From Lumbricus rubellus (Eukaryota > Annelida > Clitellata > Crassiclitellata > Lumbricidae), in NCBI GenBank assembly GCA_945859605.1, contig OX243815.1, positions 49,014,245-49,078,244 of the forward strand: DNA of 64,000 nt. The letters run 5' to 3'. Made by a program: the position numbers and the translations under genes. Shown here in pieces: positions 1 to 64,000 of this stretch (the stretch's first letter is position 1; each line of letters opens with the position of its first letter). Under the pieces are notes generated by a model. It saw nothing but the letters and a program-made list of their open reading frames with translations. It was not told the origin of the DNA and made no database searches.

Positions 1-1485
1 CACTGCATATCTGTGTTACAACACACACACGCAATAACAACAACAATACGATGCTACCAATCATCGTCCAATTCATCCACTGCATATCTGTGTTACAACA
101 CACACACACGCAATAACAACAATACGATACAACCAATCATCGTCCAATTCATCCACTGCATATCTGTGTTACAACACACGCACGCAATAACAACAATACG
201 ATGCAACCAATCATCGTCCAATTCATCCATTGCATATCTGTGTTACAACACACACACACATAATAACAACAAAAATACGATGCTACCAATCATCGTCCAA
301 TTCATCCATTGCATATCTGTGTTACAACACACACACACAATAACAACAATACGATACTACCAATCATCGTCCAATTCATCCACTGCATATCTGTGTTACA
401 ACACACGCACGCAATAACAACAATACGATGCAACCAATCATCGTCCAATTCATCCATTGCATATCTGTGTTACAACACACACACACAATAACAACAACAA
501 TACGATGCTACCAATCATCGTCCAATTCATCCATTGCATATCTGTGTTACAACACACACACGCAATAACAACAATACGATGCTACCAATCATCGTCCAAT
601 TCATCCATTGCATATCTGTGTTACAACACACACACACGCAATAACAACAATACGATACAACCAATCATCGTCCAATTCATCCACTGCATATCTGTGTTAC
701 AACACACACACGCAATAAAAACAATACGATGCAACCAATCATCGTCCAATTCATCCACTGCATGTCTGTGTTACAACACACACACACATAATAACAACAA
801 TACGATGCTACCAATCATCGTCCAATTCATCCACTGCATATCTGTGTTACAACACACACACGCAATAACAACAATACGATGCTACCAATCATCATCCAAT
901 TCATCCACTGCATATCTGTGTTACAACACACACACGCAATAACAACAATACGATGCCACCAATCATCGTCCAATTCATCCATTGCATATCTGTGTTACAA
1001 CACACACACGCAATAACAACAAAACGATGCCACCAATCATCGTCCAATTCATCCATTGCATATCTGTGTTACAACACACACACACGCAATAACAACAACA
1101 ATACGATGCTACCAATCATCGTCCAATTCATCCACTGCATATCTGTGTTACAACACACACACGCAATAAAAACAATACGATACAACCAATCATCGTCCAA
1201 TTCATCCACTGCATATCTGTGTTACAACACACACACGCAATAACAACAAAACGATGCAACCAATCATCGTCCAATTCATCCATTGCATATCTGTGTTACA
1301 ACACACACACGCAATAACAACAATACGATACAACCAATCATCGTCCAATTCATCCACTGCATATCTGTGTTACAACACACACACGCAATAACAACAACAA
1401 CAATACGATGCAACCAATCATCGTCCAATTCATCCATTGCATATCTGTGTTACAACACACACACGCAATAACAACAAAACGATAC
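1..1485 (-). repeat. Array A: minisatellite made of exon-12 splice-acceptor units (copy L)
   Basis: About 20 head-to-tail units of roughly 75 bp, running off the left edge. On the minus (sense) strand each unit reads intron tail, acceptor ACACAG, then the first 40 or so bases of exon 12 of the transporter gene, encoding DMQWMNWTMIG. The same segment is present once, unrepeated, at 48340-48420 in copy R, in front of the intact exon 12. Units differ by CA-dinucleotide number and a few substitutions. The genuine exon 12 of copy L must lie left of base 1. The open frames in this array are by-products of the repeat, not genes. Confidence 0.9.
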
Positions 1486-1665
1486 ACGTATGTATTGATG
1501 TATGCATGTATTGATGTATGTGTGTATGCATGCATGTATATGTATATGAACCTAGCTCTGCTGTGGTTGGTCCAACTTTCATGGCATATTAAATAGTGTT
1601 GATTAGACTGCAGAGTGTTTAGTAGAAGAAGAAGACCAGCTGTCCTGCTAGATTAACTGACTGAC
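1486..1665. other. Intron 11 remainder (copy L), with a segment copied from intron 10
   Basis: Bases 1486-1600 are a TGTATTGATGTATG-type simple repeat followed by a 45-bp unique stretch starting at CCTAGCTCTGCTG. The same arrangement occurs in intron 10 of both copies (11440-11640 and 51840-53220), but not at this place in intron 11 of copy R. Bases 1605-1665 match copy R at 49231 onward and lead to the exon 11 donor. Confidence 0.6.
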
Positions 1666-1860
1666 CTTTACTGTTTCCAATGGCTGGGATCATGAACATG
1701 AGGAGAAAGAAGAGCGCAACGACATTGCTCATCCACGTCTGAACTCCATTCGTTAAACCCTCGGCGATTGGAAAAGCCGTCTCACACGCAAGTTCGTAGA
1801 AGAGCGGAGATGCCCCAGAAATGCCAATCATGACGGCAATGAATGTGGAATAGAGAATAC
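1666..1860 (-). CDS. Copy L exon 11
   Basis: 195 bases coding GILYSTFIAVMIG through MFMIPAIGNSK, the TM region with the ETAFPIAEG motif. Acceptor TTAG directly before GTATTC; donor AAAG before GTCAGT (a donor six bases earlier, A before GTAAAG, would also keep frame). The first two dozen bases and the acceptor are the unit that is repeated in array B. Confidence 0.88.
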
Positions 1861-4800
1861 CTAGAAAAATAAATGAATGTGGAATAGAGAATACCTAAGA
1901 AAATAAATGAATGTGGAGTAGAGAATGCCTAAAAAATAAATGAATGTGGAATAGAGAATACCTAAAACATAAATGATGTGGAGTAGAGAATACCTAAGAA
2001 AATAAATGAATGTGGAGTAGAGAATACCTAGAAAAATAAATGAATGTGGAGTAGAGAATACCTAGAAAAATAAAAGAATGTGGAGTAGAGAATACCTAAG
2101 AAAATAAATGAATGTGGAATAGAGAATGCCTAAGAAAATAACTGAATGTGGAATAGAGAATACCTAAAAAAAATGAATGTGGAATAGAGAATACCTAGAA
2201 AATAAATGAAAGTGGAATAGAGAATACCTAAAAAATAAATGAATGTGGAATAGAGAATACCTAGAAAATAAATGAAAGTCGAGTAGAGAATAACTAAAAA
2301 AAAATGAATGTGGAATAGAGAATACCTAGAAAAAAATTACTGTGGAGTAGAGAATACCTAGAAAATAAATTAATGTGGAATAGAGAACACCTAGAAAATA
2401 AATGAATGTGGAATAGAGAATACCTAAGAAATAAATGAATGTGGAATAGAGAATACCTAAGAAAATAAATGAATGTGGAATAGAGAATACCTAAAACATA
2501 AAAGAATGTGGAATAGAGAATACCTAAGAAATAAATGAATGTGGAGTAGAGAATACCTAAGAAATAAATGAATGTGGAATAGAGAATACCTAGAAAATAA
2601 ATGAATGTGGAATAGAGAATAGTTAAAAAAACAAAATAAATGTGGAATAGAGAATACCTAGAAAAATAAATGAATGTGGAGTAGAGAAACCTAAAAAAAT
2701 AAATTAATGTGGAATAGAGAATACCTAAGAAAAAAATGAATGTGGAGTAGAGAATACCTAAAAAAATTAATGAATGTGGAGTAGAGAATACCTAAAAAAA
2801 TAAATGAATGTGGAGTAGAGAATACCTAAGAAATAAATGAATGTGGAGTAGAGAATACCTAAAAAATAAATGAATGTGGAATAGAGAATACTTAAAAAAA
2901 TAAATGAGTGTGGAATAGAGAATACTTAAAAAATAAATGAATGTGGAATAGAGAATGCCTAGAAAATAAATGAATGTGGACTAGAGAATGCCTAAAAAAT
3001 AAATGAATGTGGAGTAGAGAATACCTAAAAAAAGAATGTGGAATAAAGAATACCTAGAAAAATAAATGAATGTGGAGCAGAGACTACCTAAAAAAATAAA
3101 TGAATGTGGAGTAGAGAATACCTAAGAAATAAATGAATGTGGAGTAGAGAATACCTAAAAAATAAATGAATGTGGAATAGAGAATACCTAGAAAACAAAT
3201 GAAAGTGGAATAGAGAATACCTAAAAAAATAAATGAATGTGGAGTAGAGAATACCTAGAAAAATAAAAGAATGTGGAGTAGAGAATACCTAAGAAAATAA
3301 ATGAATGTGGAATAGAGAATGCCTAAGAAAATAACTGAATGTGGAATAGAGAATACCTAAAAAAAATGAATGTGGAATAGAGAATACCTAGAAAATAAAT
3401 GAATGTGGAATAGAGAATACCTAAAAAATAAATGAATGTGGAATAGAGAATACCTAGAAAATAAATGAAAGTCGAGTAGAGAATAACTAAAAAAAAATGA
3501 ATGTGGAATAGAGAATACCTAGAAAAAAATTACTGTGGAGTAGAGAATACCTAGAAAATAAATTAATGTGGAATAGAGAACACCTAGAAAATAAATGAAT
3601 GTGGAATAGAGAATACCTAAGAAATAAATGAATGTGGATAAGAGAATACCTAAGAAAATAAATGAATGTGGAATAGAGAATACCTAAAACATAAAAGAAT
3701 GTGGAATAGAGAATACTTAAGAAATAAATGAATGTGGAGTAGAGAATACCTAAGAAATAAATGAATGTGGAATAGAGAATACCTAGAAAATAAATGAATG
3801 TGGAATAGAGAATACTTAAAAAAACAAAATAAATGTGGAATAGAGAATACCTAGAAAAATAAATGAATGTGGAGTAGAGAAACCTAAAAAAATACATTAA
3901 TGTGGAATAGAGAATACCTAAGAAAAAAATGAATGTGGAGTAGAGAATACCTAAAAAAATTAATGAATGTGGAGTAGAGAATACCTAAAAAAATAAATGA
4001 ATGTGGAGTAGAGAATACCTAAGAAATAAATGAATGTGGAGTAGAGAATACCTAAAAAATAAATGAATGTGGAATAGAGAATACTTAAATCAATTAATGA
4101 GTGTGGAATAGAGAATACTTAAAAAATAAATGAATGTGGAATAGAGAATGCCTAGAAAATAAATGAATGTGGACTAGAGAATGCCTCAAAAATAAATGAA
4201 TGTGGAGTAGAGAATACCTAAAAAAAAGAATGTGGAATAAAGAATACCTAGAAAAATAAATGAATGTGGAGCAGAGACTACCTAAAAAAATAAATGAATG
4301 TGGAGTAGAGAATACCTAAGAAATAAATGAATGTGGAGTAGAGAATACCTAAAAAATAAATGAATGTGGAATAGAGAATACCTAGAAAACAAATGAATGT
4401 GGAATAGAGAATACCTAAAAAAATAAATGAATGTGGAATAGAGAATACCTAAGAAATAAATGAATGTGGAATAGAGAATAACTAAAAAACAAATGAATGT
4501 GGAATAGGAAATACCTAGAAAATAAATGAATGTGGAGTAGAGAATACCTAGAAAAAAAATGAATGTGGACAAGACAACACCTAAAAAAAATAAATGTGGA
4601 GTAGAGAATACCTAAGAAAAAAATGAATGTGGAGTAGAGAATACCTAGAAAATAAATTAATGTGGAATAGAGAACACCTAAAAAAAATGAATGTGGAGTA
4701 GAGAATACCTAAGAAAATAAATGAATGTGGAGTAGAGAATACCTAGAAAATAAATTAATGTGGAATAGAGAACACCTAAAAAAAATTAATGTGGAGTAGA

Positions 4801-7800
4801 GAATACCTAAGAAAAAAATGAATGTGGAGTAGAGAATACCTAAGAAAATAAATGAATGTGGAGTAGAGAATACCTAGAAAATAAATGAATGTGGAATAGA
4901 GAATACCTAAGAAAATAAATGAATGTGGAGTAGAGAATGCCTAAAAAATAAATGAATGTGGAATAGAGAATGCCTAAGAAAATAACTGAATGTGGAATAG
5001 AGAATACCTAAAAAAAATAAATGTGGAATAGAGAATACCTAAAACATAAATGAATGTGGAGTAGAGAATACCTAAGAAAATAAATGAATGTGGAGTAGAG
5101 AATACCTAGAAAAATAAAAGAATGTGGAGTAGAGAATACCTAAGAAAATAAATGAATGTGGAATAGAGAATGCCTAAGAAAATAACTGAATGTGGAATAG
5201 AGAATACCTAAAAAAAATAAATGTGGAATAGAGAATACCTAGAAAATAAATGAATGTGGAATAAAGAATACCTAAAAAATAAATGAATGTGGAATAGAGA
5301 ATACTTAGAAAATAAATGAAAGTCGAGTAGAGAATAACTAAAAAATAAATGAATGTGGAATAGTGAATACCTAGAAAAAAAATTACTGTGGAGTAGAGAA
5401 TACCTAGAAAATAAATTAATGTAAAATAGAGAACACCTAGAAAATAAATGAATGTGGAATAGAGAATACCTAAGAAATAAATGAATGTGGAATAGAGAAT
5501 ACCTAAGAAAATAAATGAATGTGGAATAGAGAATACCTAAAACATAAAAGACTGTGGAATAGAGAATACCTAAGAAATAAATGAATGTGGAGTAGAGAAT
5601 ACCTAAGAAATAAATGAATGTGGAAAAGAGAATACCTAGAAAATAAATGAATGTGGAATAGAGAATACTTAAAAAAATAAATGAATGTGGAATAGAGAAT
5701 ACCTAGAAAAATAAATGAATGTGGAGTAGAGAAACCTAAAAAAATAAATGAATGTGGAATAGAGAATACCTAAAAAAAATGAATGTGGAGTAGAGAATAC
5801 CTAAAAAAATTAATGAATGTGGAGTAAAGAATACCTAAAAAATAAATGAATGTGGAGTAGAGAATACGTAAGAAATAAATGAATGTGGAGTAGAGAATAC
5901 CTAAAAAATAAATGAATGTGGAATAGAGAATACTTAAAAAAATAAATGAATGTGGAATAAAGAATACTTAAAAAATAAATGAATGTGGAATAGAGAATGC
6001 CTAGAAAATAAATGAATGTGGACTAGAGAATGCCTAGAAAATAAATGAATGTGGAGTAGAGAATACCTAAAAAAAAGAATGTGGAATAAAGAATACCTAG
6101 AAAAATAAATGAATGTGGAGCAGAGACTACCTAAAAAAATAAATGAATGTGGAGTAGAGAATACCTAAGAAATAAATGAATGTGGAGTAGAGATTACCTA
6201 AAAAATAAATGAATGTGGAATAGAGAATACCTAAAAAACAAATGAATGTGGAATAGAGAATACCTAAAAAAATAAATGAATGTGGAATAGAGAATACCTA
6301 AGAAATAAATGAATGTGGAATAGAGAATAACTAAAAAACAAATGAATGTGGAATAGAAAATACCTAGAAAATAAATGAATGTGGAGTAGAGAATACCTAG
6401 AAAAAAAATGAATGTGGACAAAAGAACACCTAAAAAAATTTAACGTGGAGTAGAGAATACCTAAGAAATAAGCGAATGTGGAGTAGAGAATACCTAGAAA
6501 ATAAATTAATGTGGAATAGAGAACACCTAAAAAAATGAATGTGGAGTAGAGAATACCTAAGAAAAAAAATGAATGTGGAGTAGAGAATACCTAGAAAATA
6601 AATTAATGTGGAATAGAGAACACCTAAAAAAAATGAATGTGGAGTAGAGAATACCTAAGAAAAAAATGAATGTGGAGTAGAGAATACCTAAGAAAATAAA
6701 TGAATGTGGAGTAGAGAATACCTAGAAAATAAATGAATGTGGAATAGAGAATACCTAAAAAAATAAATGAATGTAGAATAGAGAATACCTAGAAAATAAA
6801 TGAATGTGGAATAGAGAATACTTAAAAAAATTAAAGAATGTGGAATAGAGAATACCTAAGAAATAAATGAAAGTGGAGTAGAGAATACCTAAAAAATAAA
6901 AGAATGTGGAATAAAGAATACCTAAAAAAAAAGAATGTGGAAAAGAGAATACCTTGAAAATAATAGAGAATACCTAAAAAATAAAAGAATGTGGAAAAGA
7001 GAAAACCTTGAAAATAATTGAATGTGGAATAGAGAATACATAAAAAATAAATGAATGTGAAATAGAGAATACCTAGAAAATAAATGAAAGTGGAATAGAG
7101 AATACCTATAAAATAAATGAATGTGGAGTAGAGAATACCTAAGAAAAAAAATGAATGTGGAATAGAAAATACCTAAAAAAATAAATTAATGTGGAGTAGA
7201 GAATACCTAAGAAAAAAAATGAGTGTGGAATAGAGAATACCTAAGAAAAAAAATGAATGTGGAATAGAGAATACCTAAGAAAATAAATCAATGTGGAATT
7301 AAGAATACCTAAGAAAATAAATCAATGTGGAAAAGAGAATACCTAAGAAAATAAATGAATGTGGAATAGAGAATAACTAAGAAAATAAATGAATATGGAA
7401 TAGAGAATACCTAGAAAATAAATGAATGTGGAGTAGAGAATACCTAAAAAATAAATGAATGTGGAGTAGAGAAATACCTAAAAAATACATGAATGTGGAG
7501 TAGAGAATACCTAAGAAAAAAATGAATGTGAAATAGAGAATACCTAAGAAAATAAATGAATGTGGAGTAGAGAAACCTAAAAAGTAAAAGAATGTGGAGT
7601 AGAGAATACCTAGAAAAATAAATCAATGTGGAATAGAGAATACCTAAGAAAATAACTGAATGTGGAATAGAGAATACCTAAGAAAATAAATCAATGTGGA
7701 ATAGAGAATACCTAAGAAAATAAATGAATGTAAAATAGAGAATACCTAAGAAAATAAATGAATGTGGAGTAGAGAATACCTAATAAATAAATGAATGTGT

Positions 7801-10800
7801 AGTAGACAATACCTAAAAAATCGATGAATGTGGAGTAGAGAATACCCAAGAAAATAAATGAATGTGGAATAGAGAATACCTAGAAAAATAAATGAATGTG
7901 GAGTAGAGAAACCTAAAAAGTAAATGAATGTGGAGTAGAGAATACCTAAGAAAATAAATCAATGTGGAATAGAAAATACCTAAGAAAATAACTGAATGTG
8001 GAATAGAGAATACCTAAGAAAATAAATGAATGTAAAATAGAGAATACTTAAGAAAAAAAATGAATGTGGAGTAGAGAATACCTAAGAAATAAATGAATGT
8101 GGAGTAGACAATACCTAAAAAATACATGAATGTGGAGTAGAGAATACCCAAGAAAATAAATGAATGTGGAGTAGAGAATACCTAAAAAAATAAATGATTG
8201 TGGAGTAGAGAATACCTAAGAAAATAAATGAATTTGGAATAGAGAAAACCTAAGAAAATAAATCAATGTGGAATAGAGAATACCTAAGAAAATAAATGAA
8301 TGTGGAGTAGAGAATACCTAGAAAATAAATGAATGTGGAGTAGAGAATACCTAATAAATAAATGAATGTGGAGTAGACAATACCTAAAAAATATATGAAT
8401 GTGGAGTAGAGAATACCCAAGAAAATAAATGAATGTGGAATAGAAAATACCTAGAAAAATAAATGAATGTGGAGTAGAGAAACCTAAAAAGTAAATGAAT
8501 GTGGAGTAGAGAATACCTAAGAAAATAAATCAATGTGGAATAGAGAATACCTAAGAAAATAACTGAATGTGGAATAGAGAATACCTAAGAAAATAAATGA
8601 ATGTAAAATAGAGAATACCTAAAAAAATAAATGAATGTGGAGTAGAGAATACCTAAGAAATAAATGAATGTGGAGTAGACAATACCTAAAAAATACATGA
8701 ATGTGGAGTAGAGAATACCCAAGAAAATAAATGAATGTGGAGTAGAGAATACCTATAAAATAAATGATTGTGGAGTAGAGAATACCTAAAAAAATTAATG
8801 AATTTGGAATAGAGAAAACCTAGGAAAATAAATGAATGTGGAGTAGAGAATGCCTAAAAAATAAATGAATGTGAAGTAGAGAATACCTAAAAATAAATGA
8901 ATGTGGAATAGAGAATACCTAAGAAAATAAATGAATGTGGAATAGAGAATACCTAAGAAAATAAATGAATGTGGAGTAAAGAATACCTAAGAAATAAATG
9001 AATGTGGAATAGAGAATGCCTAAAAAATAAATGAATGTGGAATAGAGAATACCTAAGAAAATAAATGAATGTGGAGTAGAGAATACCTAAAAAATAAATG
9101 AATGTGGAGTAGAGAATACCTAAGAAAATAAATGAATGTGAAGTAGAGAATACCTAAGAAAAAAATGAATGTGGAGTAAAGAATACCTAAGAAATAAATG
9201 AATGTGGAGTAGAGAATACCTAAGAAATAAATGAATGTGGAGTAGAGAATACCTAAGAAATAAATGAATGTGAAATAGAGAATACCTAAAAAATAAATGA
9301 ATGTGGAGTAGAGAATACCTAAAAAATAAATGAATGTGGAGTAGAAAAATACCTAAAAAATACATGAATGTGGAGTAGAGAATACCTAAGAAATAAATGA
9401 ATGTGGAATAGAGAATACCTAAGAAAATAAATGAATGTGGAGTGGAGAAACCGAAAAAGTAAAAGAATGTGGAGTAGAGAATACCTAAGAAAATAAATCA
9501 ATGTGGAATAGAGAATACCTAAGAAAATAACTGATTGTGGAATAGAGAATACCTAAGAAAAAAAATCAATGTGGAATAGAGAATACCTAAGAAAATAAAT
9601 GAATGTAAAATAGAGAATACATAAGAAAAAAAATGAATGTGGAGTAGAGAATACCTAATAAATAAATGAATGTGGAGTAGACAATACCTAAAAAATACAT
9701 GAATGTGGAGTAGAGAATACCCAAGAAAAAAAATGAATGTGGAATAGAGAATACCTAGAAGAATAAATGAATGTGGAGTAGAGAAACCTAAAAAGTAAAT
9801 GAATGTGGAGTAGAGAATACCTAAGAAAATAAATCAATGTGGAATAGAGAATACCTAAGAAAATAACTGAATGTGGAATAGAGAATACCTAAGAAAATAA
9901 ATGAATGTAAAATAGAGAATACCTAAGAAAATAAATGAATGTGGAGTAGAGAATACCTAAGAAATAAATGAATGTGGAGTAGACAATACATAAAAAATAC
10001 ATGAATGTGGAGTAGAGAATACCCAAGAAAATAAATGAATGTGGAGTAGAGAATACCTAAAAAATAAATGATTGTGGAGTAGAGAATACCTAAGAAAATA
10101 AATGAATTTGGAATAGAGAAAACCTAAGAAAATAAATCAATGTGGAATAGAGAATACCTAAGAAAATAAATGAATGTAAAATAGAGAATACCTAAGAAAA
10201 TAAATGAATGTGGAGTAGAGAATACCTAATAAATAAATGAATGTGGAGTAGACAATACCTAAAAAATACATGAATGTGGAGTAGAGAATACCCAAGAAAA
10301 TAAATGAATGTGGAATAGAAAAAACCTAGAAAAATAAATGAATGTGGAGTAGAGAAACCTAAAAAGTAAATGAATGTGGAGTAGAGAATACCTAAGAAAA
10401 TAAATCAATGTGGAATAGAGAATACCTAAGAAAATAACTGAATGTGGAATAGAGAATACCTAAGAAAATAAATGAATGTAAAATAGAGAATACCTAAGAA
10501 AATAAATGAATGTGGAGTAGAGAATACCTAAGAAATAAATGAATGTGGAGTAGACAATACCTAAAAAATACATGAATGTGGAGTAGAGAATACCCAAGAA
10601 AATAAATGAATGTGGAGTAGAGAATACCTAAAAAATAAATGATTGTGGAGTAGAGAATACCTAAAAAAATAAATGAATTTAGAATAGAGAAAACCTAAGA
10701 AAATAAATGAATGTGGAGTAGAGAATGCCTAAAAAATAAATGAATGTGAAGTAGAGAATATCTAAAAAATAAATGAATGTGGAATAGAGAATACCTAAGA

Positions 10801-13046
10801 AAATAAATGAATGTGGAATAGAGAATGCCTAAAAAATAAATGAATGTGGAAAAGAGAATACCTAAGAAAATAAATGAATGTGGAGTAGAGAATACCTAAA
10901 AAAATAAATGAATGTGGAGTAGAGAATACCTAAGAAAATAAATGAATGTGAAGTAGAGAATACCTAAGAAATAAATGAATGTGGAGTAAAGATTACCTAA
11001 GAAATAAATGAATGTGGAGTAGAGAATACCTAAGAAATAAATGAATGTGGAGTAGAGAATACCTAAGAAATAAATGAATGTGAAATAGAGAATACCTAAA
11101 AAATAAATGAATGTGGAATAGAGAATACCTAAAAAATAGATGAATGTGGAGTAGAGAATACCTAGAAAATAAATTAATGTGGAATAGAGAACACCTAAAA
11201 AAATGAATGTGGAATAGAGAATACCTAAGAAAAAAAATGAATGTGGAGTAGAGAATACCGAAGAAATAAATGAATGTGGAGTAGAGAATACCTAAAAAAT
11301 AAATGAATGTGGAGTAGAGAATACCTAAAAAATAAATGAATGTGGAATAGAGAATACCTAAGAAATAATATTATCATGATTACACAGATCCGTTAAAACA
11401 TGCTGAATGAATACCAACAGTTGATGGGATGATCACAGAATATGCATGTATGTATTGATTTATGCACGTATATATATATATTGATGTATGCACTATGCAT
11501 GTATGTATGTATTGATGTATACACTATGCATGTATTGACGTATGCATGCATGTATGTATTGATGCATGCATACATGTATATATGTGTGTATAAACCTAGC
11601 TCTGCTGCGGTTGGTCCAACTTTCATGGCATATAAATAGTGTTGCTCACACACGCATCAATAGAAATCATCAAAGCTTTGCATCTTTCTGTTAAAGATGA
11701 GCAGAACTAAAGGTGAATGATGCAAACGCTGTGTATCGTAGGCTGACCTCTGTTGAACGGAATGACCTTCATGCATTCCAACGTGAAGATGATGACCATG
11801 ACGAGAGCGAATAGAAACAACGCGATGAGAACACGCTTGAACCGTCTCGCATAGACATCCGTAAACCTGAACAGAAGAAAAACACATCACAGACCATTGA
11901 ACTGAAAGACAAAAACAATTTCCAATTTGCTATGAACATCAGCTGATGATGATATTTAGCAAGAAAAATATGGAGTTGCCATAACTAAGACCCAATCTAA
12001 GTGAAACTATTTTCATGGGTTGATGTCATTTATGAATTATATATATGAAATAGGAGTGCATGCTGAGGATGGTATGAACGAAAAGTCACTTGACTTCGTT
12101 GCTCGCATAACATATGTGAAGATAAATTCAAATAAGGTCACATCTGTAACAACGAGTCTTAGCTGAAGAGCATCAGAGTAAAATAATTTAAACAAAAATA
12201 TACTTAGACAGCAAAACATGTCATTGCACGTTAATTAATGACTAACAGTTTTATAATATTACTAGCGTACCCGGCCACGCGTTGCTGTGGCTGAAAAGAG
12301 CATTACCCTCCCCCTCAACCCCCCCGCCTCCCCTCCCCTCCCCCCGCCTCCCCCTCCCCTCCCCTCCCTTTTCCCGCCCCGCCTCTTCCCCTCCCCTCCC
12401 CCTCCCTCTTTCCCTCCCCTCCCCTCCCCCTCCACTCCCCTCCCCCTCCTCCTCCCCTCCCCCGCCCCTCCCCCTCTCTCACCCCTTCCCATCTCTCCCC
12501 TCTCTGTTCGTCCCGCTCCCTCCCCTCCTTTCCCCCTTGACACCGTCCCTCTCCGATAGCGACGCGGTAGCGCCATAAAACTCTTCAGCAAGAATGCCGC
12601 AATGGGATGTGTTGAAATGCGCTACATAAACGGAACACATTTGAACAACCGTTTGAATCGCGCCCGAATTGGAAGGCAAGGCTTATCGACAGGCGTATGT
12701 GTTGAAAACGGTAGTATTTGCAAAGTTGTTTTTTGTGTGTAAAAGATTGCGCTTTTTCACAAAAATCATTCTGCAAACCCGGCCGTGTTGGAACTAAACG
12801 TTTTGGTGAAGTTTCGAAAGCAATCAATGAAGAAAGTTCGGAGATCTTTGAAGCCGTGCCAAACGCGGTTACATTTTTATTTATATAGATAATAGATAAT
12901 ACTTGTTGTAATCCCTCGAAATTCCTACCGTGATACAACGCAACCCGCTGTTCCACCGACGACTTGACCGATAAATCCGAGCCAACCGGTTTCCAGCTGA
13001 AAGAATGCAAGACACTCTTCTTCAAGATCACGCAACACAAGTAAGG

Positions 13047-13082
<36 letters not shown>

Positions 13083-14189
13083 ACACACACACACACACAC
13101 AGAAGCAACATAACGAGAAACGCAGAAAGCAACAGTCTCTGTTGTAGCATGAGTGAATTCTTCTCTTCAAGGTCAGCGATACAAGTTTTCAATAATTTAT
13201 GCTATTTTCAATGCAAGGGTATTCGAATAAATACTGTTCTTTAAAGTTCAAAAGTGCAACCATTGACCATTGACCAATGACCATGCACAGAACATTTGCA
13301 CAATTATTGTGAACGATCTCAAAGTCTCTTCCTGCACGGAGTGACTGCCAGAGTGGACGCTCAAACCCATACTTCCCCATCACAGATGAAGAGCTTCATC
13401 CATTGGGCAGCTAATGTGCCCCACAAAAGCAATAATAATTAATGTTTGGCGGCTGCACCAACCAGAAATCAATGAAAACATGCAATCCACACAAACAGCG
13501 CACTCAACCATTTATCAGTTAGTGCACAGTTTAATCTAGTGCACGCTGACTGATGGGCATTGTTGTGTGCTGGGTAATGGAATTGAGTGTGGTAAGTAAA
13601 GAAATGAAATAAATTCGATATATGTGTAGATAATGTGCTTAAGTTACTTCGCTGATGAGATCGGTGACGTATAGAGTGAGCATCGACGACCAGATGGCAC
13701 CGATTGCGATGGCTACGGAGAATGTAACGCTCACTTTCCAGAAGTTCACATGTCTATGAAAAACAATAACAACAACTTTCTTATTCAACAAACAAGAAAA
13801 ATAAATAACAGTTAGCAACACTTAAAAGATCGTATTTGTCAAATTTGACAAAAGAGCTCAAATCCCATCACTTTTTACGATTTCTGAATATTTTATTCAG
13901 TCACATTCTACAATTGCTCTGCTTCCAAATAGTTTTTGCAGAATGACCTTTTTCTAACTGAAATTATACTCATTTGATTCTTTCATTAGAATTGAGTGAG
14001 AAAATAGACTAAAACGTCAAAAGAATATTCGTGTCATCAAAGTCCTCAGTGGCCATTACTTGATTATCCTACAATTTTGCTGGGCAATAAAGGAATATAA
14101 CCTGAATCAAATAACGCAAACAACATGAAAAATGGTTTGCTGCTTTGCAAAATAAGGAAAACCCATAGGCAACTATCAAATTGATTGAC

Positions 14190-14245
<56 letters not shown>

Positions 14246-17200
14246 CTGCTCTATGACGAATATTCTATGTACAGGAACAACATGCGACGGGTTTCAAGCC
14301 TCAGTGTCACATATGATATCAAGAATCACATACCGTCACTTACTATTTAGATAACACAGCCATACCTAACAGTGCCAACAATAATGCCGACTAAGCAGGA
14401 AACATCAAAATTACATGTACCATCATGTAGTCAAGACTCAAGAAGCTCGTTAATTTCACTCGTAATCTATTAATTGGAATTTCTCATCATATAAAAGTCT
14501 GACCAACTTACTTTGGTAGTTTCTCTTTGACTGGTGCAACATAAATTTGCAAAATCAATTTAGAATTAAGTTAATCACATAATCATAGAAGATATATTAC
14601 AAAGATTCTCAAGGTTTATACTTTATAAATTATAATGCGACTCACCGAATGAGCTGACGCATTCCTGCTTTAAAGTCAATTCGCTTTGTTGTAGCGCTTC
14701 GACTCGGAGCCATCGGCGGACGATCGGGAAAGTAGATGAGCAATGCAACAAACGCAGCCACACAGCAAAGGCACTCTGCAATGATTCAAAACAAAGTAGT
14801 AGATGAGCAATGCAACAAAAGCAGCCACACAGCAAAGGCACTCTGCAATGATTCAAAACAAAGTAGTAGATGAGCAATGCAACAAACGCAGCCACACAGC
14901 AAAGGCACTCTGCAATGATTCAAAACAAAATAGTAGATGAGCAATGCAACAAACGCAGCCACACAGCAAAGGCACTCTGCAATGATTCAGAACAAAAAAG
15001 TAGATGAGCAACGCAACAAACGCAGCCACACAGCAAAGGCACTCTGCAATGATTCAAAACAAAGTAGTAGATGAGCAATGCAACAAACGCAGCCACACAG
15101 CAAAGGCACTCTGCAATGATTCAAAACAAAGTAGTAGATGAGCAATGCAACAAACGCAGCCACAAGTAGTAGTTAATTGGATAACCTGGCATATTTTCTA
15201 TTTGAGCTAATAAACAAATTAAATAGGGTTAAAAGCAGTTAAATTCTTTTGGATAAGCTTTGGTTAAACAGCGAGCAATGAGCGTTTTAGATAGCCCATC
15301 ACCTAGGATTATAATTATACCGACGCAGGTGCAAACAACAGCAGAATACGGTAGGCCTATCGACCGCAGTTCCACGCGATGTCGCGTACAGTCGATAATT
15401 ACTGCAAACATCGCGGCCGGTTATATCGACCACTCATTCTGCGCCGTAGCAGAGTAGTCTCCATGGCGATTTGTAAACAAAGGTCTGCAGTACTGCACGG
15501 AGTTGCTAGGGTGTTACAAAAGCGTATGCGTTGGGCTACTTTTCAAAGACGAAATCGACAGTAGGCCTAATTTTCAACTATACCACTTCGCGATATTTGG
15601 GCTACTTTTGAATTGACTCGCGATTTTGGGCTACTTTTTAGATTATCTCGAGACTCAGAAATCTGGCAACCCTGTGTTGCATAAAGTTGTTGCCACCGTT
15701 GTCATAGCAGTAACAAAACAGTTGTCTGTTGGAGGTAGGCCTAGCTGCTGGCGTCAATTTAACGTTCGGCATTCTGATCTTATGCGTGTTAGCCTACATC
15801 AGAAATGGCTTCTTTAATTCGAGATATAGCGAAATATTCGGATGATGCCATACATCTTGCGTTAAATTCAGTTTTTCAAGATGATGTCCTTTCCAGGCAA
15901 ATTTTCGAAAATAAATTGCGTGAGATAAACCAAATTCTTGAAAAGCCGCCGAAAAAGAGAACTACAGAAAGACATATCGCTCAATCACATGACACGCACA
16001 TATTCAATGAAGCGATAATTCCACAAATAAGACAAAAAATCGATGAATACGAGCAACATTTAATAGACAATGTCGAAGGATTTGACTGGCATCTTAATAC
16101 GGATTTCGTTGAACTGGACTTAACTGATCTACACCTATTAAAAGCTGCACATGAACGAGTACTACAAGAAGGACGAACGACGAATAACCTACATCTTGTC
16201 GTAGCCTATCATAGAGGACAGATTTACACAACTGCTCGCAATTTCTTGCCTGAAGGTAACAACATTACAGAATTTTACCAGCAGGAATTTCGTATGAATT
16301 ACGCAACAGTCCAGCGCTATATTCTTTTCTATATGCTAATCCGAATATATCCTAGATTAATTTTTTGCGAGTTAAGTTTTAAACAATTTTCAAAACACCA
16401 CAATCGGATTCTTAAGCATCTTGGAACAGATATTCAACTGGCAGAACGGCTAAAATTACCCGGCGTCGCTTCTGCTCAATCCAGAGTTTTTGACATCCTT
16501 CCTATACAAATTCAACAAGCCCCAACAACTTTGAACCTCCTTCCGATTACAGCTGACCCAGACCATGATTACGAAGATTTTATTAACCCACAAAGAATTA
16601 TACTGGATGAAAGAGACATTGAACAGTTTCTCTGAATCTTTACACATTTTTCTGGAGATGGAAGGTATGAACAATTTGCAGCAGAGTCTCCGACCACACA
16701 GCAATCGATTAAAACATTTTGCGGCGACGGATGGAACGATCAATTTGAAGCTTGTGTCTCCGACCACAAAGCAATCGATTAAAACATTTTGCGGCAACGG
16801 ATGGAACGATCAATTTGCAGCCTGTGTATCCGACCACGCATCGACAAAGCAATTGTTAACACCAAACAAACACCCATCGTGTTTGTCATCTCCCTGGAAA
16901 CATCACATTCCATACTCGCGCCGGGGACGAGAAAGGAATGTGAACTCTACCACAGCTAGAATTATTGATCCATCGACAGACATTCCAACATTATTGATCG
17001 ACACAAGTCTAACACGTTGTGTCTAGTTTTAACGTAGACTTGTCAAGTCTTTGTTGTCAACCCAGCTATTAAATGAGTCTGGGTAACCCATCCACTTAAC
17101 CAACGACTTGTTTCCACGTTTTCTTAGTATCTTTTCGATTCTAAATATTTCTTGAGTTGTCTTCAACAATTCAGGTTCATAAAATGTTCCTTTAATTTCT

Positions 17201-20200
17201 TCGTTATTATAATCGGTTATTTTATAAGTAGGAGGGTCAGTATGCAGAATTTTTGATACAGTAAATATTTCTTCAGTCCACCTAGCGAGATATCCTTTAT
17301 CAAATGTATCTTTTCTCTTAGATATCCTAACTCTGTCACCAATAGAAAATTTAGGTTGCACGCGATCTGGATATAGACCACCATACAGATTTAACCAAAC
17401 AGCTTTTTCGTTCGCTTTGATACTCGCTTTAACCGGAGTCATTTTTATGGAAGTATGTCTTGTGTTGTTGTATAAACTAACCATATCATCCAAAACATCG
17501 ATATATTTTCGTGTCGAATTAGCACTAAAGTATTTAAACATCTTCTCCTTCATACTTCTATTCCAACGCTCGATAATACAAAATTTCTCTAAATTCGCGG
17601 TAGAATACAACTCTACACCTAATGATTTTACCTGTTTATTGTAGAATTCAGATCCCTTATCAATCCAGACCTTATCCGGTTTACGTCCACTACTAGTAAA
17701 TATTTTTGTGAAAGCATCTGCCACAGATTTCCCAGTTTTATCTTTTATCGGAATAATCCATCCATATTTTGAAAAAATATCAATAACACTTAACAAATAT
17801 TTCACACCAGAATTAAATTTAGCATAAGCCTGCATGTCAATCAAGTCAGCCGCCCAAATTTTGTCCACTCCCTGAACATAAACAACTCGCTTCCTAAACT
17901 TCCTGACTATTGGTTTATGCAATTCCTCGGCAAGCTGATCTGTCCATCTCAGAGCTTTTTTTTCAACCCCATTCCAAAATGGGTTTTCGTTGATAAAATT
18001 GGTTTTACTATAGATCTTTCAACTCGTTCGCGGAAAGTAGGATTAGATATATTATTTAATTCATCTATCATAGCTCTGTCAGCGACGTTTCTCCCTGCTG
18101 TATCAGTATGTTTAGCGTAAGCTAGGTCGTGACGGTAGGCTGCTGCATCAACCCTATCTACTGGTTTGCTCCAGTCTTTAGGCGTTAAGTCCTGGTTTAA
18201 ACGCAAATCCAGTCGAGTTCCTGGACCCGTGAAAGAATGTCTTGGAAGATGCATTTCACCAGGGTACTTTGCCCATGGAAGTTTAATATTAGAAGTAGCA
18301 GAATTGAGAGCTGATACCAAATCACCTCCTTGTACAGTTACAGTAGTAGACATTTTAATAAACTGAGTTTTTCTAGCGCCACACTCAACGCATACACATC
18401 TAAGCATAGGTCTACCATTTTTACTGACGACTCGTTGACTATCTTTAGATTCAGTTTTTCGTTTACACCTGACACAATACTCCATTTTAATATAATATAA
18501 TTAAAATGGAAGTCCATGACCTATCGTGGAATGAAGAATCAAGTAAACGCTTTAACAGTCCTCTCCTACCAAGAAGCATCAGAGGTTTGATCGTCGGTAA
18601 GTCTCAATGCGGTAAGACAACTTTACTACTTAATTTATTACTGAGACCTGGTTGGTTAGACTATGATAACTTACAGATCTTCGGTAAATCACTTTTCCAA
18701 CCAGAATACAAAATACTTTAAAAAGCATTCGAAGAGAAATTACCAAAGGAAGCAATTATAAGACTTTTTGATAATCGCGATGAGATAATGAAATTAAATG
18801 TATCACCGACTGCCGTTGTCGAGGAGATGTCTAAAAACATGGGGAAAAAATCGGATATAGACTGCAAGTTCTTTGAAACTTCGGAAGATGTTCCAGATCC
18901 TCGAGACTTAAGTCGAGATAAAAAGAATCTCATGATTTTCGATGACTTACAATTAGAGAAGCAGAATAAATGCGAATCGTATTATATAAGAGGTAGGCAC
19001 AGTAATGTAGACTGCTTTTACCTAGCACAAAATTATTTCAAACTGCCTAGACAAACTATAAGAGAGAATGCTAACTTTATATGTTTGTTCCCTCAAGACC
19101 TAAAGAATATTAATCATATATACAGCGATCATATAGGTGTAGATGATATGACTATTGAAGAATTTAGAAAACTATGTAAAACTGCGTGGGATGATCCGCA
19201 CGGTTTTGTTGTTATAGACCTTACTAGTAAAACAAATAATGGTAAGTACAGATGTGGATTAGATACATTTTATATTAAATAAAATCAATAATAAAATGAT
19301 AGCGAAGTTTAAGATTTTATATTCTTGGTTTAAAAATAACTATTTAAAATGGAAACCCTACTGGAAAAGATTTTGCCTAACACTGAAACGATTGCACGCA
19401 ACACAGAGGCTAAAGAATCCTTTTGCATTTTGTTGAGCGAAAGGAGCACACGAATTCGAACGAAATTTAATCCACTAATCGAACTGGACAAAAGTAAAAA
19501 GTATGAAATGGCTCTTGTCAATCTTGAAACGTACTACAGTTTTCCCAATATAGACGAGACAAATAATAAATTCGTATATTCGTCAGATAACGGTGTAACG
19601 TGGAAAGATTTAGTCATTCCAACCGGTTGCTATGAAATCGAAGACTTAAACGATTACATACAGAGAATTTTAAAGGAAGAAGGTCATGGCCAATGTATAA
19701 AGTTGCAACCAAATAACAATACTTTGAAGGCTGTTTTGGAAATTGATGAGAACTATAAAGTTGATTTTACTGTAGAAAATTCAATTAGCACTGTTCTAGG
19801 ATTTCAGAGACGTGTATACTCCGAAGGATATAACGAATCCGAGCATATAGTCGATATAAACAGCGTGAATAGCTTACAAATTACCAGTGATATAATAGGA
19901 TCATCGTATGCTAACGGAACTACGGAGAACATAATATATTCTTTCTTTCCATCGGTCGGGCCTGGTTATAAGATAATCGAATCTCCTCATAATCTAGTGT
20001 ATCTTCCAATAACGCTATACTCTATTTCATCGATGGAAACAAAACTAATAGACCAAAATGGAAAACTAATTAATTTAAGAGGGGAGGAATTGTCGATACG
20101 ATTTCACATAAGAGAGGTTTAATTTAAAGTTTATATTTAATATAAAATGAGCCCTTATGAGAAAGTTAAAGTTAATATTTCCGAAGGACAAAAGGACAAA

Positions 20201-23200
20201 ATTAAGCGAGCTGCTCAAGCAGGAACTGGAGTGAGTATAAGACTGTCTCATGGAGATATAACTGGTGAGCATGTATTAGCTCTAAACCAGAGGCAAATTA
20301 ACAAGATAACGAAAGCGTATCAGAATGGAACTGGTGTGGAAATTAAAATGGGTAAAAAGCAATTAGAAGACAATGCGAGAGTCGAAGGCGGATTTATTGG
20401 CGCTATTCTACCGTTCTTAGCAACAGCCGGAAAATTTCTTCTGTCTAGTGTTCTTCCGAGTTTAGCCACAGGAGCCTTATCAGGATTAGGTTCTGCTGCT
20501 GGTTCCAAAATTGTCGATAAAATTAGTGGATCTTCGATCTCACACCCGGTAAGTGGATCAGGCGTGCTCTACGTTAAGAAAGGAGGATTATGCTGCAAGA
20601 TAAAGCCGGCTGGGGAAGGTCTTATTCTATCTCCGTGGAAAAAGGGCAGTTCGATAACGGGGTCCGGTCTGTTTATGAAAAGAGGGGCAGGATTTATCAG
20701 CGGTGAAGGTCTTATTCTCGGACCAAATTCTCCATTTAAAAATATTCCTATTCTTGGAATGTTACTTTAAACAATCTCTTATATAAATGTCTGGATACGG
20801 TCACCCAATACACAAATTTATCACCAAACGGAAGCCTCGTGTGAGTACGATAATTTGGATGCCTAAAGTGGTCACTCACGCTCCTGCAAGACAACGATCA
20901 GGCGACAGATATGAGATTTTTGCTCAGCAAGCGATAACGATTGAACCAAAGACAAATATTACAGTAGAAGTAGGCCTTGGAGTCCGAATGATCAGTGGAA
21001 TGTGTCTAGTCTCTCTTAGACAGAAGTTGAAACAACTCAGACTTAGTCTTCAAGATGGTACTGTCCTAGAGGACGCAGAGGATATAATAATTACAATACA
21101 AAACAACTCCGATTCACCAGTTACTATAAACGAAAAAGACTCCATATGTTATGTTAATTACTACGATGCATAATTTTATGTTTTATGTTTACGTTTTATG
21201 TTACGTTTTAAACATTATACTTATAATAAAAAATGTCGCTACTGAAAATTAGCGATCCTGCAAAAAGAGATTTTATTATCGAAGAGTTTTTAAAAACGAA
21301 AAAAAATATTAAACAAAACTTTCTTTCGGAGAGAATAGACGATCTCGGGCTACAACGAGAGTTAACTAAAATCTACAAGCCATTAGTCGACTCTCAGTCG
21401 GCAATATTGAAAGAGCAAAACGCATTGTTGTCGACTATAAAAGATAACTCGGAAGCAACATCGCTCGCTCTGAAAGCACTTCCAGAATCGTTGAAAGCCA
21501 TTAAGTTTCCTCAGTATCCATCCATAGAGGCGTATGACGATGATCCGGTTCAAGACGTTAGAACCTTAGAATTAGGGGATATAGCAACTAAATACCTATC
21601 GCAATACGCTTCCAATAAAAAACTCGCAGACACAACATTTGGAATAAGGTCCAATGATGGAAAATTTTATATCGGCGACACCGAAATCTCAATCGAAGTA
21701 GATGATATTACAGTTGGAAACAAGACTTACAACGGAACTCCGGGTCTTTGGGAATTAGTAACCATGACTAATCCAAACAGATCAATTTTTGATGGTCATG
21801 ATCTCGGAGCTTACGAAGAGATTCTAATTAATACGAATGCCATGCGTCAACCGAACAATCCAAACAAACCTAAGTCGTCTAGAAGCGCGAAATACAACGA
21901 GATAATACGACCGATATGGAGTAAACAAACGCAGAAGAAAGGAAGCGGAGTAATTACTATTCCTTCAGATCCAAATGAATTAGTAAAACAACTCGAGTTA
22001 CGAATGTATAGCTACAAAGCGGGAAATACAGGTGTAAGAAATGAAATTGTAGGTATGACGGACGAGTTACTAAGACAAGGAGTGATAACCAAAGATGAAT
22101 ATAAAAAGTTAATCATCTAATTAAAAATTAATGATATAGAAATGCTGGTCGTTGCGAAAAGAAGTTATAAAAAAGTACACGTTGTCGGTGGAGCAGGAAT
22201 ATTCGATTCCATTGCAGGATTTCTCAAAAGACTAGTGACATCGAATGCAGCCAAACAAATTGCGAGCACAGCTGTCAAAGGGATTGGGGGTGTTGCTAAG
22301 GATAAGGCGATCGACGTTGGAAAACGATTACTCAATAAGATACTCCCTACAGCTCCAGCTCAGCAGCCGATAACTCAGGAAACTAAAGTCATTCTAGCTA
22401 GATTACTCGGATCGACGGGTGGAGCTATTAGAATTCAAGATCTAGTAAAACGCTTAAACGGAGGTGGTTTGAAAATTGCTTAAATCTATTTTCTTATTTA
22501 AAAATATATGTATAATAAAATGCAATCCGATATTCTAAGATTCACAGAGCAACCATTGATCGATGAAGGTATCGAGCGATACGAATGGCACGAGTACGAA
22601 CCTGTAGCGAGAACTAATCTTAACAGTTCTGGGGAAATAAGAATAAATATTGAATTACAAGACTTATACAGTCACCCAGCAGAGTCGTTTCTGCAATTCG
22701 AAGGAAGACTAATTAAAACAGATGACACCGCATACGTTAATGCCGATGCAATCGCTCTTACGAATAATGGGCTTATGCATCTATTCAGTCAAATATCCTA
22801 TCAGTTATCTAATCAAGAAATCGAAACGCTATTTCATCCGGGTCAAGCTACAACGATGCTCGGTTTACTTACGTATCCAAACGATTTTCAGTTGACTCAA
22901 GGCTTAAATCAGCTGTGGTATAAAGACACTGGTGCGACTGCTGTTATTGCAGACAACCACGGATTTGCTACTAGACAAAGTTTTCTCATTCGCAAGCCAA
23001 TCACTAAAGGAATGTTCAGCTTTATTGTTCCGTTGAAGCATATTTTTGGGTTTTGTGATGATTACGACAAGATTATTTACGGCTTCAAACAGACGCTGAC
23101 TTTAGTTCGTAAAGCTGACGATGATGCCATATTCCGAGATAACGCTGCAGCTGCTGGAAAAGTTGCGATAAACAAAATGTCATGGTTTATTCCACACGTT

Positions 23201-26200
23201 ATTCCTTCCGATATGGAACGAATGCAGTTATATAAGACGATTGAATCGAAATTAACGTTGCCAGTTGCGTATAGAGCTCGTCAATGCGACACGATAACAG
23301 TTCCCCAGTCGACAAGTTTCAGTTGGCGTCTCAGCGTAAAAACATCACCGGAGAAACCTAGATATATCATCGTAGGATTTCAGACGGACCGTAGCGGTAA
23401 TCAGGAAAGTAATCCATCACTCTTTGATCACTGCGATCTCAAGAACATTTATGTGATGATGAATCAAGAAAGATATCCAGCTGTAGATCATAACCTGTCG
23501 TTTCCTAATCAACAATTCTCCAGAGCGTACAGAGACGCATCCTCCTTTAGTCAAAAATTCTATGGTATGGATAAGTTGATTACGCAAAGCAATATAACAC
23601 CTGTAGATTATAAAGAATTATATCCGCTGTTCGTGTTCGATGTAAGCAAACAATCCGAGCGTTTGAAATCGTCAGTCGTTGATATTCAGATTAAGGCTCT
23701 TTTCAATGCGGCAGTACCAGCCGACACCGAAGCGTATGCTGTCGTAATTTCAGATAGGTTGCTGCAGTTCCAATCGGATGGACAGACAATGAGTGTAGTG
23801 TATGGAAAATTGATTTAAAGAATACTTATATATTATGAAGCTACCAGAGCTTAGAATGTTAGCCAATCAGAACAATGTTACAGGCACTTCACATCTCAAC
23901 AAACCTCAACTTATAGCTGTATTGATCGAAAAGAATATTCTTCCGACGGACTACACGGCTATGCCATATCGACATGACACGTTGAGTAGTATCAGGAAAC
24001 AACCGAGAAGAGTAGATATTATAGATCGAGAGACTGGCGTTGTTACCGCGTATCCATCGATGTATAAAGCCGCTAAGGCGTATGGTCACTGGTCAGAGTG
24101 CTGGCGTTATAGCTTATCATAACGGTAATGTCTGGAGAGATAGATACGAAATTAAAGTGTATGAGAGATATTAATATTTTTGCGTGGTAAGATAAAATGG
24201 ATTTAAAGAAAAGTAGTTTAAGAAATATGGACCATGTTGAACACTTGCTTGACTCGTCGGTTCCTGACATTAAAGTTCCTACGCTTACGCCGAGAAAGTA
24301 CAAGCCAGTAGTGCCTACGAGAACATACACCAATAAGGTTAGATCCAAAATTAATGATTTTGCGGATTGGTTACTTAGTTACGTGCCCGAACAAGCAGAG
24401 GTTAATGAAAAACTGGAATCGTTGAAATCAACTGTTTCCAGGATATTTGATAAAAATAAAATTCGAGAAACGGCGACGGCTATTAAAGGATTCACCAAGC
24501 AGTATAGAATAGATGGAATTAATGTAATGGATGCCTCGTCGTTTCTTGATTTCGTCAAACCGTAGGTAGTAAATCTGTTGTCGAACAATCGCCAGACAAA
24601 GACTAATTTAGTTCTTACTTGTACTATGGAACGAGTAGATATGAAATCTGGAGTAGTTAATTCAGAGGATATACCATTCGTTTCCAGGGCAGAAGTTATT
24701 TTAGATGCTACCGACTTGAATGAAATATACAGCAGAAAAAAGGATAAAATCATGGAGTCTATTGCTAGTTTTCAGATGCAAGGAAGTAATTGGAGATTTA
24801 AAGCTGTTGTGAGATTAGATATAAATACGGTAAAATATACACCCTTAAGAGGTAGTTCTTACATTCCGCTTCCCAACTTCTTAGCTAATAAAAAGGCTAT
24901 TATAAATATGAAAAACGACGACGAAGAATGCTTCAAATGGTGTATTACTAGAGCGTTGAACCCTGTAGAAAAAAACCCACAGATAATAACTAAAGCTTTG
25001 AAAGAACAATCAAAAAAACTTAATTGGAGTGGTATTGAATTTCCAGTTGCTGCTGATGCTAATGTGGTAGGTAAATTTGAGAGAAATAATAATATTAGTG
25101 TTAATGTATTTGGTTACGAAAAATTTGTCTACCCGCTTTATCTGTCTAAGTGTGAAAGCGATATTTGTGTTGATCTACTAGTCATATCTGATGGAGATAG
25201 GAAGCATTATTGTTGGATTAAGAACTTTAATAAATTGATGACATTGGGGACTCATTCGATGCACTACTGTAGAAGATGTATGAGTGGTTACACAACTATA
25301 GATGCACTTAGCAGGCATAATGAGTACTGCTCACAACATAACGCACAAAAAATCGAAATGCCAGAGCCAGGGATTATGTTAAGTTTTAAAAATTATAACA
25401 GATCTATGAGGGTTCCGTTTATAGTATATGCTGACTTTGAGTCTTTCATCAAACCGATCGATACATGCCAACCAAATCCAGAGTTGTCGTACACTAATAA
25501 ATATCAAAAGCATATTCCTAGCTCCTTTTGTTATTACATCAAATGTTTCGACGATAGTGTATATTCTCAAGATCCTGTGACGTTTACGGCTGAAAGCGAA
25601 GATGATGATGTTGGTCAAATATTTGTAGATAAACTCGAAGAGAATATAAAACGAATCTATAATCAATTCAAATTCTCTAAGAAGATGATATTTACAGAAG
25701 AGGACAAGAAGTGTTTTGATGGAGCTACTATATGTCATATCTGCGAAGGAACGTTGGGTGAAGACCGAGTGAGAGATCACTGTCATCTTAGCGGTAAATT
25801 TAGAGGTGCTGCTCATAACAGTTGTAATATAAACTATAAATGTCCAAAGTTCTTTCCCATTGTGTTTCATAATCTTTCCGGGTACGATTGCCCTCTGTTC
25901 ATTAAGAAACTGAGAGGTGACAATGGAGAGAAAATTAACTGCATACCTAATAACGAGGAAAAGTATATATCTTTTAGCAGAGAGGTCGTTGTTGATAAGT
26001 TTGTAAATAAAGAGGGAAAAGAGATTACCGTCAAGCGCGAATTACGCTTTATCGATAGTTTTAAATTTATGGCTTCTAGTCTCGATGCCTTATCGAAGAA
26101 TCTTCACAAAGACCAGTGCAGAAACATTGGAAATCGATATACAGGAAAGAAGCTCGATCTTTTGCTACGAAAAGGCATATATCCTTATGACTACGTCGAT

Positions 26201-29200
26201 TCATTTACTACCTTTAATGAAACCGAACTACCACCAAAATCCGCTTTCTATTCTAAGCTAAATGACTCGAATATTAGCGATAAGGACTACGAACATGCAC
26301 AAACGGTATGGAAAGAATTTGGATGTAAAACATTCAGAGAGTATCACGATTTGTACAACGTTTCGGATGTTCTGCTACTTGCCGACGTTTTCGAAAACTT
26401 TAGAGATGTGTGTATGAAGAACTATACGCTTGACCCTGCATGGTATTTTACATCTCCTGGCTTAGCCTGGGATGCCGCTTTAAAATTGACAGACGTGAAA
26501 TTGGAGTTATTGAGTGATTACGATATGATTCTGATGCTCCGGCAAGGGATAAGAGGAGGAGTGAGCACAATATCAAATCGTTACGGGAAAGCGAATAATA
26601 AATATATGAGCGATTTCAATAGCAACGAAAATTCTACATTTATCACTTACCTGGATGCGAATAATCTATACGGGTGGGCTATGATCAAACCTTTACCTAC
26701 TCACGGGTTCAAATGGATGAGTGAAACTGATTTAAATAATTGGAGAAGTATTCCATGCATATTGGAAGTTGATTTGGAATACCCTAAAGAGTTACACGAC
26801 CTGCATAACGATTATCCGTTAGCTCCTGAAAGCATTGAGATTGACAAAGTCAAAAAGTTAATTCCAAACTTAAACGATAAAAAGAAATATGTGGTACACT
26901 ACGATAATCTGAAGCTGTATGAGAGTTTAGGTTTGAAAATAACAAAAGTGCATAGAGGTATACTATTCGAAGAAAGTGATTGGTTGAAAAAGTATATCGA
27001 TTTAAATACAGCTCTTAGAACGAAAGCTACTAATGACTTTGAGAAAGACTTTTTCAAACTAATGATTAACAGTGTCTTTGGAAAAACTTGTGAGAACATT
27101 GAAAACCGAGTTGATGTAAGGTTAGTGTGCCAAGAGAAGGACGCTATTAAATTAGCTGCAAAACCTAATTACGAGAGTTGTACTATTTTCGATGAAAATC
27201 TAATAGCCGTTCACATGAAAAGAACTAAACTGTACTATAATAAACCTATCTATCTTGGCATGTGTATATTAGATTTGAGTAAAACGTTGATGTACGACTT
27301 TCATTACAATTACATCAAGACTAAATACGGAAATAGAGCTAAATTATTATTTACTGATACAGATTCTTTGACATACGAAATTAAAACTGAAGACTTTTAC
27401 TCAGATATCGCAGAAGATATTAAAGCTCGATTCGACACGAGTGAATACCCGAGAGATCATCCATCTGGTATTGAGGTTGGAGTAAATAAAAAAGTTATTG
27501 GAATGTTCAAGGATGAAACTAGTGGGAAACAGATAAAAGAATTTATCGGACTGCGAGCAAAGTTGTATTCTTATCAGATGGCTGCTGGAGATGAGCACAA
27601 GAAATGTAAAGGTATTAAGAAGAATGTTGTCCAGAAAACTATTACTCACGAAGATTATAGAAACTGCTTATTTACTAAAAAAGAACAACAACGAACGATG
27701 AATGTTATTAGATCTTATCATCACGATATTTATACGGAAGAAATTAATAAAGTTGCATTATCTGCAGATGACGATAAACGGGTAATAATGCAAGATGGTA
27801 TAAGCACGTTATCTTATGGTCATTACTCGTTGAAAAATTTTAATTAATGTTTATATTTAATAAATGAGCGTCAAACAAATCGATGTTTGTGGAGTAGTGC
27901 TACCGAATATTGCTTTATCGAATGTGGATCTAATCGAAGCGGCTAAGAAACGAAACATCAATAATTTCAGAGGAGTATTTCTCAGAGACGAGCTGCCGAA
28001 GCAACCTGGACGGAATGAGTGTGGGATATTGAATCTAGACGATTCTAATGGGGTAGGCTCGCACTGGTGCACTTTCTTAAAGAGCGGTAATGAGAAAATA
28101 TATTTCGATAGTTACGGCCTTCCTCCCCCTCTGGAACTGATAAAGTATTTACACCGTCCAGTGTTATATAACAGCGAACGCATACAGCCGGATAACGAAG
28201 TGTTTTGCGGCCATTTATGTTTGTATGTATTGAAGAAAACGATGAACGATGGAATTAATTTTCAAGAAGTTATAAACGGCTTGCATTAAAAATTATTATA
28301 TATATAAAATGCCTGTTGATAAATTTGGTCACACTGATGTTGGTTCATCACAAAGAGTAATCGCTGGAGGAGTTACTCTTAGTCAAATAAATGAGAGTTT
28401 TCTTCGATTGGATGGAGCAAACATCGCGACTGGAAATTTAAAAATGGGTGGTCACAAAATTAAAGGACTACCTACAACGAACACTTCGACTGCCGGAATG
28501 GATGAAGCTTTAAGTAGGGGGCAAGCCATTGATTTGATAACGAATCACAACGATTCTCCGTCCAACGATAATCATTTGACGAATAAGAAATACGTTGATG
28601 AACAAGTTACATTGAAGGTGTCTAAGACTGGTGATACAATGACTGGTGATCTATTCTTAAACGTTGGCTCCGATCGTCTGCGTTCAATGGGTTGTAAGGA
28701 CTTGAGAGGAGAAAATAAAGAATTCACTATTTTCTTAGGTAGTATACGAAATAAACTACAATGTTCGTTAAACAATCCTATTACATTACAATCGATGGAT
28801 GGATTTCCTTTTAGAATAAACAATGAAATCATGTTAGAGATGGTTAAGTCACTCGATGGCACTCCTCCGTCTAAAATAAATGTGTATAAGTCCATCTTTA
28901 TGCATGATGCTTACATTACAGGGCTACACGAACCCAACAGCGCCAGCGATGCAGCTACGAAGCAGTTTGTAGATTCTATCTCAATCGGTCCCGCGCTTAG
29001 CATTCATTCTTTAACTTGGCAATTCTTAATCGCTAAAACTCACACAAGAGTTACTTTCGATAGTGTAAGATTCAAAACCGATGGTGTTATAAGTGCGGGA
29101 ATGACCCGTTTCACTCCCGGTAAAGCCGGATACTATTTCGTTTCGACGTACATAGAATTTGGTAACAGTAGTACCGCTCCTGGTAACGTCTACCTGTATA

Positions 29201-32200
29201 GAAATGGGGCGAATTACATGCAAATTGCGGGCGGAGGGGGAACGGGAGCTGCGTTTAACAATTCAACCGGTAGTTGCATAATTTTCGTAGCCAATACCGA
29301 TTTTCTCGAGATATTCGCTTATTCACACATCGCACTAAATATATTAGCTAGAGACTTTTCGACAGTATTCTTACGACCTTAGCCCTGCTGATCGCATGCC
29401 AGACGCTTAATTATATTACTGGCGAGGTATACGAACGCCGATGCCTTCTGCATGCTTCGGTATAATTATAATCCTAGGTGATGGGCTATCTAAAACGCTC
29501 ATTGCTCGCTGTTTAACCAAAGCTTATCCAAAAGAATTTAACTGCTTTTAACCCTATTTAATTTGTTTATTAGCTCAAATAGAAAATATGCCAGGTTATC
29601 CAATTAACTACTACTGCCACACAGCAAAGGCACTCTGCAATGATTCAAAACAAAATAGTAGATGAGCAATGCAACAAACGCAGCCACACAGCAAAGGCAC
29701 TCTGCAATGATTCAGAACAAAATAGTAGATGAGCAATGCAACAAACGCAGCCACACAGCAAAGGCACTCTGCAATGATTCAAAACAAAGTAGTAGATGAG
29801 CAATGCAACAAACGCAGCCACACAGCAAAGGCACTCTGCAATGATTCAAAACAAAGTAGTAGATGAGCAATGCAACAAACGCAGCCACACAGCAAAGGCA
29901 CTCTGCAATGATTCAAAACAAAGTAGTAGATGAGCAATGCAACAAACGCAGCCACACAGCAAAGGCACTCTGCAATGATTCAAAACAAAGTAGTAGATGA
30001 GCAATGCAACAAACGCAGCCACACAGCAAAGGCACTCTGCAATGATTCAAAACAAAAAAGTAGATGAGCAATGCAACAAACGCAGCCACACAGCAAAGGC
30101 ACTCTGCAATGATTCAAAACAAAAAAGTAGATGAGCAACGCAACAAACGCAGCCACACAGCAAAGGCACTCTGCAATGATTCAAAACAAAAAAGTAGATG
30201 AGCAATGCAACAAACGCAGCCACACAGCAAAGGCACTCTGCAATGATTCAAAACAAAATAGTAGATGAGCAATGCAACAATCGCAGCCACACAGCAAAGG
30301 CACTCTGCAATGATTCAAAACAAAATAGTAGATGAGCAATGCAACAAACGCAGCCACACAGCAAAGGCACTCTGCAATGATTCAGAACAAAATAGTAGAT
30401 GAGCAATGCAACAAACGCAGCCACACAGCAAAGGCACTCTGCAATGATTCAAAACAAAGTAGTAGATGAGCAATGCAACAAACGCAGACACACAGCAAAG
30501 GCACTCTGCAATGATTCAAAACAAAGTAGTAGATGAGCAATGCAACAAACGCAGCCACACAGCAAAGGCACTCTGCAATGATTCAAAACAAAGTAGTAGA
30601 TGAGCAATGCAACAAACGCAGCCACACAGCAAAGGCACTCTGCAATGATTCAAAACAAAGTAGTAGATGAGCAATGCAACAAACGCAGCCACACAGCAAA
30701 GGCACTCTGCAATGATTCAAAACAAAAAAGTAGATGAGCAATGCAACAAACGCAGCCACACAGCAAAGGCACTCTGCAATGATTCAAAACAAAAAAGTAG
30801 ATGAGCAACGCAACAAACGCAGCCACACAGCAAAGGCACTCTGTAATGATTCAAAACAAAAAAAGTAGATGAGCAACGCAACAAACGCAGCCACACAGCA
30901 AAGGCACTCTGCAATGATTCAAAACAAAATAGTAGATGAGCAATGCAACAGTCGCAGCCACACAGCAAAGGCACTCTGCAATGATTCAAAACAAAAAAGT
31001 AGATGAGCAATGCAACAAACGCAGCCACACAGCAAAGGCACTCTGCAATGATTCAAAACAAAATAGTAGATGAGCAATGCAACAAACGCAGCCACACAGC
31101 AAAGGCACTCTGCAATGATTCAGAACAAAATAGTAGATGAGCAATGCAACAAACGCAGCCACACAGCAAAGGCACTCTGCAATGATTCAAAACAAAAAAG
31201 TAGATGAGCAATGCAACAAACGCAGCCACACAGCAAAGGCACTCTGCAAAGATTCAAAACAAAATAGTAGATGAGCAACGCAACAAACGCAGCCACACAG
31301 CAAAGGCACTCTGCAATGATTCAAAACAAAATAGTAGATGAGCAATGCAACAAACGCAGCCACACAGCAAAGGCACTCTGCAAAGATTCAAAACAAAATA
31401 GTAGATGAGCAACGCAACAAACGCAGCCACACAGCAAAGGCACTCTGCAATGATTCAAAACAAAATAGTAGATGAGCAATGCAACAAACGCAGCCACACA
31501 GCAAAAGCACTCTGCAATGATTCAAAACAAAAAAGTAGATGAGCAACGCAACAAACGCAGCGACACAGCAAAGGCACTCTGCAATGATTCAAAACAAAAA
31601 GTAGATGAGCAACGCAACAAACGCAGCCACACAGCAAAGACACTCTGCAATGATTCAAAACAAAAAAGTAGATGAGCAATGCAACAAACGCAGCCACACA
31701 GCAAAGGCACTCTGCAATGATTCAAAACAAAAAAGTAGATGAGCAATGCAACAAACGCAGCCACACAGCAAAGGCACTCTGCAATGATTCAAAACAAAAA
31801 AGTAGATGAGCAACGCAACAAACGCAGCCACACAGCAAAGGCACTCTGCAATGATTCAAAACAAAAAAGTAGATGAGCAATGCAACAAACGCAGCCACAC
31901 AGCAAAGGCACTCTGCAATGATTCAAAACAAAATAGTAGATGAGCAATGCAACAATCGCAGCCACACAGCAAAGGCACTCTGCAATGATTCAAAACAAAA
32001 TAGTAGATGAGCAATGCAACAAACGCAGCCACACAGCAAAGGCACTCTGCAATGATTCAGAACAAAATAGTAGATGAGCAATGCAACAAACGCAGCCACA
32101 CAGCAAAGGCACTCTGCAATGATTCAAAACAAAGTAGTAGATGAGCAATGCAACAAACGCAGACACACAGCAAAGGCACTCTGCAATGATTCAAAACAAA

Positions 32201-35200
32201 GTAGTAGATGAGCAATGCAACAAACGCAGCCACACAGCAAAGGCACTCTGCAATGATTCAAAACAAAGTAGTAGATGAGCAATGCAACAAACGCAGCCAC
32301 ACAGCAAAGGCACTCTGCAATGATTCAAAACAAAGTAGTAGATGAGCAATGCAACAAACGCAGCCACACAGCAAAGGCACTCTGCAATGATTCAAAACAA
32401 AAAAGTAGATGAGCAATGCAACAAACGCAGCCACACAGCAAAGGCACTCTGCAATGATTCAAAACAAAAAAGTAGATGAGCAACGCAACAAACGCAGCCA
32501 CACAGCAAAGGCACTCTGTAATGATTCAAAACAAAAAAAGTAGATGAGCAACGCAACAAACGCAGCCACACAGCAAAGGCACTCTGCAATGATTCAAAAC
32601 AAAATAGTAGATGAGCAATGCAACAGTCGCAGCCACACAGCAAAGGCACTCTGCAATGATTCAAAACAAAAAAGTAGATGAGCAATGCAACAAACGCAGC
32701 CACACAGCAAAGGCACTCTGCAATGATTCAAAACAAAATAGTAGATGAGCAATGCAACAAACGCAGCCACACAGCAAAGGCACTCTGCAATGATTCAAAA
32801 CAAAATAGTAGATGAGCAATGCAACAAACGCAGCCACACAGCAAAGGCACTCTGCAATGATTCAAAACAAAAAAGTAGATGAGCAATGCAACAAACGCAG
32901 CCACACAGCAAAGGCACTCTGCAAAGATTCAAAACAAAATAGTAGATGAGCAACGCAACAAACGCAGCCACACAGCAAAGGCACTCTGCAATGATTCAAA
33001 ACAAAATAGTAGATGAGCAATGCAACAAACGCAGCCACACAGCAAAGGCACTCTGCAAAGATTCAAAACAAAATAGTAGATGAGCAACGCAACAAACGCA
33101 GCCACACAGCAAAGGCACTCTGCAATGATTCAAAACAAAATAGTAGATGAGCAATGCAACAAACGCAGCCACACAGCAAAAGCACTCTGCAATGATTCAA
33201 AACAAAAAAGTAGATGAGCAACGCAACAAACGCAGCGACACAGCAAAGGCACTCTGCAATGATTCAAAACAAAAAGTAGATGAGCAACGCAACAAACGCA
33301 GCCACACAGCAAAGACACTCTGCAATGATTCAAAACAAAAAAGTAGATGAGCAATGCAACAAACGCAGCCACACAGCAAAGGCACTCTGCAATGATTCAA
33401 AACAAAAAAGTAGATGAGCAATGCAACAAACGCAGCCACACAGCAAAGGCACTCTGCAATGATTCAAAACAAAAAAGTAGATGAGCAACGCAACAAACGC
33501 AGCCACACAGCAAAGGCACTCTGCAATGATTCAAAACAAAAAAGTAGATGAGCAATGCAACAAACGCAGCCACACAGCAAAGGCACTCTGCAATGATTCA
33601 AAACAAAATAGTAGATGAGCAACGCAACAAACGCAGCCACACAGCAAAGGCACTCTGCAATGATTCAAAACAAAAAAGTAGATGAGCAATGCAACAAACG
33701 CAGCCACACAGCAAAGGCACTCTGCAATGATTCAAAACAAAAAAGTAGATGAGCAACGCAACAAACGCAGCCACACAGCAAAGGCACTCTGCAATGATTC
33801 AAAACAAAAAAGTAGATGAGCAATGCAACAAACGCAGCCACACAGCAAAGGCACTCTGCAATGATTCAAAACAAAAAAGTAGATGAGCAATGCAACAAAC
33901 GCAGCCACACAGCAAAGGCACTCTGCAATGATTCAAAACAAAAAAGTAGATGAGCAATGCAACAAACGCAGCCACACAGCAAAGGCACTCTGCAATGATT
34001 CAAAACAAAATAGTAGACGAGCAATGCAACAAACGCAGCCACACAGCATAGGCACTCTGCAATGATTCAAAACAAAAAAGTAGATGAGCAACGCAACAAA
34101 CGCAGCCACACAGCAAAGGCACTCTGCAATGATTCAAAACAAAAAAGTAGATGAGCAATGCAACAAACGCAGCCACACAGCAAAGGCACTCTGCAATGAT
34201 TCAAAACAAAATAGTAGATGAGCAACGCAACAAACGCAGCCACACAGCAAAGGCACTCTGCAATGATTCAAAACAAAATAGTAGATGAGCAATGCAACAA
34301 ACGCAGCCACACAGCAAAGACACTCTGCAATGATTCAAAACAAAAAAGTAGATGAGCAATGCAACAAACGCAGCCACACAGCAAAGGCACTCTGCAATGA
34401 TTCAAAACAAAAAAGTAGATGAGCAATGCAACAAACGCAGCCACACAGCAAAGGCACTCTGCAATGATTCAAAACAAAATTCATTCGTTGGTTCATTCAA
34501 AAATATATACATAGCGCCCTAGGTATCAAGGCAGCTCCTCAGAAGCACTCACAGCACCAGTCCTCACAAAAAGGCAAGTTTACAAATGGCAATGTTACGA
34601 TTCTCAAGTGAATGTCATATCAATCATGCAAAATTAGATATTCATTACGTTATTAAGTAAATAACTGAGATCATCTTTTGCAGCAGTGCAACAGATGCAC
34701 AAGAGAAGAGTCTGGTGGTTAGATCACTTGAATGTCTGGCTAAATCAGCAGCAGAATCAAGCAATCTGCATAGCTACCAGACTCATAGCCCTTTGAGGCT
34801 AAGAAAACTGAAGGACTCACAGCCCTTTGAGGCTAAGAGAGCTGAAGGACTCACAGCCCTTTGAGGCTAAGAGAGCTGAAGGACTCACAGCCCTTTGAGG
34901 CTAAGAGAGCTGAAGTCGCTAACAATTCACAACTATGGTGCTTCAGATGGGGCTATGGACCAGTGTGGCTGCTCATGGGGTAAGGGGGGTTTAATGCAAG
35001 GAATCGAAGGTGCTGGTCTTAACAGTCTCCACCCCACAGACTAATCAAAATAGTCTTGGATAAAGAGATTTCTAAATGTCAGTGTCATAGTAATCTCAAG
35101 ATTTCTACAGCTCCCAGAAAGTAAAGTCATAAGACTCAGTTAACACACAGTTGCTCAGTCAAAATAGAATCGATAGGCAGGTTACGCATCAGAATCATGC

Positions 35201-38200
35201 AACATAATTTGACTCCAAAACCATGAGATTCCTCCAATCAGTAAAGTTAAACAGATTTAAATGATTATAACTGAATATTCAACGAAATGATTATAACTGA
35301 AAATTCAACGAAATGATTATAGGCCTAACTGAATATTCAACGAAATGATTATAACTGAAAATTTAACGAAGTCACTTACCTACGTACATCAGCCTCAGGA
35401 TGTTATATCTTGTCATCAGAACATCTAAAGCAGACATCGAAATTATGTCAAAAAGAAAAATTATCAAAGGACAATTCAGGGTGAACCAGTGAATCTCAAA
35501 AACTATGGACTACTCGTGCCTCCAGTTTGCATTTCTGTCTCAACCTGCTTGCATCAACAATGTCTGTAATAACTATGATCATGTCATTAATTTTATAATT
35601 AGAATCATCATGATCATGTGAAATAACATAATTAACATCGTCACTAGCGTAGAATGTGATTTTAACAGACTTTAAACAAATAATTCACCTTGTCTCGTTT
35701 CATTTCCATAGATGTCACTGCAACAAAAACAATCACACGATCGTTAAAATAGATGAATTTTCTTTTTTTAAATCCACTTGAGTAGCTGCTGTAATTTAAT
35801 TTAGTAAAAGCAGAATAGGAAAGATCTTGGTTGAAGATGACAATGGAAACAGATGAAGATGAAGTACAATGCCTCGCTAAATCAAGTTCTTCCAGTTCCA
35901 TCATCCACAACTACAAGGAACTCCACGTACTCTCCAACTTGATTCCATCCTTCTAGAAAACCCAGACTCCTATAACCTGACTTTTTATTTCCTCACCAAT
36001 GCAATTCTACGAACTATTTACCACAGTTAACAATTTTTTATTCGGTTCAGACGTTTCCCTTGCATCCTGGTTTAATAAATCCATCCTTAACTGGACTTTG
36101 ACTGGTGCTAGGCCTATATACATGTCTTATTACATTACTTTCCAGTTTATCATATATAGGCCTATGATTGTCAAGAGTTTGAAGCAAGATCGTCTTCACT
36201 TTGAGATGTCATGACTTTGAGGAAAAGACTTTTAGGAATAATTTTCTCAACATCACTTGGCAAGTTTACTGATTCAAATAATTTGAATCGTATCATTCGT
36301 TAAAAATAATAAACTACTGAGAATTGACTTGAGCAATAGCAAAATCAAATAAGAGTTTGAAACTCACGAAGAACTGTTTGAAGATGCAACATTCGGAACC
36401 ATGAGAGGACCTACAAACATTCACCCAAAGCATAACTTTCTCTCTCTCTCTTAGACTGCTTTGTCGTCCATTGTGATTGCTGTACAAAGATCTCAGAACC
36501 ATGAAATCAAATAAATGTAAATATAAATACTTTAGAATTTAGGTAGCAATCTGTGAGCGCACAAAGGTCAGTATAAAGAGAAATCTCAGAGTTACTGAAC
36601 AGCGAGTTATAGCAAAACATCTGTTGAAATAATAGTGGTCAAAGTGCATAGCAGATGAAGTCAGTGATAAAGTGAAAGGAGAGAAGTTTAATAATCCAAA
36701 GAAGTATTACATTCAGCTGAAAGGTTAGTCCTATATCAAGAATAGCATAAAAATGAACTAATTGGTTCATGCAAGACATACAATATATCATATCCCATAA
36801 CTTAAAAACAGAAAAGATGATTATTCGCATGAGACAGAGATGACTTGACTGACCGACTACAAAAGACGCTGCAATTCCAAGAGCCATGCTCAGTACAGTC
36901 AGAGATGTTGCTGTGGTTCTCTGGAAAGCAGGGAACCAGATAGCAGACAGCAACGGGGGACCAGCCATCAGCACTGGACCAGCAAATCCATTCAGCATCT
37001 GTCCAGCATTGATCAACCTGTCAAACATATTTGAAAATCAGCCGTTAAAAATACCATAGATCATGTTGATTAGTACAATGAACCATACCGCTTTCCCAAT
37101 CACCTATATAGAACACGTTCTTTGCCGCAGAAGGGTAAACGCCAAACTGTGAACTAATCCGAAAGAAATTGAAACTCGTAAAATCTCATAACCACCATTT
37201 ACAACAACAAACTACCCTTCCCAAATATTCTGCTACTTTGGTTCACTGATTAGATTTCTTCAGAGTAGCAATTAAGTGACTGACCAAGTGGCTGCCTTTG
37301 GTTCCATCGTTATACAGCGCAGAGCGGATCCCGCAGCAATAAGAGACGACGTTAGAACGCACGAGACACGAAGTCCTACGAACAATTTACACAAGTCAAC
37401 CATAATTATTAGAACAGCAACCTCATTGAAAGCAAGCTAACAAAAAATCAGTTAAGGTTGTAAAATAATTAATCAGACAGTCAGAAACACATTTCTGGTC
37501 AACGTATTTATCAGATTTATCCATATAAATTTATAGAACTTGATTTGAATTTTCTAGCCGTTCTAATACACTCATCACTTTATACTTATCAGCGTCAGAT
37601 AAGGATGCAAATCTACGATCGATGAAGTCTGCTTTCAGTTTCTCAACAAAGAACAACACAGCTCCACTACTGGATTCAAGACATCTTTGCAGCAACACTA
37701 TTCCAAACATCAGCAAATCTAAAAGTGACATAACACGTTGACCGCCTACTACGAGTTAACATGGCGTGTAGGCGGTCACTAAGAATTAAAATTTGCAGAA
37801 CTTCTAAGAAAGAATCCATCTGTTCGAACCTTTAACATCCATCAGCCATGAGAAGAAGGGCGCGGAGATGAGGTAGGTGATGCAGCCCCAGTTGGCCTGC
37901 AGAGCGACGTCAGCTGTCGTCCATCCAAGCGCAAGGCTGACCGATTGAGTCAACGGACTCCACGTGTTCCAGATGGTGTTCTGCAGGAAGCAGAGCAAAG
38001 AGAACAAGAAGAGAATGTACCAGCGGCGATGGTAGCTCTGCTGATGACCGTCTCCAATCACATTCTCAACCTCCACATCCGGATCTACCGTCACCTGACC
38101 ATACGAGTTGATCAAACCGTTCGATGATCGGCCGTGTTCTTCCACAAGTTCTTCTTCTAAAGCACGGTCACCTTTCGCCAACAGTGGCTTTCTTTCATCA

Positions 38201-38211
38201 GGACCCATCAT
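1666..38211 (-). CDS. SLC49A4-like: SLC49A4/DIRC2-like MFS transporter, copy L (exons 1-11 of 12)
   Basis: Multi-exon gene for a lysosomal-type major facilitator transporter. Exons, in order: 37830-38211, 37285-37375, 36854-37017, 36368-36410, 35689-35717, 35380-35424, 14646-14775, 13648-13753, 12929-12996, 11748-11866, 1666-1860; exon 12 is off the left edge. All junctions are GT-AG with matching phases. Similarity to vertebrate SLC49A4 runs along the whole protein: N-terminal dileucine ERKPLL, NTWSPL in TM1, AGQMLNGFAGP, FPDRPP, ETGWLGF, ETAFPIAEGL. No stop or frameshift is seen, so it looks intact over this part. The start could be either of two adjacent ATGs (38211 or 38208). Introns 11, 10 and 6 are swollen by arrays A, B and C, and intron 6 also holds the Polinton. 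The family is reported as lysosomal (human SLC49A4 has been linked to pyridoxine export); substrate here is not shown by the sequence. Confidence 0.9.
1861..11370 (-). repeat. Array B: 33-34 bp minisatellite of exon-11 splice-acceptor units (copy L)
   Basis: About 9.5 kb of head-to-tail units, roughly 280. On the sense strand each unit is TTATTTTCTTAG followed by GTATTCTCTACTCCACATTC, that is the intron 10 acceptor plus the first 24 or so bases of exon 11. Units vary at GTAGAG/ATAGAG (plus strand) and in A-run length, giving 30-35 bp. Blocks recur at larger scale (for example 2280 and 3475; 4282 and 6194; 7444 and 9319), so higher-order duplications of about 1.2 and 1.9 kb have occurred. Runs of pure 33-bp units stay open in the exon frame and would encode repeated GILYSTFIYFL. 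Confidence 0.92.
11371..11747. other. Intron 10 remainder (copy L)
   Basis: Unique sequence after array B, then a TGTATTGATGTATGCA-type simple repeat (11440-11590) and the CCTAGCTCTGCTG segment. Copy R has a mariner-like element in the equivalent simple repeat; copy L is the empty site. Confidence 0.6.
11748..11866 (-). CDS. Copy L exon 10
   Basis: 119 bases, acceptor TTCAG, donor AACAGAG before GTCAGC. Codes FTDVYARRFKRVL and a hydrophobic helix ending TLECMKVIPFNR, aligning with the human ARFADFIRGMLK region. Phase 2 in, phase 1 out. Confidence 0.87.
12261..12885 (+). mobile_element. SINE-like retroposon with a 240-bp polypyrimidine tract, intron 9 of copy L
   Basis: Copy R lacks this stretch (around 53,855-53,875), so it is an insertion in copy L. 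It begins ACTAGCGTACCCGGCCACGC, a head resembling that of many invertebrate RTE-associated SINEs, carries a CCCTCCCC-type tract at about 12305-12540, and ends ATTTTTATTTATATAGAT. The long C-rich and G-rich open frames across it are compositional artefacts. Family assignment is from memory of such heads and is tentative. Confidence 0.5.
12929..12996 (-). CDS. Copy L exon 9
   Basis: 68 bases, acceptor TTTCAG before CTGGAAACC, donor ATCACG before GTAGGA. Codes LETGWLGFIGQVVGGTAGCVV, matching human DAGWIGFWSIVGGCVVG. A CA repeat lies 40 bases upstream on the sense strand. Confidence 0.88.
13035..13101. repeat. (CA)n microsatellite, intron 8 of copy L
   Basis: Nearly pure CA dinucleotides; copy R has a longer interrupted version at 54013-54120. 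The rest of intron 8 (13102-13647) shows nothing I recognise. Confidence 0.95.
13648..13753 (-). CDS. Copy L exon 8
   Basis: 106 bases, acceptor TTCATAG, donor GAA before GTAACT. Codes HVNFWKVSVTFSVAIAIGAIW and on to YVTDLISE, the helix matching human [21 protein letters not shown]. Confidence 0.87.
13754..14645. other. Intron 7 (copy L)
   Basis: Unique AT-rich intron, colinear with 54400-55248 of copy R. Contains an (ATTG)n microsatellite at 14187-14244, longer than the copy R version (54838-54869). No other feature seen. Confidence 0.6.
14646..14775 (-). CDS. Copy L exon 7, source of array C
   Basis: 130 bases; acceptor CATTGCAG, donor ATTCG before GTGAGT. Codes CLCCVAAFVALLIYFPDRPP, then a loop ending AGMRQLI, matching human [20 protein letters not shown]. 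The first 45 bases and 22 bases of intron before them are the 67-bp unit of array C. Confidence 0.9.
14776..15164 (-). repeat. Array C, segment left of the Polinton (copy L intron 6)
   Basis: About 5.8 units of 67 bp. On the sense strand a unit runs TTTTGTTTTGAATCATTGCAG with the acceptor AG, then the first 45 bases of exon 7 ending CATCTACT. The array is cut by the Polinton at 15164 and continues at 29616. Confidence 0.93.
15159..15164. other. Polinton target site duplication, left copy (GCCACA)
   Basis: GCCACA immediately precedes the left TIR and is repeated at 29616-29621. It is the GCCACA of the array C unit, so the target was an exon-7-derived repeat. Six bases is the usual Polinton duplication length. 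Confidence 0.93.
15165..15323 (+). repeat. Polinton left terminal inverted repeat
   Basis: 159 bases identical to the reverse complement of 29457-29615; the match stops after ATACCGA. Begins AGTAG, consistent with the AG start typical of Polintons. Confidence 0.96.
15324..15804. promoter_or_regulatory. Polinton left subterminal region
   Basis: 480 bases with no convincing coding frame, richer in G+C than the rest of the element. Holds three copies of TTGGGCTACTTTT (about 15531, 15597 and 15624). It precedes the only plus-strand gene without an A/T box at its ATG, so it may be the upstream control region or leader of that gene. Function inferred only from position. Confidence 0.35.
15805..16635 (+). 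CDS. Polinton ORF1, unknown, possibly DNA-binding; probably truncated
   Basis: 276 codons from an ATG in good context (AGAAATGG). I do not recognise a named family. The middle (residues about 130-200) reads VAYHRGQIYTTARNFLPEG, a helix pair, then ATVQRYILF, which resembles the helix-turn-helix pattern of phage DUF3102-type proteins; this is a weak resemblance. The stop TGA at 16633 looks secondary: the same frame continues for about 47 codons through a repeat (FSGDGRYEQF, FCGDGWNDQF) that carries on in another frame to a stop at 17024, only two bases short of the convergent integrase gene. The original product was therefore probably longer, ending near 17026. See the next entry. Confidence 0.6.
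   Translation: MASLIRDIAKYSDDAIHLALNSVFQDDVLSRQIFENKLREINQILEKPPKKRTTERHIAQSHDTHIFNEAIIPQIRQKIDEYEQHLIDNVEGFDWHLNTDFVELDLTDLHLLKAAHERVLQEGRTTNNLHLVVAYHRGQIYTTARNFLPEGNNITEFYQQEFRMNYATVQRYILFYMLIRIYPRLIFCELSFKQFSKHHNRILKHLGTDIQLAERLKLPGVASAQSRVFDILPIQIQQAPTTLNLLPITADPDHDYEDFINPQRIILDERDIEQFL
16636..17026 (+). pseudogene. Frameshifted 3' continuation of ORF1 with tandem 69/70-bp repeats
   Basis: Three units starting at about 16648, 16717 and 16787 encode FSGDGRYEQF, FCGDGWNDQF and FCGNGWNDQF. The first two are 69 bases apart and in frame with ORF1; the next spacing is 70, which moves the last unit and the tail (ending SLTRCV) into the +1 frame. The frame of the tail ends at 17026 with integrase ending convergently at 17029, the tight packing expected for real coding sequence. 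I infer a decayed C-terminus rather than a separate gene. Confidence 0.5.
17029..18018 (-). CDS. INT: Polinton integrase (retroviral-type, with C-terminal chromodomain)
   Basis: DDE-type integrase that inserts the element. The catalytic core shows AADLIDMQ (first Asp), VWIDKGSEF (second Asp) and IIERWNRSMKEKM (Glu, 30 residues later, the spacing seen in Polintons). An SH3-like region follows (IGDRVRISK), then a chromodomain at the C-terminus (FRIEKILRKRG, LVKWMGYPDS, NSWVDN). The open frame runs from a TGA at 18019-18021 and family-like sequence (RWTDQLAEELHKP) begins near 17955, but there is no ATG before the catalytic core. The upstream part overlaps the PLA2 gene in another frame at an A8 run, so it may be made by -1 frameshifting from that gene, or its start has been lost. 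A TTG at 17920-17922 is unlikely to be the start. Confidence 0.93.
   Translation of the reverse strand, partial: KIYSKTNFINENPFWNGVEKKALRWTDQLAEELHKPIVRKFRKRVVYVQGVDKIWAADLIDMQAYAKFNSGVKYLLSVIDIFSKYGWIIPIKDKTGKSVADAFTKIFTSSGRKPDKVWIDKGSEFYNKQVKSLGVELYSTANLEKFCIIERWNRSMKEKMFKYFSANSTRKYIDVLDDMVSLYNNTRHTSIKMTPVKASIKANEKAVWLNLYGGLYPDRVQPKFSIGDRVRISKRKDTFDKGYLARWTEEIFTVSKILHTDPPTYKITDYNNEEIKGTFYEPELLKTTQEIFRIEKILRKRGNKSLVKWMGYPDSFNSWVDNKDLTSLR
17949..18485 (-). CDS. Zinc-ribbon plus parvovirus-type phospholipase A2 protein
   Basis: 178 codons. Residues 1-44 form a zinc ribbon (CVRC at 4-7, CVEC at 32-35) of the DUF5679-like kind. From residue 79 the sequence HLPRHSFTGPGT, with the Ca-binding GPGT loop at 87-90, and AYRHDLAY with the catalytic His-Asp at 119-120, matches the PLA2 domain of parvovirus VP1 and of Polinton/adintovirus proteins, which act in membrane breaching during entry. 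The C-terminus is GMGLKKKL. An internal ATG at 18351-18353 has its own TTTATTAAA box, so the PLA2 part may also start there. The gene is divergent from the ATPase with 20 bases between the two ATGs and overlaps the integrase frame. Confidence 0.85.
   Translation of the reverse strand: MEYCVRCKRKTESKDSQRVVSKNGRPMLRCVCVECGARKTQFIKMSTTVTVQGGDLVSALNSATSNIKLPWAKYPGEMHLPRHSFTGPGTRLDLRLNQDLTPKDWSKPVDRVDAAAYRHDLAYAKHTDTAGRNVADRAMIDELNNISNPTFRERVERSIVKPILSTKTHFGMGLKKKL
17956..17963 (-). promoter_or_regulatory. A8 run, candidate -1 frameshift site between PLA2 and integrase frames
   Basis: On the minus strand the PLA2 frame reads TTG AAA AAA AAG CTC TGA, containing the heptamer A AAA AAG. A -1 slip here enters the integrase frame at KALRW, just where integrase family similarity begins. 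No stem-loop was modelled. Confidence 0.4.
18486..18505. promoter_or_regulatory. 20-bp A/T-only divergent promoter region
   Basis: The two divergent start codons are separated by TTTAATATAATATAATTAAA, which is almost its own reverse complement. Each ATG is preceded by TTAAA or TTAAAA with a TATA-like run behind it. With so little room, transcripts in both directions must have almost no leader or start inside the opposite gene. Confidence 0.55.
18506..19282 (+). CDS. ATP: FtsK/HerA-type genome-packaging ATPase, interrupted by one stop
   Basis: Packaging ATPase of the A32-like group. Walker A is IVGKSQCGKTT (18590-18620), Walker B is LMIFDDL (about 18931-18950), followed by the conserved YLAQNYFKLP and IRENANF segments. 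The frame is broken by a single TAA at 18719-18721, between EYKIL and KAFEEKLP; both sides are in the same frame and collinear with the family, so this is one gene of about 258 codons with a nonsense codon rather than two genes. The codon after the stop begins AAAAGC. The start ATG follows the A/T box of the divergent promoter. Confidence 0.88.
19349..20122 (+). CDS. Minor capsid protein (penton base-like, single jelly roll)
   Basis: 257 codons, intact. Family landmarks include YEMALVNLETYYSFPNI, GCYEIEDLNDYI, VLGFQRR, SFFPSVGPGYKI, NLVYLPITLYSI and a C-terminal NLRGEELSIRFHIREV, the pattern of the Polinton vertex (penton) protein. ATG preceded by AACTATTTAAA. A small overlapping frame from 19294 (46 codons) is probably fortuitous. 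Confidence 0.85.
   Translation: METLLEKILPNTETIARNTEAKESFCILLSERSTRIRTKFNPLIELDKSKKYEMALVNLETYYSFPNIDETNNKFVYSSDNGVTWKDLVIPTGCYEIEDLNDYIQRILKEEGHGQCIKLQPNNNTLKAVLEIDENYKVDFTVENSISTVLGFQRRVYSEGYNESEHIVDINSVNSLQITSDIIGSSYANGTTENIIYSFFPSVGPGYKIIESPHNLVYLPITLYSISSMETKLIDQNGKLINLRGEELSIRFHIREV
20147..20770 (+). CDS. Virion-associated membrane-active protein (adenovirus pVI-like)
   Basis: 207 codons, intact. The N-terminal half is polar and basic; residues about 80-130 (GGFIGAILPFLATAGKFLL and following GALSGLGSAAG) form a long amphipathic/hydrophobic Gly-Ala-rich stretch. The tail repeats a short element: VKKGGLCCKIKPAGEGLILS, FMKRGAGFISGEGLILG. In Polintons and adintoviruses a protein of this kind between the penton and other capsid genes is interpreted as a membrane-active or core protein like adenovirus pVI/pX. 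That role is inferred from family position and composition. Box TTTATATTTAATATAAA directly before ATG. Confidence 0.7.
   Translation: MSPYEKVKVNISEGQKDKIKRAAQAGTGVSIRLSHGDITGEHVLALNQRQINKITKAYQNGTGVEIKMGKKQLEDNARVEGGFIGAILPFLATAGKFLLSSVLPSLATGALSGLGSAAGSKIVDKISGSSISHPVSGSGVLYVKKGGLCCKIKPAGEGLILSPWKKGSSITGSGLFMKRGAGFISGEGLILGPNSPFKNIPILGMLL
20787..21173 (+). CDS. dUTPase-fold protein lacking catalytic motifs
   Basis: 128 codons. The run from TIEPKTNITVEVGLGVRMI through ISGMCLVSLRQ, GTVLEDAEDIIITIQNNS and VTINEKDSICYVNYY follows the strand order of trimeric dUTPases (motifs I to IV), but the motif II Arg-Ser-Gly and the motif III aspartate/tyrosine that bind dUTP are not present. I infer a dUTPase-like beta fold reused in another role, possibly structural given its place among capsid genes. 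Short spacing (16 bases) from the previous gene; box TCTTATATAA before ATG. Confidence 0.55.
   Translation: MSGYGHPIHKFITKRKPRVSTIIWMPKVVTHAPARQRSGDRYEIFAQQAITIEPKTNITVEVGLGVRMISGMCLVSLRQKLKQLRLSLQDGTVLEDAEDIIITIQNNSDSPVTINEKDSICYVNYYDA
21233..22120 (+). CDS. Conserved Polinton protein of unknown function (DUF8207-like)
   Basis: 295 codons, intact. The N-terminal third is charged and helical, compatible with a coiled coil (residues about 20-85). The central block TTFGIRSNDGKFYIGDTEI, GNKTYNGTPGLWELVTM and INTNAMRQPNNPNKPKSSR, and the C-terminal PSDPNELVKQLELRM, NTGVRNEIVGM, are the signature of a protein found in most animal Polintons between capsid genes. Function is not known to me; a virion or assembly role is plausible from context. 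Box ACTTATAATAAAAA before ATG. Confidence 0.75.
   Translation: MSLLKISDPAKRDFIIEEFLKTKKNIKQNFLSERIDDLGLQRELTKIYKPLVDSQSAILKEQNALLSTIKDNSEATSLALKALPESLKAIKFPQYPSIEAYDDDPVQDVRTLELGDIATKYLSQYASNKKLADTTFGIRSNDGKFYIGDTEISIEVDDITVGNKTYNGTPGLWELVTMTNPNRSIFDGHDLGAYEEILINTNAMRQPNNPNKPKSSRSAKYNEIIRPIWSKQTQKKGSGVITIPSDPNELVKQLELRMYSYKAGNTGVRNEIVGMTDELLRQGVITKDEYKKLII
22142..22483 (+). CDS. Small basic amphipathic protein (pX/core-like)
   Basis: 113 codons beginning MLVVAKRSYKKVHVVGGAGI, then amphipathic helices (FDSIAGFLKRLVTSNAAKQI, VGKRLLNKI). The VVGGAG site followed by an amphipathic helix is reminiscent of adenain-processed precursors of adenoviral minor proteins. Found next to the major capsid gene in related elements. 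Role inferred. Confidence 0.6.
   Translation: MLVVAKRSYKKVHVVGGAGIFDSIAGFLKRLVTSNAAKQIASTAVKGIGGVAKDKAIDVGKRLLNKILPTAPAQQPITQETKVILARLLGSTGGAIRIQDLVKRLNGGGLKIA
22508..23818 (+). CDS. MCP: Major capsid protein (double jelly roll, hexon-like)
   Basis: 436 codons from the first ATG, or 432 from the ATG at 22520, which has the better box (GTATAATAAA) and gives the family-like start MQSDILRFTEQPLID. Polinton MCP landmarks: YEWHEYEP, LYSHPAESFLQFEGRL, GLLTYPNDF, FSFIVPLKHIFGFCDDYDKI, YGFKQTLTLVR, FQTDRSGNQESNPSLFDHC and YPLFVFDVSKQSERL. This is the main coat protein; with the penton, ATPase and protease it implies the element derives from, or can form, virions. No stop or frameshift. Confidence 0.9.
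   Translation: MYNKMQSDILRFTEQPLIDEGIERYEWHEYEPVARTNLNSSGEIRINIELQDLYSHPAESFLQFEGRLIKTDDTAYVNADAIALTNNGLMHLFSQISYQLSNQEIETLFHPGQATTMLGLLTYPNDFQLTQGLNQLWYKDTGATAVIADNHGFATRQSFLIRKPITKGMFSFIVPLKHIFGFCDDYDKIIYGFKQTLTLVRKADDDAIFRDNAAAAGKVAINKMSWFIPHVIPSDMERMQLYKTIESKLTLPVAYRARQCDTITVPQSTSFSWRLSVKTSPEKPRYIIVGFQTDRSGNQESNPSLFDHCDLKNIYVMMNQERYPAVDHNLSFPNQQFSRAYRDASSFSQKFYGMDKLITQSNITPVDYKELYPLFVFDVSKQSERLKSSVVDIQIKALFNAAVPADTEAYAVVISDRLLQFQSDGQTMSVVYGKLI
23835..24174 (+). pseudogene. SAP-like plus NUMOD-like small protein, frameshifted
   Basis: ATG at 23835 after TACTTATATATT. Residues 1-36 (LPELRMLANQNNVTG, LNKPQLIAVLIEKNI) look like a SAP DNA-binding motif. The next part, DIIDRETGVVTAYPSMYKAAKAYG, resembles the NUMOD1-type motif of homing-nuclease DNA-binding domains. 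The frame then breaks at about 24090; the open frame stops at 24122, while the expected ending, NGNVWRDRYEIKVYERY, is found in the neighbouring frame with its stop at 24172-24174. A small indel has truncated the gene. Confidence 0.65.
24197..27847 (+). CDS. POLB: Protein-primed DNA polymerase B (Polinton PolB), interrupted by one stop
   Basis: About 1,216 codons. The N-terminal part (24197-24562) ends IKGFTKQYRIDGINV and DASSFLDFVKP, followed by TAG at 24563-24565; the same frame then continues to 27847, so one nonsense codon splits one gene. Zinc-binding clusters occur at about 25265-25335 and 25733-25840 (CHICEG, DHCHLSGKFRG, HNSC), the latter endonuclease VII-like. Exonuclease motifs: YADFES (about 25427), LSGYDCPLF, YNVSDVLLLADV. 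Polymerase motifs: A YLDANNLYG (about 26648), B KLMINSVFG (about 27055), C FTDTDS (about 27352), KxY at GLRAKLYSY. All catalytic residues are present. Re-initiation at ATG 24626 would give a product lacking about 140 residues. The family replicates the element by protein priming at the TIR ends. Confidence 0.93.
27864..28289 (+). CDS. PRO: Adenain-type cysteine protease
   Basis: 141 codons, intact. Adenovirus-protease-like layout: His in GSHWCTF, Asp in YFDSYGLPPP, Gln in ERIQP and Cys in VFCGHLCLYVLKK, in the order expected. It would process capsid precursors. Sixteen bases after the polymerase stop; ATG preceded by GTTTATATTTAATAA. Confidence 0.92.
   Translation: MSVKQIDVCGVVLPNIALSNVDLIEAAKKRNINNFRGVFLRDELPKQPGRNECGILNLDDSNGVGSHWCTFLKSGNEKIYFDSYGLPPPLELIKYLHRPVLYNSERIQPDNEVFCGHLCLYVLKKTMNDGINFQEVINGLH
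28309..29382 (+). CDS. Fibre-like protein with C1q/TNF-like head
   Basis: 357 codons, intact. An N-terminal conserved tail (MPVDKFGHTDVGSS) is followed by a shaft with elements like those of phage tail fibres (ATGNLKMGGHKIKGLP, TNKKYVDEQV, GDTMTGDLFLNV, SDAATKQFVD). The last 125 or so residues (TRVTFDSVRFKTDGVI, FTPGKAGYYFVSTYIEF, VYLYRNGANYM, TDFLEIFAYSH) have the strand pattern of a C1q-like jelly roll. I infer a trimeric receptor-binding fibre on the capsid vertex. It is the last gene before the right TIR; ATG preceded by TTATTATATATATAAA. Confidence 0.75.
   Translation: MPVDKFGHTDVGSSQRVIAGGVTLSQINESFLRLDGANIATGNLKMGGHKIKGLPTTNTSTAGMDEALSRGQAIDLITNHNDSPSNDNHLTNKKYVDEQVTLKVSKTGDTMTGDLFLNVGSDRLRSMGCKDLRGENKEFTIFLGSIRNKLQCSLNNPITLQSMDGFPFRINNEIMLEMVKSLDGTPPSKINVYKSIFMHDAYITGLHEPNSASDAATKQFVDSISIGPALSIHSLTWQFLIAKTHTRVTFDSVRFKTDGVISAGMTRFTPGKAGYYFVSTYIEFGNSSTAPGNVYLYRNGANYMQIAGGGGTGAAFNNSTGSCIIFVANTDFLEIFAYSHIALNILARDFSTVFLRP
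29457..29615 (-). repeat. Polinton right terminal inverted repeat
   Basis: Identical, inverted, to 15165-15323. The 74 bases between the fibre gene and this repeat (29383-29456) show no feature. Confidence 0.96.
29616..29621. other. Polinton target site duplication, right copy (GCCACA)
   Basis: Matches 15159-15164. Removing the element and one copy restores the regular 67-bp repeat unit. Confidence 0.93.
29616..34480 (-). repeat. Array C, segment right of the Polinton (copy L intron 6)
   Basis: About 72 units of 67 bp, sense unit as in the left segment: acceptor CATTGCAG plus the first 45 bases of exon 7. The stretch from about 30,010 to 33,595 repeats itself with a period of 1,675 bp (25 units) almost perfectly, including rare variants such as CAACAATCGC and a one-base-longer A run, so a block duplication is recent. 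The array ends abruptly at AAAACAAAATTCATTCG. Confidence 0.93.
34481..35379. other. Intron 6 remainder (copy L) with two short tandem repeats
   Basis: Unique sequence colinear with 57931-58670 of copy R. A 34-bp unit (CAGCCCTTTGAGGCTAAGAG) occurs four times at 34781-34916 but once in copy R. A unit of about 30 bp (AATGATTATAACTGAA) occurs four times at 35263-35372 but once in copy R. No coding sequence seen. Confidence 0.75.
35380..35424 (-). CDS. Copy L exon 6
   Basis: 45-base exon, acceptor GCTTTAG, donor GTAG before GTAAGT. With the G carried from exon 5 it codes DVLMTRYNILRLMYV. Confidence 0.8.
35689..35717 (-). CDS. Copy L exon 5 (29-base micro-exon)
   Basis: Acceptor TTGTTGCAG, donor GACAAG before GTGAAT; codes SDIYGNETRQ. 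Copy R differs at the Arg codon by a synonymous double change (AGA to CGC), support that the frame is coding. Confidence 0.78.
36368..36410 (-). CDS. Copy L exon 4 (43-base exon)
   Basis: Acceptor TTTGTAG, donor CTTC before GTGAGT; codes PLMVPNVASSNSS, aligning with human GPLVVPAPNGTS. The GA-rich stretch on the sense side upstream is short here and hugely expanded in copy R. Confidence 0.83.
36854..37017 (-). CDS. Copy L exon 3
   Basis: 164 bases, acceptor TTTGACAG, donor GTCG before GTCAGT. Codes LINAGQMLNGFAGPVLMAGP through ALGIAASFVV, one of the best conserved parts of the transporter. Confidence 0.9.
37285..37375 (-). CDS. Copy L exon 2
   Basis: 91 bases, acceptor TTCGTAG, donor CTTG before GTCAGT. 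Codes LRVSCVLTSSLIAAGSALRC, matching human [21 protein letters not shown]. Confidence 0.87.
37830..38211 (-). CDS. Copy L exon 1 (start codon exon)
   Basis: 382 bases from the first of two ATGs. Codes an acidic cytosolic N-terminus with the dileucine ERKPLL (a lysosomal sorting signal in the human protein), then TM1 (WYILFLFSLLCFLQ) and TM2. The donor is AAAG before GTTCGA; phase 1. Intron 1 (37376-37829) shows no feature and is the empty site for the MITE of copy R. Confidence 0.9.
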
Positions 38212-38630
38212 TCAATCTTTTCTCTTCAGTTGCTCTTTGTTGAAATTGTTAATCCATTCCCTGGTGAACTTCCCTCGATGTATGCTCGCTGTTCAGCTCT
38301 GCTTTATGCCTGTAACAATTTAATGTTTAACAACATCAAAGTTTTTATATCTATGATAGACGTCCAAAGCACCAACCGGCTATAATTAAGTCTCTGCTGG
38401 CATACAGTTACAAGGTTGTGTTTGTAATCCGAGCAATATGGTCACCATGATTATTAAATGAGATGAAAGGGATACGAAAACGAAGTGATTGCTACTAATC
38501 ATGGGCAACACAAACCGTTGAGTGACTGTTCCAATACAAACGCCAAAATCCAAGTCTTACCCACATTCGAAATGAATAAAAGCATCTCAGAATACTTGCT
38601 AAGCTTAGTTCACACTAGATCACTAATTAT
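38212..38630. other. 5' flank of transporter copy L
   Basis: Colinear with 61963-62380 of copy R. Presumably 5'UTR and promoter; no TATA box or other element could be assigned with confidence. Confidence 0.4.
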
Positions 38631-39772
38631 TATTTATTTATTTATTTACTGAGAATTTGATATAGCGCTCCTTCAAGGTTACTACTCAGGAGCGCTTCCA
38701 GTCCAACCCCGGTCGAATAAGACAGTTTTGAGAAGAAAAAGAAATGAAGTAGAAGTAGAAAGGCTAATAGGTATTTGACGAAGGATAACAGGGAGCTCAT
38801 TCCAGGTCGCAGGGCCAGCCACGGAGAAAGCGCGGCGCTGCCTGATTGCAGTCCGAGAGCGTGGAACAATAAGTTCCGCTTGCGCAGCTGAGCGGAGAGA
38901 GCAGCGGCGTTGAACATGCGTGGTCGAGCAACAGAGCTCCTGCAAGTATAAAGGAGCCAAACCCTCAAAGCAGCACCGGACCAATACGGAAATTCTGTAC
39001 GTAATGCGCTGTGGGTAAGGGAGCCAGTGGAGTACATCCTGCATGTACTCGGAGACTCGGCCAAATTTGGGAATGCGGCCTATGAGGCGGGCAGCAGTGC
39101 GCAGGACCCTATTTAGGGGCCCCACCCGAGAGGCTGGAAGTCCACCGTATATAGAACTGCAGTAGTCCAAGCGTGAAACTACAAATGCATGAACAAGTGT
39201 TGAGGTTGCGCTAGGAGTCAAAGAGCGGGAAATGACCTTGAGCTGCCGAAGCTGGTAGTAACAGCTGCGACACAGAAGGTTAATGTGCCGCGTAAATGTG
39301 AGTTCCTGGTCAATGATGACTCCCAAATTCCGGACAGAAGTGGAAAAAGTGAAATGTGGATATTTCAAGGATAGGGAAGCTAAATCAATTTTGGAAAGCT
39401 GCTGGGGCGTTCCAAGCCAGATAAGCTGAGTCTTATTAGGGTTAAGGCGCAGGCGGTTTGAGGACATCCAGAACTGCAGGGTTACTATAGTCTGGCTTAT
39501 TGTTCCAACCGCTGCGTCAGCATGAGCCGCCAGACAGTGGACATAAGCTTGCAGGTCGTCAGCATAAGATTGGCTGTGAACATCCATAGCTGTCAGCAGG
39601 GAGCCCAGATCGGCAGTGTAAATTATGTAAAGGAGGGGTCCAAGAACGGAACCTTGAGGCAAACCTATTGGAGCAGGGACCCATGAGGACTTAGTGGATC
39701 CATAAGCTACCATGAAGGAGCGGTCCTGCAAAAACGAAGCAAGTCAATCAAGTGCGTTACCATTAGGACGCC
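38631..39772 (-). mobile_element. 5'-truncated CR1/L2-like LINE fragment
   Basis: Minus-strand frame 38682-39731 encodes the second half of a reverse transcriptase: GLPQGSVLGPLLYIIYTADL, the catalytic SYADDLQAY, LNPNKTQLIW, VRNLGVIID, and the C-terminal SVAGPATWNELP typical of the CR1/L2/Jockey assemblage. No endonuclease domain is present. The 3' end carries a hairpin (GCGCTCCT / AGGAGCGC) and a TAAA-type tail. Copy R at about 62,380 has the uninterrupted site, so insertion followed the gene duplication. Confidence 0.82.
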
Positions 39773-40861
39773 TTAGAGTGTATCCTAAAATTATCACAAA
39801 TAATTATGAACGTAGGTCAAAATCTGCGCAATTGAAGTGTGTACTCTTGAGGAAAATTTCTAGTCATACAGAGGACTCTCTTGTAGTTAAAAACATTTTA
39901 TCAGCCAATTATAAAATAAGCGAAAGGTACAACATACCCGATCGAAGCACAAAAACGATATGGGTCTACATAGGCCTACACAGCGTACGATAAGGTGTGA
40001 ATTCTTGGAATCGTAACTTCAAATAGCAAAGGTGTCATGTAAAGCCAAAGACAGGGCACCAGCTTATTCACGAGCGTCCTAATGGCAGTTACTGCTGCTT
40101 AGTGATGATCGACCCAAATGATGGACGATCACAAGAGCATCAGTGACCCTGGCCTCTCTAAAAATACGCCCCTCACCCTCAACACTGATTATAATCCAGT
40201 TCGAGTCGAGGCACTCAAGCTAAGTGTCGGCACATGACACATCAGCTGTGGTCAATAGCAAAACTTTTTAAAAGAATCGCAAACTCATTCCTAACATGCT
40301 TAAAACCCAAATCTAGTTTAATAACCTCATTGAGCTTAAATTAAAAGCAGAGTCAGTTAAGCAAGTAACTTTAATACATTATTCTTAGGTGTTTAATGTA
40401 ACGGAAGATTCCTTGCTACTATGGAAAGTAAACATCGCCACAAACGATATAGGCTACATGTACGTAGCCTAAAATTCTACAGAATCTACAGAAAACGTAG
40501 AAGAAGAGGACACATCGGGCACAGGACAGAGAAGTATGGAGAACAGTGGTCAAGTGTGCAGTGGACACCTACGGGCTGTTAGCCCACGGATAAAGAAGAA
40601 GAAGACAGAAAACGTCGCTTTTAAAAGCGCTTAGCGCCACCTATAGGCTAGTAGTAGTAAATTTTACCCGCAAAATTTACACAGTCATTATCGCGTTTTG
40701 GTGGGTATTGTAGAATTAATTAAAAGATATAAGCGCATTTCATGTTCTTTAATCGTTTCATGAATATCAAACACTACACCACACATCGAGGAACGATATC
40801 TGATTTATATTAGTTTTATTGAGAAAAATGATTCTTGTTACTACTTGTGCATCTTTACTTA
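39773..40861. other. Duplicated intergenic sequence upstream of copy L
   Basis: Colinear with 62390-63300 of copy R, apart from a 106-bp insert. No gene recognised. Confidence 0.5.
40499..40604 (+). mobile_element. 106-bp retroposed LINE 3'-end fragment
   Basis: Flanked by an 11-bp target duplication ACAGAAAACGT (40488-40498 and 40605-40615), ends in GAAGAAGAAG, and is absent from copy R. The short length and 3' simple repeat suggest a severely 5'-truncated LINE insertion. Confidence 0.65.
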
Positions 40862-40926
40862 GTTTTAGGCTACATGTTGGGGATGACCACAAGCTTTGCT
40901 TCTTCTCCCCACGAGTCGATTCACTC
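40862..40926 (+). repeat. 65-bp direct repeat, left copy
   Basis: GTTTTAGGCTACATGTTGGG onward, identical to 44124-44188; copy R has this sequence once at about 63,316-63,377. Confidence 0.85.
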
Positions 40927-43900
40927 CTGTAATGCCAGCATAGTCTATGGCGAATGCAGCGCTCCCAGCGGCGCGCGTGAACTTTCGCTCAATGCTACCG
41001 CACGGAAAGCCGGTGTTTACGCTGCGCACTATCTACAAAGTTATGCTAGGGGCTAATTGTGGAGTTTCTTGGGAATGAATGACTTTCATGACTCGTGTAG
41101 CTTAATTATTCGTCCTAGGTCCAAATTTGGACGACTTGTGACAGCGGAGTTTGGTTTAATGGCGATCAATAGGCCTACCCACTTGTTTTCAGCGTTTGTT
41201 TCAACATCAGGTCATGTTCTCCACGAGTTACTCGCCCGGCGAAACTAACCGGTTATAACCTACACCTCAGCAGACCGGGTACTTTCTAGAACCACATGAC
41301 TTGTGACGTTATTCTTCCCATGTAACAAATACGGCGTGGGTGCCTATCTAACGTTTACTATCAATGCTGTAGCCGCTCTACCTTACGACGCCCATGGCAC
41401 TTGTTCCAGACACTCTGAATATCCATCCACGCAATCTGTCAGCTGTTGACGAAATCCGTTGGTTGGCTCCACCTGTGTCTGTGTGTACCTGCCAATGGTG
41501 ACTGTTCCAGGTTACTGTGCTCTGTTTACTAACTGAGGTAATATGACATCGTGACACTTAACATCAAGTGGCCAGCGCAGAGCGCCTCTGAGTAGTGCTC
41601 TGCAAGAAGCGCTATATAGCTTCTTTGAATAAATAAAACAATGTATTAGGAGTTATTGCTAAATTTGAAGGACATGTTGGAAGTCCTTTTTATTTCTTTG
41701 GGGTTGTCATGCTCTGAATGTCTATCGTAATCCTATCTCAAGACTTCTATAGCGCCCATAAAAGCGAAGCTGCTGAAACCAGATTACTGACAGGCACTTA
41801 ATCAAATCAAAATTAATAAGCAGTGGGTCAAATAGCTAGTACTATAAAAGGTCCTTGTAGATTCCAATATATAGGATATGATTAAAACAACAGATTCCTA
41901 TATAGGATATGAATAAACACAACATGAGTACTTGAAGAATACTTGTCTTTTTTTATAACATAAGTCTTGCAACTATGAAACATGCAGTGAGGTAAAATTT
42001 TGAAAGTATGTTAACTATACTTGAACTCGTGTCAACAGTACATTATCAAACAAGCAATCATTCAGTTACAACAAAGCCCAACAAAAGCAACAGTTTACAC
42101 AAGGTTGAACCCTAATTCAAGTAAGCAACTGTTTACATTGATGGGCCTCAATTGTTCAGATTTAAACATACAAATGACTAAATTAATTGGGAACCAGGGG
42201 CGGATCCAGAGGGGCCAATCCGGCCATGGCCCCCCTATTGAAAACTGCTATGCTATGGGACAAAAGTTTGCAGAGGCAGCTTATCTGCAAGATCAAAACA
42301 TCGTTCCATTTTGCTGGATGTTCAGTCCTGGTTGTCAACTTTGCATGTCATAACTGTATCTACATGACGTGATATCACTACACAAATTAAATTTTTGAAG
42401 GTTGGCGAAGTAATATCAATGCATTATTGTTACTGTGGAATAACTTATCATCAAATCATGGCTTTCGATTTCTATTGACACAGCGTCTTAATCAGGATCC
42501 TCTGGAGAACTTCTTTGGTGTTATTCGCCAGGCTGGATGGTTTAATGCCAATCCGACCATCTGTGACTACTCTTCCAATGTTTGTCTGTCTTCACTTTGA
42601 GGCTGGCTGGTTCCTGATGTTGGTGGTTTTCTCTGAAGCGTTGGTGGATTTGGAACAGCGAATAGCGTTGGCTCAGCATACCCCGTCAGCCGATTGTTGG
42701 ACTCTCAGTTGTTGAACTGACTGGGTTCAGCACAGAGGATGTAACCTTTGTTCGGCTGATCTGATCTTGTCACCTCGTATTCTGAACCCACTTCTTGCAC
42801 CTGTCAACAACATGAAAACACTTGCTTATCATAATCGTAATCTCCAAACATCTACAGCGCTACTTGAAAGCCAAGCGCATGCACCAGCTTATTCACGAGT
42901 GTTGAGTCAAAAGGGACGTCCGTAAGAGAAGTCCAAGGGAGGTCCAGGTCGACTGCCATAGCATCATAGGGGCGGAACAGCTACTAAGGCGGATGTCGTC
43001 TGAGTTGGTACATGTAGCCTACAATTCTTCCATCATTTGCAAATCGTGTTACTTTCTCGTTTCTATTTACTTCATATTTAACCTTCATAAAATCAGAAAA
43101 AAAATAAATCGAGGTAGATAACCCATAAGTACCGGTGATTTTATGAAGGTTAAATAGGAAGTAAATAGAAACAAAAAATCTATCGTTCAATACATGACGT
43201 GGAAATTGGAAAAAATAAAATAAAATAAATCAGGGTAGATAACCCATAAGTACCAAATCACCATTTCTTTCTATTGATTACTTGCTTAAGTACTAACCGC
43301 TTCACATTGTGGGATGTGACAAGCCGCTGCGCTCTATTTAGTGCAGTCGTTGGCAACCATATCGGTTTTTGGTAATCTCGAAGACTGCAGGCCCGTCCAC
43401 ATAAACAGTATGGCCGCTCAATAAATTGCCAAAATAGAGCGCTGTGACTTCAGTTTTAAATTTTATATTTACTCGTATCTACTGCATATTTTCCTTCATT
43501 TATAATTTTATTAACTTGACCGTTTTACTTAGATCTCTCGTTGATTAGTTACTGAGCGCATTGTATCATGAGATGCGGCTGATAGGTCCAGCGCTCTATT
43601 TTAGCTGAGTCGTTGGCAACCAGTTGTTTACATGGACGAGCATCGTAATCGTGAACTCCTGATTACCCACGTAATTTTTATCAACAGTGTATCAGTTATA
43701 ATCATTAATCTAGTGAACAAAATAACATTGATTTGTAGAATACAGCACAGAACAAAAGCGCTACCCTATTTATTTATTTATTCCGAGTATCTGTGCTCTT
43801 ACTACACTTAAGCCTACCTTGTCCTTGTATCTTCTTTCGGGAATCGAAAAAACGACAAACATTTCTTTTTCACTGTTATTTGTGCACCCAATTGCTGCAC

Positions 43901-44123
43901 AATGCTGTCCGCCAGACGTTCTCGTTTTTTTATTAAATTTTCAGCGACTTTTAAATAAAGAATCGGTAAAACATTCACATTCGTAACCCACCATGCTCGC
44001 AACATATTATTATCCTACATGGCAAAATGGCCGACGGCATGGACTACAAACTTTTTAGAATAATCTCCGAATTACAGCAAAAGCTTCGAGTTAGACTTCT
44101 GGCTACGCTTTCTTTATTCTGTG
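40927..44123. other. 3.2-kb segment specific to copy L, between 65-bp direct repeats
   Basis: Absent from copy R. Contains a LINE 3' tail at 41577-41639 (same CTGAGTAGT/GCGCTATAT hairpin as the LINE at 38631), a possible hAT-type end CAGGGGCGGATCCAG at 42195, a 37-bp inverted repeat at 43059-43172 and repeated TAGATAACCCATAAGTACC. No long coding frame. Whether it is one mobile element or a composite is not clear. Confidence 0.5.
43059..43172. repeat. Inverted repeat, 37-bp arms with 40-base loop
   Basis: Arms 43059-43095 and 43136-43172 pair with a single mismatch. Loop sequence TAGATAACCCATAAGTACC recurs directly at about 43,236. Confidence 0.8.
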
Positions 44124-44188
44124 GTTTTAGGCTACATGTTGGGGATGACCACAAGCTTTGCTTCTTCTCCCCACGAGTCGATTCACTC
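44124..44188 (+). repeat. 65-bp direct repeat, right copy
   Basis: Identical to 40862-40926. From here to about 44,675 the sequence is again colinear with copy R (63,316-63,855) and includes a perfectly conserved 21-codon frame from ATGGCCAGTCGTCATAACGC at 44355. Confidence 0.8.
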
Positions 44189-45016
44189 ATTCTTGCACTC
44201 AATTATTTTCTTTTCTCTTTCCAGTGATTATATAATTGATACCATTTATATGTTTTCTCATCTTCTTGCATCTGCTAATGTAAAAGTGCTTATGATCAGT
44301 AGTATGTTTGTGTTTTCTGAATCGATTCAATAAATTTTATTTTATTTTATTTGAATGGCCAGTCGTCATAACGCGACAATTAAGCTAGCAATGGCCAAGA
44401 GAGCAGCAAATAATGCCTAGTAAACGGTTTTGAACAGCATTAGTGCTACTATGTTTTTATTGTTCTTGCTGGTAGGCTATGTTCAAACAGATGAAGCCTG
44501 GGTGCAGATTGTATTTTCCAGAAGGATGTGCCTATCAGAGAACTTGCGAAGAAGCCGGGAGAACATGATAATTGTTCATAACGACAGCTGCGAAGATCGA
44601 GATCGACAGTATCGATCGGTATCATCAGCCATACTGTTCGCTTTCTGGGATTCAAAGGGGGAGAAGTCAAGTTCATTTTTTATTATAAAATACAAAATGT
44701 TTCATGCATTTAGGTCACTAGAGATATGAAAAGCAAATGTTTTCCATGCATGCGAAACAAATTGGCCAAGCAGACGTAGAACATTTTCAAAATAATTTTA
44801 ATTATTATCACCTGCTGATACAATGACCAGACACAGAAAAAAGACAAGCATAATAAAAGCATATCGATATCATAATAACCAAAGCATAATTATAAGAATG
44901 ACACCCTGTCTTGAATGATAAATTGACGAATGTTATCAGCAGTATGGCTGAAGATTATATCACAGAGCAATTGTTTTTGTCGGCCAATTCTAAAACGGTT
45001 GCTTCACCTATGATCA
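44189..45016. other. End of the duplicated block and unique spacer
   Basis: Homology with copy R stops at about 44,675 after GAGAAGTCAAGTTC; beyond this the two sequences are unrelated. 44,676-45,016 shows nothing recognisable. Confidence 0.5.
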
Positions 45017-45430
45017 ATGATCAATCTTAAGAACGTAGTCGCTGCTAGACATTCTAAGCCATCGAACCTGACAGATTTTATGACGGCATTCTCTATTAAC
45101 CCACTAGCGGAGGAAACAATAGTGGACAAGATCAGGAAGAGAAGACTCACGTGGTTTGGACACGTATCAAGGATGGATGACAGAAGATTACCAGCTGCAG
45201 CCCTGCACGGCAACGTGGAAGGAGGGAGAAGCAGAGGGCGCCAGAGGAAAACTTGGATGGACAACATAAGAGAAGATCTGGAAGAAAGGAACATGGATAT
45301 GAGGAATGCCATGGATACCATCAAGGACAGAACAGGGTGAGGACGCCATGTAAAGGCCTCATCGTCGGCGCGGCCGGACGGAGGAGAGCAATGATGATGA
45401 TGACAATGCAGAGCCGCTACTTCTCTATGG
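45017..45430 (+). mobile_element. LINE 3' fragment (reverse transcriptase C-terminus)
   Basis: Frame 45017-45340 encodes RRLTWFGHVSRMDD, RSRGRQRKTWMDNIREDL and DTIKDRTG, the common C-terminus of many animal non-LTR retrotransposons, followed by an untranslated end and an ATGATGATG tail at about 45,390-45,402. Endonuclease and RT core are missing. Confidence 0.75.
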
Positions 45431-45508
45431 CTGGTCGACAACCTGGAACTGGCTCCTCTTCGATATAATATTATTATATATATATGTCTTTTGGGAATGG
45501 CATATATA

Positions 45509-46511
45509 CAGGGTGGGCCAATAGGAATGCAACAACTTTGACGCCTCATAACTCAAACAATTTTTATCCGAATATCGTGATCAATATATTAAATTGAAGG
45601 TAATTATCCATTCTACTACTGTGTCAAATATTGCGCTGATATACGGCACCGTTTAAATAACAATTTTGGTGCGGCGCACACCTCTCAATTTTGAATATAA
45701 ATAATGAACATCATGGCGCCGCTCACGGAAGAGGATAGAATTTTAATCAAAATCTTAAAAGTAGAAAAAGAATACAATGCACATCAGATGTTGATAGAAT
45801 TCCCTTCTAGAAAATGGAATAAATATGCTCTAAACATATTGATTAAACAAATTGATGCCATGGGAACGTCTAACAGCCGCAACTGTTGTCGCAAACGTTC
45901 TCCCGCTAGCGCATCGTTCACGTCATACGGTTGCCTATCTGAACGCTAACGTACCAGAGTTTATTGAACCGGAGAACTGGCCACCGAACAATCCGGATTT
46001 AAACCCGGTTGACTATTCGATCTGGGGTTGTCTTCAGCAACTTGTCTATCGTGAACCGATACGTGACGTTGAACATTTGAAAAAATTGATTGTTTACCGC
46101 TGGGCTGAAATAACCCGAGCACGGGTGGCCTCAGCCATTGATCAGTGGTCGTTTAGTGTCCATGCTGTCATTAAAGCACGTGGTGGACATATTGAATATT
46201 TGTTTGACTTATGATAAATTCACTCAAGATATGAATTGACATTAATTGTTAGAACTAGTGATTGTTTAGAATTGAGTCATTGACATATTAAGTTTAAGAC
46301 TTTTGGTTTTTTCTTGCAGTTTCATGGCAAAAAAGGGACATCGAACATTAATAGCATTATCTCAAAAAGTCGTAATAGTATCTCTTAGATATTTTGCAGA
46401 TTGATAAAATGGATAATTATGTTCAATCTGATATATAGGACAAGACGCTCAGATGAAAATTGCTTAAGTTATAAGGCGTCAAAGTTGTTGCATTCCTATT
46501 GGCCCACCCTG
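45509..46511 (+). mobile_element. Tc1/mariner-like element, internally deleted
   Basis: TIRs of about 40 bp start CAGGGTGGGCCAATAGGAAT at both ends, flanked by TA. Remaining transposase pieces: N-terminal helix-turn-helix (EEDRILIKILKVEKEYNAHQ, 45722-45850) and C-terminal catalytic part WPPNNPDLNPVDYSIWG (about 45,977-46,030) with the tail to 46214; the central region with the first catalytic residues is missing and the frames do not join. Confidence 0.85.
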
Positions 46512-46577
46512 TATATATATATCAAAATGGAGAATCAGTACAATTACATTTGGCTATTGATAATGCAAAAATTCGCA

Positions 46578-46828
46578 TTACCATGGTCTTAAGGTGTCTG
46601 TAAAGTGTTGGTTTACATGAACTTCGAACTGGTCTTGCGCCCAGGCTGGAGGAAACTCTAAATCACACATAGGAAAGATTTTACGACCATCTGCAAAAAT
46701 GATCGTATCTGCGAGATGAGACGACACATGCATTTCAAACTCTTGCTGTGTGCAGTTCAGTTCAAAATACTTGTTGCATACTGGGCAGACTTTCTGATGT
46801 GACTGCCGATGGTCTTTAATGATCTGCG
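46578..46828 (-). CDS. Orphan terminal exon, TAX1BP1/CALCOCO-like UBZ zinc fingers
   Basis: Acceptor CTTCAG then 250 bases to a TAA at 46578. Encodes two finger-like units, VCPVCNKYFELNCTQQEFEM with HVSSH, and MCDLEFPPAWAQDQFEVHVNQHF, matching the C-terminal ubiquitin-binding fingers of TAX1BP1/CALCOCO2 autophagy receptors. The first Cys pair is complete; in the second unit only one Cys is seen (FPMCDLEF) where two are usual. No upstream exon could be found before transporter copy R at 48130, so this may be a stranded exon or the 3' end of a gene whose other exons are nested or missing. Confidence 0.6.
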
Positions 46829-48129
46829 CTGAAGTTCCGACAGGAAACGTCAAGAAACACACCACACACGTTCGTCAAAGTGGTAAACAAATACACAACC
46901 ACAATAGTTATATTGGGCAAATAGTTCTATAAAATATTTCACAGCTGATAAGTAAAACATAATTGTATCATAATACATTGATAAACAAATAAAACAAAAC
47001 GAGAAATATCTGCAGCACTTTTTCACCGAATCTGTTAAAAGTCCAAAAAAAGACTGTTTACAAAAGCTGGTTACAATAATTATACAATGACTCTTAATAT
47101 TGAGCTTCTTACTAAGCACAACTACATTATGGCAACACATAAGAAATGTATGATGACTCAAAAGTGTTCTATGCATATTGCAAAATAATTAATTATGATC
47201 ATGGAAGTTGATCATTTTTACAAAATGTACGACAGGTGAACTTACTAACTGAAGATATTACGATGCAAATGCACAGCTGACAGTACCGTGTCATATTTCA
47301 ATTATTCAACTAATCACACTAATAGGATCAGTCTTAACATCACAATAAGCGAGAGAAATACAAGACCTGAAAACAACAGCTGACATTTGTCAAAAGATTT
47401 ACAACGAAAAAGAAAAAACTGGAAACAAAAAACAAACCGGAATCTTCGAACTAGACAGAGCATAGAAATCGCTGAAGTTCACTGCATTCAGCAGACATTG
47501 TAGTAGCATCAGACCACAATATCTTTCATTGGCTATCAGCAAAACCAAAGGAAATTCTGAACTGACTAGAAAGTGCCTAGACTTTCCATTGGTAACAATC
47601 ACTACTTAAGCGAATTTGAATCTGAGCAATGATTTTCAAAAGACAGAAATTGCCCTGAGTCAAGAAAAAAATACAAATTCATCTTCCATCTCAATAGATA
47701 AAAAGAATTACTGCAGATTTAGACTACAGAATACAACAACTGACGTTAAACAAATGCTTAAGATCTGCACAAATTATGATTCAACCGGGATTTGCGCTTC
47801 TAAAAATATATATATGTATTCAGCAACGATTACAGCTTTGCGCGTTGTAACAAAACAACATCTGATATTATGAAGATTGTGTGTCTCTGGAAATGAAGCA
47901 AGTACAGAGAAAGTGGACGTGAAAGACAGAACTAACCATAATTATGAACAATAAACTGCATTTTGCTTGTGAATCTAAATTGATCGTCGATGTCAACTGT
48001 GCAGCTCATGCAAACGCAGAGAGAGATGAAGACCAGTGACCAGTGGTCAGTGGCATTGACCGCCGCCGCAGCAGCAGATGTGACCAGCCATCATTCGCTA
48101 CCACAATGACGAAGTCATCGTTCATCTTC
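46829..48129. other. AT-rich intergenic sequence
   Basis: 3' flank of transporter copy R. I see no coding sequence, repeat or RNA gene. Confidence 0.5.
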
Positions 48130-48380
48130 TTAGCTCAACAGAGGACTCGTATCCATGGCAACGCGATGATGACCATTAGCTGCTGCTGCTGGTGGTCTCA
48201 TCTCTCCATCATCATTCTCCTCCTGTGTCGTTGTCTTCGTTGTCTGTGATTCTTCGTCTTCATCTTTGACGACGTTTATCGTATCGAGATCGAGTCGATT
48301 GTAACTCTCCTTATATACGAAGAGGATTGGAAGGCAAACGACGATGCCACCAATCATCGTCCAATTCATCCACTGCATAT
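48130..48380 (-). CDS. Copy R exon 12 (terminal exon)
   Basis: 251 bases, acceptor ACACAG, stop TAA at 48130. Codes the last TM helix (GGIVVCLPILFVY), KESYNRLDLD (human RESYDRLYLD) and an acidic tail. This locus has only one copy of the unit that forms array A, so it shows the unexpanded state. Confidence 0.92.
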
Positions 48381-51300
48381 CTGTGTTACAACACACACAC
48401 ATAATAACAACAATACGTCGTCGTCAGGTCCATACAGAGCTGTGCCATAAATAAAGACACGTCAGTATATACATATATATATATATATAATATATATCTA
48501 TATTATAATATTATATGCATATAATTATATACCGGTATATGCATATTATATATATATATGCAATGCATACGTACATGCCCACATATACAAATAGGTAAAA
48601 TTATGCTTGAGATGTAAGCAAAGAAACAGCAACAGTAGATTCAGGCATCTCTAGAGTCTGACACGAAAGATATTTAAGAGATTTGATGCTTTAATTTAAT
48701 TAAAATCAGCAATTATAACGATGAAGAGAAGATTTCAAGCAGAATGCTAAATCTACTGTAAAGATTAGACTCATCATCATCATCAATAACCTTGGGCTCA
48801 ATGCCCGTAGGAGTCCGACGCCACTCACTGTACTGAGTCTGTCTCGTGCCATGTTGCCCAGCTTCAACCGGTCCGGTCAGGAGGTCTGCTCCATACCATT
48901 ATATCTTGAAGCAGCTGGACCACCTTGTCTGATTGAAGAGAATCGTGGGAAAGAGGCATGAAGGACAACCTGGGTCAATGCCCGTATGTGTGCAATGCCC
49001 TCTCCACCGACTCTCTCCACAGGTCTGTCCTGACCGGCCTGTGCATGTCTGCTCCACATCATGACACCTTGAAGCATCTGGGTCGCTATGTCACTTGTGT
49101 CGTGGTTTTGGCGGATTACAATCGTCTTGGTTTTTCACTGCCAGCGTATCGCCACCCATCTGGCAAACCTTCCTCCTTTTGTCCGGGCTTAGGACCGGCA
49201 CAGGGACGTTGTTGGTTCCCTGTGGCAGACTACAGAGTGTTTAGTAGAAGAAGAAGACCAGCTGTCCTGCTAGACTGATTAACTGACTGATTAACTGACT
49301 GACTGATTAACCAACTGATAAACTGACTGACTGACCTTTACTGTTTTCAATCGCTGGGATCATGAACATGAGGAGAAAGATGAGCGCAACGAAGTTGTTC
49401 ATCCACGTCTGAACTCCGTTCGTTAAACCCTCGGCGATTGGAAAAGCCGTCTCACACGCAAGTTCGTAGAAGAGCGGAGATGCCCCAGAAATGCCAATCA
49501 TGACGGCAATGAATGTGGAGTATAGAATACCTAAGAAAATAAATGAATGTGGAGTAGAGAATACCTAAGAAAATAAATGAATGTGGAGTAGAGAATACCT
49601 AAGAAAATAAATGAATGTGGAGTAGAGAATACCTAAAAAATAAATGAATGTGGAATAGAGAATACCTAAAAAAAATGAATGTGGAATAGAGAATACCTAT
49701 AAAATAAATGAATGTGGAGTAGAGAATACCTAAGAAAATAAATGAATGTGGAGTAGAGAATACCTAAAAAATAAATGAATGTGGAGTAGAGAATACCTAA
49801 GAAATAAATGAATGTGGAGTAGAGAATACCTAGAAAATAAATGAATGTGGAATAGAGAATACCTAGAAAATAAATGAATGTGGAATAGAGAATACCTAAA
49901 AAATAAATGAATGTGGAGTAGAGAATACCTAGAAAATAAATGAATGTGGAGTAGAGAATACCTAAGAAAATAAATGAATGTGGAGTAGAGAATACCTAAG
50001 AAAATAAATGAATGTGGAGTAGAGAATACCTAAGAAAATAAATGAATGTGGAGTAGAGAATACATAGAAAATAAATGAATGTGGAGTAGAGAATACCTAG
50101 AAAATAAATGAATGTGGAGTAGAGAATACCTAAGAAAATAAATGAATGTGGAGTAGAGAATACATAGAAAATAAATGAATGTGGAGTAGAGAATACCTAA
50201 AAAATAAATCAATGTGGAGTACAGAATACCTAAAAATAAATGAATGTGGAATAGAGAATACATAGAAAATAAATGAATGTGGAATAGAGAATACCTAATA
50301 AATTAAATGAATGTGGAGTAGAGAATACCTAAAAATAAATGAATGTGGAATAGAGAAGACATAGAAAATAAATGAATGTGGAATAGAGAATACCTAAAAA
50401 AATAAATGAATGTGGAGTAGAGAATACCTAAAAAATAAATGAATGTGGAGTAGAGAATACCTAAAAATAAATGAATGTGGAATAGAGAATACCTAGAAAA
50501 TAAATGAATGTGGAATAGAGAATACCTAAAAAAATAAATGAATGTGGAATAGAGAATACCTAGAAATAAATGAATGTGGAGTAGAGAATACCTAAAATAA
50601 ATGAATGTGGAATAGAGAATACCTAAAAAAATAAATGAATGTAGAAAAGAGAATACCTAAGAAAATAAATGAATGTGGAATAGAGAATACCTAGAAAATA
50701 AAAGAAAGTGGAGTAGAGAATACCTAGAAAATAAAAGAATGTGGAGTAGAGAATACCTAAGAAAATAAATGAATGTGGAATAAAGAATACCTAAAAAATA
50801 AATGAATGTGGAGTAGAGAATAGCTAAGAAAATAAATGAATGTGGAGTAGAGAATACCTAAAAAAATAAATGAATGTGGAGTAGAGAATACCTAGAAAAT
50901 AAATGAATGTGGAGTAGAGAATACCTAGAAAATAAATGAATGTGGAATAGAGAATACCTAAAAAATAAATGAATGTGGAGTAGAGAATACCTAGAAAATA
51001 AATGAATGTGGAGTAGAGAATACCTAAGAAAATAAATGAATGTGGAATAGAGAATACCAAGAAAATAAATGAATGTAGAATAGAGAATACCTAAGAAAAT
51101 AAATGAATGTAGAGTAGAGAATACCAAGAAAATAAATGAATGTAGAATAGAGAATACCTAAGAAAATAAATGAATGTGGAGTAGAGAATACCTAAGAAAA
51201 TAAATGAATGTGGAGTAGAGAATACCTAAAAAATAAATGAATGTGGAGTAGAGAATACCTAGAAAATAAATGAATATGGAGTAGAGAATACCTAGAAAAT

Positions 51301-54031
51301 AAATGAATGTGGAATAGAGAATACCTGAAAAATAAATGAATGTGGAGTAGAGAATACCTAGAAAATAAATGAATGTGGAGTAGAGAATACCTAAGAAATA
51401 AATGAATGTGGAATAGAGAATACCTAAAAAATAAATGAATGTGGAGTAGAAAATACCTAGAAAATAAATGAATGTGGAGTAGAGAATACCTAAGAAATAA
51501 ATGAATGTGGAGTAGAAAATACCTAAAAATAAATGAATGTGGAATAGAGAATACCTAAGAAAATAAATGAATGTGGAATACAGAATACCTAAGAAAATAA
51601 ATGAATGTGGAGTAGAGAATACCTAGAAAATAAATGAATGTGGAATAAAGAATACCTAGAAAGTAAATGAATGTGGAATAGAGAATACCTAAAAAGTAAA
51701 TGAATGTGGAATAGAGAATACCTAAAAAGTAAATGAATGTGGAACAGAGAATAATTAAGAAATAATAATTATCATGATTACACATCAGTTAAACCATGCT
51801 GAATAAATACCAACAGTTGATGGATGATCACAGAATATGTATGCATGTATTGATGCATGCATGCATGTATGTATTGATTTCTGCATGCATGCATGTATTG
51901 ATTTCTGCATGCATGCATGTATTGATTTCTGCATGTATGCACATGTACACTGTGTCCACGATAAAGTAGATCACTAGACTTTTTAGAATATCTTGGTCAA
52001 TTGTAGTAATATATGTACGAAATTTGGTGCACATGAACTTCAGTCTATTCGATCCGTATCCTGCAAATTGTATTAAAATTGATGCAACGGTTACGAAGAT
52101 ATACTCTTTTGAAATTGGGTGGTTCATAAACCAAGTTACCAAACAGTAAAACGCATAGAAAGACGTCATTTTTCTTGCTACGCAGGGAATACATAGGCTG
52201 TTGTTTTTAAGCGTCATTTTTGGAAACATTTACACTACGATACCTGTTTTACCTAACAGTAGTTGGTTGCAAAGAAATGGTTTTTAGCGTAGAGGACAAG
52301 ATTTTAATCAAGGAGTTGAGAGAGACGAAGGGGTATGGCGCAAGGAGACTCATTGCAGAATTTCCAATGAAAAAAATGGTCCCTAGCTGGTGTCAACAAC
52401 TGATAAAAAAAAGATTGCCACAACCGGATCAGTTGCCAGGAAACCGTGAGATCGGGCGTTACGAACGCAAACAAATATCAATGCTGTCGAAGAACTGGTG
52501 CTTAGTCAGGATGATCAGCACATCGAGCACATGAGACTGTTGCGTTCCTGAGACGTGAGACTCCAGCCTTCATCACTCCTTCACTTTGGCCACCAAACAG
52601 TACAGATCTCAATCCTGTGGATTACAAGGTCTGGGGGTGTTGCAGGATCGCGTTTATCGGACAAGAATCAGGGAGGTTGAACATCTTCGGGAGCGGCTAA
52701 TCGAGGAGTGGAGCCGGTTCGATCAACGAATCATCGACGGCGCTGTCAATCAGTGGCGTCAGCGGCTCAGAGCCTGTGTGCGCACTGAAGGCGGGCATTT
52801 CGAACATCAACTGTGACCGCTGAACTCAACAAAACCGCTCTTTTCAACCAAATGTTATGACAATTGACTAACCCACGACATGTTACGGTGTACAAAATAT
52901 TTAATAAATTACTTCACAAATAAACAGCAGTATTGTACTTTTTCGTCTTTCTATGCGTTTTACTGTTTGGTAACTTGGTTTCTGAACCATCCAATTTCAA
53001 AAGGGTATATCTTCGTAACCGTTGCATCAATTTTAATAACATTTGCAGGTAATGGATAGAATAGACTGATGTTCATGTGCACCAAATTTCGTACATATAA
53101 TGCTACAATTGACCAAGATATTAAACAAAGTCTAGTGATCTACTTTATCGTGGACACAGTGTATATGTGTATGAACCTAGCTCTGCTGTGGTTGGTCCAA
53201 CTTTCATGCCATAGAAATAGTGATGCTGCTCACACACACATCAAAATAGAAATCATCAACGCTTTGCAACTTTAGAACTGTTAAAGATGAGCAGAACTAA
53301 AGGTGAATGATGCAAACGCTGTGTATTATAGGCTGACCTCTGTTGAACGGAATGACCTTCATGCATTCCAACGTGAAGATGATGACCATGACGAGAGCGA
53401 ATAGAAACAACGCGATGAGAACACGCTTGAACCGTCTCGCATAGACATCCGTAAACCTGAACAGAAGAAAAACACATCACAGACCATTGAACTGAAAGAC
53501 AAAACAATTTCCAATTTGCTATGAACAATTGAACATCAGCTGATGATGATATTTAGCAAGAAAAATATGGAGTTGCCATAACTAAGACCCAATCTAAGTA
53601 AAACTATTTTCATGAGTTGATGTCATTTATGAATTATATATATGAAATAGGAGTGCATGCTGAGGATGGTATGAACGAAAAGTCACTTGACTTCGTTGCT
53701 CGCATAACATATGTGAAGATAAATTCAAATAAGATCACATCTGTAACAACGAGTCTTAGCTGAAGAGCATCAGAGTAAAATAATATAAACAAAAATATAC
53801 TTAGACAGCAAAACATGTCATTGCACATTAATTAATGACTTACAGTTTTATATTATAATAATAGATATTACTTGTTGCAATCCATCGAAATTCCTACCGT
53901 GATACAACGCAACCCGCTATTCCACCGACGACTTGACCGATAAATCCGAGCCAACCGGCTTCCAGCTGAAAGAATGCAAGACACTCTTCTTCAAGATCAC
54001 GCAACACAAGTACTCACACATACACACACAC

Positions 54032-54067
<36 letters not shown>

Positions 54068-57000
54068 GCACTCACACGCACACACATGCACTCACACACA
54101 CACACACACACACACACAAGCACACACAGATGCAACATAATGAGAAACGCAGAAAGCAGCAGTCTCTGTTGTAGCATGAGTGAATTCTTCACTTCAAGGT
54201 CAGCGATACAAGTTTTCATCTATGCTGGGAAATGGAATTGAGTGTGGTAAATAAGTAAATGAAATAAATTCGAATGTGTAGATGTATTATTACTTCGCTG
54301 ATGAGATCGGTGACGAAAAGAGTGAGCATCGACGCCCAGATGGCGCCAATTCCGATGGCTACGGAGAATGTAACACTCACTTTCCAGAAGTTCACATGTC
54401 TACGAAAAACAATAACAACAACTTTCCTATTCAACAAACAAGAAAAATAAATAACAGTTAGCAACACTTAAAAGATCGTATTTGTCAAATTACACAATAT
54501 GTGACAAAGGAACTCAAAACCAGTCATTTTTTCGATTTCTGAATATTTTATCCAGTCACATTCTACAATTGCTCTGCTTCCAAATAGTTTTTACAGAATG
54601 AATTTTTTTTCTAATTGAAATTATACTCATTTGATTCTTTCATTAGAATTGAGTGAGAAAATACACTAAAACGTCAAAAGAATATTATTCGTGTCATCAA
54701 AATCCTCAGTAACCATTACTTGATTATGCTACAATTTTGTTGGGCAATAAAGAAATATATCCTGAATCAAATAACGCAAACATGAAAAATGGTTTGCTGC
54801 TTTGCAAAATAAGGCAAATCCATAGGCAACTATCAAATTGATTGACTGATTGATTGATTGATTGATTGAACTGCTCTATGTCGAATATTCTATGTACAGG
54901 AAACAACATGAGACGGGTTTCAAGCCCCAGTGTCACATATGATATCAAGAGTCACATACCCTCACTTACCATTTAGATAACACAGCCATACCAAACAGTG
55001 CCAACAATAATGCCGACTAAGAAGGAAACATCAAACTGCAATAATTATCATCATGTAGTCAAGAAGTTTGTTAATTTCACTCGTAATCTATTCATTGGAT
55101 TTTCTCATCATATAAACCGACCAACTTACTTTGGTAGTTTCTCTTTGACTGGCACAAAATCAATTTGCAAAATCAATTTAGAATTAAGTTAATCACATAA
55201 TCAGAGAAGATATATTACAAAGATTCTTAGGTTTATAATGCGACTCACCGAATGAGCTGACGCATTCCTGCTTTAAAGTCAATTCGCTTTGTTGTGGCGC
55301 TTCGACTCGGAGCCATCGGCGGACGATCGGGAAAGTAGATGAGCAATGCAACAAACGCAGCCACACAGCAAAGGCACTCTGCAATGATTCAAAACAAAAA
55401 AGTAGATGAGCAATGCAACAAACGCAGCCACACAGCAAAGGCACTCTGCAATGATTCAAAACAAAATAGTAGATGAGCAATGCAACAAACGCAGCCACAC
55501 AGCAAAGGCACTCTGCAATGATTCAAAACAAAAAAGTAGATGAGCAACGCAACAAACGCAGCCACACAGCAAAGGCACTCTGCAATGATTCAAAACAAAA
55601 AAGTAGATGAGCAATGCAACAAACGCAGCCACACAGCAAAGGCACTCTGCAATGATTCAAAACAAAATAGTAGACGAGCAATGCAACAAACGCAGCCACA
55701 CAGCAAAGGCACTCTGCAATGATTCAAAACAAAGTAGTAGATGAGCAATGCAACAAACGCAGCCACACAGCAAAGGCACTCTGCAATGATTCAAAACAAA
55801 AAAGTAGATGAGCAACGCAACAAACGCAGCCACACAGCAAAGGCACTCTGCAATGATTCAAAACAAAAAAGTAGATGAGCAACGCAACAAACGCAGCCAC
55901 ACAGCAAAGGCACTCTGCAATGATTCAAAACAAAAAAGTAGATGAGCAATGCAACAAACGCAGCCACACAGCAAAGGCACTCTGCAATGATTCAAAACAA
56001 AATAGTAGACGAGCAATGCAACAAACGCAGCCACACAGCAAAGGCACTCTGCAATGATTCAAAACAAAGTAGTAGATGAGCAATGCAACAAACGCAGCCA
56101 CACAGCAAAGGCACTCTGCAATGATTCAAAACAAAAAAGTAGATGAGCAACGCAACAAACGCAGCCACACAGCAAAGGCACTCTGCAATGATTCAAAACA
56201 AAATAGTAGATGAGCAATGCAACAAACGCAGCCACACAGCAAAGGCACTCTGCAATGATTCAAAACAAAGTAGTAGATGAGCAATGCAACAAACGCAGCC
56301 ACACAGCAAAGGCACTCTGCAATGATTCAAAACAAAATAGTAGATGAGCAATGCAACAATCGCAGCCACACAGCAAAGGCACTCTGCAATGATTCAAAAC
56401 AAAATAGTAGATGAGCAATGCAACAATCGCAGCCACACAGCAAAGGCACTCTGCAATGATTCAAAACAAAGTAGTAGATGAGCAATGCAACAAACGCAGC
56501 CACACAGCAAAGGCACTCTGCAATGATTCAAAACAAAGTAGTAGATGAGCAATGCAACAAACGCAGCCACACAGCAAAGGCACTCTGCAATGATTCAAAA
56601 CAAAGTAGTAGATGAGCAATGCAACAAACGCAGCCACACAGCAAAGGCACTCTGCAATGATTCAAAACAAAGTAGTAGATGAGCAATGCAACAAACGCAG
56701 CCACACAGCAAAGGCACTCTGCAATGATTCAAAACAAAGTAGTAGATGAGCAACGCAACAAACGCAGCCACACAGCAAAGGCACTCTGCAATGATTCAAA
56801 ACAAAAAAGTAGATGAGCAATGCAACAAACGCAGCCACACAGCAAAGGCACTCTGCAATGATTCAAAACAAAGTAGTAGATGAGCAATGCAACAAACGCA
56901 GCCACACAGCAAAGGCATTCTGCAGTGATTCAAAACAAAATTCATGCGTTCGTTCGTTCAAAAATATATACACTGTGTCCGGAAAAAAAGGGACCCATTT

Positions 57001-59757
57001 TGTAAATATCAAAATAAATAGTAAATATTCATCGATTTTTACAATTCAAACACCGTTTTTATCCTAACATATTTGTCTAACAATTGTGAAAATATATAAG
57101 TTCTAGTTCCAATGATGACGTCATAGTGACGTCATTTGCAAAAAAAATCAAATTTAAGCGATAAGTGCACAAAATTATCTCAAATTTCAATATTTTAAAG
57201 ATGTTTTAAGATGTTATTTATCAATAATAAATGTTAGTTCAATTTTATTTTTATATCAGAATTATGTCAGACTGCAATTTGTGCTCAAAGTGTTCACCTT
57301 CGAACCCAACGCAAGCTTCAAAACGGTCGCGCTAATAGCCAACAGCAGCAGCATCGATAACCAGCTTATCAAAATCCTCCCAGGCATTAACAATTCGCTC
57401 ACGTTCTTCAATGTCTCTTTTCCTAGTCTTGTACACCATCTCCTGCAATAGTCTCCAAATTGTATAAATCAACTGGTTTTAAGCTCGGGCCGTTCCTCGG
57501 CCAAAGATCATACGAGGAATGAAATTCGGAGTCTCCTATAGTCAACAGTTCAACGGTTTAACGAGCTCAGTTAGCTGGAGCGCCATCTTGTTGAAATGTT
57601 CATTAATCCTAGTATTCCCGTATATCAGGCACCAATTTTTTGTAGAGCAGACAGTTCCTGTTATGAGCTGCAGTTATTTTCACTCCTGGTTCTATTAAAT
57701 GAATTTCCGTCTTACTGAGAGTTTAAACCACGCATGACTGGCCGGCTAAATGAACTTTTATGGAAATGACGTCATTGTGACGTCATCATTGTGACTGGAA
57801 CTTTTATATTTTCACCAATATTAGACAAATATGTCAGGATTAAAATGCTGTTTGAATTGTAAAAATCGGTGAATGTTTACTATTTATTTTCATATTTACA
57901 AAATGGGTCCCTTTTTTTCCGGACACAGTGTACATAGCACCCTAGGTATCAAGGTAGCTCCTCAGAAGCACTCACAGCACCAGTCCTCACAAAAGGCAAG
58001 TTTACAAATGGCAATGTTACGATTCTCAAGTGAATGCCATATCATGCAAAATTAGATATTCATTACGTTAATTATTAAGTAAATAAATGAATTCAACTTT
58101 TGCAGCGGTGCAACAGATGGACCAGAGAAGAGTCTGGTGGTTAGATCACTCGAATGTCTGGCTAAATCAGCAGCAGAATCAAGCAATCTGCATAGCTACC
58201 AGACTCATAGCCTTTGAGGCTAAGAAAACTGAAGTCGCTAACAATTCACAACTATGGCTGCTTCAGATGGGGCAAGTGCAAGAGACCTGTATGACTGCTC
58301 TTGGAGAGGGGAGGGTATAAGTTACGGGACCGGTATTGCTGCTCTTGGTGGTGGGGTATAATGCAGGGAATCAAAGGTGCTGGTCTTAACAACACCCTCC
58401 CCACAGACTAATCGAAAATAGTCTTGGATAAACGGATTTCTTAATGTCAGCGTCATAGTAATCTCAAGATTTCTACAGTTCCCAGAAAGTAAAGTCATAA
58501 GACTCAGTTAACACACAGTTGTTCAGTCAAAACAGAATCGATAGGCAGGTTACGTGTCAGAATCGTGCACAGCATCATTTGACTACGAAACCATGAGATT
58601 CCTCCAATAAGTCAATTTAAACAGATTTAATTGATTATAATTGAATATTCAACGAAAGACAGTCACTTACCTACGTACATCAGCCTCAGGATGTTATATC
58701 TTGTCATCAGAACATCTAAAGCAGACATCGAAATTTTGTCAAAAAGACAAATTAAAGGACTATTCAGAGTGAACCAGTGAATCTCAAAAACTATGGACTA
58801 CTCGTGCCTCCAGTTTGCATTTCTGTCTCAACCTGCTTGCATTAACAATGTCTGTAATAACTATGATCATGTCATTAATTTTATAATTAGAATCATCACG
58901 ATCATAAAAATAACATAATTAACATCGTCACTAGCGTAGAATGTGATTTTAACAGACTTTAAACAAATAATTCACCTTGGCGCGTTTCATTTCCATAGAT
59001 GTCACTAAAACAAAAACAATCACACGATCAGTAGGCTACAATAGATGAATTTTCTTTTTTTAAATCCACTTGAGTAGCTGCTGCAATTTAATTTAGTAAA
59101 AGCAGAATAGGAAAGATCTTGGTTGAAGATGACAATGGAAACAGATGAAGATGAAGTACAATGCCTCGCTAAATCAAGTTCTTCCAGTTCCACCATCCAC
59201 AACTTCAAGCAACTCCACCTACTCTCCGACTTAATTCCATCCTTCTAGAAAACTCAGACTCCTATAATTAAAAATAATAAACTAATGAGAATTGCCTTGA
59301 GCAATTGCTAGCAAAATCAAATAAGAGTTTGAAACTCACGAAGAACTGTTTGAAGATGCAACATTCGGAACCATGAGAGGACCTACAAACATTCACCCAA
59401 AGCATAACTCTCTCACTCTCTCTCCCTCTCTCCCACTCTCCCTCTCTCCCTCTCTCCCTCCCTCCCTCCCTCCCTCCCTCCCTCCTTCCCTCTCTCCTTC
59501 CCTATCTCTCTCTCTCTCCCTCCCTCCCTCCCTCCCTCCTTCCCTCTCTCCTTCCCTATCTCTCTCTCTCTCTCTCTCTCTCTCCCTCCCTCCCTCCATC
59601 CCTCCCTCCCTCCCTCCCTCCCTCCCTCCCTCCCTCCCTCCCTCCCTCCCTCCCTCCCTCCCTCCCTCCCTCCCTCCCTCCCTCCTCCCCCCCTCCCTCC
59701 CTCCCTCCCTCCCTCCTCCCTCCCTCCCTCCCTCCCTCCCTCCCTCCCTCCCTCCCT

Positions 59758-59830
<73 letters not shown>

Positions 59831-61962
59831 ACTGCTTAGTCATCCATTGTGATTGCTGTACAAAGATCTCAGAACCATGAAATCAAATAAATGTAAATAT
59901 AAATACTTTAGAATTTAGGTAGCAATCTGTGAGCGCACAAAGGTCAGTATAAAGAGAAATCTCAGAGTTACTGAACAGCGAGTTATAGCAAAACATCTGT
60001 TGAAATAATAGTGGTCAAAGTGCATAGCAGATGAAGTCAGTGATAAAAGTGAAAGGAGAGAAGTTTAATTCCAAAGAAGTATTACTTTCAGCTGAAAGGT
60101 TAGTCCTATATCAAGAAAAGCATCAAAATGAACTAATTGGTTCATGCAAGACATACAATATATCATATCCCATAACTTAAAAACAGAAAAGATGATTATT
60201 CGCATGAGACAGAGATGACTTGACTGACCGACTACAAAAGACGCTGCAATTCCAAGAGCCATGCTCAGTACAGTCAGAGATGTTGCTGTCGTTCTCTGGA
60301 AAGCAGGGAACCAGATAGCAGACAGCACCGGGGGACCAGCCATCAGCACTGGACCAGCAAATCCATTCAGTATCTGTCCAGCATTGATCAGCCTGTCAAA
60401 CATATTTGAAAACCAGCCATTAAAAAAATACCATAGATCATGTTGCTTAGTACAATGAACCACACCGCTTTCCCAATGACCTATATAGAACACATTCTTT
60501 GCCGCAGAAGGGTAGAGGTCAAACTGTGAACTAATCCGAAAGAAATTGAAACTCGTAAAATCTCACAACCACAATTTACAACAACAAACTACCCTTCCCA
60601 AATATTCTGCTACTTTGGTTCACTGATTAGATTTATTCAGAGTAGCAAGTTACTGACCAAGTGGCTGCCTTTGGTTCCATCGTTATACAGCGCAGAGCGG
60701 ATCCCGCAGCAATAAGAGACGACGTTAGAACGCACGAGACACGAAGTCCTACGAACAATTTACACAAGTCAACCATAATTATTAGAACAGCAACCTCATT
60801 GAAAGCAAGAGCTAACAAAAAATCAGTTAAGGGTGTAAAATAATTAATCAGACAGTCAGAAACACATTTCTGGTCAAATTATTTATCAGATTTATCCAGA
60901 AATTTATAGAACTTGATTTGAATATTCTAGCAGCTCTAATACACTCATCACCATATACTTAGGCCTAAACAAAATGTTGTGTTTCCGGTAACAGAGCTAA
61001 AAAAAATTGGGTAGGTAGGTCGGAAAATATTTTTATTTTGGGAAAATATTTTTATGCAATGACTATCCGAAAAAGTATACCCCACTAGTCTTTTTTGCAC
61101 GCTGAAACAAAGTCCGTGTTCTAAGCAAGTATAAACTGCCTATTTCCCGACTGTCTGCACCTAAAACTGCTCTAGAAACAGTCCTATTAATTTCATTTTG
61201 TTGACGTCTCTTATGTTATGTCAATACAAATGTTAAAAAAAAAAAAAAAAATTTAAATTACATTTTTTTTGACAAACATTTTTGGGGGAAATTTTTGTTT
61301 TTTTAATAAAATCTTTTTACAAAAATATTTGAGTCGCGGCCGTAAAAATGGGTCGGTCGGGTTACCGGAAACACAACAATTTTTTTTACGCCTTATCAGC
61401 GTCAGATAAGAATCAAAATCCACGATCGATGAAGTCTGCTTTCAGTTTCTCAACAAAGAACAACACAGCTCCACTACTGGATTCAAGACATCTTTGCAGC
61501 AACACTATTCCAAACATCAGCAAATTTAAAGTGACATTAAGAATTAAAATTTGCAGAACTTCTAAGAATCCATCTGTTCGAACCTTTAACATCCATCAGC
61601 CATGAGAAGAAGGGAGCGGAGATGAGGTAGGTGATGCAGCCCCAGTTGGCCTGCAGAGCGACGTCAGCTGTCGTCCATCCAAGCGCAAGGCTGACCGATT
61701 GAGTCAACGGACTCCACGTGTTCCAGACGGTGTTCTGCAGGAAGCAGAGCAAAGAGAACAAGAAGAGAATGTACCAGCGGCGATGGTAGCTCTGCTGATG
61801 ACCGTCTGCAATCACATTCTCAACCTCCAGATCCGGATCTACCGTCACCTGACCGTACGAGTTGATCAAACCGTTCGATGATCGGCCGCGTTCTTCCACA
61901 AGTTCTTCTTCATGAGCACGGCCACCTTTTGCCAACAGTGGTTTTCTCTCATCAGGACCCAT
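48130..61962 (-). CDS. SLC49A4-like: SLC49A4/DIRC2-like MFS transporter, copy R (complete, 12 exons)
   Basis: Exons in order: 61584-61962, 60658-60748, 60229-60392, 59340-59382, 58976-59004, 58671-58715, 55249-55378, 54294-54399, 53898-53965, 53338-53456, 49336-49530, 48130-48380. Lengths sum to 1,620 and every junction is GT-AG with compatible phase, giving 539 residues (human SLC49A4 has 478). The first ATG of copy L is GTG here, so the start is the second codon. The cytosolic C-terminus adds an acidic tail ending DTSPLLS. Same conserved motifs as copy L with few amino-acid changes (for example MLNG to ILNG), so both copies look functional. Introns contain short versions of arrays B and C, two mariner-like elements, a MITE and a CT tract. 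Confidence 0.93.
48381..49335. other. Intron 11 of copy R with a LINE-tail insertion
   Basis: 48,460-48,570 is a TA-rich palindromic tract. From 48,777 a (ATC)n run opens a stretch to about 49,230 absent from copy L; read on the minus strand it ends GGGCATTGAGCCCAAGGTTA then GATGATGATG, the look of a LINE 3' end. Within it, two segments about 170 bp apart resemble each other (TCAATGCCCGTA at 48,802 and 48,975; GGTCTGCTCCA at 48,885 and 49,048). Confidence 0.5.
49336..49530 (-). CDS. Copy R exon 11
   Basis: 195 bases, counterpart of 1666-1860. Its first unit reads GTATTCTATACTCC, one base different from the array consensus GTATTCTCTACTCC, so the genuine exon can be told from the repeats. Confidence 0.9.
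49531..51757 (-). repeat. Array B, copy R version
   Basis: About 65 units of 33-34 bp of acceptor TTATTTTCTTAG plus exon-11 start, a quarter of the copy L length. Many consecutive units are 33 bp and remain open in the exon frame (for example 50,824-51,060). Confidence 0.92.
51948..53161 (+). mobile_element. Tc1/mariner-like element with 218-bp inverted repeats, intron 10 of copy R
   Basis: Starts CACTGTGTCCACGATAAAGT, flanked by TA; arms 51948-52165 and 52944-53161. Transposase remains: VEDKILIKELRETKGYGARR (N-terminal DNA binding, from about 52,277) and VYRTRIREVEHLRERLIEEW with GHFEHQL (C-terminus, to 52816). The catalytic centre is deleted. Copy L (11,440-11,590) has no insertion. Confidence 0.85.
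53338..53456 (-). CDS. Copy R exon 10
   Basis: 119 bases, same sequence and splice sites as copy L exon 10. Confidence 0.88.
53898..53965 (-). CDS. Copy R exon 9
   Basis: 68 bases; LETGWLGF and the GGT..GC helix as in copy L. A long interrupted CA microsatellite lies upstream on the sense strand (54013-54120). Confidence 0.88.
54013..54120. repeat. (CA)n microsatellite, intron 8 of copy R
   Basis: CA dinucleotides interrupted by GC and TC; orthologous to 13035-13101. Confidence 0.95.
54294..54399 (-). CDS. Copy R exon 8
   Basis: 106 bases, donor GAA before GTAATA; substitutions relative to copy L include IAIGAIWSS to IGIGAIWAS. Confidence 0.87.
55249..55378 (-). CDS. Copy R exon 7
   Basis: 130 bases; codes the same CLCCVAAFVALLIYFPDRPP helix and loop. 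One synonymous change in the A-T-T codons compared with copy L. Confidence 0.9.
55379..56941 (-). repeat. Array C, copy R version
   Basis: About 23 units of 67 bp (acceptor plus first 45 bases of exon 7). A block of about 335 bp (5 units) recurs at 55,540 and 55,875. The last unit is diverged (GCATTCTGCAGTGATT). Confidence 0.93.
56971..57930 (-). mobile_element. Degenerate Tc1/mariner-like element, intron 6 of copy R
   Basis: TIRs start CACTGTGTCCGGAAAAAAAG and extend over 130 bp with small differences; flanked by TA. Copy L at about 34,507 has the empty site ATATATACATAGCGCC. The minus strand keeps decayed transposase traces such as VYKTRKRDIEERERIVNAWE with several stops. Confidence 0.85.
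58671..58715 (-). CDS. Copy R exon 6
   Basis: 45 bases identical in coding to copy L exon 6; donor GTAAGT. Confidence 0.8.
58976..59004 (-). CDS. Copy R exon 5 (29-base micro-exon)
   Basis: Acceptor TTGTTTTAG, donor CCAAG before GTGAAT; same peptide as copy L. Confidence 0.78.
59340..59382 (-). CDS. Copy R exon 4
   Basis: 43 bases, same peptide as copy L; acceptor TTTGTAG only about 20 bases from the expanded tract region. Confidence 0.83.
59400..59828. repeat. Expanded CT/CCCT tract in intron 3 of copy R
   Basis: About 430 bp of CTCT and CCCT repeats on the plus strand; copy L has roughly 25 bp here (36,430-36,455). On the sense strand it is purine-rich, immediately upstream of the exon 4 acceptor. 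The long Ser-Leu-Pro and Arg-Glu-Gly frames are artefacts. Confidence 0.93.
60229..60392 (-). CDS. Copy R exon 3
   Basis: 164 bases; LINAGQILNGFAGPVLMAGP and following helix, with donor GTCAGT. Confidence 0.9.
60658..60748 (-). CDS. Copy R exon 2
   Basis: 91 bases, same splice sites and peptide as copy L exon 2. Confidence 0.87.
60962..61392. mobile_element. Harbinger-like MITE, intron 1 of copy R
   Basis: 431 bp, flanked by TTA on both sides, with imperfect 31-bp TIRs whose core is TGTTGTGTTTCCGGTAAC (60975-60992 and 61361-61378). Copy L has the uninterrupted site ATACTTATCAGCG at about 37,585. A 3-bp TTA/TWA duplication is typical of PIF/Harbinger; no coding capacity. Confidence 0.78.
61584..61962 (-). 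CDS. Copy R exon 1 (start codon exon)
   Basis: 379 bases. The upstream ATG used optionally in copy L is GTG here, so translation starts at MGPDERKPLL. TM1 and TM2 as in copy L. Confidence 0.9.
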
Positions 61963-63855
61963 CACTCAATCTTTTCTCTTCAGTTGCTCTTTGTTGAAAT
62001 TGTTAATCCATTCCCTGGTGAACTCCCCTTGATGTATGCTCGCTGTTCAGCTCTGCTTTATGCCTGTAACAATTTAATGTTTAACAACGTCAGAAGTTTT
62101 TATATCTACGATAGACTTCCAAAGCACCAACCGGATATAATTAAGTCTCTGCTGGATAACAGTTACAAGGTTGTGTTTGTAATCAGGCTAATATGGCCAC
62201 CATGATTATTCAATGTGGTGAAAGTGATATAAAAACGAAATGATTGCTGTCAATCATGGGCAATATAAACTATTGAGTGGCTGTTCCAATACAAGCACCA
62301 AAATCCAAGTCTTAGCCACATTTGAAATGAATAAAAGCCTCTCAGAATATTTGTTAAACTTAATTCACACTAGATCACAAATTAGAATGTGTCCTAAAAT
62401 TATCACAATTATGTACGTAGGTCAAATCTGCACAATTGAAGTGTGTGCTCTTATGGAAAATTTCTAGTCATACACGGGACTTTCTTGTAGTTAAAAACAT
62501 TTATCAGCCAATTATAAAATAAGCGAAAGGTACAACATACCCGATCGAAGCACAAAAACGATATGGGTCTACATAGGCCTACACAGCGTACGATAAGGTG
62601 TGAAGTCTCGGAATCGTAACTTCAAATTGCTAAGACGTCATTTAAAGCTAAAGACGGGGCGGGGCACCAGCTTACTCACGAGCGTCCTAATCGCAGTTAC
62701 TTGATTGACCCAAATGATGGGAGTTCTCACGATCACAAGAGCATCAGTGACCCTGGCCTCTCTAAAATACGCCCCTCACCCTCAACACTGATTATAATCC
62801 AGTTCGAGTCGAGGCACTTAGGCTAAGTGTTGGCACATGACACATCAGCTGTGATCAAGAGGAAAACGTTTTTAAAGAATCGCAAACTCATTCCTAACAT
62901 GCTTAAAACCCCAATCTAGTTTAATAACATCATTAAGCTGAAATTAAAAGCAGGGTCAGTTAAGCAAGTAACTTTAATACATTATTGTTAGGTGTTTGAT
63001 GTAACGGAAGATTCCTTGCTACTATGGAAAGTAAATATCGCCACAAACGATATATGACAATGAATCTACAGAAAAGTTGCTTTTAAAAGCGTTTATCGCC
63101 ACCTAGTAGTAGTAAACTTTTCCCGGCAAAAATTACACTTATTATCGCGTTTTGGTGGGTATTGTAGAATTAATTAAAAGATATAAGCGCATTTCATGTT
63201 CTTTGATCGTTTCATGAATATCAAACACTACACCACACATCGAGGAACGATATCTGAATTATATTAGTTTTATTGATAAAAATAATTCTTGTTACTACTT
63301 GTGCATCTTTACTTAGTTTTACATGTTGGGGATGACCACAAGCTTTGCTTCTTCTCCCCACGAGTCGATTCACTCATTCTTGCACTTAATTATTTTCTTT
63401 TCTCTTTCCAGTGATTATATAATTGATACCATTTATATGTTTTCTCATCTTCTTGCATCTGCTAATGTAAAAGTGCTTGTGGTCAGTAGTATGTTTGTGT
63501 TTTCTGAATCGATTCAATAAATTTTATTTTATTTTATTTGAATGGCCAGTCGTCATAACGCGACAATTAAGCTAGCAATGGCCAAGAGAGCAGCAAATAA
63601 TGCCTAGTAAACGGTTTTGAACAGCATTAGTGCTATGATGTTTTTATTGTTCTTGCTGATAAGTTCAAACAGATGAAGCCTGGGTGCAGATTGTATTTTC
63701 CAGTAGAATGTGCCTATCAGAGAACTTGCGGAGAAGCCGGGAGAACATGATCATTGTTCCTAACTACAGCTGCGAAGATCGAGGACAGTATATCGGTATC
63801 ATCAGCCATAATACTGTTCGCTTTATAGGATTCAAAGGGGGAGAAATCAAGTTCG
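61963..63855. other. Duplicated 5' flank of copy R
   Basis: Matches 38212-44675 of copy L without its LINE, 106-bp and 3.2-kb insertions. Contains no confidently coding sequence; the last 300 bases are the most conserved non-exonic part of the duplication. 63,856-64,000 is past the duplication edge and unassigned. Confidence 0.5.
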
Positions 63856-64000
63856 TTCGACGCGTCCCTGGAACCTTTCAATGCGATCGACCTCACCAGC
63901 GCTCAGCAGTCCCCACTCGGCTGGAGAGGCATACTGTCTCCTAAATTTGGAATTGGATCAACTTTCCCCCCTATTCTTCTTCCGTCCTTGCTTGTCAATC

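Follow-up and report, generated by a model that had tools for sequence, protein, structure and literature searches.

In this analysis, three tandem arrays that lie inside introns of a transporter gene were found to be built from the 3' splice sites of that gene: their units carry the acceptors of exons 7, 11 and 12 (3 of the 11 acceptors) and measure 67, 33 and 74 bp, respectively. The window, by which we mean the whole 64,000-nucleotide stretch of DNA that was analyzed, holds two copies of the gene; the case is notable for the scale of the arrays, for the presence of three of them in one gene and because two are common to both copies. We consider it probable that the arrays are minisatellites of the type called mirages, which have been tolerated and have expanded by unequal exchange or slippage. 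The observation that drew attention to this DNA, made in a sequence-only reading, is true, striking and of a known kind.

The transporter gene and its two copies

The gene is a 12-exon SLC49/FLVCR-like transporter gene on the minus strand, present as two copies in direct tandem, a duplication that the sequence-only reading had overlooked. Copy 1 extends from position 38208 down past the window start, and copy 2 extends from 61962 to 48130. When joined, the 12 exons of copy 2 encode an open 537-residue protein; exons 1 to 11 of copy 1 are also open, exon 12 of that copy being outside the window. A 13-exon alternative, in which a 50-nt exon followed exon 2, was dropped, since its protein was frame-shifted whereas the 12-exon model is open. 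The encoded protein belongs to the major facilitator family (MFS_1, E value of 6e-19), and its matches among solved structures are FLVCR1 and FLVCR2 (1.3e-22 to 1.7e-20, with FLVCR1 at 1.3e-22); the label SLC49A4 is a putative one. The exons, as placed by the gene model (for exon 12, by gene model and alignment), are as follows.

1672 to 1860, minus strand: exon 11, copy 1
11748 to 11866, minus strand: exon 10, copy 1
12929 to 12996, minus strand: exon 9, copy 1
13648 to 13753, minus strand: exon 8, copy 1
14646 to 14775, minus strand: exon 7, copy 1
35380 to 38208, minus strand: exons 1 to 6, copy 1 (37830-38208, 37285-37375, 36854-37017, 36368-36410, 35689-35717, 35380-35424)
48130 to 48380, minus strand: exon 12, copy 2, with a single unarrayed acceptor
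49342 to 49530, minus strand: exon 11, copy 2
53338 to 54399, minus strand: exons 8 to 10, copy 2 (54294-54399, 53898-53965, 53338-53456)
55249 to 55378, minus strand: exon 7, copy 2
58671 to 61962, minus strand: exons 1 to 6, copy 2 (61584-61962, 60658-60748, 60229-60392, 59340-59382, 58976-59004, 58671-58715)

Across exons 1 to 11 the copies differ at 35 codons, and the coding sequence is under apparent constraint between them (dN 0.019, dS 0.059); exon GC content is 0.50, with a GC3 of 0.54. In the gene model, copy 2 has 11 introns and copy 1 has the first 10 of these, none of which appears to have been added by an array. The duplication takes in the whole gene and upstream sequence (1 to 44674 and 48130 to 63854), with aligned blocks that are 88.6 to 96.0% identical and in direct orientation. 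Upstream of copy 1, at 38682 to 39743, there is a reverse transcriptase fragment (RVT_1, 4.4e-10).

Anatomy of the arrays

The arrays are referred to as A, B and C, with B' and C' denoting those of copy 2. Their positions, and that of an insertion within array C, are listed below.

1 to 1483, minus strand: array A, copy 1, 74-bp unit, 19.7 copies, with the acceptor and first ~40 nt of exon 12; runs off the window (from tandem-repeat finding and the match to copy 2)
1838 to 11368, minus strand: array B, copy 1, 33-bp unit, 286 units, with the acceptor and first ~23 nt of exon 11
14731 to 15164, minus strand: exon-proximal part of array C, copy 1, 67-bp unit, 6 units including the true exon
15165 to 29615, plus strand: Polinton/Maverick-type insertion inside array C, copy 1, 14.45 kb, with 163-bp terminal inverted repeats and a 6-bp target-site duplication, GCCACA
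29616 to 34480, minus strand: distal part of array C, copy 1, 72 units
49508 to 51765, minus strand: array B', copy 2, 68 units
55334 to 56941, minus strand: array C', copy 2, 24 units

The arrays lie inside introns 11 (A), 10 (B) and 6 (C), and their units comprise about 40 nt of exon and 34 nt of intron in A, about 23 nt of exon and 10 to 11 nt of intron in B, and 45 nt of exon and 22 nt of intron in C. The sequence-only reading had described each unit as straddling the acceptor of exon 12, 11 or 7 (A, B and C, respectively) and as a decoy acceptor followed by the true exon start. Both statements were borne out: the exon numbers agree with the 12-exon model, CAG is present at the acceptor in all 102 matched C units (both copies, true exons included) and in 19 of 19 A units, and AG/G is present in 242 of the 286 B units of copy 1 and in 60 of the 68 units of copy 2 (true exons included). 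The additional claim that every array lies directly upstream of the genuine exon holds for B and C, which adjoin exons 11 and 7 in both gene copies; array A was recognized through the boundary of exon 12 in copy 2 (48341 to 48417), which its unit matches at 94.9 to 96.1% in four alignments, exon 12 of copy 1 being outside the window. The array C unit gave no exact match in viral contigs.

B and C are arrayed in both copies; A is arrayed in copy 1 only, with one unit in copy 2. Unit numbers in copy 1 versus copy 2 are 286 versus 68 for B, 78 versus 24 for C and about 20 versus 1 for A, an instability of length that refers to gene copies, not to individuals. The recurrence of B and C in the second copy is a matter of common descent; most simply, these two arrays predate the gene duplication, and the state of array A reflects either amplification in copy 1 or loss from copy 2. 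The single-unit exon 12 site of copy 2 is likely to be the starting state. This site reads ...GACGACGT/ATTGTTG in the intron and ...GGCATCGT/CGTTTG in the exon, and array A of copy 1 joins GGCATCGT/ATTGTTG, with a 3-bp overlap (CGT) relative to the single-unit copy 2 as judged by eye. For B and C, the junctions gave overlaps of 0 to 2 bp, also judged by eye and not cleanly readable.

The insertion in array C is a member of the Polinton/Maverick group. Because its 163-bp inverted ends are 99.4% identical and it is flanked by the 6-bp target duplication, these data suggest that it inserted recently, after the array had formed. Domain matches above the cut-off were to a retroviral-type integrase (PF00665, 7.4e-8) and a double jelly-roll capsid protein (PF21738, 6.5e-57), and those below it to an A32-like packaging ATPase (PF04665, 4.9e-4) and a chromodomain (1e-4). 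The 1,093-residue open reading frame, which is presumably the DNA polymerase, had a sole match, to endonuclease VII, below the cut-off, and 4 of the 8 insertion reading frames searched had no domain match. In copy 2, two inverted-repeat elements (51940 to 53169 and 56965 to 57936; ends CACTGTGTCC, TA-flanked by eye) lie just upstream of B' and C' and were not seen in the corresponding stretches of copy 1.

Decoy acceptors and the reading frame

The earlier suggestion that splicing to the last acceptor leaves the mRNA unchanged is compatible with the reading frame. Use of the last acceptor gives a frame that is open through exons 1 to 12 of copy 2 and exons 1 to 11 of copy 1; none of the 273 strict-motif decoys tested (57 from B', 23 from C' and 193 from B, with B decoys read through exon 11 only) keeps it open. 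Decoys that add an in-frame peptide were rejected on the same count. Because the tested decoys close the frame and the coding sequences are nonetheless open and conserved, we infer that the last acceptor is the one used in splicing.

Pyrimidine content in sampled decoys (four each from C', B' and A) equals that of the remaining units; in B' and C' it also equals that of the true site. The true site and the internal C' decoys that were sampled each have a YTNAY site 29 nt upstream, supplied by the exon part of the preceding unit; the 5'-most C' decoy has no such site at 29 nt upstream. What sets the true site apart is its last position, beside the rest of the exon and the donor, and exon definition is the probable basis of its use. 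In array C, the decoy and true sites are nearly identical locally, and therefore position must decide.

Selection that holds the decoy AGs in array B is unsupported, since the AG dinucleotide, which is intact in 249 of 286 units, is no better kept than the exon-part positions, which are intact in 252 to 286 of 286 (the TAT/TAC site aside). Most other positions of A and C are near-invariant too, and intact AGs in those arrays therefore say little.

Turnover of the units

C units fall into 22 types overall, 19 in copy 1 and 9 in copy 2, and one of the 6 types common to both copies is the true exon start itself. Among B units there are 140 types in the 286 of copy 1 and 37 in the 68 of copy 2, with 14 in common. 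Identity between B units is raised for pairs that lie 56 units apart (17.8%) and 36 units apart (10.8%), with no run of eight identical units. A synonymous excess among common array variants was considered and was not significant (4 of the 6 common and 18 of the 58 rare variants are synonymous; Fisher P of 0.17).

The synonymous TAT and TAC variants are both common in each array (142:138 in B and 27:41 in B', true exons included), and the same difference separates the true exons 11 of the two copies, a pattern which hints that exon and array may trade sequence. The CTC-to-CTA change in exon 11 of copy 2, however, is private to the true exon and absent from the other B and B' units, which speaks against free exchange between exon and array.

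Chance and acceptor bias

That three such arrays exceed chance, as had been argued, is true under random placement: the probability that one randomly placed unit spans an acceptor is 0.066 (74 bp), 0.020 (33 bp) or 0.058 (67 bp), and the product of the three is 7.7e-5, or 2.2e-4 with mobile elements and one microsatellite removed from the null. The argument is weaker when the denominator consists of all tandem-repeat loci with a period of at least 20 in the introns of the gene, where the probability of three or more is 0.010 to 0.026 for 10 loci and 0.005 to 0.013 for 8, in a test that is post hoc. The loci counted were A, B and C, with B/B' and C/C' each entered once, plus those at 11471, 12307 to 12490, 34780, 35259, 48467, 49273 and 51837; the entries at 11471 and 51837 possibly represent a single locus seen in both copies, and the ten would then become nine. 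Repeats with a period below 20, those within the Polinton, one upstream of the gene and array sub-rows were left out.

Near-copies of a 24-nt window were found within 1.5 kb at 4 of the 21 acceptor positions, representing 2 of the 11 acceptor loci (exon 12 in copy 1 falling outside the test), at none of the 22 donor positions and at 40 of 895 random positions, the last being the remainder of 2,000 drawn once arrays and insertion were excluded. Arrays occur at 3 of 11 acceptors and 0 of 11 donors, a difference that is not significant (about 0.11, one-sided, by hand calculation), and an acceptor-specific process is indistinguishable from chance on these data. Two small repeats, at 35259 to 35370 (exon 6, copy 1) and 49273 to 49334 (exon 11, copy 2), start no more than about 10 nt downstream of a donor and do not include it.

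Discussion

Tandem repeats across exon-intron boundaries, 5' as well as 3', are in print as mirages for the lancelet Adh, globin, troponin C and PGBD5 genes (PMC3087553, PMC3902484). The class is already known and is not confined to acceptors, contrary to the earlier impression that the pattern was undescribed. According to the available text of PMC3087553, the lancelet globin gene BflGb6 repeats the 3' end of an intron with the 5' part of an exon, and BflGb9 has a duplicate of a 3' exon boundary; that text also cites earlier Adh3 mirages and other loci, notes that regular splicing seems undisturbed and that haplotypes differ in length, and puts forward a model for intron gain. The accessible part of PMC3902484 describes repeats at splice sites of PGBD5, both 5' and 3', and also mentions troponin C. 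The cases named mirages in these portions of the two papers have cephalochordate hosts.

Like the lancelet mirages (PMC3087553, PMC3902484), the arrays have a boundary-spanning unit beside the real exon, as seen for B and C in both copies, and splice signals are kept in many units. Length is unstable in both, between haplotypes in lancelets and between gene copies here, and mRNA is reported as normal for lancelet mirages (PMC3087553) and would be expected to be normal here. Unlike them, the arrays reach 286 copies, compared with 3 and 6 units of 150 to 160 bp in BflGb6 and 3 of 108 bp in PGBD5, and are thus longer than these published examples; the units, at 33 to 74 bp, are near the 10 to 72 bp quoted in later papers for lancelet Adh3. 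They also differ from the lancelet mirages, as far as the accessible text describes these, in numbering three per gene, in involving 3' splice sites only and in that two are common to both gene copies.

Other systems share part of this architecture. In lancelet VCBP3 (PMC2632668), full or partial exon copies with splice sites are intronic and lie beside coding exons, but in the available text they are reported without details (data not shown) and not as long arrays. The Rogers intron-gain model (cited in PMC3087553; AG/GT-containing segments) likewise invokes intragenic tandem duplication with splice signals, whereas the present gene model needs no extra intron and the arrays remain within introns. 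In human segmental duplications (PMC2812944), minisatellite units likewise lie at the exon-intron boundaries of genes that were duplicated recently; unlike those described here, they average 30 bp, repeated 4 times, and form novel introns or alternative transcripts, as far as the accessible text goes. Among the matches listed in a literature search outside lancelets, this human case was the only one, and the available part of PMC2206037 refers to tandem repeats in a lancelet gene and makes no mention of splice-site arrays.

We postulate that a short segment, whose ends shared little or no microhomology, was duplicated in tandem and that this duplication by chance covered a 3' splice site. It would have been tolerated because the acceptor closest to the downstream donor could, through exon definition, still yield normal mRNA, and the extra copies of the unit would thereby have turned intronic. 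Unequal exchange or slippage may then have lengthened and partly homogenized the arrays, with the exon copy, held by selection, serving as a permanent seed, whereas arrays elsewhere in introns could decay. Tolerance alone would predict arrays to be equally numerous at donors or within plain intron sequence; no array sits on any of the 11 donors, although the difference is not significant.

It can be envisioned instead that a process linked to splicing or transcription, such as R-loops or forks stalled at acceptors, preferentially duplicates 3' splice sites. The three largest arrays are on acceptors and none is on a donor, and both the random-placement product and the near-copy counts point the same way; however, the placement argument is post hoc and falls to 0.010 to 0.026 with the ten-locus denominator, the acceptor-donor difference is not significant, and lancelet mirages in print also occur at 5' boundaries, to judge from the accessible parts of PMC3087553 and PMC3902484. 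Such a process, which the sequence-only reading had offered as one of two possible explanations, is unsupported over chance, and we regard it as very unlikely. Functional decoys, whereby upstream acceptors would give truncated, decay-targeted transcripts that tune the gene at a dose set by array length, would fit the closed frames of all 273 decoys tested, the intact AG of every matched A and C unit and most B units, and the presence of B and C in both gene copies. This explanation is highly improbable given that AG is not preferentially kept in B, that A and C are near-invariant at most other positions too and that, from one copy to the other, B differs in length about four-fold and C about three-fold, with A unarrayed in copy 2.

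An assembly artefact, in which array lengths or the whole second copy reflect haplotypes placed in tandem or mis-sized repeats, also has to be considered, since the copies are similar and directly oriented and the available text of PMC3087553 mentions a mirage that was apparently aberrantly assembled in a genome draft. Each copy has its own insertions (the Polinton in copy 1 and the two inverted-repeat elements in copy 2), the units vary richly, and the boundary-spanning unit would stand even if the copies were haplotypes; we judge an artefact to be quite improbable. The reading that we prefer remains that of tolerated, expanded mirages. A broader proposal, which we consider unlikely, is that 3' splice sites are favored places for mirages to form and that the exon, as an undying seed, keeps renewing them; exon start and array would in this way coevolve, and the arrays could grow to hundreds of copies. 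Should the host not be a lancelet, long mirages would then represent a wider animal class.

In conclusion, these arrays constitute a large natural test of how one acceptor is chosen among tens to hundreds of near-identical ones. A single genome holds both the arrayed and the single state of the exon 12 acceptor and two lengths of each of the other two arrays, and the copy number, the three arrays per gene and the paired gene copies make this locus a good specimen for the study of acceptor choice and array turnover.
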